Assembly: GCA_905181865.1 (NCBI GenBank)
Contig: CAJIZG010000003.1
Coordinates: 327,001 to 391,000 of the forward strand
Length of the DNA: 64,000 bases
Origin: Urechidicola croceus
Lineage (GTDB): Bacteria > Bacteroidota > Bacteroidia > Flavobacteriales > Flavobacteriaceae
Direction of reading: 5' to 3'
Below the pieces are notes generated by a model that was not told the DNA's origin, searched no databases, and worked only from the letters and a program-made list of their open reading frames with translations. The translations under genes and the position numbers were made by a program. Below, piece after piece: positions 1 through 64,000 of the stretch; position 1 is the first letter of the stretch; each line of letters starts with the position of its first letter.

Positions 1-717
1 CAATATCATTTATTTGTTATTGAAGGTCCAGAGGGCGTACAAAAAAAATTCCCTGCTGATTCTATTGGATTGAATGTTATTTTTACAAATGATATCAAAA
101 GGTACAAGACTATAAAGGTTCGTATATTGAATGGTGCTCATACATGCCTAGTTCCTGTTGGGTATTTATATGGGATTGATACCGTACGTGAAAGTGTGGA
201 AAATGAAACAGTTTTAAACTTTTTAAAGGACGCCATTTCTAAAGAAATTTGTCCGACTTTAGATTTTGAAGAAGCGGAATTAACAAAGTACTCGAATGAT
301 GTTTTAGACCGATTTAAAAATCCGTTTTTAAAACATGAATTGATGAGTATCTCCTTAAACTCAGTTTCGAAATATAAAACAAGAGTCTTGCCATCAGTAC
401 TAGAATTTATTAAAAGAAAGAATAAATTACCCACTCACCTACTGATTTCTCTAGCTGCGTTAATTGCTTTTTATAAAGGGGATAGAAATGGTATAATCAT
501 TAACTTGCAAGACAATAGCGATGTTTTAAATTTCTTTAAAGACTTATGGAGTTCAACTTCAGACACTGAAGTTATTAGTAATAAAGTACTGTCTAATACC
601 TACTTTTGGGGCGTAGATTTAACACAGTTTGAAGGACTTCAAAATGAAGTTTCAAATCACTTAAACAACATTCTTTCAAAAGGAATGAAAACATATTTAG
701 ACGAATTTGTGAATTAA
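1..717 (+). CDS. uxaB: Tagaturonate reductase (altronate oxidoreductase), 3' part
   Basis: This is the C-terminal part of an NAD-dependent tagaturonate/fructuronate reductase of the polyol (mannitol) dehydrogenase family, which in the galacturonate pathway reduces tagaturonate to altronate in the cytoplasm. The reading frame is open from base 1, so the gene begins before the window; the first ATG at 70 is internal. The motif KVRILNGAHT followed by PVGYLYGIDTVRES is the hallmark of the C-terminal mannitol-dehydrogenase domain of UxaB, and contains the lysine, asparagine and histidine used in this family's active site. About 238 residues are visible of a family length near 480. The stop TAA at 715-717 directly abuts the stop of the convergent nagB-like gene. 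The family assignment is firm; the exact uronate is inferred. Confidence 0.88.
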   Translation, partial: QYHLFVIEGPEGVQKKFPADSIGLNVIFTNDIKRYKTIKVRILNGAHTCLVPVGYLYGIDTVRESVENETVLNFLKDAISKEICPTLDFEEAELTKYSNDVLDRFKNPFLKHELMSISLNSVSKYKTRVLPSVLEFIKRKNKLPTHLLISLAALIAFYKGDRNGIIINLQDNSDVLNFFKDLWSSTSDTEVISNKVLSNTYFWGVDLTQFEGLQNEVSNHLNNILSKGMKTYLDEFVN

Positions 718-1476
718 TTAAATTTTTGAAGCCGACCCTTTATCTAGAAAAAGCTTTATATCTGAATGTGTTCTAAAAATAGTTGCAGGACAAACAGTAC
801 TGATCTCAGCTTGTAATGTGTTTTTTACTGCTGCTGCTTTTCGTACGTCTGGCACCACACAACTTATTGATTTTGCACTTAAAATTATTGGAATTGTAAG
901 TGTTAATGCTTGCTTAGGTACATCTTCCAGTGTTGGAAACCAGCCTTCTCCCAATTGTTGCTTACGGCAATCCTCATCTAAATCAACTATTTTTATCTTT
1001 TTTAAATCATTAAAATTAGCTACTGGTGGATCATTAAATGCAATGTGCCCGTTTTCACCAATTCCAATACACGCGATATCAATAGGATGCTTTTCTAATG
1101 CCTCGCTGTATGCATTCATAACGTCTTCAATGTCATCAGCATCACCGTTTATCAAATAAACTTTTTTAGGATTCACTTCATTTAAAATACGTTCATTTAA
1201 ATATTTTCTAAAACTTGCTGGATGTGCATCAGATATCCCTCTATATTCATCTAAATGAAATACAATTACCTTTTTCCAATCAATATCCTTTTCTTTCAAA
1301 GCCTTTAAGAAGGAGAATTGAGACGTTCCTGTTGCTAAGATCACATGAGCAACTCCTTTTTCTGTAATTGCCATATTTATTTTTTGTGCTACAAAATTTG
1401 CCGCAGCAAAACCCATATCAATCGTTTCATCAAATATTTCTATGTCTAATTGTTCTACTTTTAATTTCTGACTCAT
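718..1476 (-). CDS. nagB: Glucosamine-6-phosphate deaminase-like protein (NagB family)
   Basis: A 252-residue NagB/6-phosphogluconolactonase-family protein expected to convert glucosamine-6-phosphate to fructose-6-phosphate and ammonia in the cytoplasm. The substrate-loop motif FHLDEYRG (about residues 82-89) and the active-site motif GIGENGHIAFNDPP (about 137-150) are both present. Against E. coli NagB the catalytic His is kept, but the Asp141 position is Asn (as also in Bacillus NagB) and the Glu148 position is Asp, so it is a divergent member. It is the last gene of the minus-strand operon, 13 bp behind the Nramp-like gene, and pairs logically with the NagA-like gene two places upstream. 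Activity on a related amino-sugar phosphate is an alternative. Confidence 0.85.
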   Translation of the reverse strand: MSQKLKVEQLDIEIFDETIDMGFAAANFVAQKINMAITEKGVAHVILATGTSQFSFLKALKEKDIDWKKVIVFHLDEYRGISDAHPASFRKYLNERILNEVNPKKVYLINGDADDIEDVMNAYSEALEKHPIDIACIGIGENGHIAFNDPPVANFNDLKKIKIVDLDEDCRKQQLGEGWFPTLEDVPKQALTLTIPIILSAKSISCVVPDVRKAAAVKNTLQAEISTVCPATIFRTHSDIKLFLDKGSASKI

Positions 1477-1489
1477 AATTCAATTTGTT

Positions 1490-2731
1490 TTATAAAAATT
1501 CACTTAATGCGAAATAACTTGTAATCAATGAAAATAATATAACCGCTATCAATCCGATGTTCAATTTAATTTTTGACGTATAGTCTTTCATCAGTTCCTT
1601 TTTATTAATTAATATAAATATTGGGATGGCAACTGCTGGTAAAATACACGCTTGGAAAGCTTGAGAAAATATCATTAATGCCGGCGGACGCTCTTCCAAA
1701 AAAACAGAACCAAATGCAAAAAATAATGCCACAACAATTAATATTCTCGATTCTTTTGAATGAATATCTCTCGGAGTTCCTCTATAATCTGACACCAGCC
1801 AAGGCGCTATTAGCAATATTGGAAATACTGATGACAAACCTGCTCCTGCTATTCCAATGATTAAAACATACGCTGCAACTTTACCACCAATAGGCTCAAA
1901 TAAATGAATCATATCAACTGTATTCTCTAACTTCATCCCCATTACATGTAAGGTTCCAGCTGCAACAGCCATAATAATCCCACTTAAAAACAACATCATT
2001 GACGCTGAAACAAAAGCATCTTTTTTCTCTTTTCTTAAATCTTTTACTGTCCACCCTTTTTCTACTACAACAGTACTTCTCATAATAAAAACTGCTGCGG
2101 AACAAGTAGTTCCCGTTATTGCCGCAATTAATCCTAAAGCACCCGGTGTATCTGGAATTCCTGGAACTATTCCTTCTGCTAAAGAGGTGAAACTTGGCTT
2201 CACCATAAAAAAAACGAATAAAAACGAAAGACCCATTACCACAACCAAAGCCGTCAATACTTTTTCAAAAATTTCATATCTACCATACATTACTAGAAAA
2301 TATAATCCAATAACAAAAAATAGAATGATCAAACCAGTATCAACTATTAAACCATCAAAGGCCAATCGAATCCCTTCCTGAATTAAATCAGAAACAATTC
2401 CCATAATTCCGGTTATGGCAAGTAACTCACCTATTATGAGGGCTATGATAATATATATAGATAAGAGCCACCCATATTTAAATTGCTTTTTAAAATTGTA
2501 CAAAGCAGTATGGCCTGTAACCAGCGTTACTTTTCCGTAAGAAATCATTAAGACATAGGTAAAAATACAAGAAAGGAGCAATGCCCAAAATAGTGTCATA
2601 CCATGTTCTGCTCCTGTTTTTGCCATGGTTGTTACGCTTCCTGTTCCAATGTTGTATCCTATCAGAAATAATCCGGGACCTACGGCACTTAAGCCAATGA
2701 GAATTTTTTTAGTAATGGATGTTTTCGCCAT
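1490..2731 (-). CDS. Nramp-family-like transporter lacking canonical metal ligands
   Basis: A 413-residue polytopic inner-membrane protein with about 11 hydrophobic segments and the Nramp (SLC11) fold signature GPGLFLIGYNIGTG in TM1. In true Mn/Fe transporters this place reads DPGN and supplies two metal ligands; here it aligns as NIGT. The TM6 metal-binding motif MPH aligns with SAA in GTTCSAAVFIMRS. Both halves of the metal site therefore appear to be missing. The gene lies 39 bp after the nagA-like gene and 13 bp before the nagB-like gene, so the context points to carbohydrate or amino-sugar use rather than metal homeostasis. What it carries is unknown; sugar-derived solute, Mg2+ or ammonium export are all open. 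Fold assignment is firm, substrate is not. Confidence 0.8.
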   Translation of the reverse strand: MAKTSITKKILIGLSAVGPGLFLIGYNIGTGSVTTMAKTGAEHGMTLFWALLLSCIFTYVLMISYGKVTLVTGHTALYNFKKQFKYGWLLSIYIIIALIIGELLAITGIMGIVSDLIQEGIRLAFDGLIVDTGLIILFFVIGLYFLVMYGRYEIFEKVLTALVVVMGLSFLFVFFMVKPSFTSLAEGIVPGIPDTPGALGLIAAITGTTCSAAVFIMRSTVVVEKGWTVKDLRKEKKDAFVSASMMLFLSGIIMAVAAGTLHVMGMKLENTVDMIHLFEPIGGKVAAYVLIIGIAGAGLSSVFPILLIAPWLVSDYRGTPRDIHSKESRILIVVALFFAFGSVFLEERPPALMIFSQAFQACILPAVAIPIFILINKKELMKDYTSKIKLNIGLIAVILFSLITSYFALSEFL

Positions 2732-2770
2732 AAAGTTTCATTTTATACGTTGAGATTATTTTGAAATATT

Positions 2771-3982
2771 TTATTGTTTCGAATAAACCAATTCTCCGGC
2801 TACAAAGGTTTTGTGAATAACCATTTCTCCGTTTACCATTGCAAACTGAATAATATCGGCTCTTTTTCCAGGTTCAATCTTTCCTATCTCTTTTAAAGAA
2901 AATAATTCTGCCGGATTTGTACTTGCCATTTGAATGGCAGCTCGAAGTCCACATTGCGTATAATCCATAATCACTCCGACACATTTACTGATGGGAGAAG
3001 CAGCTCCTGCTAGTACATTTTCTTTAGGTAATTTCACTACGTTTTCAGTTAACAACAATATACGCTCACCGCGTGTATATTCTCCAACTGGCAAACCCGC
3101 TAAATCCAAGGCATCTGAGACTAAAATCGTTTTATCGGCTCCTTTTACTTTATAAAAACTTCTAACTTCTTCTTTCGTTAAATGAAATCCATCAGCAATG
3201 ATACTTGGTGTAATTCTATCATCAGAAAGTTGTGGCCACAATGGATTGTGATGTCTGTTTATTTCATTGGCACAACCATTTCCTAAATGCGTTGCCATTT
3301 TTGCACCGGCATCCACGGCTTGTTGTATGTCTTTTGCAGATCCATTATGGTGCCCCAATGATACCACCACTCCAGTTGCTACACATTTTTGAATGAATGA
3401 AATAGCACCTTCTAATTCAGGTGCCAACGTAATTAATTTAATTCCGTTATTCGCTGCTTTTTGAATTTCTTGAAACTCCTTCCAATCTGGAAGTTTTATG
3501 TACTTTTCTAGATGTGCTCCACGAAATCCTTTTACAGGTGAGATATAGGGCCCTTCTAAATGAAATCCAGCAATAGATTTTCCAATTTCAGGATCATTTT
3601 TTGCTGCTGCCAATACAGCAAAATTTTCCTTTATTCGATCAATATCACTTGTGATAATCGTTGGGAAATAGGTGGTTACACCTACTTTCCACAAAGCTTT
3701 TGTAGCCTTTCTAATTCCCTCAATAGTTAACCCTGGCCCTGAAAAATCAACACCCATATAACCATTAATCTGCACATCGATTAAACCCGGAGCAACGAAT
3801 AATTCCTCCGACTTTCCTTGAGTTTCAATTCTGCTAATTTCAGAAATATTACCATCAACCGATTTGATGGTAACATTTCCCATATCAGAATATAATATAC
3901 CCTCTATTTCCATTAAACCATTATTACTATTGGTGCCAAACAGAAAGATTCCTGTTAAAATTGATATTATTAAAGTTTTCAT
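2771..3982 (-). CDS. nagA: N-acetylglucosamine-6-phosphate deacetylase (NagA-like amidohydrolase)
   Basis: A 403-residue amidohydrolase-superfamily protein resembling NagA, which removes acetate from GlcNAc-6-phosphate. Visible motifs are PGLIDVQINGYMGVDFS (about 69-85), the metal-binding HLEGPYISP, GHHNGSA, ATHLGNG and the catalytic Asp in ILVSDALDLAG. The last C-terminal strand carries the GKRADI motif usual for the family. Unusually, the N terminus has a hydrophobic stretch (ISILTGIFLFGTNS) that looks like a signal peptide before the beta-sandwich; the next in-frame Met, at residue 24, would give a cytoplasmic protein. The family's substrate is a cytoplasmic sugar phosphate, so either the upstream start is wrong or this enzyme acts on an unphosphorylated periplasmic amino sugar. 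It lies 34 bp after the DUF1080 gene. Confidence 0.85.
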   Translation of the reverse strand: MKTLIISILTGIFLFGTNSNNGLMEIEGILYSDMGNVTIKSVDGNISEISRIETQGKSEELFVAPGLIDVQINGYMGVDFSGPGLTIEGIRKATKALWKVGVTTYFPTIITSDIDRIKENFAVLAAAKNDPEIGKSIAGFHLEGPYISPVKGFRGAHLEKYIKLPDWKEFQEIQKAANNGIKLITLAPELEGAISFIQKCVATGVVVSLGHHNGSAKDIQQAVDAGAKMATHLGNGCANEINRHHNPLWPQLSDDRITPSIIADGFHLTKEEVRSFYKVKGADKTILVSDALDLAGLPVGEYTRGERILLLTENVVKLPKENVLAGAASPISKCVGVIMDYTQCGLRAAIQMASTNPAELFSLKEIGKIEPGKRADIIQFAMVNGEMVIHKTFVAGELVYSKQ

Positions 3983-4016
3983 ACACTATGATAGATTAAA
4001 CTGATAAAAGTTATTC

Positions 4017-4799
4017 TTACTTAATTTCGCGGATTTTTATATTTCTAAACCAAGCTTCGTCCTTATGATTTTGTAATATAATGTGTCCCTTTTTCTTATC
4101 TATAAAATTGGGGTATTTATGATACTTACTTTTTTGATATAAACTGTCTATGCGCTCAGAACCAAAATCATATGCAATTACTTTTCTCTCATTTAACCAG
4201 TGTTCTACATGATTACCGTCTACCAAAATTCTACTCGAATTATAGGTTCCAACTGGTTTTAAAAGTGGATTTTTTGGTGGAATCATATCATAAAGAGCAC
4301 CTGTGAATTGTGATTCTTTTAATTTATCAACATATTGAGAATCTAGATCATCTAATAATTGATATTCAAATCCTAGAGCTGCATACTTCGCATATTTTTG
4401 AGATATTTCTTCAGACACATTGTACTTTATTCCACTATTTCCTGCTTTTAGTACTTTCCATTCAAAATAGAGTTCATAGTTCCAAAAAGATTCAATCGTC
4501 ATTAAATCTCCTCCTTGAATTGGTTGTCCATCCGCTCTTGATGGAACTTCTCCAGTATCCAATTTTTTAATTTCACCATCAACTAGTGTCCATAATTCCG
4601 TTTGAACATGGTCTCTTCCCAAACCTCTCCAACCGTCCAATGTTTTTCCATCGAAAAGCAACTTCCATCCTTGTTGTTTCTCTTCTTTAGTTAAAGTATT
4701 AATTATAGTACTACTTAAATTCTTAGAACTATCTGCCCTTTTACAACCTGTCAATATCAACAATGATACAAACACGATTGTTACTATTTGTTTTATCAT
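4017..4799 (-). CDS. DUF1080 (3-keto-disaccharide hydrolase-type) lipoprotein
   Basis: A 260-residue lipoprotein with a signal peptide ending in the lipobox LTGC (Cys19). The rest is one DUF1080 domain, a concanavalin-like jelly roll, opening with GWKLLFDGKTLDGWRG and containing the family's GNSGIKYNV and FEYQLLDD segments and an HVEHWLN strand. DUF1080 members include 3-keto-glucoside/3-keto-disaccharide hydrolases that cleave the glycosidic bond after a Gfo/Idh/MocA enzyme has oxidised C3. That partner relationship fits here, because two Gfo/Idh/MocA genes lie immediately upstream (16 bp gap). It would be membrane-anchored, probably facing the periplasm. Hydrolytic function is inferred from the family and the neighbours. 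Confidence 0.82.
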   Translation of the reverse strand: MIKQIVTIVFVSLLILTGCKRADSSKNLSSTIINTLTKEEKQQGWKLLFDGKTLDGWRGLGRDHVQTELWTLVDGEIKKLDTGEVPSRADGQPIQGGDLMTIESFWNYELYFEWKVLKAGNSGIKYNVSEEISQKYAKYAALGFEYQLLDDLDSQYVDKLKESQFTGALYDMIPPKNPLLKPVGTYNSSRILVDGNHVEHWLNERKVIAYDFGSERIDSLYQKSKYHKYPNFIDKKKGHIILQNHKDEAWFRNIKIREIK

Positions 4800-4815
4800 T
4801 CTATAAATTTATTCT

Positions 4816-5808
4816 TTATTTAATCACATCCTCCCACTTACCGCTATTCACTGATCTTTCAAGTGCTTCTAGAACGGCCACACCACTTAAAATACTTTCA
4901 TAACTTCTTGGTTCAACTCCTGTTTTAAACATGGTTACCATATCTAAATCATTCTTCGGGATTTTCCCTTTGTAATCTTCAGTTGCATTTAATTTCATCA
5001 TTCCATCTTTTGTTTCAACATGTGTTTCCCAACCATACTTTTTCGTCGTAGAGATAAGCGTCGCTAACATCCCATTTTCATAAATCAAGCTGGCGCTACT
5101 ATTCTTTCCATTGTCATTCATTCTAACTTTTTTAATAGCATCACCAAAAATATACATTAAAGGTTGAATTATATGCGCTCCATAAAAAAACACCCCACCA
5201 TATTCAGAATCTAATTTTATAGGGCCATATCTTACTACCTGATTAATCTCTCCCATACTTTCCACCTGACGTTTGATATCAAATGTTTCATAACTATGGG
5301 CAATAGAACTGAAGGATGTAACTGGAGTTCCTATTTTTTTGGCGAGTGCCAAAAACTTCTTCCCTTCTTCCAATCTATAGCAAAACGGCTTGTCAATAAA
5401 CGTTGGAATTCCAGCTTTTATAAACGGTATTGCCGCTTCTAAGTGAAATTTTCCATGTCTGTGATCAACGATGAGCGCATCAATTTTACCCAACATTTCT
5501 TTGGGGTCTTTAACCATGTTTGGAATCCCTCCTCTTTTCATGGCATCTTTTGCAAACGCCTCTGTTTCTCCCCAAACATACTTTAATTCCACTCCTGGGA
5601 ATTTCTTGTCGATATTGAACATTTTTGCGAATCCTCGAGTATGTGAGTTTTCTGCTCCAATAATTCCTATGCGTATTTCTTTATCGTCACTTGATGGCGT
5701 TAATTGATTTGCAAACGCAGACGGCACGGAAAACGGTAGTATAGATAACGCCGCTGTCTTCCCCATCTTTTCTACAAACAACCGTCTTGATATTTTATAA
5801 TTTTTCAT
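4816..5808 (-). CDS. Gfo/Idh/MocA-family oxidoreductase, exported (short form)
   Basis: A 330-residue NAD(P)-dependent sugar oxidoreductase. A Tat-like leader (SRRLFVEKMGKTAAL then a hydrophobic stretch to about residue 34) precedes the Rossmann domain, which opens with IRIGIIGAENSHTRGF. The canonical cofactor/catalytic EKP motif is DKP here (TFIDKPFCYR). The C-terminal domain is shorter than in the neighbour. The family oxidises hydroxyls of sugars and glycosides, notably at C3. It follows the longer Gfo/Idh/MocA gene by 12 bp and precedes the DUF1080 gene, consistent with a 3-keto-glycoside route in the periplasm. Which of the two paralogues is the dehydrogenase and which acts in another step cannot be told. 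Confidence 0.82.
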   Translation of the reverse strand: MKNYKISRRLFVEKMGKTAALSILPFSVPSAFANQLTPSSDDKEIRIGIIGAENSHTRGFAKMFNIDKKFPGVELKYVWGETEAFAKDAMKRGGIPNMVKDPKEMLGKIDALIVDHRHGKFHLEAAIPFIKAGIPTFIDKPFCYRLEEGKKFLALAKKIGTPVTSFSSIAHSYETFDIKRQVESMGEINQVVRYGPIKLDSEYGGVFFYGAHIIQPLMYIFGDAIKKVRMNDNGKNSSASLIYENGMLATLISTTKKYGWETHVETKDGMMKLNATEDYKGKIPKNDLDMVTMFKTGVEPRSYESILSGVAVLEALERSVNSGKWEDVIK

Positions 5809-5820
5809 TGTATCTTTCTT

Positions 5821-7179
5821 TTATAATTTCATTTTCCATCCTTTTTCATAGGATCTTTTCCATAATTTATTCGCCTCTTTATCTTTTAAAATATGTCCAT
5901 TTAAAGGATCTATATCCAACGATCTCCCAGTGCGTTGCGCAATATTTCCAAGTTGAACCAGTAAGGTACTCTTGTGTCCAGAATCTATATCAGCATTTAA
6001 TTTTCCATCATTTTTAATAGCATCAAACATATTTCTGATATGTAATACATCCAAATTTTGAGCCGGATTTACCGTGTTCATCGGATCGATATTAGTAGTG
6101 CTTTTTACTTCTTTAACAATATTGTTTTTTAAATCGAAAATTGTATAATCATTACCACCATTCATTAACATACTACCACTTTCACCGTAAAAAATAACAC
6201 CAACTGAACTTCCTTCAATATGTTTACCATTACAACTTCTTCCTTCCCAAGTCATGGAAAGATTTTCTGCAAAATCTAAGTTGATAATTTGCGTATCTGG
6301 CGTCTCCCAATCGTCATTGTATCTGTATCGCCCCCCATTAGAACTAACTTTTGTTGGATAATCGACACCCATTCCCCATCTTAATAAATCAATCATATGG
6401 GTTCCATTATTCAAAGCTTCACCGGTGCCCCAATGCCAATGCCAATGCCAATTGTAATGAATCAAATTATCCTTATACTCTTTTCTTGGAGCAGGCCCTT
6501 GCCATAAATCCCAATTTAGCCAAGCTGGAACCGCTGTATATTTCCCAATACCTATCGATTCTCTGTTGTTAGCATACCATCCTTTTCCATAATATACATG
6601 ACCAATGACTCCCTTTTTTAAGGCTTCAATCCCCGCTACCACATTGGGCCACGATCTACGTTGGTTTCCCATTTGAATAACCTTACCATAGCGCTGAGCC
6701 GCTTCTATAAGCATTTCTCCCTCACTCGGATTATGACTGCACGGCTTTTCTACATACACATGTTTCCCTGCCTGCATCGCAAGCAAAGAAGCTGGAGCAT
6801 GCCAGTGGTCTGGCGCTGCAATCACCATAGTATCTATATCCTTACTATCCAACGATTTTCTAAAATCTCCAAAAGGTTCCGCCGTAAAGTTTTGTTTATC
6901 TTTTAATGAATTCAAACATTTTGTAATAGCTCTCGTATCTACGTCACATACATGAATAACGTCGCAATTATTTTGAATTGCAAAATTTTGAGCCAAGGCA
7001 TTACCCCTGCTATTTACCCCCATCATGGAAACATTAATACGGTCATTTGCTCCTTTAATTCGACTGTAACTTTTCGCACTAAACATCGGTAATACTCCGC
7101 CGAATGCCATCGCAGTAGAAACCGCTGCCGTCTTTTTAATAAAATCTCTTCTGTTGTTTAAATAGGCCTCATTTTTCAT
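5821..7179 (-). CDS. Gfo/Idh/MocA-family oxidoreductase, Tat-exported (long form)
   Basis: A 452-residue NAD(P)-dependent oxidoreductase with a good Tat signal (NNRRDFIKKTAAVSTAMAFG) followed by a Rossmann domain starting at about INVSMMGVNSRGNALA. The EKP motif is intact (HVYVEKPCSHNP), and the usual APDHWHA segment is present just before it. The C-terminal domain carries the family's aromatic block, here NWHWHWHWGTGEALNNGTH; the DNA underneath is a short CCAATG tandem run near 6430-6450 on the plus strand. Expected role is periplasmic oxidation of a sugar or glycoside, possibly at C3, for the DUF1080 lipoprotein. It is the second gene of the operon, 11 bp behind the LacI-type regulator. Confidence 0.87.
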   Translation of the reverse strand: MKNEAYLNNRRDFIKKTAAVSTAMAFGGVLPMFSAKSYSRIKGANDRINVSMMGVNSRGNALAQNFAIQNNCDVIHVCDVDTRAITKCLNSLKDKQNFTAEPFGDFRKSLDSKDIDTMVIAAPDHWHAPASLLAMQAGKHVYVEKPCSHNPSEGEMLIEAAQRYGKVIQMGNQRRSWPNVVAGIEALKKGVIGHVYYGKGWYANNRESIGIGKYTAVPAWLNWDLWQGPAPRKEYKDNLIHYNWHWHWHWGTGEALNNGTHMIDLLRWGMGVDYPTKVSSNGGRYRYNDDWETPDTQIINLDFAENLSMTWEGRSCNGKHIEGSSVGVIFYGESGSMLMNGGNDYTIFDLKNNIVKEVKSTTNIDPMNTVNPAQNLDVLHIRNMFDAIKNDGKLNADIDSGHKSTLLVQLGNIAQRTGRSLDIDPLNGHILKDKEANKLWKRSYEKGWKMKL

Positions 7180-7190
7180 GATAATTCGTA

Positions 7191-8261
7191 TTAATTATTT
7201 GCATGTAGGTAAAAATCTATATTCTCTTTGATCACAATATCCAACGGTACATTCTGAACTTTCTCTGGATTTTTCTTATAAATAAAATGATTGAAAAAAG
7301 TTTCAACTGCTGTGGTTCCTTGAAAAACAGGCCGCTGTGAAATTAAAAAATCAATAGCTCCATTTTTCACTGAATCAATGTTTTTATTTACTAAATCAAA
7401 GCCAATAATCTTAATATCCAACTTCATTTTCCGATGAAAGTCTGCAGCAATATGGGCTCTAGAATTTGTTACAAAAACACCTTTTATATTTGGATGACTT
7501 TTGTAAAATGCCTTCAACTCTCCACTAACTCTTTCTTTACTCATAGAATTTAGATTTAATGTATGAATAGTTCTATTTTTAGGCCCTTTATTGAACTCAA
7601 AATAATTTCTAAATCCTTCTTCTATAATCCCTACATTCGAATGGTTTTCAACTTCTTTGCGCATATTGAGCACTAATAATTCCTCATTCTGATTTAAAAT
7701 AGAATCAAATAATTTACCTGCAACCAATCCACTACTTTTTAAATGAGGCCCTATATAACTTAAAAAATTCTGATTCCGAATTGTTAAATCGATAAACACA
7801 TAAGAGATTTCTTTTTCCTCCAATTTTTCAATAAAATCGATACTCTCTTTTTTAAAGATGGGTGCTAGAATAACACCTTGACAATTGGATGCAAGTACTG
7901 CTTCTGCAGCCTTAACGAAACTAGAAACATCATACAGGTTAAATTCTTGTAAGGCTAAATTCAAGCCAAAATCTTTGAATTTTTCTACCCCAAGTTCAAT
8001 CCCCTTTTTTGGAAGTGACCAGTATCCATCAAAACTGGTAGCCTCAGGAATAAGTGCAGAAATCAATAACTGTTTTTTAAATGCTAAAGTACTTGCCAAC
8101 GCATTTGGATTATAATTCAATTTTTTTATGGCTTCTTCTACTCTTTGTTTCTTTTCGGGCATCACACTCCCCCTATTATGCAAAACGCGATCCACCGTTC
8201 CTACAGAGACATTGGCATGTCTTGCGATATCTTGAATAGTTGTCTTTTTTTGAATACTCAT
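7191..8261 (-). CDS. LacI-family transcriptional regulator
   Basis: A LacI/GalR-type repressor of 356 residues. The helix-turn-helix begins four residues after the chosen start (TIQDIARHANVSVGTVDRVL, then the hinge), and a periplasmic-binding-protein-like sensor domain follows (LVAGKLFDSI, IKGVFVTNSRAH, IIGFDLVNKNI). A longer frame starts at 8300, but it would place 13 extra residues before the HTH and run through the operator palindrome, so the ATG at 8259-8261 is preferred. The sensor domain resembles the RbsB/ribose-type class, suggesting a sugar effector. It is the first gene of the operon and is probably autoregulated through the palindrome at 8282-8307. Confidence 0.9.
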   Translation of the reverse strand: MSIQKKTTIQDIARHANVSVGTVDRVLHNRGSVMPEKKQRVEEAIKKLNYNPNALASTLAFKKQLLISALIPEATSFDGYWSLPKKGIELGVEKFKDFGLNLALQEFNLYDVSSFVKAAEAVLASNCQGVILAPIFKKESIDFIEKLEEKEISYVFIDLTIRNQNFLSYIGPHLKSSGLVAGKLFDSILNQNEELLVLNMRKEVENHSNVGIIEEGFRNYFEFNKGPKNRTIHTLNLNSMSKERVSGELKAFYKSHPNIKGVFVTNSRAHIAADFHRKMKLDIKIIGFDLVNKNIDSVKNGAIDFLISQRPVFQGTTAVETFFNHFIYKKNPEKVQNVPLDIVIKENIDFYLHANN

Positions 8262-8281
8262 ATTTGAACGTACATTATTAT

Positions 8282-8307
8282 TATATTTGTGTGCCCACAC
8301 AAATATA
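8282..8307 (-). promoter_or_regulatory. Perfect 26-bp palindrome with overlapping -7 box: LacI operator/promoter
   Basis: The sequence is a perfect inverted repeat with half-site TATATTTGTGTGC and no mismatches, centred between 8294 and 8295. Its minus-strand left half supplies TATATTTG (8307 down to 8300), matching the Bacteroidota -7 consensus TAnnTTTG, and the regulator's start codon lies about 40 bp downstream. A repressor bound here would cover the promoter. Even length with a CG- or CC/GG-type centre and mirror symmetry is typical of LacI operators. No clear -33 TTG was found. Operator function is inferred. Confidence 0.75.
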
Positions 8308-8589
8308 TAAATTTTTATTTCTACTGAAGCTTAGTTATCCAACTAACTAAATCATTCCAGAACAAGTGTTGTAACCATTTGATATATACTCATTACATTT
8401 ATGATTTCAGGAATATATAATTTAACTGGAAATTTATACTTTTAATCGATTTTTTTAGTGCTGTGAGTATTGTTTTGTATGGTATTGATATTCAAATATA
8501 TGACCATAAAAATATAACAAGAATAGAAAATTCAAATTAAACAATTACATCGTAATCGCAGGCAAAGAAAACAAGTAGACAAACTTAAA

Positions 8590-9231
8590 AACTATTCTGA
8601 TGCCTGATGATGGGTTCTCTCGTCTGGAAGTTGGCAAAATCCTTCTTCTAGAGGATGCTATAGTCATGGAATATAAAAATATCTATTTGAATCGAGGAGT
8701 AGCATCTTTATTTAACGATAGTAAAAAGGAAGCAAACCCTAAAGCATGAAGTTTCATTCCGCAATAATACATGCTCTTTGCGGAGCAGTAACCTTTGCCT
8801 GTAATAGTCGGGTGTAACTTTACCTTAACGTTTTCCTGAATAAGTTACACTAGGCATTGACTCTAATACACTGAATTTACTTGAGTACTCCTTTGGTGTA
8901 AATTCGGTTAAAAGCATCTCCGTAAAAGTGATTACAACGTTAGAGCGTCTATTTATTCTTTGATTAAAAGCCTGATACTTCCACAAATCAGGAAGCCAAC
9001 TCAATAAACATTCACTTGTGAATTGGTATGTTTTATTCATTTTAAAATTGCTTGAGGGTCTATTACAAATAGATAAATGGTTGTAATTTCTTGATCTGTA
9101 AATTTTAGCTCATTATTATTGCTATTTATACTCAAAATACCCTTATTAATTTTTACTGATAAAATACTTAAAACAAACAGTTTAAACTGTTTGTTTAAAC
9201 TAATTGAACTTGTATTATATTTTATTTTCAA
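8590..9231 (-). pseudogene. Decayed IS982-like transposase
   Basis: Three out-of-register pieces read as one IS982-type transposase. From 9231 comes LKFTDQEITTIYLFVI; after a shift near 9040 comes LLSWLPDLWKYQAFNQRINR, then ESMPSVTYSGKR and a TAA stop at 8825. After a further shift near 8795 the frame reads GKGYCSAKSMYYCGMKLHAL, the highly conserved segment around the second half of the DDE domain. Beyond about 8740 the match fades, with stops in all frames. The element is dead, and no terminal inverted repeats could be set with confidence. It lies between the amino-sugar operon and the adhesin gene. Confidence 0.75.
9171..9196. repeat. 26-bp perfect palindrome
   Basis: The half-site AAACAAACAGTTT is followed directly by its exact reverse complement. 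It sits inside the N-terminal part of the decayed transposase (where it would encode KQFKLFV) and about 145 bp before the adhesin start codon. It could be a dimeric-regulator site or a chance coding palindrome. No function can be assigned. Confidence 0.6.
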
Positions 9232-9265
9232 CTCTTGATTCTCATTAATAATAAATATATTTACT

Positions 9266-9273
9266 TATATTTG
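9266..9273 (+). promoter_or_regulatory. -7 promoter box of the giant adhesin gene
   Basis: TATATTTG matches the Bacteroidota -7 element TAnnTTTG and lies 69 bp before the ATG, so transcription would begin near 9280 with a leader of about 60 nt. A convincing -33 TTG at the usual spacing is not visible. A short inverted repeat, TACATG-N6-CATGTA (9291-9308), lies in the leader and could bind a regulator. Confidence 0.5.
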
Positions 9274-9341
9274 TTAATTGTATCATTATATACATGCAGT
9301 AACATGTAGATTAATACTGATTAAATGAACCCCAGCAAATA

Positions 9342-12080
9342 ATGAAAAATTATATACCTTCTCTAAAAAGAGGTTTCTTTTTAGTTATACTATTATTAAG
9401 TTCAACTACGGTATTTTCAAATACTTTTGAAAATAATGACAAAATTGATTTGTCACCTGTTAGCATAGTTGTGGCTCCTATTACTTCGTTTACACCATCT
9501 ACGGGAGCTGCCGGAACTGTTGTTACTATTAGTGATACAGGTGGTAACTTTTTATTAGGTCAACCGGTTACTTTAAACGGAGGTTTAATTCCTGCAATAA
9601 ATGTAACTTTTATAGATGCAAACACACTAAACGTTACTATTCCCTGCGGTGCATCTACTGGAAAATTTAGTGTAGATGGAGGGGTTGATTCTACAAATAC
9701 ATTTACTTATATAGTTCTAAGTCCTCCTACAGCAGCAGCACAAGCCTTTTGTTCTGCTGATAGTCCTACCGGTTCAGATTTAGTACCAGCGCTATCTGGT
9801 TCTATTCAGTGGTATAGTAATGTAGGATTAACAACACCTGTACTTGCTGGAACCGCATTAACTACACAAACTTATTACGTTACTGAAACAACCAATAATT
9901 GTGAAAGTACTGCTACAACAGTAGCTATTACGGTTAATACGACACCTACTGCTCCTACCGCAGCAACACAAGCCTTTTGCTCTGCTGATAGTCCTTCTGG
10001 TGCAGATTTAATACCTTTATTATCAAGTTCTATAAAATGGTTTAGCGACCTAGCATTGACAACACCTGTTATCGCAGGAACTGCATTAACTACACAAATT
10101 TATTACGTAACTGAGACAACCAATAATTGTCAGAGTACACCAACATCGGTAACTGTTACGGTTAACACAACACCTACTGCTCCTACGGCAGCAGCACAAG
10201 CCTTTTGCTCTGCTGATAGTCCTACCGGGGCTGATTTAGTACCTGCCATTTCTAGTTCTATAAAATGGTATAGTGATCTAGGATTGACAACACCTGTTAT
10301 TGCAGGAACTGCTTTAACTAACCAAACTTATTACGTTACTGAAACAACTAATAATTGTCAGAGTACAGCAACATCGGTAGCTGTTACGGTTAATACAACA
10401 CCTACTGCTCCTACGGCAGCAGCACAAGCCTTTTGCTCTGCTGATAGTCCTTCTGGTGCAGATTTAATACCTGCTATTTCTAGTTCTATAAAATGGTATA
10501 GTAATGTAGGATTAACAATACCTGTTATTGCAGGAACTGCATTATCTACACAAAACTATTACGTTACTGAAACAACCAATAATTGTGAAAGTACTGCTAC
10601 AACAGTAGCCATTACCGTTAACACAACACCTACTGCTCCTACAGCAGCACCACAAGCCTTTTGCTCTGCTGATAGTCCTTCTGGTGCAGATTTAATACCT
10701 TTATTATCAAGTTCTATAAAATGGTATAGTAATGTAGGATTGACAACACCTGTTATTGCAGGAACGGCATTAACTACACAAAACTATTACGTTACTGAAA
10801 CAACCAATAATTGTGAAAGTGCACCAACATTGGTAGCCATTACGGTTAATACAACACCTACTGCTCCTACAGCAGCAGCACAAGCCTTTTGTTCTGCTGA
10901 TAGTCCTACCGGGGCTGATTTAGTACCAGCGCTATCTGGTTCTATTCAGTGGTATAGTAATGTAGGATTAACAATACCTGTTATTGCAGGAACCGCATTA
11001 ACTACACAAACTTATTACGTTACTGAAACAACCAATAATTGTGAAAGTACTGCTACAACAGTAGCTATTACGGTTAATACGACACCTACTGCTCCTACCG
11101 CAGCAACACAAGCCTTTTGCTCTGCTGATAGTCCTTCTGGTGCAGATTTAATACCTTTATTATCAAGTTCTATAAAATGGTTTAGCGACCTAGCATTGAC
11201 AACACCTGTTATCGCAGGAACTGCATTAACTACACAAATTTATTACGTAACTGAGACAACCAATAATTGTCAGAGTACACCAACATCGGTAACTGTTACG
11301 GTTAACACAACACCTACTGCTCCTACGGCAGCAGCACAAGCCTTTTGCTCTGCTGATAGTCCTACCGGGGCTGATTTAGTACCTGCCATTTCTAGTTCTA
11401 TAAAATGGTATAGTGATCTAGGATTGACAACACCTGTTATTGCAGGAACTGCTTTAACTAACCAAACTTATTACGTTACTGAAACAACTAATAATTGTCA
11501 GAGTACAGCAACATCGGTAGCTGTTACGGTTAATACAACACCTACTGCTCCTACGGCAGCAGCACAAGCCTTTTGCTCTGCTGATAGTCCTTCTGGTGCA
11601 GATTTAATACCTGCTATTTCTAGTTCTATAAAATGGTATAGTAATGTAGGATTAACAATACCTGTTATTGTAGGAACTGCATTATCTACACAAAACTATT
11701 ACGTTACTGAAACAACCAATAATTGTGAAAGTACTGCTACAACAGTAGCCATTACCGTTAACACAACACCTACTGCTCCTACAGCAGCACCACTAGCCTT
11801 TTGCTCTGCTGATAGTCCTTCTGGTGCAGATTTAATACCTTTATTATCAAGTTCTATAAAATGGTATAGTAATGTAGGATTGACAACACCTGTTATTGCA
11901 GGAACGGCATTAACTACACAAAACTATTACGTTACTGAAACAACCAATAATTGTGAAAGTGCACCAACATTGGTAGCCATTACGGTTAATACAACACCTA
12001 CTGCTCCTACAGCAGCAGCACAAGCCTTTTGTTCTGCTGATAGTCCTACCGGGGCTGATTTAGTACCTGCCATTATCTAG
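9342..12080 (+). CDS. Adhesin segment 1: signal peptide, IPT/TIG domain, repeat units 1-10
   Basis: This is the in-frame N-terminal piece as the sequence stands (912 residues to a premature TAG at 12078-12080). It begins with a Sec signal peptide (KRGFFLVILLLSSTTVFS) and an IPT/TIG fold with the typical PITSFTPSTGAAGTVVTISD opening. The first 76-residue unit starts at the AFCSAD motif at 9743. Units follow at exact 228-bp steps (9971, 10199, 10427, 10655, 10883 and so on). The premature stop is produced by one extra base near 12074, where the expected GCCATTTCTAG or GCGCTATCTGG variant reads GCCATTATCTAG. Confidence 0.75.
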   Translation: MKNYIPSLKRGFFLVILLLSSTTVFSNTFENNDKIDLSPVSIVVAPITSFTPSTGAAGTVVTISDTGGNFLLGQPVTLNGGLIPAINVTFIDANTLNVTIPCGASTGKFSVDGGVDSTNTFTYIVLSPPTAAAQAFCSADSPTGSDLVPALSGSIQWYSNVGLTTPVLAGTALTTQTYYVTETTNNCESTATTVAITVNTTPTAPTAATQAFCSADSPSGADLIPLLSSSIKWFSDLALTTPVIAGTALTTQIYYVTETTNNCQSTPTSVTVTVNTTPTAPTAAAQAFCSADSPTGADLVPAISSSIKWYSDLGLTTPVIAGTALTNQTYYVTETTNNCQSTATSVAVTVNTTPTAPTAAAQAFCSADSPSGADLIPAISSSIKWYSNVGLTIPVIAGTALSTQNYYVTETTNNCESTATTVAITVNTTPTAPTAAPQAFCSADSPSGADLIPLLSSSIKWYSNVGLTTPVIAGTALTTQNYYVTETTNNCESAPTLVAITVNTTPTAPTAAAQAFCSADSPTGADLVPALSGSIQWYSNVGLTIPVIAGTALTTQTYYVTETTNNCESTATTVAITVNTTPTAPTAATQAFCSADSPSGADLIPLLSSSIKWFSDLALTTPVIAGTALTTQIYYVTETTNNCQSTPTSVTVTVNTTPTAPTAAAQAFCSADSPTGADLVPAISSSIKWYSDLGLTTPVIAGTALTNQTYYVTETTNNCQSTATSVAVTVNTTPTAPTAAAQAFCSADSPSGADLIPAISSSIKWYSNVGLTIPVIVGTALSTQNYYVTETTNNCESTATTVAITVNTTPTAPTAAPLAFCSADSPSGADLIPLLSSSIKWYSNVGLTTPVIAGTALTTQNYYVTETTNNCESAPTLVAITVNTTPTAPTAAAQAFCSADSPTGADLVPAII

Positions 12081-15000
12081 TTCTATTCAGTGGTATAGTA
12101 ATGTAGGATTAACAATACCTGTTATTGCAGGAACCGCATTAACTACACAAACTTATTACGTTACTGAAACAACCAATAATTGTGAAAGTACTGCTACAAC
12201 AGTAGCTATTACGGTTAATACGACACCTACTGCTCCTACCGCAGCAACACAAGCCTTTTGCTCTGCTGATAGTCCTACTGGTGCAGATTTAATACCTTTA
12301 TTATCAAGTTCTATAAAATGGTTTAGCGACCTAGCATTGACAACACCTGTTATCGCAGGAACTGCATTAACTACACAAATTTATTACGTAACTGAGACAA
12401 CCAATAATTGTCAGAGTACACCAACATCGGTAACTGTTACGGTTAACACAACACCTACTGCTCCTACGGCAGCAGCACAAGCCTTTTGCTCTGCTGATAG
12501 TCCTACCGGGGCTGATTTAGTACCTGCCATTTCTAGTTCTATAAAATGGTATAGTGATCTAGGATTAACAACACCTGTTATTGCAGGAACTGCTTTAACT
12601 AACCAAACTTATTACGTTACTGAAACAACTAATAATTGTCAGAGTACAGCAACATCGGTAGCTGTTACGGTTAATACAACACCTACTGCTCCTACGGCAG
12701 CAGCACAAGCCTTTTGCTCTGCTGATAGTCCTTCTGGTGCAGATTTAATACCTGCTATTTCTAGTTCTATAAAATGGTATAGTAATGTAGGATTAACAAT
12801 ACCTGTTATTGTCAGGAACTGCATTATCTACACAAAACTATTACGTTACTGAAACAACCAATAATTGTGAAAGTACTGCTACAACAGTAGCCATTACCGT
12901 TAACACAACACCTACTGCTCCTACAGCAGCACCACTAGCCTTTTGCTCTGCTGATAGTCCTTCTGGTGCAGATTTAATACCTTTATTATCAAGTTCTATA
13001 AAATGGTATAGTAATGTAGGATTAACAATACCTGTTATTGCAGGAACTGCATTATCTACACAAAACTATTACGTTACTGAAACAACCAATAATTGTGAAA
13101 GTACACCAACATTGGTAGCCATTACCGTTAACACAACACCTACTGCTCCTAATGCAGCACCACTAGCCTTTTGTTCTGCTGATAGTCCTACCGGGGCTGA
13201 TTTAGTACCTGCCATTTCTAGTTCTATTCAGTGGTATAGTAATGTAGGATTAACAACACCTGTTATTGCAGGAACTGCTTTAACTAACCAAACTTATTAC
13301 GTTACTGAAACAACTAATAATTGTCAGAGTACAGCAACATCGGTAACTGTTACGGTTAATACAACACCTAATGCTCCTACGGCAGCAGCACAAGCCTTTT
13401 GCTCTGCTGATAGTCCTTCTGGTGCAGATTTAATACCTGCTATTTCTAGTTCTATAAAATGGTATAGTGATCTAGGATTAACAATACCTGTTATTTCAGG
13501 AACTTCATTATCTACACAAAACTATTACGTAACTGAGACAACCAATAATTGTGAAAGTACACCAACATTGGTAACTGTTACGGTTAATACAACACCTACT
13601 GCTCCTACGGCAGCAGCACAAGCCTTTTGCTCTGCTGATAGTCCTTCTGGTGCAGATTTAATACCTTTATTATCAAGTTCTATAAAATGGTATAGTAATG
13701 TAGGATTAACAATACCTGTTATTGCAGGAACTGCATTAACTACACAAAACTATTACGTTACTGAAACAACCAATAATTGTGAAAGTGCACCAACATTGGT
13801 AGCCATTACGGTTAATACAACACCTACTGCTCCTACAGCAGCAGCACAAGCCTTTTGTTCTGCTGATAGTCCTACCGGTTCAGATTTAGTACCAGCGCTA
13901 TCTGGTTCTATTCAGTGGTATAGTAATGTAGGATTAACAATACCTGTACTTGCTGGAACCGTATTAACTACACAAACTTATTACGTTACTGAAACAACCA
14001 ATAATTGTGAAAGTACTGCTACAACAGTAGCTATTACGGTTAATACGACACCTACTGCTCCTACAGCAGCAACACAAGCCTTTTGCTCTGCTGATAGTCC
14101 TTCTGGTGCAGATTTAATACCTTTATTATCAAGTTCTATAAAATGGTTTAGCGACCTAGCATTGACAACACCTGTTATCGCAGGAACTGCATTAACTACA
14201 CAAATTTATTACGTAACTGAGACAACCAATAATTGTCAGAGTACACCAACATCGGTAACTGTTACGGTTAACACAACACCTACTGCTCCTACGGCAGCAG
14301 CACAAGCCTTTTGCTCTGCTGATAGTCCTACCGGGGCTGATTTAGTACCTGCGCATTTCTGGTTCTATTCAGTGGTATAGTGATCTAGGATTGACAACAC
14401 CTGTTATTGCAGGAACTGCTTTAACTAACCAAACTTATTACGTTACTGAAACAACTAATAATTGTCAGAGTACAGCAACATCGGTAGCTGTTACGGTTAA
14501 TACAACACCTACTGCTCCTACGGCAGCAGCACAAGCCTTTTGCTCTGCTGATAGTCCTTCTGGTGCAGATTTAATACCTGCTATTTCTAGTTCTATAAAA
14601 TGGTATAGTAATGTAGGATTAACAATACCTGTTATTGCAGGAACTGCATTATCTACACAAAACTATTACGTTACTGAAACAACCAATAATTGTGAAAGTA
14701 CTGCTACAACAGTAGCCATTACCGTTAACACAACACCTACTGCTCCTACAGCAGCACCACAAGCCTTTTGCTCTGCTGATAGTCCTACCGGGGCTGATTT
14801 AGTACCAGCGCTATCTGGTTCTATTCAGTGGTATAGTAATGTAGGATTAACAACACCTGTTATTGCAGGAACTGCTTTATCTACACAAAACTATTACGTT
14901 ACTGAAACAACCAATAATTGTGAAAGTGCACCAACATTGGTAGCCATTACGGTTAATACAACACCTACTGCTCCTACAGCAGCAGCACAAGCCTTTTGTT

Positions 15001-18000
15001 CTGCTGATAGTCCTACCGGGGCTGATTTAGTACCTGCCATTTCTAGTTCTATTCAGTGGTATAGTAATGTAGGATTAACAATACCTGTTATTGCAGGAAC
15101 TGCTTTATCTACACAAAACTATTACGTTACTGAAACAACCAATAATTGTGAAAGTACTGCTACAACAGTAGCTATTACGGTTAATACGACACCTACTGCT
15201 CCTACCGCAGCAACACAAGCCTTTTGCTCTGCTGATAGTCCTTCTGGTGCAGATTTAATACCTTTATTATCAAGTTCTATAAAATGGTTTAGCGACCTAG
15301 CATTGACAACACCTGTTATCGCAGGAACTGCATTAACTACACAAATTTATTACGTAACTGAGACAACCAATAATTGTCAGAGTACACCAACATCGGTAAC
15401 TGTTACGGTTAACACAACACCTACTGCTCCTACAGCAGCAGCACAAGCCTTTTGCTCTGCTGATAGTCCTACCGGGGCTGATTTAGTACCTGCCATTTCT
15501 AGTTCTATAAAATGGTATAGTGATCTAGGATTAACAACACCTGTTATTGCAGGAACTGCTTTAACTAACCAAACTTATTACGTTACTGAAACAACTAATA
15601 ATTGTCAGAGTACAGCAACATCGGTAGCTGTTACGGTTAATACAACACCTAATGCTCCTACGGCAGCAGCACAAGCCTTTTGCTCTGCTGATAGTCCTTC
15701 TGGTGCAGATTTAATACCTGCTATTTCTAGTTCTATAAAATGGTATAGTAATGTAGGATTAACAATACCTGTTATTGTAGGAACTGCATTATCTACACAA
15801 AACTATTACGTTACTGAAACAACCAATAATTGTGAAAGTACTGCTACAACAGTAGCCATTACCGTTAACACAACACCTACTGCTCCTACAGCAGCACCAC
15901 TAGCCTTTTGCTCTGCTGATAGTCCTTCTGGTGCAGATTTAATACCTTTATTATCAAGTTCTATAAAATGGTATAGTAATGTAGGATTGACAACACCTGT
16001 TATTGCAGGAACTGCATTAACTACACAAAACTATTACGTTACTGAAACAACCAATAATTGTGAAAGTGCACCAACATTGGTAGCCATTACGGTTAATACA
16101 ACACCTACTGCTCCTACAGCAGCAGCACAAGCCTTTTGTTCTGCTGATAGTCCTACCGGGGCTGATTTAGTACCTGCCATTTCTAGTTCTATTCAGTGGT
16201 ATAGTAATGTAGGATTAACAATACCTGTTATTGCAGGAACTGCTTTATCTACACAAAACTATTACGTTACTGAAACAACCAATAATTGTGAAAGTACTGC
16301 TACAACAGTAGCTATTACGGTTAATACGACACCTACTGCTCCTACCGCAGCAACACAAGCCTTTTGCTCTGCTGATAGTCCTACTGGTGCAGATTTAATA
16401 CCTTTATTATCAAGTTCTATAAAATGGTTTAGCGACCTAGCATTGACAACACCTGTTATCGCAGGAACTGCATTAACTACACAAATTTATTACGTAACTG
16501 AGACAACCAATAATTGTCAGAGTACACCAACATCGGTAACTGTTACGGTTAATACAACACCTACTGCTCCTACGGCAGCAGCACAAGCCTTTTGCTCTGC
16601 TGATAGTCCTACCGGGGCTGATTTAGTACCTGCCATTTCTAGTTCTATAAAATGGTATAGTGATCTAGGATTAACAACACCTGTTATTGCAGGAACTGCT
16701 TTAACTAACCAAACTTATTACGTTACTGAAACAACTAATAATTGTCAGAGTACAGCAACATCGGTAGCTGTTACGGTTAATACAACACCTACTGCTCCTA
16801 CGGCAGCAGCACAAGCCTTTTGCTCTGCTGATAGTCCTTCTGGTGCAGATTTAATACCTGCTATTTCTAGTTCTATAAAATGGTATAGTAATGTAGGATT
16901 AACAATACCTGTTATTGTAGGAACTGCATTATCTACACAAAACTATTACGTTACTGAAACAACCAATAATTGTGAAAGTACTGCTACAACAGTAGCCATT
17001 ACCGTTAACACAACACCTACTGCTCCTACAGCAGCACCACTAGCCTTTTGCTCTGCTGATAGTCCTTCTGGTGCAGATTTAATACCTTTATTATCAAGTT
17101 CTATAAAATGGTATAGTAATGTAGGATTAACAATACCTGTTATTGCAGGAACTGCATTATCTACACAAAACTATTACGTTACTGAAACAACCAATAATTG
17201 TGAAAGTACACCAACATTGGTAGCCATTACCGTTAACACAACACCTACTGCTCCTACGGCAGCACCACTAGCCTTTTGTTCTGCTGATAGTCCTACCGGG
17301 GCTGATTTAGTACCTGCCATTTCTAGTTCTATTCAGTGGTATAGTAATGTAGGATTAACAACACCTGTTATTGCAGGAACTGCTTTAACTAACCAAACTT
17401 ATTACGTTACTGAAACAACTAATAATTGTCAGAGTACAGCAACATCGGTAACTGTTACGGTTAATACAACACCTAATGCTCCTACGGCAGCAGCACAAGC
17501 CTTTTGCTCTGCTGATAGTCCTTCTGGTGCAGATTTAATACCTGCTATTTCTAGTTCTATAAAATGGTATAGTGATCTAGGATTAACAATACCTGTTATT
17601 TCAGGAACTTCATTATCTACACAAAACTATTACGTTACTGAAACAACCAATAATTGTGAAAGTACACCAACATTGGTAACTGTTACGGTTAACACAACAC
17701 CTACTGCTCCTACGGCAGCAGCACAAGCCTTTTGCTCTGCTGATAGTCCTTCTGGTGCAGATTTAATACCTTTATTATCAAGTTCTATAAAATGGTATAG
17801 TAATGTAGGATTAACAATACCTGTTATTGTAGGAACTGCATTAACTACACAAAACTATTACGTTACTGAAACAACCAATAATTGTGAAAGTGCACCAACA
17901 TTGGTAGCTATTACGGTTAATACAACACCTACTGCTCCTACTGCAGCACCACTAGCCTTTTGTTCTGCTGATAGTCCTACCGGGGCTGATTTAGTACCAG

Positions 18001-21000
18001 CGCTATCTGGTTCTATTCAGTGGTATAGTAATGTAGGATTAACAATACCTGTACTTGCTGGAACCGTATTAACTACACAAACTTATTACGTTACTGAAAC
18101 AACCAATAATTGTGAAAGTACTGCTACAACAGTAGCTATTACGGTTAATACGACACCTACTGCTCCTACGGTAGCAACACAAGCCTTTTGCTCTGCTGAT
18201 AGTCCTACTGGTGCAGATTTAATACCTTTATTATCAAGTTCTATAAAATGGTTTAGCGACCTAGCATTGACAACACCTGTTATCGCAGGAACTGCATTAA
18301 CTACACAAATTTATTACGTAACTGAGACAACCAATAATTGTCAGAGTACACCAACATCGGTAACTGTTACGGTTAACACAACACCTACTGCTCCTACGGC
18401 AGCAGCACAAGCCTTTTGCTCTGCTGATAGTCCTACCGGGGCTGATTTAGTACCTGCCATTTCTAGTTCTATAAAATGGTATAGTGATCTAGGATTGACA
18501 ACACCTGTTATCGCAGGAACTGCTTTAACTAACCAAACTTATTACGTTACTGAAACAACTAATAATTGTGAAAGTACAGCAACATCGGTAGCTGTTACGG
18601 TTAATACAACACCTACTGCTCCTACGGCAGCAGCACAAGCCTTTTGCTCTGCTGATAGTCCTTCTGGTGCAGATTTAATACCTGCTATTTCTAGTTCTAT
18701 AAAATGGTATAGTAATGTAGGATTAACAATACCTGTTATTTCAGGAACTTCATTATCTACACAAAACTATTACGTTACTGAAACAACCAATAATTGTGAA
18801 AGTACACCAACATTGGTAGCCATTACCGTTAACACAACACCTACTGCTCCTACAGCAGCACCACAAGCCTTTTGCTCTGCTGATAGTCCTTCTGGTGCAG
18901 ATTTAATACCTGCTATTTCTAGTTCTATAAAATGGTATAGTAATGTAGGATTAACAATACCTGTTATTGCAGGAACTGCATTATCTACACAAAACTATTA
19001 CGTTACTGAAACAACCAATAATTGTGAAAGTACTGCTACAACAGTAGCCATTACCGTTAACACAACACCTACTGCTCCTACAGCAGCACCACTAGCCTTT
19101 TGCTCTGCTGATAGTCCTTCTGGTGCAGATTTAGTACCTGCCATTTCTAGTTCTATTCAGTGGTATAGTAATGTAGGATTAACAATACCTGTTATTGCAG
19201 GAACTGCTTTATCTACACAAAACTATTACGTTACTGAAACAACCAATAATTGTGAAAGTACTGCTACAACAGTAGCTATTACGGTTAATACGACACCTAC
19301 TGCTCCTACCGCAGCAACACAAGCCTTTTGCTCTGCTGATAGTCCTTCTGGTGCAGATTTAATACCTTTATTATCAAGTTCTATAAAATGGTTTAGCGAC
19401 CTAGCATTGACAACACCTGTTATCGCAGGAACTGCATTAACTACACAAATTTATTACGTAACTGAGACAACCAATAATTGTCAGAGTACACCAACATCGG
19501 TAACTGTTACGGTTAACACAACACCTACTGCTCCTACAGCAGCAGCACAAGCCTTTTGCTCTGCTGATAGTCCTACCGGGGCTGATTTAGTACCTGCCAT
19601 TTCTAGTTCTATAAAATGGTATAGTGATCTAGGATTGACAACACCTGTTATTGCAGGAACTGCTTTAACTAACCAAACTTATTACGTTACTGAAACAACT
19701 AATAATTGTCAGAGTACAGCAACATCGGTAGCTGTTACGGTTAATACAACACCTACTGCTCCTACGGCAGCAGCACAAGCCTTTTGCTCTGCTGATAGTC
19801 CTTCTGGTGCAGATTTAATACCTGCTATTTCTAGTTCTATAAAATGGTATAGTAATGTAGGATTAACAATACCTGTTATTGCAGGAACTGCATTATCTAC
19901 ACAAAACTATTACGTTACTGAAACAACCAATAATTGTGAAAGTACTGCTACAACAGTAGCCATTACCGTTAACACAACACCTACTGCTCCTACAGCAGCA
20001 CCACAAGCCTTTTGTTCTGCTGATAGTCCTACCGGGGCTGATTTAGTACCAGCGCTATCTGGTTCTATTCAGTGGTATAGTAATGTAGGATTAACAACAC
20101 CTGTTATTGCAGGAACTGCTTTATCTACACAAAACTATTACGTTACTGAAACAACCAATAATTGTGAAAGTGCACCAACATTGGTAGCCATTACGGTTAA
20201 TACAACACCTACTGCTCCTACAGCAGCAGCACAAGCCTTTTGTTCTGCTGATAGTCCTACCGGGGCTGATTTAGTACCTGCCATTTCTAGTTCTATTCAG
20301 TGGTATAGTAATGTAGGATTAACAATACCTGTTATTGCAGGAACTGCTTTATCTACACAAAACTATTACGTTACTGAAACAACCAATAATTGTGAAAGTA
20401 CTGCTACAACAGTAGCTGTTACGGTTAATACGACACCTACTGCTCCTACCGCAGCAACACAAGCCTTTTGCTCTGCTGATAGTCCTTCTGGTGCAGATTT
20501 AATACCTTTATTATCAAGTTCTATAAAATGGTTTAGCGACCTAGCATTGACAACACCTGTTATCGCAGGAACTGCATTAACTACACAAATTTATTACGTA
20601 ACTGAGACAACCAATAATTGTCAGAGTACACCAACATCGGTAACTGTTACGGTTAACACAACACCTACTGCTCCTACGGCAGCAGCACAAGCCTTTTGCT
20701 CTGCTGATAGTCCTACCGGGGCTGATTTAGTACCTGCCATTTCTAGTTCTATAAAATGGTATAGTGATCTAGGATTAACAACACCTGTTATTGCAGGAAC
20801 TGCTTTAACTAACCAAACTTATTACGTTACTGAAACAACTAATAATTGTCAGAGTACAGCAACATCGGTAGCTGTTACGGTTAATACAACACCTACTGCT
20901 CCTACGGCAGCAGCACAAGCCTTTTGCTCTGCTGATAGTCCTTCTGGTGCAGATTTAATACCTGCTATTTCTAGTTCTATAAAATGGTATAGTGATCTAG

Positions 21001-24000
21001 GATTAACAATACCTGTTATTTCAGGAACTGCATTATCTACACAAAACTATTACGTTACTGAAACAACCAATAATTGTGAAAGTACACCAACATTGGTAGC
21101 CATTACCGTTAACACAACACCTACTGCTCCTACTGCAGCACCACTAGCCTTTTGCTCTGCTGATAGTCCTACCGGGGCTGATTTAGTACCTGCCATTTCT
21201 AGTTCTATAAAATGGTATAGTAATGTAGGATTAACAATACCTGTTATTGCAGGAACTGCATTATCTACACAAAACTATTACGTTACTGAAACAACCAATA
21301 ATTGTGAAAGTACACCAACATTGGTAGCCATTACCGTTACAACACCTACTGCTCCTACAGCAGCAGCACAAGCCTTTTGCTCTGCTGATAGTCCTACCGG
21401 TTCAGATTTAGTACCAGCGCTATCTGGTTCTATTCAGTGGTATAGTAATGTAGGATTAACAACACCTGTTATTGCAGGAACTGCTTTATCTACACAAAAC
21501 TATTACGTTACTGAAACAACCAATAATTGTGAAAGTACTGCTACAACAGTAGCTATTACGGTTAATCCAACACCTACTGCTCCTACCGCAGCAACACAGG
21601 CCTTTTGCTCTGCTGATATTCCTACTGGTGCAGATTTAATACCTGCTATTTCTAGTTCTATAAAATGGTATAGTAATGTAGGATTAACAACACCTGTTAT
21701 CGCAGGAACTGCATTAACTACACAAATTTATTACGTAACTGAAACAACCAATAATTGTCAGAGTACAGCAACATCGGTAACTGTTACGGTTAATACAACA
21801 CCTACTGCTCCTACGGCAGCAGCACAAGCCTTTTGCTTTGCTGATAGTCCTACCGGTTCAGATTTAGTACCTGCCATTTCTAGTTCTATAAAATGGTATA
21901 GTGATCTAGGATTAACAACACCTGTTATGGCAGGAACTGCTTTAACTAACCAAACTTATTACGTTACTGAAACAACTAATAATTGTCAGAGTACAGCAAC
22001 TCCAGTAACTTTAACAATTGATACAGCTCCTGTTGCTCCTGCAAGTTTAGGAGATATTACTGAATGTGAGGAAAGTCCTATTCAAACTTTAAACGCTAAT
22101 GATGCTTTTGCCTCAACAACAGGTGTTACTTGGTATACAGCTGCTACAGATGGATTTATAGTTGCAAGCCCAACATTAAATTCAATAAGTAGTGTTACAT
22201 ACTATGCCGAATACAATAACGGTACTTGTGATAGTTTAACTAGAACTGCTGTTACTTTAACAATTGATGCAGCCCCTGCTGCTCCTACAAGTTTAGGAAA
22301 TATTACTGAATGTGAGGAAAGTCCTATTCAAACTTTAAACGCTAATGATGCTTTTGCTTCAACAACAGGTATTACCTGGTATACAGATGCTGCAGCAGGT
22401 ACAGTAGTGGGAAGCCCAACAATATCAGCAATTGGAACCACTACATACTATGCCGAATACTTTAACGGGACTTGTTCTAGTTTAACTAGAACTGCTGTTA
22501 CTTTAACAATAACTCCTGCATCTACTGCTCCTACTAGTTTAGGAAATATTACTGAATGTGAGGAAAGTCCTATTCAAACTTTAGATGCGAATAATGCCTT
22601 TGGTTCAACAACAGGTATTACCTGGTATACAGCTGCTACAGCAGGTGCTACTGTATTTAGCCCAACATTATCAGCAACTGGAAACATTACCTACTATGCG
22701 GAATACAATGACGGAACTTGTCCAAGTATAACAAGAACTCCTGTTACTTTAACATTAAATGCAGCACCTGCAACTCCTATAAGCACAGGAAACATTATAG
22801 TATGTGAAACAAATCCAATCCAAACTTTAGATGCTAATGATGCTTTGGTTTCTACCACTGGTGTAACCTGGTATGATAGTGCTATAGGTAATATAGTAGT
22901 TCCAAACCCTACAATATCAGCAATCGGAACTGCTACCTACTATGCCGAATACAATAACGGTACTTGTTCTAGTTTAACTAGAAGACCTGTTACATTAACA
23001 ATCAATGGAGCACCTGCTCCTGAAAGTAGAGGTAATATCACACAATGTTTGCAAAGTCCAATTCAAACTTTAAATGCTAATAATGCATTAGTTTCTAATA
23101 CAGGCGTAACCTGGTATAACGCTGCCATAACAGGAGATATAGTGGTTAGCCCTACATTATCAGATGTTGGAAGTATTACTTACTATGCTGAATACACTGA
23201 CGGTACTTGTACTAGTTTAAATAGAACTCCTGTTACTTTAACAATTAATGGAGCATCTCCTCCCTTTCCACCTGCTAGTTCAGGAAACATTACAGTCTGT
23301 GAGACAAATCCAATTGTAGATTTAGATGCCAATAATGCTTTGGTTTCTACCACAGGTATTACATGGTATAATACTCCTACAGGAGATTTTGTAGTTCCAA
23401 CTCCAACTTTAAATACTGTAGGAAACATAACCTATTATGCCGAATACTCTAACGGTGCTTGTTCTAGTTTAACTAGAACGCCTGTTACTTTAACAATAAC
23501 TGCTGCACCTGCTGCGCCTACAAGTACAGGAGATATTACAGTATGTGAGGCAAGTCCAATTCAAACTTTAGATGCTAATGATGCTTTGATCTCTATAACA
23601 GGTGTTACTTGGTATACAGCTGCTACAGATGGAGTTATAGTTGCAAGCCCAACATTAAATTCAATAAGTAGTGTTACATACTATGCCGAATACAATAACG
23701 GTACTTGTGATAGTTTAACTAGAACTGCTGTTACTTTAACAATAACTGCAGTACCTCTTGCTCCTACAAGTTTAGGAGATATTACTGAATGTTTGCAAAG
23801 TCCAATCCAAACGTTGAATGCAAATAATGCTTTTGCTTCTACAACAGGTATTACTTGGTATGATGCTGCTACGGGAGGTACAGTAGTGGGAAGCCCAACA
23901 ATATCAGCAATTGGAAACACTACCTTCTATGCCGAATACTTTAACGGTACTTGCTCTAGTTTAACTAGAACGCCTGTTACTTTAACAATAACTGCTCCAC

Positions 24001-27000
24001 CTGCTGCGCCTACAAGTACAGGAGATATTACAGTATGTGAAGCAAGTCCAATTCAAACTTTAGATGCTAATGATGCATTTGCTTCTACAACAGGTATTAC
24101 TTGGTATGATGCTGCTACGGCTGGCGCTGTTGTAACAAGTCCTACATTATCAGCAAATGGAACCACTACATACTATGCCGAATATTTTGACGGAACTTGT
24201 TCTAGTTTAACTAGAACGCCTGTTACTTTAACAATAACTGCTGCACCTCTTGCTCCTACTAGTAATGGAGATATCACACAATGTACAGCAAGTCCAATCG
24301 TAGCTTTAGATGCTAATGATGCCTTGGTTTCTACTACAGGTGTAACCTGGTATGATAGTGCTATAGGTAATACAGTAGTTCCAAACCCTACAATATCAGC
24401 AATCGGAACTGCTACCTACTATGCGGAATACGATAACGGTACTTGTTCTAGTTTAACTAGAACTGCTGTTGTTTTAACAATCAATGGATCGCCTGCCGCT
24501 CCTACAAGTACAGGAAATATTACGGCATGTGAAACAAATCCAATCCAAACTTTAGATGCTAATGATGCTTTGGTTTCTACCACTGGTATTACTTGGTATG
24601 ATAATGCTATAGGTGGTACAGTAGTTCCAAGTCCTACAATATCAGCAACTGGAACCGCTACCTACTATGCGGAATACGATAACGGTACTTGTACTAGTTT
24701 AACTAGAACTACTGTTACTTTAACAATAACTGCTGCACCTGCTGCGCCCACAAGTACAGGTGATATTACATCATGTGAGGCTAATCCAATTGTACCTTTA
24801 GATGCTAATGATGCTTTGATCTCTATAACAGGTGTTACTTGGTATACAGCTGCTACAGATGGAGTTATAGTTGCAAGCCCAACATTAAATTCAATAAGTA
24901 GTGTTACATACTATGCCGAATACAATAACGGGACTTGTGATAGTTTAACTAGAACTGCTGTTACTTTAACAATAACTGCTGCACCTCTTGCTCCTACAAG
25001 TTTAGGAGATATTACTGAATGTTTGCAAAGTCCAATCCAAACGTTGAATGCAAATAATGCTTTTGCTTCTACAACAGGTATTACCTGGTATACAGCTGCT
25101 ACAGCAGGCACAGTAGTGGGAAGCCCAACAATATCAGCAATTGGAACCATACCTTCTATGCCGAATACTTTAACGGTACTTGCTCTAGTTTAACTAGAAC
25201 GCCTGTTACTTTAACAATAACTGCTGCACCTGCTGCGCCTACTAAGTACAGGAGATATTACTAGTATGTGAAGCAAGTCCAATTCAAACTTTAGATGCTA
25301 ATGATGCATTTGCTTCTACAATAGGTATTACTTGGTATGATGCTGCTACGGCTGGCGCTGTTGTAACAAGTCCTACATTATCAGCAAATGGAACCACTAC
25401 ATACTATGCCGAATATTTTGACGGAACTTGTTCTAGTTTAACTAGAACGCCTGTTACTTTAACAATAACTGCTGCACCTCTTGCTCCTACTAGTAATGGA
25501 GATATCATACAATGTACAGCAAGTCCAATCGTAGCTTTAGATGCTAATGATGCCTTGGTTTCTACTACAGGTGTAACCTGGTATGATAGTGCTATAGGTA
25601 ATACAGTAGTTCCAAACCCTACAATATCAGCAATCGGAACTGCTACCTACTATGCGGAATACTTTAACGGTACTTGTTCTAGTTTAACTAGAACTGCTGT
25701 TGTTTTAACAATCAATGAATCGCCTGCCGCTCCTACAAGTACAGGAAATATTACGGCATGTGAAACAAATCCAATCCAAACTTTAGATGCTAATGATGCT
25801 TTGGTTTCTACCACTGGTATTACTTGGTATGATAATGCTATAGGTGGTACAGTAGTTCCAAGTCCTACAATATCAGCAACTGGAACCGCTACCTACTATG
25901 CTGAATACGATAACGGTACTTGTACTAGTTTAACTAGAACTACTGTTACTTTAACAATAACTGCTGCACCTGCTGCGCCCACAAGTATAGGTGATATTAC
26001 ATCATGTGAGGCTAATCCAATTGTACCTTTAGATGCTAATGATGCTTTGATCTCTATAACAGGTGTTACTTGGTATACATCTGCTACAGGCAGGAGTTGT
26101 AGTTGCAAGCCCAACATTAAATTCAATAAGTAGTATTACATACTATGCCGAATATAATAACGGAACTTGTGATAGTTTAACTAGAACTGCTGTTACTTTA
26201 ACAATAATGCAGCCCCTGCTGCTCCTACTAGTTTAGGAGATATTACTGAATGTTTGCAAAGTCCAATCCAAACGTTGAATGCAAATAATGCTTTTGCTTC
26301 TACAACAGGTATTACCTGGTATACAGCTGCTACAGCAGGTACAGTAGTGGGAAGCCCAACAATATCAGCAATTGGAACCACTACCTTCTATGCCGAATAC
26401 TTTAACGGTACTTGCTCTAGTTTAACTAGAACGCCTGTTACTTTAACAATAACTGCTGAACCTGCTGCGCCTACAAGTACAGGAGATATTACAGTATGTG
26501 AAGCAAGTCCAATTCAAACTTTAGATGCTAATGATGCATTTGCTTCTACAATAGGTATTACTTGGTATGATGCTGCTACGGCTGGCGCTGTTGTAACAAG
26601 TCCTACATTATCAGCAACTGGAACCACTACATACTATGCCGAATACGATAACGGTACTTGTTCTAGTTTAACTAGAACTACTGTTACTTTAACAATAACT
26701 GCTGCTCCTGCTGCGCCTACAAGTACAGGAGACATTACATCATGTGAAACAAGTCCAATCGTAGCTTTAGATGCTAATGATGCTTTGGTTTCTACTACAG
26801 GTGTTACTTGGTACACATCTGCTACAGGCAGTGTTGTAGTTGCAAGCCCAACATTAAATTCAATAAGTAGTATTACATACTATGCTGAATATAATGATGG
26901 AACTTGTGATAGTTTAACTAGAACTGCTGTTACTTTAACAATCAATGGAGCCCCTGCTGCTCCTACTAGTTTAGGAAATATTACTGAATGTGAGGAAAGT

Positions 27001-30000
27001 CCTATTCAAACTTTAGATGCTAATGATGCTTTTGCTTCAACAACAGGTATTACCTGGTATACAGCTCCTACAGGAGGTACAGTAGTGGGAAGCCCAACAA
27101 TATCAGCAATTGGAACCACTACATACTATGCCGAATACTTTAACGGTACTTGCTCTAGTTTAACTAGAACGCCTGTTACTTTAACAATAACTGCAGCCCC
27201 TGCTGCGCCTACTAGTTTAGGAAATATTACTGAATGTGAGGAAAGTCCTATTCAAACTTTAAATGCAAACGATGCATTTGCTTCTACAACAGGTATTACC
27301 TGGTATACTTTAGCCTCTGCTGGTTCCGTAGTTGGAAGTCCAACTTTAAATACGGTTGGAACCACTACATACTATGCCGAATACTCTGACGGAACTTGTT
27401 CTAGTTTAACTAGAACGCCTGTTACTTTAACAATAACTGCTGCACCTCTTGCTCCTACTAGTAATGGAGATATCACACAATGTGAAGCAAGTCCAATCGT
27501 AGCTTTAGATGCTAATGATGCTTTGGTTTCTACTACAGGTGTAACCTGGTATGATAGTGCTATAGGTAATACAGTAGTTCCAAACCCTACAATATCAGCA
27601 ATCGGAACTGCTACCTACTATGCGGAATACTTTAACGGTACTTGTTCTAGTTTAACTAGAACTGCTGTTGTTTTAACAATCAATGAATCGCCTGCCGCTG
27701 CTACAAGTACAGGAAATATTACGGCATGTGAAACAAATCCAATCCAAACTTTAGATGCTAATGATGCTTTGGTTTCTACCACTGGTATTACTTGGTATGA
27801 TAATGCTATAGGTGGTACAGTAGTTCCAAGTCCTACAATATCAGCAACTGGAACCGCTACCTACTATGCTGAATACGATAACGGTACTTGTACTAGTTTA
27901 AATAGAACTACTGTTACTTTAACAATAAATGGAGCGCCAATATTAACAAGTACACTTACCCCTGCAGCAATATGCTCTAATGAGACATTTGCGTATACGC
28001 CAGAAAGCAGTACCAATCCTCTTACCATCGGTTGGACACGAGTTCCCGTTGCGGGTATTTCAGGCGCTGCCTCTGGAACTGGAAATATAAATGATGTCCT
28101 TATCAATACAACTGGTTCACCAATATCAGTAACTTATGAATTAACTTTAACACCAACAATTGATGGATGTGCAGCTATTGTAAGTCTTGTTGTATTAGTA
28201 AACCCTATGCCAACTGCAAGTATATCTGGAGGTGGTAATTCTTGTTTAAATAATACTGATAATTTAATTGTATTGACAGGTGCAAATGGCACTGCCCCTT
28301 ACACTTTTACATATAATATTGGTGCAAGTGGACCTTACACGATTACTACAACATCCGGCAATAGCATTGCTGTAACTTCATCATCTAGTACTTTAGGAGG
28401 TTATACTTATAGTTTAATTGGTGTTCAAGATGCAAACTCTTGTGCATCACCACCAATTACAGGTCAATCAGCCCCAATTACTGTTGAGCCTTTACCAAGT
28501 TTAGTTATTACTGATCCTGAAGCAGTCTGTTTCCCAAATACTATCGATTTGATTGGGTTAGACTCATTAAATCCCGATATCGCTGTTGGTTCAGAGTCTG
28601 GTTTAACATATACATATTGGACTAACGCAACGGCAACTACACCATATTATACACCTGAAGCAGCCACAGCAGGCACCTACTATGTTAAGGGAACAAACAG
28701 TAATGGATGTTTTACAATTCTTCCGGTAATGATAAGCGTAAATTCTCTCCCAACTGTTACTGTAAATAGCCCAACAATTTGCGATGGGGAAACGGCGACA
28801 ATTTCCGCTACACCAAGTCCAGTTGGGTTATATGATTATAGTTGGACAGTTCCATCTGGAACTGTACCTCCTGGGAACGTTCCTTCATTTACAACTACAA
28901 TAGCTGGTGATTATACTGTTGAAATTACCAGGCAAGTAGCACCTTTATGCCTAAGTTTAGCCGCAACCAGCACTTTAACTATAAACCCTTTACCTACTGC
29001 TACAATTTCTAGCAATGTTACTGTTTGTATAGATGACTCTGCAACCGCTACATTTACAGGTGCAAACGGAACTGCTCCGTATACATTTACTTACAACATT
29101 GATGGAGGTGCCAATCAACTTATTACGACTACTTCAGGCAATAGTATTACATTAAATGCTTTAACGAATACTTCGGGTATATTTAATTACAACTTAGTAC
29201 GCGTAACCGATTCAAGTTTAAATGCTTGTTCACAGGCAATAACTGGACAAACTGCCAGCGTTACGGTTAAAGAAATACCTACTGTAGATGCAGGTGATGA
29301 TATAGACGTTTGCGCAGGTGAAGAAGTAACGCTTACCGCCTCAGGTACAGCAACTTCTTATATATGGAATAATAGTGTAGTAGACGGTGTACCGTTTACA
29401 CCAACAAGATCTACAACATATATGGTTACTGGTACAGATAGTTTTGGTTGTAAAAATACAGCTGAGGTAACCGTTACAATTATACCTGCCATTACAGGTA
29501 CTATTAAAACACCTTATGACTTTGAAGTTTGTAAAGATGATACATCTCCAACTATTACTTTTGTTGGAGCAAATGGAACTGCTCCTTATATATTTACTTA
29601 TGAAATAATAGATGAATCTAGTGCAATTATAGGTAGTGGAAGTATTACATCAACTGGAAATGAAGCTATTTTAACACCAGAAATACCAACAACTATACCT
29701 GGCCTATTTACAGTAACATTATTAAGTATTGAAGATTCTGGTAGTTGTAAAAATGGAGACTTAATCGCTCCAAATCAGGCCTTTATTAATGTGTTAGATG
29801 CCGGTATTCTTCCTCTTAATTTAATTGAGGTCAATCAACTAGTTTGTGAAAATGAACCAATTGTAGATATTATATTTGAAATAAATGGCTCACCAATAAA
29901 CGCTTATGTAGATGACTTACCAACTGGTATAACCAGTGATTATGTGCCTAGTACCATTGTAGGAAATCCTGGAATATTAACGATAACAGGTGCTCCAAAT

Positions 30001-33000
30001 GAAGTTGGAACATTTTTTTACATTGTAAATACATCTGGTTCTTTAATTGGATGTAATAAAACATTCCCAGGTACATTAACGGTCAATGCGACTGGTAAAT
30101 TAGCATTACAACTCCCTGATTCAGATATTCAAGAGGTTTGTAATAACACTCCTATTACCAATATAACCTATAATATAGAAGGTGGGGCAACAGGAGCTAC
30201 TGTAATATTTTCACCAAGTGCTCCAGCAGGAATAACGTATGCAATATCAAGTAGCACCGTAATTATTTCTGGTACTCCAGAGGAGAGAGGAGTGTTTTAT
30301 TATACCGTTGAATCATTTTCAACCGAAAATAATTGTGCTCAAAGTACAGAAACAGGAACTTTGACTATTACTGAAAGTGAAATTATTTTAGCTTCTGGAA
30401 CGCTAGATCAAACGACCTGTATTAATAATCCTATAGATGATACAACTTTTAGTATAACCACTAATCCTTCAACAGCCCCAGCAGCCTCCTTAGTGTTGCT
30501 TGGTACATTGCCAGAAGGTGTTATTTTTAATCCAAGTACTGGAATTATTTCAGGTACACCAACCGAAGGTGGAATATTCGCTTATAGTATAGAAGCTTCA
30601 ACGGGTTGTGCGACATCAATTACTGGTGAAATAATTGTGAATGCTACACTCCCTAACGTTCTCATAGAAGATGGTTTAACGGATATTGAAGTTTGTGTAG
30701 GAAGTGAAATTACTTTAACAGCCACTGGTGCTGATCTTTATGAATGGTATGAATTAGATACCTTTGGTATACCAGTTTCATTAGTAACTACCGATACCTA
30801 TACTTTTACACCTGCAACAAATCAAACACTCTATGTCATTGGAACATTGGCTGATGGTTGTGACAATACAGCTCAAATAAATATTATTCTTAAACCTGCT
30901 ATTTCAGCAAGTATTACTGGAGTTAATGTGTTTGAAGTTTGTAGAGATCAAACGGAACCTACAATTACATTCACAGGAACAAATGGTATTGCACCGTATA
31001 AATTTACATATACTATAAATAGTATAATAAGTACAGTTACTGGTATTAACACGAATGATAGTGCTGTAATAAATATTCCAACGAATATAGCTGGAACTTA
31101 TAATATTCAATTAATGAATGTTGAAGATAGTGGAAGTACCAATTGTAGTCCTCCCAAGCTTTTAGAGCCTACAACAGCCTCTGTCACCGTATTAGATTCT
31201 GGAGTATATCCGCAAGCAGGTGCAGAAATTTACCAAACAATATGTGAGGGAACAGCAATTACCTCCATTTTATTTGATATACAAGGTTCTGTAACAAATG
31301 CATTTGCTGAAGGCTTACCATCAGGAGTCACAAGTTCATACGCAGGCAATATATTAACGATTTCAGGAACACCTTCCATAACAGGTAGTTCTGATTATAC
31401 AATTGTTACTTCTGGTCTATCTGCAGCTTGTAATGCTACATTTACAGGTAATATAACTGTTAATGATAATGACCTAGTCACTCCAGTTGCTGGCAGTGAA
31501 ATTGATCAAACAATTTGTGAGTGTAGTGAAATATCACCAATTTTATTCGAATTAGGCGGTGGAGCAACAGGTGCGACCGTAACAGGTTTACCATCTGGAA
31601 TTAATTGGAATATAAATGGAAACATTTTAACCATTTCGGGAAGTAGCTGCGATACAACTAGTCCTGGCAATTATGTTATAACTACGCAAGGTATTTGCAC
31701 AAGTGCTACAACATCTGGTATAATAAGTATTACATCACCTGCTAGTTTAGAGCAAACAACTGGTATTCTTGCTGATGATGAAATACTTTGTATAAATAAT
31801 CCTTTAACTACAAATATTCAATACCAAGGTACTGCTGGACAAACATTATTGCTCACTGGTCTATTACCTCCAGGAATGTCGTTTAATGCTGATCCGGCAT
31901 CAGGTAGCGGTATTATAAGCGGTACACCTACGTTAAAAGGCACTTATAATTATAGTATTACATCTAGTACTAATTGTAGTGATGTACTGGAAGATCGTAT
32001 TATTGTAGAAGGAGATGCATTTATTAATTTAAATAGTGACAGTAGCAGTATAAACCAAATTGCTTGTATTGGTTCTCCTATTGAAACTTTAAGCTATGGT
32101 ATACCATTAAGTATAACAAATGTAACATTTTCCTCTACTTTACCAACAGGTATTAATTATATAGTGGTAGATGGTGCATTGATAATTTCAGGAACACCAA
32201 CTAGTGCATCTGTGGAAACAACTTATGAAATTACTGCAATAAGCAATTGCGGGGCTCCTGCTTCAATACAATTTAAATTAACTATTGAAGAAAGCCCTAT
32301 AATTACTTTAGAAATAGGCTCAGGTACTATAACACAATCCGTTTGTCAAAATAGTACTATTAGCCCTATTCAGTTTACAGTAAGTCCAGCAGGTACAACA
32401 ATTGATCAAAGCTTATTGCCAAGCTTTATAACTGCTACAGAAATTAACGCCCCTTTAGGTTTATGGGAATTAACAGGTTCTCCAGTAAGTACAGGCAGCT
32501 TTAATTTTGAAATCCAAACTTTAGGGAGTTCTAATTGCAGTGCAAGTTTACCTATTCAAATTGAGAATTTATATGCCGCAGTAAGTGTAGTACTAGATGC
32601 TGGCTCAGAGAATCAAACACTTTGTTCATTTAACGATCCTATTGTAGATATTGTTTACAATATAACCGGTAGTATTCCAAATACAAGTATTATTAAGGTT
32701 ACAGGTTTACCAAATGGAATTTCATTCATGGATACGGCTACTGCAACAGGTATGCTACTTACTATTAGTGGACAGGCAACAGAATCAGGTGTTTTTGAGT
32801 ATGAAGTAACCTATGATACTTGCGGAACACTTAAAACAGGTGTGATAGAAATTTCATCACCAATGACAATTAATAGTGAAATCGCACAAATTTCATGTTT
32901 AGGAGGTGATGCTGAAATCTCTGTAACAGTATTTGGAGGGGTACCTTTTATTGATGAGACTAATGGAAGTCCTTTCTACGCGATTAATTGGGAAGGACCA

Positions 33001-34290
33001 AATGGGTTCCGCCAAAATCAAACTACAATTACTAATTTGCTACCTGGAGATTATACAATTAGCGGTACAGATGCAATAGGGTGTACTTTCCCTTCAGAAA
33101 CGTATACCATTGAAGAATTAACACCCCTATATATTGATTTATTAGATACAACGGTAGCAACCGGTTGTGATGGCACTTTAGGCTGTGCAAACTTTGATTA
33201 TATAGGTGGCACAGGGATTTACACTTCGTTCTTACTTGAATATTCAAACCCACAAAGTCAAACTTGGAAAATAATAGATGCATCTGAGATTAATAATAAC
33301 TACTATAATATTTGTGATTTAGAAGCTGGCTTATATAGTATTACAGTCACCGATAGTGGTGGTTGTGAAACAGAACCTCTCTTGTTTACTGTTGAAAATG
33401 GCACTCAGTTCTCTATAGAAAATTTAGTGTTAGAAGAAAGTTTATGTAATGGGGAAATAGGAAATATTTTAATTGAAGTAAATTCTATTGATCCAAACCT
33501 AATATTCACATACAATGGGAATACAGTTACTTCAACAGTACTCGGAAATAATTTCTATGAATTGCAAATTAATTCAGATGGAGCAACAAATGGTATAATA
33601 GCCGTAACAAACTTTAATGGATGCACAATTTCTAGAGATATTACGCTAGAAACCATGGAACCTGATTTTGAATATACATCTGAAGAATTTGAGAATTTTG
33701 GTTACTTTGATGTGAATTCAAATATAACGTTTACAAACCTAAATTTTATAAATCCGTCTATTTACAACCCTAATATATACACCTATATAGAATGGGATTT
33801 TGATGATAACACTCCTCTTAAAACTTTCTATTATCCCGCTAATTTAGCCCCTAATGAAAATGATGAAAGTATTAAAAATGTTTTTCATACCTATACTAAT
33901 GATGGAATTTATAATGCAACACTTACACTTTATAATAGTGCTGGTTGCTCAACATCAATGACTAAAACAATTGTAATTGGGAAAGGAGCTTCCATTATGC
34001 TACCTACCGCATTTTCTCCTAATAATGATGGTGTTAATGATAGTTTTAGACCACTCTTTAGAGGGGTTACTGAAATCTCTATGTACATTTATGACAATTG
34101 GGGCAATTTAGTGTATGATTTCAATTCACAAGACGCCACAACCATTGAAACAGACAATCGTTGGGGATGGGATGGAATTGAACCAAGAAATTCTGAATCT
34201 AAAAATGGCACTTATAGATGTTATATCGTGGCTAAAACATTAGATGAGAAAACAATTACAAAAACAGGTAGATTCTTAATTATAAAATAA
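9342..34290 (+). CDS. Giant T9SS-secreted Ig-like repeat adhesin (about 8,314 aa if frame-corrected)
   Basis: This is one gene split by eight single-base indels (six insertions, two deletions; net +4) near 12074, 12812, 14353, 25149, 25244, 25262, 26095 and 26207. Correcting them gives 8,315 codons including the stop. Order: signal peptide (1-27), IPT/TIG domain (about 46-127), 54 Ig-like units of 76 residues (about 127-4220), 24 units of 82 residues (about 4220-6200), a mixed region with four GANGTAPYTFTY-type and about nine ISGTP-type modules (6200-8100), a PKD-like domain (8106-8212), and a CHU_C/type-B T9SS sorting domain (last 100). Every repeat has two cysteines that probably pair. It should be exported by Sec, crossed over the outer membrane by the T9SS and held at the surface with the PorP/SprF protein encoded 39 bp downstream. 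Adhesion or gliding is likely; the ligand is unknown. Confidence 0.88.
12075..12852 (+). CDS. Adhesin segment 2: repeat units 11 (part)-14 in shifted frame
   Basis: After the first insertion the repeat continues in the next frame without interruption (first ATG at 12337, but there is no reason to think translation restarts there). Units of types A, B and C follow in the same order as in the preceding block. The frame ends because of an extra base at 12812: the copies read either ATTGTAGG or ATTGCAGG, and this site reads ATTGTCAGG, carrying both variants' bases. Confidence 0.6.
12813..14380 (+). CDS. Adhesin segment 3: repeat units 14 (part)-21
   Basis: The repeat runs on in the third frame to a premature TAG at 14378-14380. 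Units here include the SSSIQWYSNVGL and GTSLSTQNYYV variants that recur in the same order near 17,000-17,900, showing a long-range block duplication. The frame breaks at 14351-14354 (GCGCATTTCTGG), where two repeat variants appear merged. The same unit continues with IQWYSDLGL, a combination not seen in any other copy. Confidence 0.6.
14354..25193 (+). CDS. Adhesin segment 4: rest of the 76-aa array and first part of the 82-aa array
   Basis: This is the longest uninterrupted piece (about 3,600 residues; first ATG at 14391). It holds the remaining units of the first array up to unit 54, whose AFC motif starts at 21827. One unit near 21337 lacks one codon in the NTTPTAP linker, an in-frame loss. 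From about 22030 the second array begins, with units opening GDITECEESPIQTLNANDAF and ending YYAEYFNGTCSSLTRTAVTL. The frame fails near 25149, where ACCACTACC of the sister copies is ACCATACC (one base missing). Confidence 0.75.
22021..27930 (+). repeat. Tandem array 2: 24 copies of a ~246-bp unit
   Basis: Units begin with G(D/N)ITxC at about 22050 and recur roughly every 246 bp to about 27712, 24 copies in all. Each has one cysteine near the start and one in the NGTC motif. Units 8-12 (ECLQ, VCEAS, QCTAS, ACETN, SCEAN types) are repeated as units 13-17 and again from unit 18, a five-unit period of about 1,230 bp. Five of the gene's eight indels lie in the middle period (25149-26207), and none in the first or third. 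Confidence 0.93.
25555..26133 (+). CDS. Adhesin segment 5: units 15-17 of the 82-aa array
   Basis: This short open stretch lies between indels at 25244/25262 and 26095. It encodes units opening GNITACETNP and GDITSCEANP, matching units 11-12 of the array almost exactly, one five-unit period (about 1,230 bp) earlier. The ATG at 25555 is internal to a repeat and is not a credible start; the segment belongs to the single adhesin gene. Confidence 0.55.
   Translation: MVSTTGVTWYDSAIGNTVVPNPTISAIGTATYYAEYFNGTCSSLTRTAVVLTINESPAAPTSTGNITACETNPIQTLDANDALVSTTGITWYDNAIGGTVVPSPTISATGTATYYAEYDNGTCTSLTRTTVTLTITAAPAAPTSIGDITSCEANPIVPLDANDALISITGVTWYTSATGRSCSCKPNIKFNK
26254..34290 (+). CDS. Adhesin segment 6: last 82-aa units, mixed modules, PKD and T9SS type-B sorting domain
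   Basis: This C-terminal piece (2,678 residues from an internal ATG) ends the gene. After the last 82-residue units (to about 27930) come non-identical Ig-like modules: GANGTAPYTFTY-type copies near 28265, 29050, 29560 and 30970, and ISGTPTEGGIFAYS-type copies between about 29980 and 32830. A PKD-like domain carries EWDFDD and HTYTNDGIYNATLTL (about 33660-33980). The terminal domain has LPTAFSPNNDGVNDSF, YDNWGNLVYD and a final GRFLIIK, the signature of the CHU_C/gliding-motility type-B sorting signal. Alone it has no signal peptide, so it would not be exported. Confidence 0.85.
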   Translation: MQSPIQTLNANNAFASTTGITWYTAATAGTVVGSPTISAIGTTTFYAEYFNGTCSSLTRTPVTLTITAEPAAPTSTGDITVCEASPIQTLDANDAFASTIGITWYDAATAGAVVTSPTLSATGTTTYYAEYDNGTCSSLTRTTVTLTITAAPAAPTSTGDITSCETSPIVALDANDALVSTTGVTWYTSATGSVVVASPTLNSISSITYYAEYNDGTCDSLTRTAVTLTINGAPAAPTSLGNITECEESPIQTLDANDAFASTTGITWYTAPTGGTVVGSPTISAIGTTTYYAEYFNGTCSSLTRTPVTLTITAAPAAPTSLGNITECEESPIQTLNANDAFASTTGITWYTLASAGSVVGSPTLNTVGTTTYYAEYSDGTCSSLTRTPVTLTITAAPLAPTSNGDITQCEASPIVALDANDALVSTTGVTWYDSAIGNTVVPNPTISAIGTATYYAEYFNGTCSSLTRTAVVLTINESPAAATSTGNITACETNPIQTLDANDALVSTTGITWYDNAIGGTVVPSPTISATGTATYYAEYDNGTCTSLNRTTVTLTINGAPILTSTLTPAAICSNETFAYTPESSTNPLTIGWTRVPVAGISGAASGTGNINDVLINTTGSPISVTYELTLTPTIDGCAAIVSLVVLVNPMPTASISGGGNSCLNNTDNLIVLTGANGTAPYTFTYNIGASGPYTITTTSGNSIAVTSSSSTLGGYTYSLIGVQDANSCASPPITGQSAPITVEPLPSLVITDPEAVCFPNTIDLIGLDSLNPDIAVGSESGLTYTYWTNATATTPYYTPEAATAGTYYVKGTNSNGCFTILPVMISVNSLPTVTVNSPTICDGETATISATPSPVGLYDYSWTVPSGTVPPGNVPSFTTTIAGDYTVEITRQVAPLCLSLAATSTLTINPLPTATISSNVTVCIDDSATATFTGANGTAPYTFTYNIDGGANQLITTTSGNSITLNALTNTSGIFNYNLVRVTDSSLNACSQAITGQTASVTVKEIPTVDAGDDIDVCAGEEVTLTASGTATSYIWNNSVVDGVPFTPTRSTTYMVTGTDSFGCKNTAEVTVTIIPAITGTIKTPYDFEVCKDDTSPTITFVGANGTAPYIFTYEIIDESSAIIGSGSITSTGNEAILTPEIPTTIPGLFTVTLLSIEDSGSCKNGDLIAPNQAFINVLDAGILPLNLIEVNQLVCENEPIVDIIFEINGSPINAYVDDLPTGITSDYVPSTIVGNPGILTITGAPNEVGTFFYIVNTSGSLIGCNKTFPGTLTVNATGKLALQLPDSDIQEVCNNTPITNITYNIEGGATGATVIFSPSAPAGITYAISSSTVIISGTPEERGVFYYTVESFSTENNCAQSTETGTLTITESEIILASGTLDQTTCINNPIDDTTFSITTNPSTAPAASLVLLGTLPEGVIFNPSTGIISGTPTEGGIFAYSIEASTGCATSITGEIIVNATLPNVLIEDGLTDIEVCVGSEITLTATGADLYEWYELDTFGIPVSLVTTDTYTFTPATNQTLYVIGTLADGCDNTAQINIILKPAISASITGVNVFEVCRDQTEPTITFTGTNGIAPYKFTYTINSIISTVTGINTNDSAVINIPTNIAGTYNIQLMNVEDSGSTNCSPPKLLEPTTASVTVLDSGVYPQAGAEIYQTICEGTAITSILFDIQGSVTNAFAEGLPSGVTSSYAGNILTISGTPSITGSSDYTIVTSGLSAACNATFTGNITVNDNDLVTPVAGSEIDQTICECSEISPILFELGGGATGATVTGLPSGINWNINGNILTISGSSCDTTSPGNYVITTQGICTSATTSGIISITSPASLEQTTGILADDEILCINNPLTTNIQYQGTAGQTLLLTGLLPPGMSFNADPASGSGIISGTPTLKGTYNYSITSSTNCSDVLEDRIIVEGDAFINLNSDSSSINQIACIGSPIETLSYGIPLSITNVTFSSTLPTGINYIVVDGALIISGTPTSASVETTYEITAISNCGAPASIQFKLTIEESPIITLEIGSGTITQSVCQNSTISPIQFTVSPAGTTIDQSLLPSFITATEINAPLGLWELTGSPVSTGSFNFEIQTLGSSNCSASLPIQIENLYAAVSVVLDAGSENQTLCSFNDPIVDIVYNITGSIPNTSIIKVTGLPNGISFMDTATATGMLLTISGQATESGVFEYEVTYDTCGTLKTGVIEISSPMTINSEIAQISCLGGDAEISVTVFGGVPFIDETNGSPFYAINWEGPNGFRQNQTTITNLLPGDYTISGTDAIGCTFPSETYTIEELTPLYIDLLDTTVATGCDGTLGCANFDYIGGTGIYTSFLLEYSNPQSQTWKIIDASEINNNYYNICDLEAGLYSITVTDSGGCETEPLLFTVENGTQFSIENLVLEESLCNGEIGNILIEVNSIDPNLIFTYNGNTVTSTVLGNNFYELQINSDGATNGIIAVTNFNGCTISRDITLETMEPDFEYTSEEFENFGYFDVNSNITFTNLNFINPSIYNPNIYTYIEWDFDDNTPLKTFYYPANLAPNENDESIKNVFHTYTNDGIYNATLTLYNSAGCSTSMTKTIVIGKGASIMLPTAFSPNNDGVNDSFRPLFRGVTEISMYIYDNWGNLVYDFNSQDATTIETDNRWGWDGIEPRNSESKNGTYRCYIVAKTLDEKTITKTGRFLIIK

Positions 34291-34329
34291 CCACACAATA
34301 TAGTTGGTATATAAAATTCCAAAACACTG

Positions 34330-35343
34330 ATGACAAAGAAAATTATATATAGTATCTTAATAATCTTATACTTTAGCGGACTCAGCTTTGGACAAGAGCG
34401 AATATACTCACATCAAAATAAAATACTTGGAAGTTTGAATCCGAGTTTTTATAGTTTTAATCAAACACCTCTTGCAGGTGTCATTTATGGTTCACAACAA
34501 ATTCAAAATAATGACAGCAATATTGCGAGTAGTTTTGCATTTGCAACCGTTCCTTTTGAAGATTATAATTTTTCATTGGCGTTAGACTTAAATTTATTTA
34601 AGATTGAATCCTTGGGTTATTCCGCTAGCCAGATCAACTTGCACTATATCTACAACACAAATTTAACCCGTAATTGGAAACTAAACACCTCGTTTTCGGC
34701 AGGATATGGTAACAACAAATTAGATTTTAATTCCCTATTATTTGGTGATCAAATAGACGTTTTAACTGGAGATATTTCATCGTTTTCTATAGACCCCGTA
34801 AATGCAAATGATAAAGTAAGTTATTTTGATTTTGGTGTGGGAGCTCATGCACATAATAGTGAAAATATGTATTTTGGTTTTAACTTAAAACATCTTAACC
34901 AACCAGATATTTCTTTCAATTCAGAAAATAATGATCAGAAAGAATTATTTTTATCTTTACAGGGGGCTTATGAAATGGATATTAACCGATATCAACAAGG
35001 ATTCCTCCCGGAGAACTCTTTCTTGTTATTCCATAATTCAATTTCTAAACAAGCAAAGAAGTTTAGAGCTGACTTTTATCAAGAAGCCATCCTAGATAAC
35101 TTTTCTATAGGTATTAATCAGCATATAAATAATTATGAAGGTGTTTCTCTTACCACTTTTGGAGTTGCTGGAAGCGTATTTATAGAGCAAATGGAAATAG
35201 GAGCAAATTACACTTTTGAAATGTCTAGTAAGCAACTCACTGGAGTTGCTTACAGTTATTTTGAACTCTTTATCGTTTTTGATTTTTATAGATCTAGCCA
35301 AGATAGAAGAGGAAATAATAGCCGCTTTTTTAACTTCTACTAA
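34330..35343 (+). CDS. PorP/SprF-family T9SS outer-membrane protein
   Basis: A 337-residue predicted outer-membrane beta-barrel. It has a signal peptide (IIYSILIILYFSGLSFGQ) and then the family opening with a conserved LNPSFYSFNQTPLAG segment. Alternating amphipathic strands follow, and the C terminus is the family's FDFYRSSQDRRGNNSRFF tail. PorP/SprF proteins sit in the outer membrane and attach or anchor T9SS cargo with type-B (CHU_C) sorting domains, usually encoded directly downstream of that cargo. Here it starts 39 bp after the giant adhesin, so co-transcription and a dedicated partnership are very likely. It is not necessarily the SprF orthologue. Confidence 0.88.
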   Translation: MTKKIIYSILIILYFSGLSFGQERIYSHQNKILGSLNPSFYSFNQTPLAGVIYGSQQIQNNDSNIASSFAFATVPFEDYNFSLALDLNLFKIESLGYSASQINLHYIYNTNLTRNWKLNTSFSAGYGNNKLDFNSLLFGDQIDVLTGDISSFSIDPVNANDKVSYFDFGVGAHAHNSENMYFGFNLKHLNQPDISFNSENNDQKELFLSLQGAYEMDINRYQQGFLPENSFLLFHNSISKQAKKFRADFYQEAILDNFSIGINQHINNYEGVSLTTFGVAGSVFIEQMEIGANYTFEMSSKQLTGVAYSYFELFIVFDFYRSSQDRRGNNSRFFNFY

Positions 35344-35682
35344 TTTTAAAAACTCGAATAGTATTCGCTTATCGTATTCTCTAAATGGTAATATCATAGG
35401 CGTGGAGTTATTACCTTTACTCGGACATAAAAGTTAAGACTGTTTCACATAAAAACGAACTTATCGTTATGAAATGATTGAAAAAAAATTACAGTAGTAA
35501 ATTTAAGTAAGAAGCAGTCAGGTTGAGTTATCAGCGAGATAACATCATCAAATAATATAAGTAAAAAGTCTATTGTTACATTAAATCTTAAAGTAGCAGT
35601 AATATCTAATTATCCCAATGACAAAGCGAGAATGAAAAAAAATTAATGAAATATTAGGAAATCGAAATCTATGGCTATCCCC
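35344..35682. other. Intergenic spacer between converging genes
   Basis: This 339-bp spacer separates the PorP/SprF gene from the converging response-regulator gene. Both strands are rich in stops, and no recognisable coding remnant was found. A small inverted repeat, GTTATC-N5-GATAAC (35527-35543), lacks a T-run and is not a convincing terminator. Confidence 0.4.
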
Positions 35683-36360
35683 TTAAATGAAACCTTTTTC
35701 CTTGGCTAAAATAACGAGTTCACGATCACTTCCCTTTTTCAAATCAAATATTTCTTTTAAATGTCGTTTCCTTCTTTCGATCCCAGTCATTGATAACGGC
35801 AAGACATTAGGCAGTTCATTCATTTTTGTACCAATAGATAACTCATACAGCAACATACGATCAATCTTATCAATTTTATGACCGTTGGCTACTTGCTTTC
35901 TAAAAGATTTCAACACCGTAATACTATAATATGGAGGTTCTGTGATAACCTTTTTAATACATGTTCTTAATTCATTTAGGTTAAAATCATTCTTAACTAA
36001 AAACCCATCAGGATCCAAACTTTTCAAAATACTCTGAATCCTTAAATTGTCATAATAAGTTGTACATACTATAATTTTTGCCTTAGGTAATTTTCTCCTA
36101 ATTTTTATCCCCAAATCTTCTCCAGTTCTTATTTTACCATCTTTGGACTCTGGTAAATTCATATCCAACAAAACAATATCCAATCCGTTTCCCACCACTG
36201 CATCCATAATCTTCATATTGGCACTATCACAATCTTTTGCCATACTAAAATCAAACTCCAAGTCTACCAATTCTATGGCAACATCATTTATTGCCTTTCT
36301 ATAGGCATTAGCAGAGAAGGGATGATCTTCAATTATTAATACAGACATCTTTTTCTTCAT
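35683..36360 (-). CDS. Response regulator of a two-component system
   Basis: A 225-residue response regulator. The receiver domain (about 5-130) has the acidic pair E11/D12, phospho-acceptor D66 in VLLDMNLPES, the Thr region in IVCTTYYD and the conserved Lys in FLVKND. The C-terminal part (about 150-225) should be the output domain; it is compatible with a diverged LuxR/NarL-like helix-turn-helix (IGTKMNELPNVLPLSMTGIE) but is not a clear match. It lies 17 bp downstream of the histidine kinase gene and is almost certainly its partner. Targets are unknown; the adhesin/PorP-SprF genes lie next door but converge with it. Confidence 0.85.
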   Translation of the reverse strand: MKKKMSVLIIEDHPFSANAYRKAINDVAIELVDLEFDFSMAKDCDSANMKIMDAVVGNGLDIVLLDMNLPESKDGKIRTGEDLGIKIRRKLPKAKIIVCTTYYDNLRIQSILKSLDPDGFLVKNDFNLNELRTCIKKVITEPPYYSITVLKSFRKQVANGHKIDKIDRMLLYELSIGTKMNELPNVLPLSMTGIERRKRHLKEIFDLKKGSDRELVILAKEKGFI

Positions 36361-36377
36361 ACATCGTAGTTTTACAG

Positions 36378-38420
36378 TTATTCTATATGAATCGGTATTT
36401 TTATTTCCAACAAAGTTCCAGTGGTTGCCGAAGACTCTATCTTAAACGAACCATTTAACCGAGCAACACGTGATTTCAAATTGGTTAAACCAATACCGTC
36501 AGCACTTGTCTTTGAATCAAATCCACAACCATCATCGTTGATGACTAAAACAACATTATTTTTCTTTTTACTAAAATTAATCTCAACTTGAGCAGCCTTA
36601 GCGTATTTATGACAATTTAATAAAGCCTCTTGAATGATGCGATACATATTAATTTTAATAGTTCCATCTAAATCAAACCAATTAATATTCTCATCCATAT
36701 GAATTTTACACTGAAAATCACTTTTAAAACTCTGATTTTCTACCATACTAGAAATTATAGAAGCAAAATTATGATTCGAACTTAACAAGTCACTTTTTAA
36801 TTCATGCGAAATATTATGCACCTCTTTTTCAATCCTTTGCAATTCAAGAATTAATTGCTCATATGTAAACTGATCTTCTTGGTTTCCTTTAAACTCTATA
36901 GCTTCAAATGAAATTCGTGCACCAAAGACATCTCCAATAATCCCATCGTGTAATTCTTCAGCAATCCTATCTCGCTCTTTCATGCGCCCTTCCTCCATTA
37001 CAGCTAGTTGCTTTAGCATTAATCCGTAAATCTCTTCATTGGCCTTTTGTTGTTCCTTTTCAAATAATAGTTCTTTGTTTTTTGATCGCTGAATCTTTAT
37101 GTAATACAATAATCCAAGAATAACGACTACAACCACACTAACTATTACTATAATCACCCTCTCTTTAGACAACTTTGCTGTCTTTTCCATATACTCATCA
37201 GTTTCAAAACGGATTCGAGTAAATTTATTTCTTAATTTACGCTCTTTAATTTGAAGACTGTCATTCAATACATTGTAATCATTGAAATATTCCTGTAAAT
37301 TTTTCTTATCTAATTTAGAAAGCAATTTTAAGGCAGTTAATTGATTATCATTGTCCGTAATCGTAATTGCGAGATTGCGCGCCTCTTTCGCATATTGAAT
37401 AGCCTGAATGGTATCTGTTTTATAAGCCAGATATTCTGATAAATAAATCTTATTTTCAATAATACCATTGAAGTAATTTAGGCTGTCTCTTATTTTTAGA
37501 GCGGTTTGATAATTTTGAAAGACTCCAAGCGTGTCTTTGCTTAAAAATTTATTATAACTGAAGTTTGTTATAACCCTTGCATAATGCTCAATATCTACTT
37601 CTTTTAAATTATTAATATTTAAGGCTTTCAGGTAGTATTCATTTGCCTTTTTATAACTTCCTCTACTTTGGTATATTTTGCCAATATTATTATAATTCGT
37701 AATGTACTTATTTTTCGAATTTTCTAAAAGATGGATAATTTCTTTAGCCCTTAGATAATATTCTAAGGATGCGTCATACTCCTTTAATTCTAGGAATATA
37801 AGCCCTAATATGTTGTAGCAATCATATATGCCAGCATTATTTTTTACCTTTTTATAGTATTCAATTGCTTGAATTGTTAGAATTTCACTTCCAGTAAAAT
37901 CCTTAACGTCAAATTGTCCATAGGCCATTCCATAAAGGCAGTGCCCAATGTTTAGATCTCTTTTTAAATACTCATTGTATTTTTTAGCCTTGTTGAAATG
38001 AATATAGGAACTATCCATTTTTTCTAAAGTCAAATAATTTAAAGCAAAGTGGTAATGCGTCTTGGCTAGCCCTAAAGTATCTCCCTTTTTTTTAAAAATT
38101 TCAAATATTTGGTCGCTGAACTTTTTAAAAAAAATAGGATCATTAATATAGTATGCGGCTTCTGGCATATTTATAAATTGATCTCTTTGGAGAGAATCGT
38201 TCTTTACTAATTTATTCAATCTAAAAGCCTTTTTTAGAAAGTTCTTGCGTTTTTCAATTGAATAGGAGTCTTCTTTTGATTTTTCTATCCATTCGCTGAT
38301 GCTATCTAATTCTGTTTGAGTATCTGAAATAAACTTTTCGTGAGGTGAATCACAAGAAATTATTCCGTTTAATAAAAAACAAACAAGTAGTAATGAAATT
38401 AAATATTTTAACACTATCAC
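36378..38420 (-). CDS. TPR-containing sensor histidine kinase (HisKA_3 type)
   Basis: A 680-residue membrane kinase. A signal peptide ends at Cys23 (IISC), so it may be lipid-modified. A periplasmic domain with TPR-like helical repeats spans about 60-400 (NIGHCLYGMAYGQF, IYDCYNILGLIFLELKEYDA, YNNIGKIYQSRGSYKKANEY). One transmembrane helix lies near 420-442, followed by a coiled linker. The HisKA_3 dimerisation domain has phospho-acceptor His491 (ERDRIAEELHDG), and the HATPase domain has N-, D- and G-boxes (EALLNCHKYAKAA, DDGCGFD, GIGLTNLKSRV). This layout is common in Bacteroidota NarL-type systems. It is transcribed first, with the response regulator behind it. The stimulus is unknown. Confidence 0.88.
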   Translation of the reverse strand: MIVLKYLISLLLVCFLLNGIISCDSPHEKFISDTQTELDSISEWIEKSKEDSYSIEKRKNFLKKAFRLNKLVKNDSLQRDQFINMPEAAYYINDPIFFKKFSDQIFEIFKKKGDTLGLAKTHYHFALNYLTLEKMDSSYIHFNKAKKYNEYLKRDLNIGHCLYGMAYGQFDVKDFTGSEILTIQAIEYYKKVKNNAGIYDCYNILGLIFLELKEYDASLEYYLRAKEIIHLLENSKNKYITNYNNIGKIYQSRGSYKKANEYYLKALNINNLKEVDIEHYARVITNFSYNKFLSKDTLGVFQNYQTALKIRDSLNYFNGIIENKIYLSEYLAYKTDTIQAIQYAKEARNLAITITDNDNQLTALKLLSKLDKKNLQEYFNDYNVLNDSLQIKERKLRNKFTRIRFETDEYMEKTAKLSKERVIIVIVSVVVVVILGLLYYIKIQRSKNKELLFEKEQQKANEEIYGLMLKQLAVMEEGRMKERDRIAEELHDGIIGDVFGARISFEAIEFKGNQEDQFTYEQLILELQRIEKEVHNISHELKSDLLSSNHNFASIISSMVENQSFKSDFQCKIHMDENINWFDLDGTIKINMYRIIQEALLNCHKYAKAAQVEINFSKKKNNVVLVINDDGCGFDSKTSADGIGLTNLKSRVARLNGSFKIESSATTGTLLEIKIPIHIE

Positions 38421-38465
38421 ATAGATCGATTAGGTTGCAATTAGTATGCTGTTAAAATACATAAA

Positions 38466-38499
38466 AAAACCTTCTAAAACATAGATTTTACAAGGTTTT
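38466..38499. terminator. Hairpin terminator candidate
   Basis: Arms AAAACCTT and AAGGTTTT with inner TAAAA/TTTTA pairing form an AT-rich stem. The hairpin lies between the deacetylase remnant and the histidine kinase, just after the DUF1553-DUF1501 transcription unit. It would work on the minus strand through the T-run opposite 38463-38469. Confidence 0.45.
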
Positions 38500-38501
38500 G
38501 A

Positions 38502-38880
38502 TGAGTTTTGAAAACTCTAAAAGTGATGGCAATAGGCTTCAATCTAATTCAACTGACTCAGAAAATCATCTTTAGAAAGTTTTCCAACAGCAGCACGAGA
38601 TTTTGTATGATTCGCAACCTCAAAACCCCTATTGTTAAGTTCTTTAATTTGACGCCAATTCATATACTTAGTACTATCTAAATAATTGGGAGGAAACTCA
38701 CAAACAAAAAAAGTGGCTTTAAAATTATACTGTTTCAATAATGGTGCTACTAAAAAATAGTGACTTGCAGTGGCATCATCAAATGTAAACACCACTATTT
38801 TATCATCAATATCCCTCTTTAAAATCTGTGAAAAACAAGAAGTAGAAATCAGCCATAAAAGAAGAATGATGCGCTTCAGA
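38502..38880 (-). pseudogene. Broken polysaccharide deacetylase (NodB-like) gene
   Basis: The frame encodes a signal-peptide-like stretch (RIILLLWLISTSCFSQ) followed by the start of a polysaccharide deacetylase domain: KIVVFTFDDATASHY with the metal-binding Asp pair, KATFFVCEF and EVANHTKSRAAVGKL with the expected His. It stops at TAG (38544-38546), and the same frame continues as IEAYCHHF before another TAG, as intact homologues would. Only about 110 of the usual 220 or more residues remain. No ATG, GTG or TTG precedes the signal peptide in frame; the first Met is inside the domain. The frame overlaps the stop of the DUF1501 gene, so it was probably the third gene of that operon. Confidence 0.7.
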
Positions 38881-38881
38881 A

Positions 38882-40348
38882 CTAAGACACACTTAAAATA
38901 TCTTGTATTACGCTTCCGTGTACATCTGTTAGTCTAAAATCGCGTCCTTGAAAACGATAAGTCAATCGCTCATGATCTAATCCTAATTGATTTAAAATAG
39001 TCGCTTGAATATCATGTACATGTACTCGATCTCGAACCGCAGAATAACCGATAGCGTCTGTTTCTCCATGTGTCATTCCTTTTTTTATTCCGGCACCTGC
39101 CATCCACATGGTAAAGGCTTCGTTGTGATGGTCTCTCCCCAAAAAGTTCTTACCCGTTCTCGCTTCCATCATCGGTGTACGGCCGAACTCACCGCCCCAA
39201 ACGATTAGAGTTTCTTCTAATAGTCCCCTTTGTTTCAAATCTTTTAAAAGTGCGGTCATTCCTTGATCTACACTTTTACATTTTCTCTTAAGTCCCAACG
39301 AACCAACACCACTATTTGGTCCTGCTCCATGTGTATCCCATCCACTGTCATATAATTGGACAAAGCGAACACCATTTTCTACTAGTCTTCTGGCTAATAG
39401 ACAATTGTTTGCAAAAGAGTTCTCACCCGGTGTCACCCCATATAGTTCCTTAATATATGCTGGTTCATCATCTATATTCATCACTCCTGGAACAGAAGTT
39501 TGCATTTTAAATGCTAACTCATACTGAGCTATTCGTGTCAATATTTCAGGATCTTGACTTTCTTGATATTCCAATTCATTAATATTATTAATGGCATCAA
39601 CCGATTTTTTACGAAGTATACGATCTACTCCTTTCGGATTTCGAAGATTTCTTACCGCGTCTCCCGAAGATTTACATTGAACTCCTTGATGGACGGTTGG
39701 TAAAAACCCACTCCCCCACAAACGTTTCCCTCCCGAAGCTCCACCATTAGAAAGTAATACGACAAAGCCTGGTAAATTTTCATTTGGCGATCCCAATCCA
39801 TAGGTGGCCCAACTCCCAATTGACGGTCTGCCCGTTCTTGGAGATCCCGTTTGCATTAAAAACTGAGCTGGAGCATGATTGAACTCGTCAGTATGAACTG
39901 CCTTCAAAAAAGATACTTCATCAACCGCTTGTGTAAAATGCGGTAAATAATCGGAAACCCACGTACGTGATTCTCCATGCTGATTAAAAGTTGCCTGAGA
40001 ACCCAACATTTGAGGAACTCCTCTAATAAAAGCGAATCGCTTTCCTTCTAACAATGAAGCTGGACAAGCCTGGCCATTTAATTTATTGAGTTCTGGTTTG
40101 TGATCAAATATTTCTAATTGAGACGGTGCTCCTGCCATATGCAAATAAATTACATGCTTAGCCTTTGGTGCAAAATGCGTTCGTTCATGCTTTTCATAAT
40201 CTTGCTCTAATAAATTATTGGCAAACAAATTACCTCCCAACATGGATCCTAAGGTTAAGGCACCCGCTCCTGAAATACAATTTTTTATAAATTGCCTTCT
40301 GGTATTGTATTCGCTCTTTCTAAAATCTGCTTCGTCAAAAACATTCAT
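38882..40348 (-). CDS. DUF1501 domain protein (Tat-exported, sulfatase-fold)
   Basis: A 488-residue DUF1501 protein. A Tat-like leader (NTRRQFIKNCISGAGALTLG) is followed by the DUF1501 domain, which belongs to the alkaline-phosphatase/sulfatase fold. Seen here are YLHMAGAPSQLEIFDHKPEL near the start, YDSGWDTHG, and VWGGEFGRTPM with the GRDHH segment near the end. DUF1501 genes regularly sit next to DUF1549/DUF1553 genes, as here (5-bp gap to the upstream gene). The pair is common in Planctomycetes and occurs in marine Bacteroidota, probably in glycan degradation, but the biochemical role is not established. Confidence 0.88.
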   Translation of the reverse strand: MNVFDEADFRKSEYNTRRQFIKNCISGAGALTLGSMLGGNLFANNLLEQDYEKHERTHFAPKAKHVIYLHMAGAPSQLEIFDHKPELNKLNGQACPASLLEGKRFAFIRGVPQMLGSQATFNQHGESRTWVSDYLPHFTQAVDEVSFLKAVHTDEFNHAPAQFLMQTGSPRTGRPSIGSWATYGLGSPNENLPGFVVLLSNGGASGGKRLWGSGFLPTVHQGVQCKSSGDAVRNLRNPKGVDRILRKKSVDAINNINELEYQESQDPEILTRIAQYELAFKMQTSVPGVMNIDDEPAYIKELYGVTPGENSFANNCLLARRLVENGVRFVQLYDSGWDTHGAGPNSGVGSLGLKRKCKSVDQGMTALLKDLKQRGLLEETLIVWGGEFGRTPMMEARTGKNFLGRDHHNEAFTMWMAGAGIKKGMTHGETDAIGYSAVRDRVHVHDIQATILNQLGLDHERLTYRFQGRDFRLTDVHGSVIQDILSVS

Positions 40349-40353
40349 AATTT

Positions 40354-43170
40354 CTATCCTTTTACAATGAATTCATCTAAATTTAACAATGTATTCGCCA
40401 CCACCGTCAATGCTGACAAAGTCAATTTATTCTTTCCTTTTTGTTTTAAAGCAATCTCTGGTAAATCTTTGTCGCTCCCTTTATCATTATAATGCTGATA
40501 CGTCTCGTTGTATAGTTGTACTAATAATTCCAGTTTCTTAGTGTCAATATCCTTTCCCATCACTCTAAAATACCCCCACTTAATTCTATCTTCTAATTGA
40601 TTTACTTCCTCAAACATCAACTCAGCCAAAGCCTGAGATGCTTCAAAAAACGTTTCGTCATTCAACGAATTTAATGCTTGCAGAGGTGTATTGGTTCTAA
40701 TTCTACGCGAAGTACATACAGATCGATCTGGACTGTCAAACGCTATTAAATTCATTGGCGGATTCACACGTTTCCAGAACGTATACAACGAACGTCTATA
40801 TTTTGCACTATCTCCCTGAATGACATAATCTGGTATAGCTCTCCAACCTCCAGATATATCAACATCCGCATTTTTTACACTTGCACCACCAATTCTTTTA
40901 TTCAACAAACCACTTACCGTTAACGTTTGATCTCTAATTTGCTCACCGGATAAACGGGTTCTTCCCATTCGTGCGAACCATTTATTAGTAGGGTCTTGAG
41001 CTGTTTTTTCCGGATTCATGCTAGAGGACTGTCTATACGTCGCACTCATTACCAATTCTTTTATAAATGGTTTCATTTTCCAATCATATTCACTTGCAAA
41101 TTGTATAGCCATCCAATCTAACAACGCTGGATGTGTCGGTTTTTCTCCTTGCGAACCAAACTCCTCCATAGACTCTACCAAACCAAATCCGAATAATTGC
41201 TCCCAAAATCTGTTCACTGCAACGCGCGATGCTAATGGATTTTTATCGCTCACCAACCACTGCGCAAATTCCAGTCGATTGGAAGGTTCCTGCACTTTTG
41301 AAATATCATAAATGTCTGGAATACCTCTACTCACTTCTTTCCCTGGGCTTAACCAACTACCGCGATCAAAAACAAATGTCTTTCGGGCTTTCTCTCCTCG
41401 TAACTCTTGAATAATAGGTGTTGTAGTTGTTGGAGTTTTGGCAAGTTCTAGTACCTTTTTATTAAACTCAGTGCTGTATTTTTCTTTAAGAGGCTCCTTC
41501 TCATAATAAAATAAATTGTCTACATAAAAAAGATGTCCTAAATAACGCTCTCCTTTATAAAATTGTAGAAAAAGGTCATGTCTTTCATCCACTGGTTCAA
41601 TTGACGCGATGAATTCGGCCATCTTTTGACCATGTACAATTTCTTTTGACTTCTTTGTATTGGTAATTTTTACCCGGCCTATTTCTTTACCTCCAAGAGA
41701 ATCTAATCTCACCGAAATCTCTCCCGCATAATCCATTGATGAAGAAATCGAAAATCCTATTTTTTCAATATTTTTTAAATCTATATCCTCATACTTCACC
41801 CAAGAACTATCTTGAACTTGCCATAAAAAATTTAAACCTCCATCAAATTCTATAAACGGACTAGCTTCATCAAATGTCTCTGCCTCCACAAATCGATGTC
41901 CCAAATGCGTCAGTAAAGCCTCCTTTTGCGTATATAAATAAGGAGATTTTATATCGTATTTATCTTCAGGAAGTAACTCTTTATCAAAATATTGGAGTAA
42001 TTCTTCTACCTTGATTTCATTAGTTTCAGAATACGTAAACAACTTGGGCTGCTCAAAATAGGAATCGTTATCTACTGCATTATTAAAAAACGCCATAGAT
42101 TCATAGAATTCTTCATGTTTAAATGGATCATACGGATGACTGTGGCATTGTACACAAGCCATTGTAGTTCCTTGCCAAACTTCATAAGTAGTAGCGACTC
42201 TCTCTAAAACTGACTCCGTTCTAAATTGTTCGTTATCCGTTCCGCCTTCGTCATTAGCCAAAGTATTTCTGTGAAATGCTGTAGCAATCAATTGTTCTTC
42301 GGTAGGCTCTGGCACCAAATCTCCCGCCAATTGTTCTATAGAGAATTGATCAAAAGGCATATCATTATTAAAAGCATTGATGACCCAATCTCGATACTTC
42401 CAAATTTCTCTGTTTGTGTCTTTTTCATACCCCTTAGAATCTGCATATCGCGCTAAATCTAACCACATGGTAGCCCATCGCTCTCCAAAATGAGGAGATG
42501 CCAATAAAGTGTCAACTAAATTTTCGTAGGCTTTTGGAGCGTTATCACTCACAAAATCTTGAACCTCCTCCATGGTTGGTGGTAATCCGGTTAAATCCAA
42601 AGTCACCCTTCGGATTAACGTATGTTTATCAGTCTCCGATGCTGGCGTAAAACCTTGCTCAGTCAACTTCTTAAAAATAAACTGATCTATAACATTCTTT
42701 GACCAATTTTGATCATTCACCTCAGGGGGAATCACGCTTTCATTTGGTGGAATGTATGCCCAATGCTTTTCCCATTTCGCTCCTTGATCAATCCAATTTT
42801 TAATGATTTCAATTTGATTTGCAGATAAAGGATTGGCCTCCAAAGGCATCCTTATATCAGGATCTTTATGCACCAACCTTTTAAAAAGCTCACTCTTTTT
42901 ATGATTGCCTCTTACGATGGCTTTTTTCCCAGATTGCGTTTTCCCGAAAGCCTCTTCTTCAAACAACATACTAAATCCGCCATTCGCCTTTACACCTCCA
43001 TGGCACCTCAAACATTTGTCATTTAAAATAGGTCGAACGTCTCTATTAAAACTTATAAGTACTTCTTCTTTCCCTAATTTATTACAAGATCCTAAAAACA
43101 GTAAGACAACTAAAAGTAGCCCCTTGAATAAAAAATCGACTAAACTGTTCCTTTGTATTTTATATTTCAT
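40354..43170 (-). CDS. PSD1 and planctomycete cytochrome C domain protein (DUF1549/DUF1553)
   Basis: A 938-residue lipoprotein (lipobox LGSC, Cys29). The N-terminal planctomycete-type cytochrome c domain has a haem-binding CLRCH at residues 53-57 (FNRDVRPILNDKCLRCHGG). A DUF1549 domain follows (PPTMEEVQDF, FGERWATMWLDLARYADSKGYEKD), with a second CxxCH in TMACVQCHSHPYDPFKHEE. A carbohydrate-binding-like insert lies in the middle, and the C-terminal DUF1553 domain carries NRFWEQLFGFGLVES and CTSRRIRTNTPLQALNSLN. It is the first gene of its operon. The cytochrome motif suggests redox chemistry at the membrane, with DUF1501 as likely partner; the reaction is unknown. Confidence 0.88.
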   Translation of the reverse strand: MKYKIQRNSLVDFLFKGLLLVVLLFLGSCNKLGKEEVLISFNRDVRPILNDKCLRCHGGVKANGGFSMLFEEEAFGKTQSGKKAIVRGNHKKSELFKRLVHKDPDIRMPLEANPLSANQIEIIKNWIDQGAKWEKHWAYIPPNESVIPPEVNDQNWSKNVIDQFIFKKLTEQGFTPASETDKHTLIRRVTLDLTGLPPTMEEVQDFVSDNAPKAYENLVDTLLASPHFGERWATMWLDLARYADSKGYEKDTNREIWKYRDWVINAFNNDMPFDQFSIEQLAGDLVPEPTEEQLIATAFHRNTLANDEGGTDNEQFRTESVLERVATTYEVWQGTTMACVQCHSHPYDPFKHEEFYESMAFFNNAVDNDSYFEQPKLFTYSETNEIKVEELLQYFDKELLPEDKYDIKSPYLYTQKEALLTHLGHRFVEAETFDEASPFIEFDGGLNFLWQVQDSSWVKYEDIDLKNIEKIGFSISSSMDYAGEISVRLDSLGGKEIGRVKITNTKKSKEIVHGQKMAEFIASIEPVDERHDLFLQFYKGERYLGHLFYVDNLFYYEKEPLKEKYSTEFNKKVLELAKTPTTTTPIIQELRGEKARKTFVFDRGSWLSPGKEVSRGIPDIYDISKVQEPSNRLEFAQWLVSDKNPLASRVAVNRFWEQLFGFGLVESMEEFGSQGEKPTHPALLDWMAIQFASEYDWKMKPFIKELVMSATYRQSSSMNPEKTAQDPTNKWFARMGRTRLSGEQIRDQTLTVSGLLNKRIGGASVKNADVDISGGWRAIPDYVIQGDSAKYRRSLYTFWKRVNPPMNLIAFDSPDRSVCTSRRIRTNTPLQALNSLNDETFFEASQALAELMFEEVNQLEDRIKWGYFRVMGKDIDTKKLELLVQLYNETYQHYNDKGSDKDLPEIALKQKGKNKLTLSALTVVANTLLNLDEFIVKG

Positions 43171-43317
43171 TATAAATTCTTAATTATACTAAACCAGAAG
43201 ATTATTTTTTTAATAAACTTTTAATAGGATCTTCTGACTGCATGATATACTTTGTTGTTTATATTGTCTAGTCCTAGATAACCGATATCGATTATTAAAA
43301 GTTTAAATTTATAAATT

Positions 43318-43349
43318 AAAGTTGAACAATGATATCATTGTTCAACTTT
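43318..43349. terminator. 32-bp perfect palindrome, terminator-like
   Basis: The half-site AAAGTTGAACAATGAT is followed by its exact complement, flanked by A- and T-runs. It can act as an intrinsic terminator on either strand. It lies just past the 3' end of the IS3 remnant (minus strand) and upstream of the DUF1553 gene. Its core resembles the terminator at 53531-53568. Confidence 0.65.
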
Positions 43350-43364
43350 TATGATTTATATTGT

Positions 43365-44400
43365 TTTCTTTTGAGTTTATTTTGTTTGTGCATCTTGATA
43401 GGAGTTAACATGTGATTTGAAAAATAGGGTCTATAATTATTATAGATTTCAATTGCATTTTTTATGAGTTCCCCCCTTTACATCTATGTTTTTAATATTT
43501 CTGGCGATATCAAATTCTTGTTTTAATATTCCATTGATCCTTTTAGCGATGGCCTTTTCATAAGGATGATATTTTTCGGTCGTACTAGGCTTTATGCCGT
43601 TATCATTCAAAACTTTTGATATTCATTTGAACAGTATTGCAATCCTCTATCTGAGTGATATATCAACGGTTGGTTTTTATACATTCTATTTCCTAGCACA
43701 ATATCGAGTGCTTTTAAAGACCCTTCAGAAGATCAAGAATTAGATACGTTATAGCCTACTATTTTCTTTGGAGTATGCAGCTGTGATTAAGGCTAAGTAA
43801 GATGGATTCATTCTAGTTCCAACATAAGTTATGTCACTAACCCGTGCTGATTCCGGTCTTTCTATTTCTAAAGTACTTACTAGGTTTTTGTGTTTTCTAA
43901 ATCGATGATGGGAGTCGGTTGTACTGTGATAACCTTTCTTTGGCTGTATACGCATATGATTCGCTCGTAATATTCTAAAAAGTTTATCTCTGCCAACATT
44001 TAAAATCGATAATTGATCTTTTAGTAAATAGTACAATTTCCTGGAGCCTAACTTAGGCATAACGATGCGTATGTTACGAACCAAGGATATTACCTTTTGA
44101 ACAACGGCTTGTTTATGTTTTCTTGATTTTATAGATCCATAATATACCTGTCTATTCACCCCGAGTAATTCATAGATAGAAACTAACGTTTCTTTGTGTT
44201 CTTTTTTATAGAAGTTGATAACTCGGGTATATAATTTTTTCTGATTTCAATATCATATTCTTTCTCAGCCAGATCCACTAGCATATCAAAAATGATTGCT
44301 TTTTTATCTGCACGTTCAGCCAGATATTCTGCTCGGGGCTTCTATTTTTCTAATAACTTGATTTTAACTTCTAGTTCAAGTATTTTTTACCTATAAATTC
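43365..44400 (-). pseudogene. Decayed IS3-family element (OrfA/OrfB remnants)
   Basis: Reading from 44400, the end of OrfA is visible (ADKKAIIFDMLVDLAEKEYD then RKNYIPELSTSIKKN), with an internal TAG after LLEK. OrfB follows: 43749-44159 encodes MNRQVYYGSI through SDITYVGTRMNPSYLALITA. After frameshifts the frame continues with LIYHSDRGLQYCSNEYQ, YHPYEKAIAKRINGILKQEF and IKNAIEIYNNYRPYFSNHM. All the classical IS3 OrfB landmarks are there, in at least four frames with several stops, so the element cannot transpose. No convincing terminal repeats were located. It separates the DUF1553 operon from the rhamnose-isomerase fragment. Confidence 0.88.
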
Positions 44401-44450
44401 CATAAATAAGTGTATATTTAACGGATTTTTTAAAAAGAATAATTAAAATA

Positions 44451-44618
44451 ATGCAAATAGATAGAGAACAATTACAAAATTCTAATAATTCATCAATCAA
44501 TGTACATAAAGACAACTTCAACTTTTTATCGAATCAATTAACGAATAGAAGGGCTAATGTTGCATCTGTTATTTCAAAATTGACTGCATTTCAAGTTGCT
44601 ATTCCGAGTTGGGAATGA
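44451..44618 (+). pseudogene. 5' fragment of a rhamnose-isomerase-like sugar isomerase
   Basis: A 55-codon frame from ATG 44451 ends at TGA 44616. Its sequence (FNFLSNQLTNRRANVASVIS, then KLTAFQVAIPSW) looks like the N terminus of the Bacteroidota L-rhamnose/sugar isomerase family, where VAIPSW is normally followed by ALGTGGTRFGRF. Here the sequence breaks off right after VAIPSWE and the remaining 370 or so residues are missing. The truncation fits a deletion next to the IS3 remnant. The hydroxy-acid dehydrogenase gene 90 bp downstream would be a sensible partner in deoxysugar use. Confidence 0.6.
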
Positions 44619-44708
44619 GTTGGTATTGTACTTGCCGATATTAAATTCAAAAATTTTAAAAGAGAATTATTCACTTAAAAACATATTCCTTTTATTCTAA
44701 AATAAATT

Positions 44709-45857
44709 ATGGTATTAAAAATAGACACACGTTATCCATCAATAGATGATTTAAGAACTAGAGCCAAACAAAAAATTCCAAAATTTGCTTTTGAATATTT
44801 AGATGGAGGCTGCAACGAAGACGTAAATTTACGCAGAAACACATCAGAATTAAGAGAAGTACAATTAAAGCCAAATTATCTAAGAAATCATGGCGGTTCG
44901 TCAACCAAAACAAAATTATTTGGTATCGAATACGATGCTCCTTTTGGTATTGCCCCTATCGGTTTGCAAGGATTAATTTGGCCAAATTCACCAGAAATTT
45001 TGGCAAAAGCGGCTTTTAATCATAATATTCCATTTATTTTAAGCACAGTTACTACTACGAGCATAGAAAGAGCATCAGAACTAACAGAAGGAAAATCTTG
45101 GTTTCAATTATACCATCCAACAGAAGATAGGTTAAGAGATGATATTATTAGAAGAGCAGAAGCTGCGCATTGCCCGGTACTCATTATTTTGTGTGATGTA
45201 CCCACATTTGGATTTAGACCCAGAGATATTAGAAATGGTTTAGCGATGCCACCTAAAATGAATTTAAATAATATTTTGCAAGCTTTTGGAAGACCACATT
45301 GGGGTTTACAAACTTTAAAACATGGTATACCGAGTTTTGCCAATTTACTACCATATATGCCGAAAGGATTGGATTTAAAACACCTGGGTAAGTTTATGGA
45401 TAAAACCTTTAGTGGTCGCTTAAACGAAGAAAAAATAAAACCCATTCGAGATCTATGGAAAGGCAAACTCGTATTAAAGGGTGTTGCGTCAGAATATGAT
45501 GCAAAAGAAGCAATACGCTTGGGATTGGATGGTATTATAGTTTCCAATCATGGTGGACGCCAATTAGATGCAGGAGAATCTACCATTAAACCATTAGAGA
45601 CCATTGCCGCGAAGTATGGGGACCAAATAGAAGTTATGATGGACAGCGGTATTCGTTCTGGACCGGATGTCGCAAGATCTTTGGCTTCGGGTGCAAAATT
45701 CACGTTTATGGGGCGCTCGTTTATGTACGGCGTTTCCGCCTTAGGCGCCAATGGAGGTAACCATACGATATCTCTTTTAAAAACAGAATTACAACAAGTA
45801 ATGGAACAGTTAAACTGTGAAAAAGTATCAGATTTTCCAAACCATTTAATAAAATAA
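44709..45857 (+). CDS. FMN-dependent alpha-hydroxy-acid dehydrogenase (L-lactate dehydrogenase-like)
   Basis: A 382-residue TIM-barrel flavoprotein of the LldD/glycolate-oxidase family, expected to oxidise L-lactate or a similar 2-hydroxy acid to the keto acid. Key motifs are the N-terminal FEYLDGGCNED, APIGLQGLIWP and SWFQLY. Further on are VLKGVASEYDA (FMN lysine), IIVSNHGGRQLD (catalytic His and substrate Arg) and DSGIRSGPDVARSLASGA with MGRSFMYGV (FMN phosphate loop). Length is normal. It stands alone now but follows a truncated sugar-isomerase gene, and lactate is an end product of deoxysugar breakdown in related bacteria. A few bases 5' of the ATG there is no strong Shine-Dalgarno, as usual in this phylum. 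Confidence 0.87.
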   Translation: MVLKIDTRYPSIDDLRTRAKQKIPKFAFEYLDGGCNEDVNLRRNTSELREVQLKPNYLRNHGGSSTKTKLFGIEYDAPFGIAPIGLQGLIWPNSPEILAKAAFNHNIPFILSTVTTTSIERASELTEGKSWFQLYHPTEDRLRDDIIRRAEAAHCPVLIILCDVPTFGFRPRDIRNGLAMPPKMNLNNILQAFGRPHWGLQTLKHGIPSFANLLPYMPKGLDLKHLGKFMDKTFSGRLNEEKIKPIRDLWKGKLVLKGVASEYDAKEAIRLGLDGIIVSNHGGRQLDAGESTIKPLETIAAKYGDQIEVMMDSGIRSGPDVARSLASGAKFTFMGRSFMYGVSALGANGGNHTISLLKTELQQVMEQLNCEKVSDFPNHLIK

Positions 45858-46094
45858 TCAATCTAAAGAGGACTAATCATCTAATTAAAATTCTAAATCT
45901 CTGAAGACAATCATTTGTTATTTTTATCTTTTTATTTAACTGTAACAATTCATTAAGATCCGATTGTTCAATTTCATATATAGACGCATTAAACCCATCT
46001 ATTAATAGAGCAATTTTTTTTATTGAAGTATTTCTTTTTTAGCAAAATAAAAATACTAAAATTCAATCAAAAACAATTTGACTGCTTAAGACAC

Positions 46095-46710
46095 TTAACT
46101 AATTGACTTAGTGATTCCTATGTTGTTTTGTTGTGATTTATTATTTAAAAAATCTCTTAAATTATTCATATCATCACTTACTTTTCGTTCAATTACCTTC
46201 GCATAAATCTGAGTGGTTGTAAGTTTTATATGCCCTAAAAGTTTAGAAACGGTTTCAATTGGAACTCCGTTTGTTAAGGTAACCATTGTTGCAAAAGTGT
46301 GACGTGCCATATGAAATGTGAGGTTCTTTTTAATACCACAGACATCAGCAATTTCCTTTAAATAACTATTTAATTTTTGATTTGATATTACAGGAAAGAA
46401 GGTTTCTGTTTGATTTGCACGAATGTCTCCTTTGTACTTCTCTATAAGTTCTTCTGCTATATCCAATAAAGGTACTTTTACTGATGTTTTCGTCTTTTGT
46501 CTTTTTGTGATGATCCAAATACTTTAAGGTATCACCTTCAAAGTCTACTTCAAACTCATACATTGCATTCATGTAATACAGTAAAAAATAAAAACAAGAT
46601 TTGTCAGATGGTAAAGCCTGTCGCTGGCATTTCTCTAAATAGCCTATAAAAATACACTGGCCGCCCAGTTTTTCTTCAATAATTTTGAGCATTCTTTTTT
46701 GCAAGTACAT
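46095..46710 (-). pseudogene. Broken tyrosine recombinase
   Basis: Two overlapping frames read as one integrase. The upstream piece (46710 to about 46450) carries a core-domain start, LPSDKSCFYFLLYYMNAMYE and LKYLDHHKKTK. After a shift near 46470 the frame continues as TSVKVPLLDIAEELIEKYKG and holds an intact catalytic C terminus (HMARHTFATMV, KLLGHIKLTTTQIYAKV). The HxxR box, second His and nucleophilic Tyr are all present, but the arm/core-binding N terminus is missing. It is a dead mobile-element integrase. Confidence 0.75.
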
Positions 46711-46954
46711 AAAAATATAGAAATTTTAAAAGAAATTAATTTTTCATCATATAAAACTAACTTTTAGTTTTATATAAAAACCGCCAAAATGACTTTTAAC
46801 GGAAAGAAAAATTATTATTTAAGTATGATATTTCTAGCACTATTGCCTAAGTGTCTGTGAATTAGTCGTTAATTGTTTATAAATCTTTTAGCTTTGATTG
46901 CTGGAAAAAGGAATTATAACAGAAGATTTACCTGTAACTCACAAAAAAAACATT

Positions 46955-47461
46955 ATGAAAAAGTTCGCTATCCTGCTGCTGCTAGTTTCTAGCACAGTAT
47001 TTTCACAATCAAATAATTTTACCATAGAAAATGAAAAACTTATTTGGCAAAAAATAAACAAAGGAAATGATAAGCAAATTGTTGCAAAATTATCAAAACT
47101 ATTAAAATCTGAAAACTTTACAAATTCATTAAAATATAAAGACAGCCTATTCTCAGGCAATACAAACCAAAAACCCCTCAAATTTATAAAACCACCATAC
47201 TTTGCCAGTTGGCCGTTTGATTGTTTCATAAAAATTGAAATGAAAAAGAATAGATACAGAATAACAATAGAAGATATTGTTTTTCGTGGTCCAACTTTAA
47301 ATTTAAACACCATAGAAGATAAATTAAACTATCCTTTATCTCGACATGCTCTATCAAAAGGCAAAATAAAAACTTCAAAAAAAGTTAGAAATATTATTAT
47401 AGAATTAGACTCTTTTTTTAATGAATTTTTTACAATAGAAAAAACAAAAGAAGATTGGTAA
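46955..47461 (+). CDS. Small secreted hypothetical protein
   Basis: A 168-residue protein of unknown family. The preferred start is ATG 46955, because a clean Sec signal peptide follows directly (KKFAILLLLVSSTVFSQ); the frame is open up to 46898, but that upstream stretch is not signal-like. The mature part is lysine-rich and contains YFASWPFDCFIKIEMKKNRY and YPLSRHALSKGKIK; no domain is recognised. The overall pattern is compatible with small DUF4468-like periplasmic proteins of Bacteroidota. Its stop (47459-47461) abuts that of the converging integrase, so it is probably cargo of the integrated element. Confidence 0.65.
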   Translation: MKKFAILLLLVSSTVFSQSNNFTIENEKLIWQKINKGNDKQIVAKLSKLLKSENFTNSLKYKDSLFSGNTNQKPLKFIKPPYFASWPFDCFIKIEMKKNRYRITIEDIVFRGPTLNLNTIEDKLNYPLSRHALSKGKIKTSKKVRNIIIELDSFFNEFFTIEKTKEDW

Positions 47462-48688
47462 TTATTCAATAATTCTAAAGTGCGCTTCATCGCGTGTCTT
47501 TTCTGGATAGGTATCTTTATACACCGTGTCAATATCGGTTCTTTCATGGCCCATTAATTCACGTATTACATCTACCTCTATAAATAAAAATTTTGCGATA
47601 GTTGCAAAACTATGCCTTATTGTTTTTGTGGCCACTGTAGCAGGTTTTGGTAGTGTTTTAATTTGTAGGTGTTCAATTATCAAATTCAGATCACGCGCAT
47701 AGTTTCTTCTAAAACCCCTATATTTATCCCTATCCTTATCCCAGCCAAAAACATATTCACCAGGAGTAGCATATTTATCAATTAATCTTTTAGCCTTTTC
47801 AAATAATTTTACATCAAATACTTCTCCTTTTTCACCCAATTTAATGCGCGTAATATACACCCTCTCATTTGCAAGTTGCTCATGCTTTAAATAAAACAGA
47901 TCTACAAAATCCAAACCGCACAAATAAAACTGCAGCAAACACAAATCCACCACTCGCTGCTTTGCTGTAGTTAATCCTGTAGCGTTTTCTAGCGTTTTTA
48001 TAGCCACCTTATCCAAATACACATTATTCACTCTGCGTTTCTTTAAAGGTATATCTGAAAACACCCCTTTAAACGGATAACCATTCACTAATCCATTCAG
48101 TTTTACACACTGATTATAGATTGCACGCAACGCGCGTAAATAATTAGCAATAGTACTATTCTTTATTTTTTTATACCGCAAATCTTCTTCTGGGCCATAA
48201 GCCACCAATTGCGATTTCTTAAACTCTTTAAAACCTTCTAAAAAAGCACCGGTAAGATCATCAAAATACAAGGTCGGAGCATATTTTTTTAATTCACCGA
48301 TTGCGGTACTATAAACAGATGCATTGCCTAACCTGTTTTGCAAAGTCATAAACTCAATTCTTTTTTGAGCAAACACATAAAAATCAATTTGCGTATTTTG
48401 TGTAATTCCCTTTATAAATTCTAGTACGTGATTTACATTTTCAGATTCACGCACAAACCGATCAAACACCTTTGCCCTAATGGTTAAAATTTCTGGATAT
48501 AAATAATCATACCCTGGATGCGTAATTAATGGTACGTTATTTTCAGAATCCCAATCTATTAATTGAGATCTAGAAATAGTAGATCTTGCTTTTTTTGCTT
48601 TATGCGAAACAACAACTTTAATAGGATAAGTATTATCGCTACCTTTGCCATCACTCTTAAAAAGAACTACAGAAACCTTCATAATCAA
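47462..48688 (-). CDS. Tyrosine-type site-specific recombinase (integrase)
   Basis: A 408-residue Bacteroidota-type integrase with an arm-type N-terminal domain, a SAM-like core-binding domain (about 110-200) and a catalytic domain (about 215-408). In the catalytic domain the first Arg is not seen (box I reads FYLCGLDFVDLFYL). The HxxR box reads KTIRHSFAT (Lys for His, Arg kept), LMGHER keeps the second His, and Tyr390 in TVYKDTY is the likely nucleophile. Loss of the box-I Arg is known in IntDOT-type enzymes. It lies 210 bp from the 3' end of tRNA-Arg, the typical place of an island integrase. No duplicated tRNA end was found in the window, so element borders are open. Confidence 0.85.
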   Translation of the reverse strand: MIMKVSVVLFKSDGKGSDNTYPIKVVVSHKAKKARSTISRSQLIDWDSENNVPLITHPGYDYLYPEILTIRAKVFDRFVRESENVNHVLEFIKGITQNTQIDFYVFAQKRIEFMTLQNRLGNASVYSTAIGELKKYAPTLYFDDLTGAFLEGFKEFKKSQLVAYGPEEDLRYKKIKNSTIANYLRALRAIYNQCVKLNGLVNGYPFKGVFSDIPLKKRRVNNVYLDKVAIKTLENATGLTTAKQRVVDLCLLQFYLCGLDFVDLFYLKHEQLANERVYITRIKLGEKGEVFDVKLFEKAKRLIDKYATPGEYVFGWDKDRDKYRGFRRNYARDLNLIIEHLQIKTLPKPATVATKTIRHSFATIAKFLFIEVDVIRELMGHERTDIDTVYKDTYPEKTRDEAHFRIIE

Positions 48689-48787
48689 AACTATCGTATA
48701 ATATTCGTACTATTTTGATGCTAAATTTACTATATTTTACGATAAAAGCAACTATTTAGTCAAAAATAAAAAAGGTCTAAAACAACA

Positions 48788-48812
48788 AAAACCCCAGTAT
48801 AACTAGGGTTTT
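48788..48812. terminator. Hairpin terminator candidate
   Basis: The arms AAAACCC and GGGTTTT, with partial AGT/ACT pairing inside, form a bidirectional intrinsic terminator between the tRNA-Arg gene and the integrase. Confidence 0.55.
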
Positions 48813-48863
48813 CATGTAAATTGTAGTAAAATGAGTTGGAAGTACTATGAAACCTATAAAAAC

Positions 48864-48890
48864 AAAAAAACCTCAACAATTAAGTTAAGG
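48864..48890 (-). terminator. Terminator of the tRNA cluster
   Basis: The inverted repeat CCTCAAC/GTTAAGG (one mismatch) is preceded on the plus strand by seven A, giving a T-run on the minus strand directly after the 3' end of tRNA-Arg. It fits termination of the minus-strand tRNA operon. Confidence 0.6.
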
Positions 48891-48897
48891 CTTCTTG

Positions 48898-48971
<74 letters not shown>

Positions 48972-49019
48972 ATTATCAAATCAATAAGACTTGAATAAAA
49001 CAATAATAAGTTCACTTTG

Positions 49020-49094
49020 TCGGGGTGGCAGGATTCGAACCTGCGACCTCCTCGTCCCAAACGAGGCGCGATAACCGGGCTACGCTACACCCCG
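49020..49094 (-). tRNA. tRNA-Pro (anticodon TGG)
   Basis: The acceptor CGGGGTG pairs with CACCCCG. The anticodon stem CCTCG/CGAGG closes the loop TTTGGGA with anticodon TGG. The T-arm GCAGG-TTCGAAT-CCTGC is perfect. CCA is not encoded. Confidence 0.96.
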
Positions 49095-49192
49095 AATAAA
49101 ATAAAAGTTGAACCTTATATTAAATTCTGTAAACCTACAAAATGCCATACATACAGTTTTAAAACAATATACTACACTTAGAAAAATAAAAG

Positions 49193-49279
49193 CGGAGAGG
49201 AAGGGATTCGAACCCCCGGTACCCGTAAAGGTACAACTCCTTAGCAGGGAGCCCCGATCGACCACTCTGGCACCTCTCC
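49193..49279 (-). tRNA. tRNA-Ser (anticodon GCT)
   Basis: The acceptor GGAGAGG pairs with CCTCTCC. The anticodon loop CTGCTAA gives anticodon GCT for AGC/AGU codons. A long variable arm (GTACC...GGTAC) confirms a class II tRNA. It is the first gene of the cluster. Confidence 0.96.
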
Positions 49280-49384
49280 TGTTTTTTTCTTATTGCAATG
49301 AACTTATTTTTGCGAGTGCAAAGGTAAAATTACATTTAGAATATCACAACCTTTTTTTAGTTTTATTTAGAAGAAAACACACAT

Positions 49385-51433
49385 TTATTCTGGATATTCA
49401 ATTCTAACATGATAGATGTTCTTTACTTTCTTTTTTAAAACCTTTTTAACAGATTCAATATCCCTAAAGGTAATATCGGCATTATTAAACTGACCTTCCT
49501 CCATTTGTTTACTAATTATTTTTTCGATCAAATTATCAATTGCCTGAGCCGTAGGCTCTTTTAAGCTTTTTGAGGCCGCTTCGGCAGCATCACACATCAT
49601 TAAAATGGCTGTTTCTTTTGAAAACGGATTTGGCCCAGGATATCTGAATTTTGCTTCATCGAATGCATCTGGATTTGCTTCCTTTTCCAACATGTAAAAG
49701 TAATAAACCAAACTAGTTCCATGATGTGTCCGTATAAAATCTATAATTCTATCTGGCAGTCTATACTTCTTTGCCAACTTTATACCTTCAATAACATGAG
49801 TTATAATTATACTTGCGCTATCAATATGTGATATATCACCATGCGGATTTACATTTGTAATCTGATTCTCTGTGAAATACATTGGATTCTTCAATTTTCC
49901 TATATCATGATAAAGTGCTCCTGTTCTTACAAGCATAGTATTTGCATTAATTTCATTGGCTGCCGCTTCTGCCAAATTCGCCACCTGCATGGAATGCTGA
50001 AAGGTGCCAGGCGCCTCTTCTGCCAACAAACGCAGTAAAGGCGAATTCGTATTGGAAAGTTCCAATAAAGACACATCAGAAACCAATCCAAATAATTTTT
50101 CATAAATAAAAATTAAAATGGTAGACAAGAATGCTAATATTCCACTAAACGTAAACAACCCAAAATAAAACCAATTAAGATCATTTATATTTCCTTCTTG
50201 TATGATGGTGAAGGCTATGTAAGCAATCATATAAACAACGGTAATCTGTCCTATTGAAATAAACAAGTTAACCCTTTTATACAATTCAGAAACGGTTAAA
50301 ATGGTTACAATACCGGCTATGATTTGAAGGAATATAAACTCAAAACTATTTGGAACAATAAATCCAAGTAATAAAATTGTTAATACATGAGCGAACAAAC
50401 CTAGTCTCGCATCGAAAAAAGCCTTTAAAATAATTGGGAGAATTGTTAATGGAACGGCATAAACATATTTTGCATCATATTTTACAACGATGGTCACCAA
50501 AAAAATCATCAAAGCAACATTGATAAATATGAGTGTAGTCTTCGTATTATTCTCGTATATTTCTGGTCTCGTTTTCCTAATAAACAGAAGTAACATAAGG
50601 ATTGCTAAGGCTACTAACACGGAATAACCAAAAACAACCCAGTTGTAATTAGACTCGCTCCAAACTTGAGACTCTAATTCTCGCTGAATAGAATTTAAAG
50701 CTTTAAGTTTTTTACCTTCAACAATATCTCCTTTTAAAATTACCAATTCCTTTTCCGCCACAAATCCAGTGGTATAAGAAATATTATTTATTTGATCATT
50801 TTTTACTTTATTAGTAAACTCCTCATCAAACCTTATATTTGGTTTTATGACTTCAGACAGCGTTGTAAGAAGTAAATTTCGAGTCACCTGAGAAGAAATC
50901 TCCAACATCGATGCATTGATATATTGCAATAAATCTTTTGATTTTATTAAATCTTTTTGTGCAATATCAATAGCTAAGGTTCCCTTCCTAATAGTCACTG
51001 CAAGACTATTAGGAGATAATTTGTCCTCACTCAAGGGCCCTATAAACCCGCTTTTATAAACAGCACTTATTATCTCCTTTCCATAATCACTAGCAATACT
51101 TCCAACTTCTTCATATAAGGGATTCTTTTCTAATGCTATATCGAAATTGGAATAGACAGATTCAACAATTGCCTTATCATATTCAAAATACAATGTGACA
51201 TCTTGCTCTATTTTTAATTTCTCTATATTTATATCTTCTTGGGTCTTTTGAATTGCAAAATTAAACGGCGCGTAATAATTTTCGTATAACCAAGGCTTTC
51301 CCTTAAAGTAATCATACTTAAATTTTCCTCCTTTGGGAAATAAAAAGACAATCAAAACTACGGTCATGATATACAATATGAGTTTGTATATAAGGGAGTG
51401 CTGTTGTAATATTTTATTTATGATCTTCTTCAT
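49385..51433 (-). CDS. 7TM-HD family membrane phosphodiesterase (PgpH-like)
   Basis: A 682-residue inner-membrane protein. One N-terminal membrane helix is followed by an extracytoplasmic 7TMR-HDED domain (about 45-265), seven helices (about 275-465) and a cytoplasmic HD domain. The HD domain has FQHSMQVANLAEAA, His509/Asp510 in GALYHDIGKL and the downstream HGDISH, HVIEG and RTHHG motifs, as in HDIG proteins. PgpH homologues hydrolyse the second messenger c-di-AMP to pApA; that activity is inferred from the family. The gene stands between the tRNA cluster and the divergent thiolase gene. Confidence 0.88.
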   Translation of the reverse strand: MKKIINKILQQHSLIYKLILYIMTVVLIVFLFPKGGKFKYDYFKGKPWLYENYYAPFNFAIQKTQEDINIEKLKIEQDVTLYFEYDKAIVESVYSNFDIALEKNPLYEEVGSIASDYGKEIISAVYKSGFIGPLSEDKLSPNSLAVTIRKGTLAIDIAQKDLIKSKDLLQYINASMLEISSQVTRNLLLTTLSEVIKPNIRFDEEFTNKVKNDQINNISYTTGFVAEKELVILKGDIVEGKKLKALNSIQRELESQVWSESNYNWVVFGYSVLVALAILMLLLFIRKTRPEIYENNTKTTLIFINVALMIFLVTIVVKYDAKYVYAVPLTILPIILKAFFDARLGLFAHVLTILLLGFIVPNSFEFIFLQIIAGIVTILTVSELYKRVNLFISIGQITVVYMIAYIAFTIIQEGNINDLNWFYFGLFTFSGILAFLSTILIFIYEKLFGLVSDVSLLELSNTNSPLLRLLAEEAPGTFQHSMQVANLAEAAANEINANTMLVRTGALYHDIGKLKNPMYFTENQITNVNPHGDISHIDSASIIITHVIEGIKLAKKYRLPDRIIDFIRTHHGTSLVYYFYMLEKEANPDAFDEAKFRYPGPNPFSKETAILMMCDAAEAASKSLKEPTAQAIDNLIEKIISKQMEEGQFNNADITFRDIESVKKVLKKKVKNIYHVRIEYPE

Positions 51434-51553
51434 CTTTCAAAAGTAGAAAAATAAAGCGGATAATATTGCACTGTAATCGTGATTGAAATTATAAATTATA
51501 AATTATAAAACAAAAATGATTAAATTCGCAATTAGATAATAGTAACTATAGTT

Positions 51554-52732
51554 ATGACAAAAGAGATCGTAATCGTTTCAATGGCTAGAACTCCCATTGG
51601 TAGTTTTTTGGGTGCCTTGTCGACTATACCCGCTACAAAATTGGGATCCATTGCCATTAAAGGAGCGTTGAATAAAATAAATTTAAATCCTGCGTTGATC
51701 GACGAAGTATTTATGGGGAACGTACTTTCGGCAGGATTGAAACAAGCTCCAGCTCGGCAAGCGGCTATATTTGCTGGAATTCCAAGCACAGTTCCTTGTA
51801 CTACAGTGAACAAAGTATGCGCTTCTGGAATGAAAACAGTAATGTTGGCTGCTCAGGCTATTCAATGTGGAGATGCTGAGATTGTTGTTGCTGGTGGTAT
51901 GGAAAATATGAGTCTAATTCCACATTATGTAGCTGGTAGAAAAGGTGTGAAATTAGGACAAATAATACTAGAAGATGGACTATTGTTAGATGGACTAACA
52001 GATGTATATGATGAAAAACACATGGGAACATGTGGAGATTTATGTGCTTTGGAATATAACTTTACTCGAGAAGATCAAGATAATTACGCTATTTCATCTT
52101 ATCAAAAATCGAAAATGGCTTGGGAAGAAAACAGATTTAAAGACGAGGTTGTACCTGTAGAAATTCCTCAACGGAAAGGTCCGCCAAAAATAATGTCAGA
52201 AGACGAAGAATATAAGAATGTCGATTTTGATAAAGTTCCAAAGTTAAAACCTGTTTTCTCTGCGGACGGAACAGTTACTGCTGCTAATGCATCCACTTTG
52301 AATGATGGCGCTGCTGCACTGGTGCTCATGAGTGCCGAAAAAGCAATGTCATTAAATCTTAAACCTCTAGTTAAAATAGTTTCCTACGCAGATGCGGCAC
52401 AAGAGCCAAAATGGTTTACTACTGCACCTGCTAAGGCACTACCGATAGCACTAAGTAAGGCGAACTTAACTATTGAAAATATTGACTTTTTTGAGTTAAA
52501 TGAGGCCTTTAGTATCGTTGGATTGGCAAATATTAAGCTACTTAACTTAGAAGCTGATAGTGTAAATGTAAACGGAGGTGCCGTTTCATTAGGACATCCT
52601 TTAGGAATGTCTGGCACGAGAATAATCATGTCTTTAATAACGGTACTACAACAAGAGAAGGGCTCAATAGGAGCTGCTAGTATATGTAATGGTGGTGGCG
52701 GTGCAAGTGCTATAATAGTAGAAAAAATATAA
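51554..52732 (+). CDS. Acetyl-CoA C-acetyltransferase (thiolase)
   Basis: A 392-residue thiolase that condenses two acetyl-CoA to acetoacetyl-CoA or runs in reverse. The nucleophile is Cys89 (TVNKVCASGMK), the active-site His is in GGAVSLGHPLGMSGTR, and the second catalytic Cys is in SICNGGGGAS at the C terminus. NEAFS in ELNEAFSIVGLANI is also conserved. Length and domain order are standard for biosynthetic thiolases. It precedes the NlpC/P60 gene by 24 bp and is probably co-transcribed with it, an arrangement common in flavobacteria. Confidence 0.93.
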   Translation: MTKEIVIVSMARTPIGSFLGALSTIPATKLGSIAIKGALNKINLNPALIDEVFMGNVLSAGLKQAPARQAAIFAGIPSTVPCTTVNKVCASGMKTVMLAAQAIQCGDAEIVVAGGMENMSLIPHYVAGRKGVKLGQIILEDGLLLDGLTDVYDEKHMGTCGDLCALEYNFTREDQDNYAISSYQKSKMAWEENRFKDEVVPVEIPQRKGPPKIMSEDEEYKNVDFDKVPKLKPVFSADGTVTAANASTLNDGAAALVLMSAEKAMSLNLKPLVKIVSYADAAQEPKWFTTAPAKALPIALSKANLTIENIDFFELNEAFSIVGLANIKLLNLEADSVNVNGGAVSLGHPLGMSGTRIIMSLITVLQQEKGSIGAASICNGGGGASAIIVEKI

Positions 52733-52756
52733 CTTTAAACAAGTCGGTATACGCAA

Positions 52757-53527
52757 ATGCAATACGGAATATGTAATCTTAGTATCGTTTCACTTCGGTT
52801 TGAATCAAGTGATAAAAGTGAAATGGTATCCCAAGTACTTTTTGGCGAATATTTTAAAGTTTTAGAGCAAAGAAAAAAATGGAGTAGAATTCGATTGGCA
52901 TTTGATAATTACGAAGGCTGGATAGATAATAAGCAATATCTCGAAATTAACGAAGATTTATATATTAATCTTTCTAAAAATCCATTAAAATTATCTGGTG
53001 AATTGATTGATTTTGTGAGTGATGAAAGTCAAAACCTCACTCCTATTCCTCTTGGCGCTTCTCTACCCTTTATCAAAGACGGAACATTGATGATAAAAGA
53101 CAACTACTTTAAGTTTGACGGTTGCATATTAGAAGGTGAAAAAGACAAACATCGTTTAATAAAAATGGCATTTTCTTATGTAAACACACCGTATTTATGG
53201 GGAGGAAAAACTCCTTTTGGGATTGACTGTTCTGGATTGACTCAAATGGTCTATAAACTTTGTGGATATAAACTACTTCGCGATGCCTCTCAACAAGCAC
53301 AACAAGGAGATGTATTGAGTTTTATAGAAGAAAGTGAACCTGGAGATCTTGCTTTTTTTGATAATGATGAGGGAGATATTGTTCATGTAGGAATTATAAT
53401 GAAAGACAATTACATCATACATGCGCACGGTAAAGTACGTATTGATCGCTTGGATCATAGTGGTATTTATAATACGGATACCCACCGCCATACTCACAAA
53501 TTAAGAGTGATAAAAAAAATTATATAA
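52757..53527 (+). CDS. C40-family peptidase with SH3-like domain (NlpC/P60)
   Basis: A 256-residue cell-wall-type cysteine peptidase. The N-terminal half (about 10-70) is an SH3-like domain (VSQVLFGEYFKVLEQRKKWS, then YEGWIDNKQYL). The C-terminal NlpC/P60 domain has Cys158 (GIDCSGLTQMVYK) and His210 (DIVHVGIIM), followed by the third polar residue (HAHG). Members cleave gamma-D-Glu-diamino acid bonds in peptidoglycan peptides. No signal peptide is seen, so it may act on recycled muropeptides inside the cell or be exported otherwise. It is the second gene after the thiolase and ends at a strong terminator. Confidence 0.9.
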   Translation: MQYGICNLSIVSLRFESSDKSEMVSQVLFGEYFKVLEQRKKWSRIRLAFDNYEGWIDNKQYLEINEDLYINLSKNPLKLSGELIDFVSDESQNLTPIPLGASLPFIKDGTLMIKDNYFKFDGCILEGEKDKHRLIKMAFSYVNTPYLWGGKTPFGIDCSGLTQMVYKLCGYKLLRDASQQAQQGDVLSFIEESEPGDLAFFDNDEGDIVHVGIIMKDNYIIHAHGKVRIDRLDHSGIYNTDTHRHTHKLRVIKKII

Positions 53528-53530
53528 ATG

Positions 53531-53568
53531 AAAAAAGCTGAATATTGATGTCATTGTTCAGCTTTTTT
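53531..53568 (+). terminator. Intrinsic terminator after the thiolase-NlpC/P60 operon
   Basis: Arms AAAAAAGCTGAA and TTCAGCTTTTTT flank an imperfect inner stem. It lies 3 bp after the stop codon. It could serve both strands, because the TPR gene converges from the other side. Confidence 0.8.
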
Positions 53569-53631
53569 AATACATTTAATCCTTTAATAATCCTTATAAT
53601 TGCAGGTTATTAAGTACTAGGTAGAGAATTG

Positions 53632-54882
53632 TTACTTTATTCTTTTTTCCATTCCTAAATTCTCATAAATACTATTTAATTGAATTTTTATAGCATCACT
53701 AATTTTTAATTCATAAGCCTTTTCAATATATGGTAATGCCTCTCTAAGAACAGGAAGAAACTTAGTTTCTTTAATTTCATCATACTTTTTAAAATCAGAA
53801 CCATTAGCATTCATTTCATCTTGAATGGGACCCAATTCCTTTAAATACAAATTTCCCAACGCATTATATGCATCTGAAAAATCAGTTTTTAATTCAATCG
53901 CTTTTTTAAAATTTCTCTCGGCACCTTCAACATCGTCCATGTTCATACTCATAATACCCACATTATAATACAATTGTGAGTTTGTTGGATTGATTTCTAT
54001 CGCTTCTTCTAATTTCTCCTTAAACTTGGCGTCATTACCCATTTTGTAATACACATTACCTTGTTCAATAATTAAATTATAATCCAAAGGATTCTCCTCA
54101 AGTGCTTTAGCCAAAAATTCAAGGGCTTTTTCATTATTTTCTAATGCAATATAATTAGAAGCAATTCCCTTAATCATAGGGATATATTTAGATTCTAAAA
54201 CTTCTGTTTTGGGGTTTTCAGAAATCTTCAATTTTACTTCATTCGCCATCGCTTTACTTGAACTGTAAACTCTTGTAGTACCATCTACAATGCTTGTAGC
54301 AGTGTAGCGTGTTTCAATTCCAGTATATTTATTATCTAACAAATTTTTATACATTTCATTCGACTTTTCGTATTCTTTGGCAATCGCAAAAACTACTGCA
54401 GAATTATATAAATACACCGTATCCTTCGGTGAAAAGATCCCCATTTTTTCATAACCAATAGCTGCTTCCTTATATTTAACTACATCCTCATTCTGTTGAC
54501 CTAATTCAAAGGCTGCAGATGATTCACTATATACTTTTTCCAGAATAGCGGCATTAATACCTTCTACTTCACTTGTATATTTGTCAGAACCACTTTCTTC
54601 TTCCACTTTTATCAAAGAGTTGAAAGCTATAATTACAGCATCAACATCGGTTCCAGCGCCATCCTCATACAAAGAAATACCCTTTAGGTAATAATACTTT
54701 GCTTGTGCTTTTGCATCTGCTGCTCCAATTAAACTTTCTACTTGAGAAATAGTAGCTAAAGCTAAAGAATATTCCTTTTTCTTAACCGCTTTTTCGGCAG
54801 TTTTTAATTCACTTTTCTGTGCAAATATTGACAAGGATATCAATACAGAAACCGTCAACGTTAATAATTCTCTTTTATTCAT
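53632..54882 (-). CDS. TPR-repeat periplasmic protein
   Basis: A 416-residue protein with a signal peptide (LLTLTVSVLISLSIFAQ) and tetratricopeptide repeats throughout. The clearest are ALENNEKALEFLAKALEENP, YKMGNDAKFKEKLEEAIEIN and YYNVGIMSMNMDDVEGAERN. It probably acts as a protein-interaction scaffold in the periplasm or at the outer membrane. It starts 17 bp after the gyrA stop and is likely co-transcribed with gyrA, a conserved pairing in flavobacteria. The exact role is unknown. Confidence 0.85.
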   Translation of the reverse strand: MNKRELLTLTVSVLISLSIFAQKSELKTAEKAVKKKEYSLALATISQVESLIGAADAKAQAKYYYLKGISLYEDGAGTDVDAVIIAFNSLIKVEEESGSDKYTSEVEGINAAILEKVYSESSAAFELGQQNEDVVKYKEAAIGYEKMGIFSPKDTVYLYNSAVVFAIAKEYEKSNEMYKNLLDNKYTGIETRYTATSIVDGTTRVYSSSKAMANEVKLKISENPKTEVLESKYIPMIKGIASNYIALENNEKALEFLAKALEENPLDYNLIIEQGNVYYKMGNDAKFKEKLEEAIEINPTNSQLYYNVGIMSMNMDDVEGAERNFKKAIELKTDFSDAYNALGNLYLKELGPIQDEMNANGSDFKKYDEIKETKFLPVLREALPYIEKAYELKISDAIKIQLNSIYENLGMEKRIK

Positions 54883-54899
54883 TTTACTATATTTAATAT

Positions 54900-57422
54900 T
54901 TATTCTTGATTGTTTTCACCTGCATCTCCTAAAGAAGTTTCATCCTCAAAATCAGTTCCTTCATTTTCTATTAATTCTTCCTCTTCTTCATGCATCACTT
55001 TCGCTACAGCCGCAATTGAATCGGAATCCTTTATATTTATCAATTTCACCCCTTGTGTGGCTCTTCCCATAACACGCAAATCAGAAACTGCCATTCTTAT
55101 GGTAATCCCCGATTTATTGATAATCATAAGATCATCTTCATCTGTTACATTTTTAATTGCTACAAGACCACCAGTTTTATCCGTCACATTAATAGTTTTC
55201 ACACCTTTTCCTCCCCTATTCGTTATTCTGTAATCTTCTAGGTCTGATCTTTTACCATAACCGTTTTCAGAAACAACCAATACATTACTGTCATTATCAT
55301 TAACAGCAATCATGCCAATAACTTCATCTTTCGGTCCATTTAAAGTAATTCCTCGAACACCAGAAGCATTTCTACCCATTGGTCTTGTTTTACTTTCTTC
55401 AAACCGAATACATTTTCCAGACTTCAAAGCAATCATTACTTGACTATCTCCATTCGTTAACTTTGCTTCTAACAATTCATCATTATCTTTAATGGTTATT
55501 GCATTAATACCATTCGTTCTAGGTCTAGAATATTGCTCTAATGACGTCTTCTTAACTTGACCGTTTTTCGTGGCCATAATAACGTAATTATTATTTATAT
55601 AATCCTCGTCTTTTAAATCTTGCGTTACTAAGAAAGCTTTAACTTTATCGTCTGACTCAATATTGATCAAATTCTGAAGTGCTCTTCCCTTTGAAGTTTT
55701 ACTTCCTTCTGGAATTTCAAATACACGCATCCAAAACACTTTTCCTTTTTGTGTAAAGAATAACATATACTGATGATTCGTCCCAACAAAAAGATGCTCT
55801 AAGAAATCTTCATTTCGCGTCGCTACTCCTTTTTGACCACGTCCTCCTCTATTCTGTACCTTATACTCGTCAAGGTTTGTGCGTTTTACATATCCTGCAT
55901 GAGAAACTGTAACGACTACCTTAGAATCTGGAATCATATCCTCAATGCTCATGTCACCACCAGCATATTCAATAACAGATCTGCGATCATCACCATACTT
56001 CTCTCTAACAGTAATTAACTCCTCTTTAATAATATCGTATCGCCTTGGCTCGTTTGCTAAAATATCTTTTAAGTCCTCAATGGCTTTCATAATCTCATCA
56101 TACTCTGCGCGTAACTTATCTTGCTCTAGTCCAGTTAATTGACGTAGACGCATTTCAACAATGGCCTTAGCTTGAATTTCCGTCAATTCAAAGCGCTCCA
56201 TTAAACTTGCTCTGGCCTCATCTGGATTAGAAGAAGCACGAATAATTCTAATTACCTCATCAATATTATCTGACGCAATTATAAGCCCTTCTAGAATATG
56301 AGCTCGAGCTTCCGCCTTTTTTAGATCAAATCGAGTTCTTCTTAAAATTACTTCATGACGATGTTCTACAAAGTAATGAATTAATTGTTTTAAGTTCAAT
56401 TGCTCTGGTCTCCCATTCACTAAAGCAATATTATTTACACTAAATGACGTTTGTAAGGAAGTATATTTAAATAACTTATTCAATACCACATTCGGAATAG
56501 CATCTCGTTTCAAGATATATACAATCCGCATCCCGTTTCTATCAGACTCATCGCGAATGTTCGCGATTCCATCCAATTTCTTATCATTTACCAAGTCAGC
56601 AGTTTTCTTAATCATGTCTGCTTTGTTGACCTGATAAGGAATCTCAGTAACAATGATGCACTCACGCCCTTTTATTTCTTCAAAAGATGCTTTTGCTCTC
56701 ATTACAATTCTTCCACGACCGGTATGAAAAGCAGTCTTAACACCATCATAACCATAAATAATTCCACCCGTAGGGAAATCTGGCGCCTTGATGTGTTGCA
56801 TCAATTCGTCTATCTCAATATCGTTATTTTCAATATATGCAATGGTTCCATTTATAACCTCTGTCAAGTTATGTGGAGCCATATTTGTCGCCATACCTAC
56901 GGCAATCCCAGATGCCCCATTTACCAATAAATTCGGAATTCGAGTTGGCAGTACCGTTGGCTCATATAAAGTATCATCAAAATTCAATCGCTGATCTACC
57001 GTGTCTTTCTCAATATCAGACAACATATCTTCAGAAATCTTCTGCATTCTTACCTCGGTATAACGCATTGCCGCAGGGCTATCACCATCAACAGAACCAA
57101 AGTTCCCTTGTCCGTCAACCATCATGTATCTGACACTCCAATTTTGAGCCATACGAACCATAGAATCGTATACAGATGTATCTCCATGTGGATGATACTT
57201 CCCCAATACTTCCCCAACAATTCTTGCCGATTTTTTGTAAGTCCCTGTTGCTTTAATCCCTAATTCATGCATACCAAAAAGCACTCTTCGATGTACTGGT
57301 TTTAAACCATCTCTTACATCTGGTAAGGCTCTCGAAACAATTACAGACATCGAATAATCGATGTATGCAGATTTCATTTCATCTTCTATGTTTATTGGTA
57401 TCACTTTTTCTTCTTCCGTCAT
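54900..57422 (-). CDS. gyrA: DNA gyrase subunit A
   Basis: The 840-residue gyrase A subunit introduces negative supercoils together with GyrB. The start [20 protein letters not shown] at 57422 is preferred; a frame extension to 57464 would run across the promoter. The winged-helix breakage-reunion domain contains the catalytic Tyr in [10 protein letters not shown]. The tower, the coiled coil and a C-terminal beta-pinwheel with the GyrA box [10 protein letters not shown] follow, and the tail is acidic. In the quinolone region, [14 protein letters not shown] has Thr at the E. coli Ser83 position and Asp at 87, the usual flavobacterial state. Confidence 0.97.
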
Positions 57423-57445
57423 ATAAGAAAATTTATTTTTTAGTT

Positions 57446-57453
57446 CAAATATA
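57446..57453 (-). promoter_or_regulatory. -7 promoter box of gyrA
   Basis: The minus strand reads TATATTTG here, 24 bp before the gyrA start codon, matching TAnnTTTG. It would give a short leader of about 15-20 nt. It also argues against the longer reading frame starting at 57464. Confidence 0.55.
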
Positions 57454-57622
57454 TAGAACAGCAAGATAAGTTTTTAGCTTATTTTTTTTAAATAAATTGA
57501 ATCGCTTTTTGGAATAGTTATTAACAATTTAATGTTGAAATATTATTCTAATAAGAGCTTGATTATCAGAAAAATTAATTGGAAATTAACAAATTAATAA
57601 CCTCAAAGAATCGAAGTGGTAT

Positions 57623-57630
57623 TATATTTG
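57623..57630 (+). promoter_or_regulatory. -7 promoter box of clpC
   Basis: TATATTTG lies 50 bp before the clpC start and fits the Bacteroidota -7 element. No clear -33 TTG is seen at normal spacing. No CIRCE- or CtsR-like repeat is visible in the 258-bp divergent region shared with gyrA. Confidence 0.55.
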
Positions 57631-57680
57631 CAGTGTTTTAATAAAAAATTCTTTTAAATTTACAGTAAAAACAAGTAGAC

Positions 57681-60215
57681 ATGGACGATAATTTTTCACA
57701 AAAAGTAAAGGATGTCATAGCCTATAGCAAGGAGGAAGCGCTAAGGCTAGGACATGATTTTATAGGAACTGAGCACCTTATACTCGGGCTTCTTAGAAAA
57801 AGAGATGGAAAGGCAATTGACATACTTAATTCATTAGGAATAAACCTAGAGCACTTAAGAAAAAAGATTGAGCTCTTAAGTCCGGCCAACCCCAGTATTG
57901 CGGTTGGGAACGACAAGAAAAATTTGCATTTGACAAAACAAGCTGAAAAAGCATTAAAAACTACTTTTTTAGAAGCAAAACTTTATAAAAGTGATGCTAT
58001 AAATACGGCGCATTTATTGCTTTGTATTCTTCGTAATGAAAATGACCCTACTACAAAATTAATACAAAAATTTGAAGTGGATTATGAAGAAGTTAAAACT
58101 ATATTCCTTCAATTGTTTTTAACAGATGACCTTCCAGAATTCCCCATTGCTGAAACACCATCAGATGACGAATTCGAAGAAGAAAAATCAAACCCGTTTG
58201 AACAAAAGCCAAAAGAGAAGTCTAAAACTAAATCAAAAACTCCTGTTTTAGATAATTTTGGGCGTGATTTAACACGTTTAGCAGAAGAACATAAGTTAGA
58301 CCCTGTTGTAGGTAGAAAAAAGGAAATAGAGCGTGTCTCTCAAATTTTAAGTAGGCGTAAAAAAAACAATCCTATGCTGATTGGTGAGCCTGGGGTTGGG
58401 AAATCTGCCATCGCAGAAGGTTTAGCCTTAAGAATTGTTCAGAGAAAAGTCTCCAGAATACTTTTTAATAAACGTTTAGTTTCACTGGATTTAGCCAGCT
58501 TAGTTGCAGGAACAAAATATAGAGGACAGTTTGAAGAACGCATGAAAGCATTAATGAATGAATTGGAGAAAAATGAAGATATCATTTTATTCATCGACGA
58601 GATACATACTATTGTTGGAGCCGGAGGAGCAACGGGTTCTCTTGATGCTTCGAATATGTTAAAACCAGCGTTAGCCAGAGGAGAAATTCAATGTATTGGA
58701 GCAACAACTTTAGACGAATTCCGTCAGAATATAGAAAAAGATGGAGCGTTGGAACGCAGGTTTCAAAAGATAATTGTAGAACCAACATCTGTTGAAGAAA
58801 CTATTGAAATTTTACATAATATTAAAGATAAATATGAAGCGCACCATCATGTAGATTATGCAGATAAAGCAATTGAGGCTTGTGTAAAACTAACGCACCG
58901 TTATATGACAGATCGCTATTTACCCGACAAAGCAATTGATGCTTTGGATGAAGCCGGTTCCCGCATCCATATCACGAATATTGTTGTTCCAAAGGATGTA
59001 TTGGAGTTAGAAAGTCAATTAGAACAAATACGTTTGGATAAAACGAATGCGGTAAATGGCCAAAAGTATGAAGAAGCAGCACGCTTAAGAGATGATGAAA
59101 AACGTATTGAATCTACCTTAAACACTGCGCAAAAGGAATGGGAAGAGGCTTCTAAGCAGAATAGAGAGATTGTGACAGAAGATAATGTTGCAGAAGTCGT
59201 TTCTATGATGACTGGAATCCCTGTTAATAGAGTTGCAGAAGCAGAAAGTGCTAGATTGAGTGAGCTACCTAATCTTATAAAGGGTAAGGTAATTGGTCAA
59301 GATGAAGCCGTTACTAAAGTTGTAAAAGCAATTCAAAGAAATCGAGTTGGTTTAAAAGACCCGAACAAACCTATTGGATCTTTTATATTCTTAGGCCAAA
59401 CAGGGGTTGGAAAAACTCAATTGGCAAAGGTATTGGCGCGCGAATTATTTGACAATGATGATGCTTTAATACGTATTGACATGAGTGAATACATGGAGAA
59501 ATTTGCTATTTCACGTTTAATTGGAGCACCTCCTGGCTACGTTGGGTATGAAGAGGGAGGACAACTTACTGAAAAAATTCGTAGAAAACCATATGCAGTA
59601 GTGTTATTAGATGAAATTGAAAAAGCACATCCCGATGTATTCAATATGTTACTTCAGATTTTAGATGACGGACATATTACAGATAGTTTAGGACGCAAAA
59701 TTGATTTTAGGAATACCATTATTATTATGACTTCCAATATTGGATCACGTCAATTAAAAGACTTTGGCGCTGGCGTAGGTTTTGGGACTGCTTCTAAAAA
59801 AGAACAAGCAGATGCGTATGCAAAAAGTGTGATTGAAAATGCATTGAAGAAATCTTTTGCACCAGAGTTTTTAAATAGAATTGATGATGTTATTGTATTT
59901 AATGCCCTAGAAAAAGAAGATATTTATTCTATTATTGATATTGAATTGGCTAAACTACTAGATCGAATTTCTGGATTGGGTTATACGTTAAATCTAACTG
60001 ACAAAGCCAAAGATTATATTGCAGACAAAGGCTTTGACAAGCAATATGGTGCAAGACCTTTAAATAGAGCAATTCAAAAATACATAGAGGATACTTTAGC
60101 ACAAGAAATTGTAAACTCAAAACTAACAGAAGGAGATATCATCACCATGGATTTAGATAAAAAAAGTAACGAGTTGAAAATTAAAATACAAAAGAGTAAA
60201 AAAGCTGTGGAGTAA
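57681..60215 (+). CDS. clpC: ATP-dependent Clp protease ATP-binding subunit ClpC
   Basis: An 844-residue HSP100 unfoldase that feeds substrates to ClpP. The double Clp_N domain (1-145) is followed by an acidic, lysine-rich linker and the first AAA+ module (Walker A GEPGVGKSA, Walker B FIDEIHTIVGAGG). A UVR-like middle segment (NGQKYEEAARLRDDEKRIES), characteristic of ClpC rather than ClpB, comes next. The second AAA+ module (GQTGVGKTQ, VVLLDEIEKAHPD) and a C-terminal ClpB_D2-small domain complete it. Length is normal. It is transcribed divergently from gyrA and ends in a terminator. Confidence 0.95.
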   Translation: MDDNFSQKVKDVIAYSKEEALRLGHDFIGTEHLILGLLRKRDGKAIDILNSLGINLEHLRKKIELLSPANPSIAVGNDKKNLHLTKQAEKALKTTFLEAKLYKSDAINTAHLLLCILRNENDPTTKLIQKFEVDYEEVKTIFLQLFLTDDLPEFPIAETPSDDEFEEEKSNPFEQKPKEKSKTKSKTPVLDNFGRDLTRLAEEHKLDPVVGRKKEIERVSQILSRRKKNNPMLIGEPGVGKSAIAEGLALRIVQRKVSRILFNKRLVSLDLASLVAGTKYRGQFEERMKALMNELEKNEDIILFIDEIHTIVGAGGATGSLDASNMLKPALARGEIQCIGATTLDEFRQNIEKDGALERRFQKIIVEPTSVEETIEILHNIKDKYEAHHHVDYADKAIEACVKLTHRYMTDRYLPDKAIDALDEAGSRIHITNIVVPKDVLELESQLEQIRLDKTNAVNGQKYEEAARLRDDEKRIESTLNTAQKEWEEASKQNREIVTEDNVAEVVSMMTGIPVNRVAEAESARLSELPNLIKGKVIGQDEAVTKVVKAIQRNRVGLKDPNKPIGSFIFLGQTGVGKTQLAKVLARELFDNDDALIRIDMSEYMEKFAISRLIGAPPGYVGYEEGGQLTEKIRRKPYAVVLLDEIEKAHPDVFNMLLQILDDGHITDSLGRKIDFRNTIIIMTSNIGSRQLKDFGAGVGFGTASKKEQADAYAKSVIENALKKSFAPEFLNRIDDVIVFNALEKEDIYSIIDIELAKLLDRISGLGYTLNLTDKAKDYIADKGFDKQYGARPLNRAIQKYIEDTLAQEIVNSKLTEGDIITMDLDKKSNELKIKIQKSKKAVE

Positions 60216-60235
60216 CAGTCTCTTTTAATACTAGC

Positions 60236-60274
60236 AAAAAGCCCCTTTCTGAATTATTTTAGAAGGGTGTTTTT
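60236..60274 (+). terminator. clpC terminator
   Basis: Arms CCCTTTCT and AGAAGGG (one bulged T) are bounded by an A-run and TTTTT. It lies 20 bp after the clpC stop. Confidence 0.75.
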
Positions 60275-60485
60275 GTATCACGTCCTTCTTAAAAGTATCG
60301 CTTTAATAAATGAAGCAATGATTCGAATGAAAAAAGCCCCTCCCTTGCAAGATTACACGAACAATAGTCAATTTTTTGTTAAAGTAACGGTTCTTAATTC
60401 ACAAGAAGTGTAATATATTCTATCTTTAACGACAATTATTAAAATTAATACGCAAAGATCTAGTTTCACTACTAATTTCGTTTAT

Positions 60486-60493
60486 TATATTTG
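60486..60493 (+). promoter_or_regulatory. -7 promoter box of the TlpA-like gene
   Basis: TATATTTG lies 26 bp before the ATG at 60520 and matches TAnnTTTG. It would give a short leader of about 20 nt. Confidence 0.55.
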
Positions 60494-60519
60494 TCGACAA
60501 TAACTTAACCTATAAACAA

Positions 60520-61521
60520 ATGACAAAAGTTTTTTTATTTTTATCTTTATTCACAACCACCCTATTGATGGGGTGTAAAGAACCACAAGATTATGCTACA
60601 CTTTCCGGAAAGATTCAAAACGCGGAAACACTGACCATCACAATTATGTCTAATGAATATAACAGAGACATAAAATTAGAAGATGATGGGTCTTTTAAAG
60701 ATACTTTAAGTGTGAAATCGGGTGTTTATACACTAACCGATGGTCAAAACAAAACTGCGATTTTTTTAGCCAATGGATATGATTTGACTCTTAATTTAGA
60801 TGTCACAGACTTTAGAAACATCGAATTTAGCGGTATTGGTAAAGAAAGTAATGATTATATAGCTGAAAGAATAAAATTTTCAAGGAATGATTTAGCGAAC
60901 CCTACTACCTTTTTTGAATTAGAACCAGATGCATTCAAAAAGCGCATGTTAGAACTAAAGAGTTTTTTAACTAAAGCTTCTACCATCAATGTAGACTCGT
61001 CACTTATAAGTCAAATTGCAACGGAAAACGAACGCATGATAGAATATCTTGAAACAAACTATAAATCGAAATATGCCGTGGCAAGTTCAATGAAAAAAGG
61101 AAGTCCTTCTCCAAAGTTTTCTGATTTTGAAAATTACGAGGGAGGAACTACATCGTTAGATGACCTAAAAGGAAAGTACGTTTATATCGATGTTTGGGCT
61201 ACTTGGTGCGGGCCTTGTAAACAACAAATTCCATTTTTAAAAGAAATAGAATCGGAATATGAGCATAAGAATATTGCTTTTGTAAGTATTTCAACAGATA
61301 GAGCCAACAAATATGATGCTTGGAAAAAAATGATTGAAGATTATGATATGGGTGGTTATCAACTTTTTGCAGGAACAGATCAATCTTTTTCCGCAGCCTA
61401 TCAAATAAATGCGATTCCAAGATTTATTTTAATTGATCCTGATGGAAAAATTGTAGATTCCAATGCTCCAAGACCTTCAGACCCGAAGTTAAAAGAACTC
61501 TTTGACTCTTTGAGTATATAA
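60520..61521 (+). CDS. TlpA-family thiol-disulfide oxidoreductase lipoprotein
   Basis: A 333-residue lipoprotein (lipobox LMGC, Cys19). An N-terminal beta-rich DUF4369-like domain (about 25-120) precedes a helical linker and a C-terminal thioredoxin fold of the TlpA/AhpC class (about 195-333). The active site is Trp229-Cys-Gly-Pro-Cys233, and the cis-Pro loop is NAIPRFIL. It should reduce disulfides in periplasmic proteins, probably fed by a DsbD-like membrane donor. It is a single-gene unit with its own promoter and terminator. Confidence 0.9.
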   Translation: MTKVFLFLSLFTTTLLMGCKEPQDYATLSGKIQNAETLTITIMSNEYNRDIKLEDDGSFKDTLSVKSGVYTLTDGQNKTAIFLANGYDLTLNLDVTDFRNIEFSGIGKESNDYIAERIKFSRNDLANPTTFFELEPDAFKKRMLELKSFLTKASTINVDSSLISQIATENERMIEYLETNYKSKYAVASSMKKGSPSPKFSDFENYEGGTTSLDDLKGKYVYIDVWATWCGPCKQQIPFLKEIESEYEHKNIAFVSISTDRANKYDAWKKMIEDYDMGGYQLFAGTDQSFSAAYQINAIPRFILIDPDGKIVDSNAPRPSDPKLKELFDSLSI

Positions 61522-61544
61522 TTTATCTTGGAGTGTATCATTTA

Positions 61545-61567
61545 AAATCCCGATTAATTCGGGATTT
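61545..61567. terminator. Bidirectional terminator
   Basis: Arms AAATCCCGA and TCGGGATTT with a TTAAT loop and a following T-run. It lies between the TlpA-like gene and the converging nnr gene and can serve both. Confidence 0.8.
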
Positions 61568-61586
61568 TTTTTTGAACTCATTCTAG

Positions 61587-63092
61587 CTAAGAAATACTCA
61601 CACTTTTAAAAGCACTCCCTAAATATTTCAATATATTAGAGGCTGTAAAAGATTCTATACTTTCAGTCTTCAATCCAATATCCGCACTTAAACCATGCAA
61701 ATAAACACCCAAGATGGCAGCATCAATTGGACGATAATGCTGTGCTAATAATCCGGTGATTATGCCTGTTAGTACATCACCACTTCCAGGAGTTGCCAAT
61801 GCTGGATTTCCTGTTGTATTAAAATAAAATCGCTCCCCATCAGTAATTACTGTGTTAGCACCCTTTAGCACTAAAATAATAGTATAGTCGGAACAAAACT
61901 TCTTAAGTCTTTCCAACTTTTCATAATCATTTTCCCATACTCCAATAAGTCGTTCTAATTCCTTTGGATGCGGGGTTAAAACTGAATTTTTAGGAAGCCA
62001 CTTTAGCAGTTTTTTAGTACGCGCCAATAAATTCAGGGCGTCTGCGTCCAAAACCAAAGGCACCGTATTCTCCTCCAATAACTTTGTAAACCCTCGCAAT
62101 GTTTTTTCTGAAGTCCCCATTCCAGGTCCAATACCAATTACGGTAGGTTTGGTCTTGTAATTAAAAAAGTGAAGTTCTTTTTCTGCATCAACTTCTACCA
62201 TAACTTCAGGTATCGAAACCTGTAGGATTTGATAACCACTTTTAGGAACATAAGCAGTTACCAATCCGCTTCCCGATTTTAAAGCCGCTTTCGATGCCAA
62301 AGCAATAGCTCCAATCTTTCCAAAGCTTCCACCAATCATTAGCGCACGACCATAGGAGCCTTTGTGTGAAAATTTAGTTCTTCGCTTATAAATTGATTGA
62401 ATATAATCCTTTTCAATCGTTGAATATAGACCTGAAACTGAATTAATATACTCGCTATCGAGTCCAATATTTAACACTTCCCAAGTCGTAATATATTTTT
62501 GATTATCGGGTAGTAAAAAAGCTAATTTAGGTTGCTGAAACGTTAATGTATGCGATGCCTCAATGATAGCCGCTTTCTTTAAATTCGCTCTATCTACAAA
62601 TAAACCAGACGGAATATCAATAGCAATTATATAATTCTTCGATTTATTTATATGTAAAATTAATTTGGCCGCAAATCCTTCAACTGCCCGCTTCAGTCCT
62701 ATACCAAAAATTGCATCTACAACAATAGCATCCTTTCCTATTTCTGGGAAATCTGCTGATTGTTGTATTAATTTTGGTGATTCCCCACTTTTTAAAAGTC
62801 TGTTATAATTAATATCAAATTCTTCCGACCAATTATTTGAAAAATTCACAACATAACAAATTACTTTATAGCCATTTTCAATCAAATGACGAGCAATGAC
62901 TAATCCATCACCTCCATTATTACCTACTCCACAGAAAATAATTATTTTCGAAGAACTATATTGAAATTTATTAATAATCCATTCAAAACATTTAATTGCA
63001 GCCCGCTCCATTAGTTCGACTGAAGTAATCTTTTGATTTTTCAACGTTGCCCTATCCGCATTGTATATGTCTTGAGAAGATAAAATTTTCAT
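61587..63092 (-). CDS. nnr: Bifunctional NAD(P)H-hydrate repair enzyme (epimerase/dehydratase)
   Basis: A 501-residue fusion that repairs hydrated NADH and NADPH. The N-terminal YjeF_N epimerase domain (about 1-215) has CGVGNNGGDGLVIARHL and a catalytic Asp region near VVDAIFGIGL. The C-terminal ADP-dependent NAD(P)HX dehydratase domain (about 225-501) has GIGPGMGTS, LDADALNLLA and NPALATPGSGDVLTG. The ATG at 63092 is chosen because MKILSSQDIYNADRATL is the conserved start; the longer frame to 63122 runs into the accA terminator hairpin. It stands downstream of accA, but a terminator lies between them. Confidence 0.93.
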   Translation of the reverse strand: MKILSSQDIYNADRATLKNQKITSVELMERAAIKCFEWIINKFQYSSSKIIIFCGVGNNGGDGLVIARHLIENGYKVICYVVNFSNNWSEEFDINYNRLLKSGESPKLIQQSADFPEIGKDAIVVDAIFGIGLKRAVEGFAAKLILHINKSKNYIIAIDIPSGLFVDRANLKKAAIIEASHTLTFQQPKLAFLLPDNQKYITTWEVLNIGLDSEYINSVSGLYSTIEKDYIQSIYKRRTKFSHKGSYGRALMIGGSFGKIGAIALASKAALKSGSGLVTAYVPKSGYQILQVSIPEVMVEVDAEKELHFFNYKTKPTVIGIGPGMGTSEKTLRGFTKLLEENTVPLVLDADALNLLARTKKLLKWLPKNSVLTPHPKELERLIGVWENDYEKLERLKKFCSDYTIILVLKGANTVITDGERFYFNTTGNPALATPGSGDVLTGIITGLLAQHYRPIDAAILGVYLHGLSADIGLKTESIESFTASNILKYLGSAFKSVSIS

Positions 63093-63110
63093 AACACAAA
63101 TACTTATAAA

Positions 63111-63134
63111 AAAACCTCTCAAATGAGAGGTTTT
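63111..63134 (-). terminator. accA terminator
   Basis: A perfect stem, AAAACCTCTC/GAGAGGTTTT, with an AAAT loop. On the minus strand it is followed by seven T. It lies 11 bp after the accA stop and about 20 bp before the nnr start. Confidence 0.82.
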
Positions 63135-63144
63135 GCAAAATAAA

Positions 63145-64000
63145 TTATTCTTTATAGTCGCCCATATTGGCGTATTTCTCCATCCGATTTTCTACCAACT
63201 TATCCAGCGATAATCTTTTCAAATCTTTAAATGTTTTTAGTATGGAACTTTCTACCAACTTAAACGCTTCCTCTCTGTTATAATGAGCTCCTCCAACAGG
63301 CTCTTTTACAATAGTATCAATAACTTTTAATTTCTTACTATCCTTAGCCGTTAATTTTAAAGCTTCTGCAGCCTGCTCCTTATACTCCCAACTACGCCAA
63401 AGAATTGACGAACAGTTTTCTGGAGAAATCACAGAATACCAAGCATTCTCAAGCATTAAAATACGGTCTCCAACACCAATCCCCAAAGCGCCACCAGATG
63501 CTCCTTCACCAATAACCACACAAATTATAGGTGTTTTTAAACGTGTCATTTCTAATATATTCCTTGCAATAGCCTCTCCTTGTCCGCGTTCTTCAGCCTC
63601 TAACCCAGGGTACGCACCTGGAGTATCAATTAAAGTAACTACAGGAATTCCAAATTTCTCAGCCATCTTCATCAATCGAAGTGCCTTTCTATACCCTTCA
63701 GGATTCGGCATTCCAAAATTTCTAAACTGACGCGTTTTGGTATTATATCCTTTTTGCTGACCAATGAACATAAAACTTTGATCGCCAATTTTACCAAGAC
63801 CACCAACCATTGCCTTATCATCCTTTACCGTTCTATCTCCATGCAGTTCCATAAAAGAATCCCCCGCCAAAGCAGTAATGTAATCCATCGTATAAGGTCT
63901 ATTTGGATGTCTTGACAATTGAACGCGCTGCCAAGCCGTTAAGTCCTTGTATATATCAACACGCATCTTGTCCAATTTTTCCTGAAGATTCACACATGTC
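63145..64000 (-). CDS. accA: Acetyl-CoA carboxylase carboxyltransferase subunit alpha, 3' part
   Basis: This is the alpha subunit of the carboxyltransferase that makes malonyl-CoA for fatty-acid synthesis. About 285 residues are visible; the frame stays open to the window edge ([12 protein letters not shown] upstream of the GTG at 63993), so the true start lies beyond 64000 and the family length is about 317. Clear motifs are [62 protein letters not shown] and [11 protein letters not shown]. The N terminus is missing only because the window ends. Confidence 0.95.

Follow-up and report, generated by a model that had tools for sequence, protein, structure and literature searches.

A candidate giant type B T9SS adhesin with an apparently replaceable Ig-like stalk, encoded in a tRNA-side insertion of Urechidicola croceus

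In the portions of the published work drawn on here, SprB of Flavobacterium johnsoniae is given as 6,497 aa (PMC9870892) and is described as being anchored by a cognate PorP-like carrier (PMC9143113). The account in PMC12635249 is that cysteines in the tail of the carrier, SprF, bind GldK and fasten SprF to the gliding track, and that substituting them almost completely suppresses sustained movement; a carrier lacking them still gave some short directed movement. The tail motif given there is C-X-C. One proposal in PMC9143113 ties PorE-like partners to static adhesins. Another very large protein is GhpA of Aureispira sp. CCB-QB1 (PDB 9flp and others), and a review describes grappling hooks as T9SS-secreted and heptameric (PMC11205867). 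The gene reported here lies in a 64,000-nucleotide stretch of the Urechidicola croceus genome, which we call the window; it is of an already known kind and its size is not a record. We hold, with reasonable but not firm confidence, that it lies on a tRNA-side island and encodes a giant T9SS adhesin of type B with a replaceable stalk grown by block duplication, that the protein is probably a tether and not driven by the gliding track, and that the frame shifts in the gene are mostly consensus errors. In the open-access literature that we searched, a scope outside which most subscription papers fall, we recognised no description of the protein, of its relatives or of stalk exchange among T9SS adhesins.

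The gene and the carrier gene that follows it are arranged as follows (window coordinates).

9342..34290, + strand: whole gene span, 24,949 bases (C3:336342-361290 on the contig)
9342..12080, + strand: first open piece, with a signal-peptide-like start, a tip of about 127 residues and A units until the first frame shift
9724..22000, + strand: A array, 54 Ig_7 units of 228 bp (76 residues), with three single-base frame shifts within
21998..27935, + strand: B array, 24 Ig_7 units of about 246 bp (82 residues), with five single-base frame shifts within
28024..34290, + strand: foot, about 2,088 residues, with one PKD_5-like unit, He_PIG, PKD-like domains and a terminal CHU_C; frame unbroken
34000..34266, + strand: CHU_C type B T9SS signal, divergent (C3:361000-361266, 45.2 bits)
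34330..35343, + strand: PorP/SprF carrier, 337 aa (PF11751, 49.1 bits), with no cysteine anywhere in the protein

The two arrays of 54 and 24 units claimed in the first-pass annotation were recovered both by TRF (53.8 copies over 9724-22000 and 24.1 over 21998-27935) and by motif anchors (54 A and 24 B units). The spacing, which had been called exact for the A units, is 228 bp in 49 of the 53 A intervals, with three of 229 bp and one of 225 bp, and exactly 246 bp in 17 of the 23 B intervals. The units had also been called near-identical, and this fits the A units (mean pairwise DNA identity of 89%, with 24 identical pairs among the 54) better than the B units (80%, from 23 of the 24). Single units of both kinds pass the cut-off of 27.3 bits for Pfam Ig_7 (PF19081), one A unit scoring 30.8 and one B unit 48.2 bits. 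The two cysteines per unit, from which a putative disulfide-ladder fibre had been proposed, are conserved: both codons are present in 54/54 A units, the second in 24/24 B units and the first, in frame, in 22/24.

The start of the protein resembles a signal peptide as judged by eye. An IPT/TIG domain had been placed near it, but residues 1-136 (start and tip) have no Pfam match even at E 10 and no TIG domain was found, so this assignment is rejected. The type B sorting domain proposed for the C-terminal end was found by PF13585 (CHU_C; 39 bits against a cut-off of 27). With TIGR04131, the NCBIfam model for type B signals, the domain scores 23.2, under the cut-off of 35, and is accordingly divergent. 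The carrier gene begins after a gap of 39 bp; its product scores 81.7 bits with TIGR03519, under the cut-off of 90.55, and has no phmmer match in the PDB. There is no PorE-like gene adjoining the giant gene. SprA, the translocon component and the only one searched for, is encoded in the genome (TIGR04189, 2488 bits). Taken together, these data support the first-pass view that the product is a T9SS type B surface protein, predicted to be secreted, whose stalk is built of Ig-like repeats and which has a PorP/SprF partner of its own. Other model matches are considered to be repeat artefacts. For NHL, the whole-protein score in the first open piece (35 bits, above a cut-off of 20) is a sum of weak stretches, none of them individually significant; in that piece the VirD4 and trehalose-phosphate synthase models score 33.8 against a cut-off of 728 and 19.3 against 759; in the foot piece, Acetyltransf_9 scores 20.4 against 25.

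The foot and carrier are also found in Lutibacter sp. NORP71 (L030), in Lutibacter citreus 1KV19 (L031, L044, L045) and at a locus where the contig is cut (L029); NORP71 shares the signal region as well. Across its C-terminal ~2,650 residues, a stretch that takes in B units, the giant protein is 55% identical to that of L. citreus and 44% to that of NORP71. The L. citreus orthologue has 9,025 open codons (9,003 residues from the first Met) in an unbroken frame, inside which TRF lists no tandem array. The NORP71 relative has 4,226 residues, also in an unbroken frame, in a record with ambiguous bases. The stalks of both consist mainly of PKD_6 and PKD_5, in contrast with Ig_7 here: these models dominate the whole NORP71 protein, where Ig_7 is weak (29.8 bits), and the 4,995 of 9,003 L. 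citreus residues that were scanned, where Ig_7 is under the cut-off (19.8). Searched with the A array, the L. citreus and NORP270 genomes gave no match and that of NORP71 a single 32% match on a different contig. A few Ig_7 domains are retained in NORP71, so stalk exchange has not been total.

Conversely, a one-contig genome of another genus (G034) has an intact array of 37 tandem 82-residue Ig_7 units within 4,569 open codons. The B units of the window (17 of the 24) have 71% mean identity to these units and 72% to one another, whereas the feet of the two proteins match only at E 5e-4 or weaker. The stalk therefore appears to be a replaceable spacer, the same foot and carrier occurring with other stalks and B-like units occurring on another foot. 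The first-pass annotation had called both the size and the repeat architecture exceptional. Neither is borne out: the L. citreus frame and the 6,497-aa SprB are counterparts in size, and the G034 array is a counterpart in architecture, which corrects the record in that genes this large, and arrays with dozens of Ig_7 units, both have parallels in the same family. The foot was found over its length in 0/13 congeners, only five of the 13 being at least 90% complete, and at E <= 1e-60 in 2/299 sampled family genomes, one of which is the genome studied here.

The giant gene sits in an insertion of ~57.7 kb beside a tRNA cluster, which also includes an integrase gene.

47462..48688, - strand: tyrosine-recombinase-like integrase at the tRNA end of the insertion (PF13102, 51.9 bits; PF00589, 19.5, below the cut-off of 27.1)
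48897..49279, - strand: tRNA-Arg, tRNA-Pro, tRNA-Ser cluster, where synteny with two congeners starts

The window is collinear with these congeners over 49385-63993 (G006) and 49385-60215 (G002). The end of one gene that lies about 210 bp from tRNA-Arg in G006 is 57.7 kb away here. There is no exact direct repeat of at least 14 bp in the 113 kb searched for an att site, which may be old or degraded. We infer that the giant gene arrived horizontally. However, the GyrA proteins of L. citreus and this genome share 88% identity, as close as in some congeners (88-91%), so patchy loss rather than transfer is possible.

The first-pass annotation treated the locus as a single gene of about 8,314 residues. 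This length is consistent with the span, and both ends and both arrays are present, but the sequence as given has no single open frame. There are six open pieces of at least 100 aa because eight single-base length changes, all inside the arrays (three in A and five in B), shift the frame. Unit order within the arrays is periodic, at lags 5, 10, 13, 18 and 23 in A and at lag 5 in B (0/2000 shuffles at each lag). The B value at lag 5 is 0.868; in shuffled orders scored at their best lag the 95% level is 0.837 and the largest value 0.878. The periodicity is not chance, and in this genome the stalk probably grew as blocks of several units were duplicated.

We regard consensus errors within the repeats as the probable origin of most of the frame shifts. 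Programmed frameshifting was set aside by reasoning, because the shifts differ in place and sign. That the gene is decayed, with all eight shifts real and only fragments produced, would agree with its six pieces and with the company it keeps: the sprB beside sprF is a remnant and a PorP gene at C1:678 kb is broken, both of the same class and in the same genome. The extra bases in the A array sit outside long homopolymers, and two other arrays in the assembly are unbroken (L053, 300-bp units with 82% matches; L046, 198-bp units with 91%, in 1,585 open codons), which counts against consensus errors. Nevertheless, decay seems unlikely to us. There is no frame shift or stop across the 6.3-kb foot, nor in the carrier gene, another CHU_C gene rich in repeats, also in this genome, has its frame changes within an array as well, and the G034 array and the L. 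citreus gene are both unbroken. The clustering of the shifts is weak evidence alone, because the arrays occupy 18.2 of the 24.9 kb and simple arithmetic gives a chance of ~8% that all eight would land there. Differences between units (mean dN 0.08, dS 0.28; 200 sampled pairs) indicate that the units are under purifying selection, which also argues against decay. The same excess of synonymous changes between units is difficult to reconcile with the array, or its length, being an assembly duplication. Multi-unit blocks do recur, at 97% mean identity for A blocks at lag 18, and exact repeats reach 682 bp, but the substitutions between blocks are scattered across units and within A no exact repeat exceeds 682 bp, within B none exceeds 201 bp. 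An origin in assembly is thus very improbable indeed.

Under the reading that we prefer, the chain would be exported through SprA, and the divergent PorP/SprF carrier dedicated to it would capture its C-terminal signal, which would remain bound. The foot of ~2,090 residues would stand on the cell and the 78 Ig-like units would hold the N-terminal tip far out, at roughly 0.3-0.4 µm, assuming about 4 nm per Ig-like domain.

The carrier of the giant gene has no cysteines, and those of the two complete relatives have none in their tails. By contrast, the sprF product, alone among the six PorP/SprF proteins of this genome that were examined, has a tail C-x7-C, a pattern seen in 10/10 of the genomes in the genus that gave a match. 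This suggests by analogy that the giant protein is most likely a tether that is not driven by the gliding track. The residual short movement of a carrier lacking the tail cysteines (PMC12635249) and the mismatch between the C-X-C motif described there and the C-x7-C of this genus count against immobility, and so, under the proposal in PMC9143113, does the absence of an adjoining PorE-like gene. PorE-like neighbours are likewise lacking for sprB/sprF according to PMC9143113. This, the type B signal and the dedicated carrier are what might be seen if the giant protein were the gliding adhesin of the species, pulled along the track in place of SprB, whose gene is decayed here. The nine congeners with a matched sprF have a large frame beside it, CHU_C-bearing in 3/3 scanned. 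Such a role is nonetheless improbable given the carriers without tail cysteines and the near loss of sustained movement when those of SprF are substituted (PMC12635249). The tether is also preferred to a multi-chain fibre resembling the grappling hook. Among solved chains in the PDB, the unit profile matches GhpA alone at E <= 0.001 (E 8.7e-8), and the best five Foldseek matches are GhpA fragments (probability 0.84-0.99). Their E values are 0.08-0.42, however, with query TM-scores of only 0.44-0.50, and the foot has no phmmer match in the PDB at E <= 0.01. The predicted structures were of low confidence: three consecutive A units gave a pLDDT of 34.5, and a single unit (34-row alignment) gave 70.9, too weak to judge a disulfide or inter-domain geometry. 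Ig_7 is present at E <= 1e-5 in 68/80 family genomes, and domains so widespread do not imply a common assembly. We consider a hook-like fibre to be quite unlikely.

More generally, and as a tentative proposal that we would not yet back over its alternatives, T9SS giant adhesins may consist of a conserved foot-carrier chassis and a stalk array that can be exchanged, passing from one foot to another unrelated one and being expanded or homogenised in place, here on a tRNA-side island, with carriers lacking tail cysteines marking a class of parked long tethers that the track does not drive. If this is true, the part of a giant Bacteroidota adhesin that anchors it (foot and carrier) is separable from the part that sets its reach (stalk), carrier tail cysteines provide a sequence test for track-moved as opposed to parked type B adhesins, and natural stalk swaps allow one to ask whether length or sequence matters.

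The locus thus resembles several described systems in part. Like the G034 protein it has an Ig_7 array of the B type, a terminal CHU_C and an adjoining PorP gene, but the G034 protein has its own tip and foot, an OmpA/PD40 neighbour and a carrier that scores 269 bits with PF11751 in comparison with 49 here. GhpA is also very large and carries many successive Ig-like domains whose relationship to the units is detectable; its relation to the foot is not detectable by phmmer, and the heptamer is described for the hooks. With SprB/SprF of F. johnsoniae, in the published descriptions used here, it shares the plan of a giant, repeat-rich T9SS adhesin of type B that is paired with its own PorP-like carrier. 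It differs in that the carrier lacks tail cysteines, the CHU_C and carrier are divergent and the stalk is Ig_7. Additionally, the giant gene (C3:336342-361290) lies away from the sprF-like gene with tail cysteines in its own genome (C3:1031764-1032747).

The first-pass annotation described a giant gene for a T9SS surface protein in the 3.42 Mb genome of Urechidicola croceus (Flavobacteriaceae; six contigs, 97.4% complete; window at G000:C3:327001-391000). This gene is real; it has two repeat arrays (together the stalk), a CHU_C domain and an adjoining PorP/SprF gene (the carrier). Its parts are arranged as follows.

9342-34290, + strand, N-terminal end: signal-peptide-like start and tip of ~127 residues
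Within 9342-34290, + strand: A array, 54 tandem units of 228 bp
Within 9342-34290, after A, + strand: B array, 24 tandem units of ~246 bp each
Within 9342-34290, after B, + strand: foot, non-repetitive, ~2,090 residues
9342-34290, + strand, C-terminal end: CHU_C domain
Start 39 bp past the giant-gene stop: PorP/SprF carrier gene

One A unit and one B unit, each scanned alone, score above the cut-off of the Pfam family Ig_7 ('Ig-like domain CHU_C associated'). The TIG domain that had been proposed is not detectable by Pfam in the giant gene, and what was annotated as a single gene is split in the assembly into six open pieces (ORF listing). The main interest of the gene is that foot and carrier are kept while the stalk is exchanged, that it lies in an island and that its carrier is cysteine-free.

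Fifteen loci in the named genomes scanned for the foot encode a relative. At E 0 there are three: Lutibacter citreus, with 66% in the best segment, and Lutibacter sp. NORP71, with 49%, both over query residues 1-2088, and Flavobacteriaceae bacterium NORP270, with 60% over residues 56-2088 on a cut contig. L033, in Flavobacterium gillisiae, is 34% identical over residues 1-2036 (E 1e-30) and L032 34% over residues 12-1638 (E 2e-45); the matches at the remaining ten loci are shorter. The carrier adjoins the foot in all three close relatives. At E <= 1e-60 the foot is present in two of 299 sampled family genomes, one of which is our own, and over its full length in none of 13 congeners (five at least 90% complete), two of which match its C-terminal end weakly and over short stretches.

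The size of the gene had been called exceptional, but the L. citreus gene is a counterpart: a single unbroken frame spans 9,025 codons (9,003 counted from the first Met), and TRF finds no tandem array in it. The NORP71 gene encodes 4,226 residues, some ambiguous, and shares the start of the signal region with the window. The stalks of NORP71 and L. citreus consist mainly of other domains. That of NORP71 matches PKD_6 (286 bits), PKD_5 (239 bits) and Ig_7 (29.8 bits, just over the cut-off); that of L. citreus (4,995 of 9,003 residues scanned) scores 403, 164 and 19.8 bits, the last under the cut-off. The window A units are only 20-25% identical to these relatives' stalks, over long gapped stretches. 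The A array has no match in the whole genomes of L. citreus and NORP270, and a single 32% match, on another contig, in that of NORP71.

Stalk relatives are found elsewhere. Ig_7 is present at E <= 1e-5 in 68 of 80 sampled family genomes, and an A-type unit at E <= 1e-12 in 41 of 299 (own included), the nearest matches being 59% (G191) and 50-51% (G196, G135). The repeat architecture, also described as exceptional, has an intact parallel in another genus: in the one-contig genome G034, 37 Ig_7 units spaced at exactly 82 residues, with 96% DNA identity between units, lie in one frame of 4,569 codons without a break. The 17 of 24 B units compared are on average 71% identical to the G034 units and 72% among themselves. 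The protein from G034 likewise closes with CHU_C (79 bits); encoded next to it are an OmpA/PD40 protein and PorP (269 bits). The G034 foot matches the window foot weakly (best E 5e-4, 29%), and the G034 tip has no match to the window foot. With units 98% identical in protein, this locus (L066 and L068, G034:C1:3747989-3761695) is a good natural test case. Taken together, the foot-only and stalk-only relatives suggest that foot and stalk differ in history.

The order of A units is periodic, with mean identities of 0.97, 0.95, 0.95, 0.93 and 0.92 at lags 18, 23, 5, 13 and 10, each matched by 0/2000 unit-order shuffles at that lag. In B, lag 5 is prominent (0.87; 0/2000 at that lag); set against the best lag of each shuffle, it is above the 95% level (0.84) and below the largest value (0.88). 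This periodicity indicates that the arrays have grown by duplication of multi-unit blocks. The longest exact repeat measures 682 bp in A and 201 bp in B, which makes it unlikely that the assembly duplicated an array wholesale. A five-unit higher-order period is common to A and B (window 9724-27935), although their units differ in length and sequence; the G034 array of 37 units lacks it.

Unit alignment places three single-base length changes in A and five in B. The remaining differences in unit length are multiples of three, except in the last B unit, whose slice extends beyond the array. We favour consensus errors as the source of these shifts over real shifts in a decayed gene, which we consider unlikely. 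There are no frame breaks in foot or carrier, and the units are under purifying selection (mean dN 0.08, dS 0.28; 200 sampled pairs), both of which argue against decay. So does L053 (G000:C3:36000-43150), another CHU_C gene rich in repeats and with a PorP gene after it: in its analysed downstream part, frame changes are confined to a 207-bp array. However, its 300-bp array is unbroken, as is the 198-bp array of L046 in the same genome (16.7 copies, 91% matches, 1,585 open codons), which favours decay, as does the presence of decayed genes of the same class elsewhere in the genome.

Tail cysteines tie SprF to the gliding track; when they are substituted, sustained movement is all but lost, though some short directed movement still occurs (PMC12635249, section 6). 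The window carrier has no cysteine in the whole protein. The carriers of two complete relatives have no tail cysteine, and that of the third is cut before the tail. Of ten PorP/SprF matches in our genome, four are fragments; one of the six examined has two tail cysteines, as C-x7-C (the published motif is C-X-C), and this tail is kept in all ten genus genomes with a match, own included (14 searched). Beside this sprF-like gene, a frame of 437 codons or more, its end set by the flank examined, is found in nine congeners, and the three of them that were scanned all carry CHU_C. Our genome has no same-strand frame of 250 codons there, only remnants, which from place and sequence are taken as sprB; the longest has no Pfam match and lies beside a CHU_C with an internal stop. 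Thus, unlike in the nine congeners, an intact sprF-like gene accompanies sprB-like remnants (L049:5765-7517; G000:C3:1031764-1033516), and the species may have lost the canonical gliding adhesin. Separately, a type B pair in decay lies at G000:C1:678280-678949, where a short CHU_C frame adjoins a broken PorP/SprF gene. From a carrier without tail cysteines we predict that the track does not drive the giant adhesin; static type B adhesins are known (PMC12618676, section 11).

The window is collinear with two congeners, over window 49385-63993 with G006 and over 49385-60215 with G002, and a tRNA-Ser-Pro-Arg cluster is retained in all three genomes. In G006 a distance of ~210 bp separates tRNA-Arg from the end of the gene preceding the cluster. 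In our genome the counterpart of that gene is found at window -9316 to -8816, far from the cluster, so ~57.7 kb has been inserted. There is an integrase at the tRNA-Arg end and no att repeat was found. Horizontal arrival of the giant gene is likely from these data, but not proven, because GyrA of L. citreus and of NORP71 (each 88% identical to the window's) is within the congener range. In G002, the only match to our stretch among the frames of the 39 kb beyond the cluster is one of 41% to a ClpC-like protein (other DNA; L075 and L076, G002:C6), so the site may be an integration hot spot, or G002 may be rearranged there. The insertion also holds DUF1501 and PSD1/PSCyt proteins and a GFO_IDH_MocA/3-keto-disaccharide hydrolase cluster (window 38882-43170, 2771-7179), perhaps glycan-use cargo.

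Finally, a profile of 34 units has one match at E <= 0.001 among solved chains, GhpA (5,898 residues, E 8.7e-8), and the five best Foldseek matches of a one-unit model are GhpA fragments (probability 0.84-0.99, E-values 0.08-0.42). According to a review (PMC11205867), grappling hooks are heptameric and their protein is secreted by the T9SS. GhpA and the giant protein have related Ig-like units by the profile match; the relation holds between domains, and a GhpA-like assembly of the giant protein is putative and considered unlikely.
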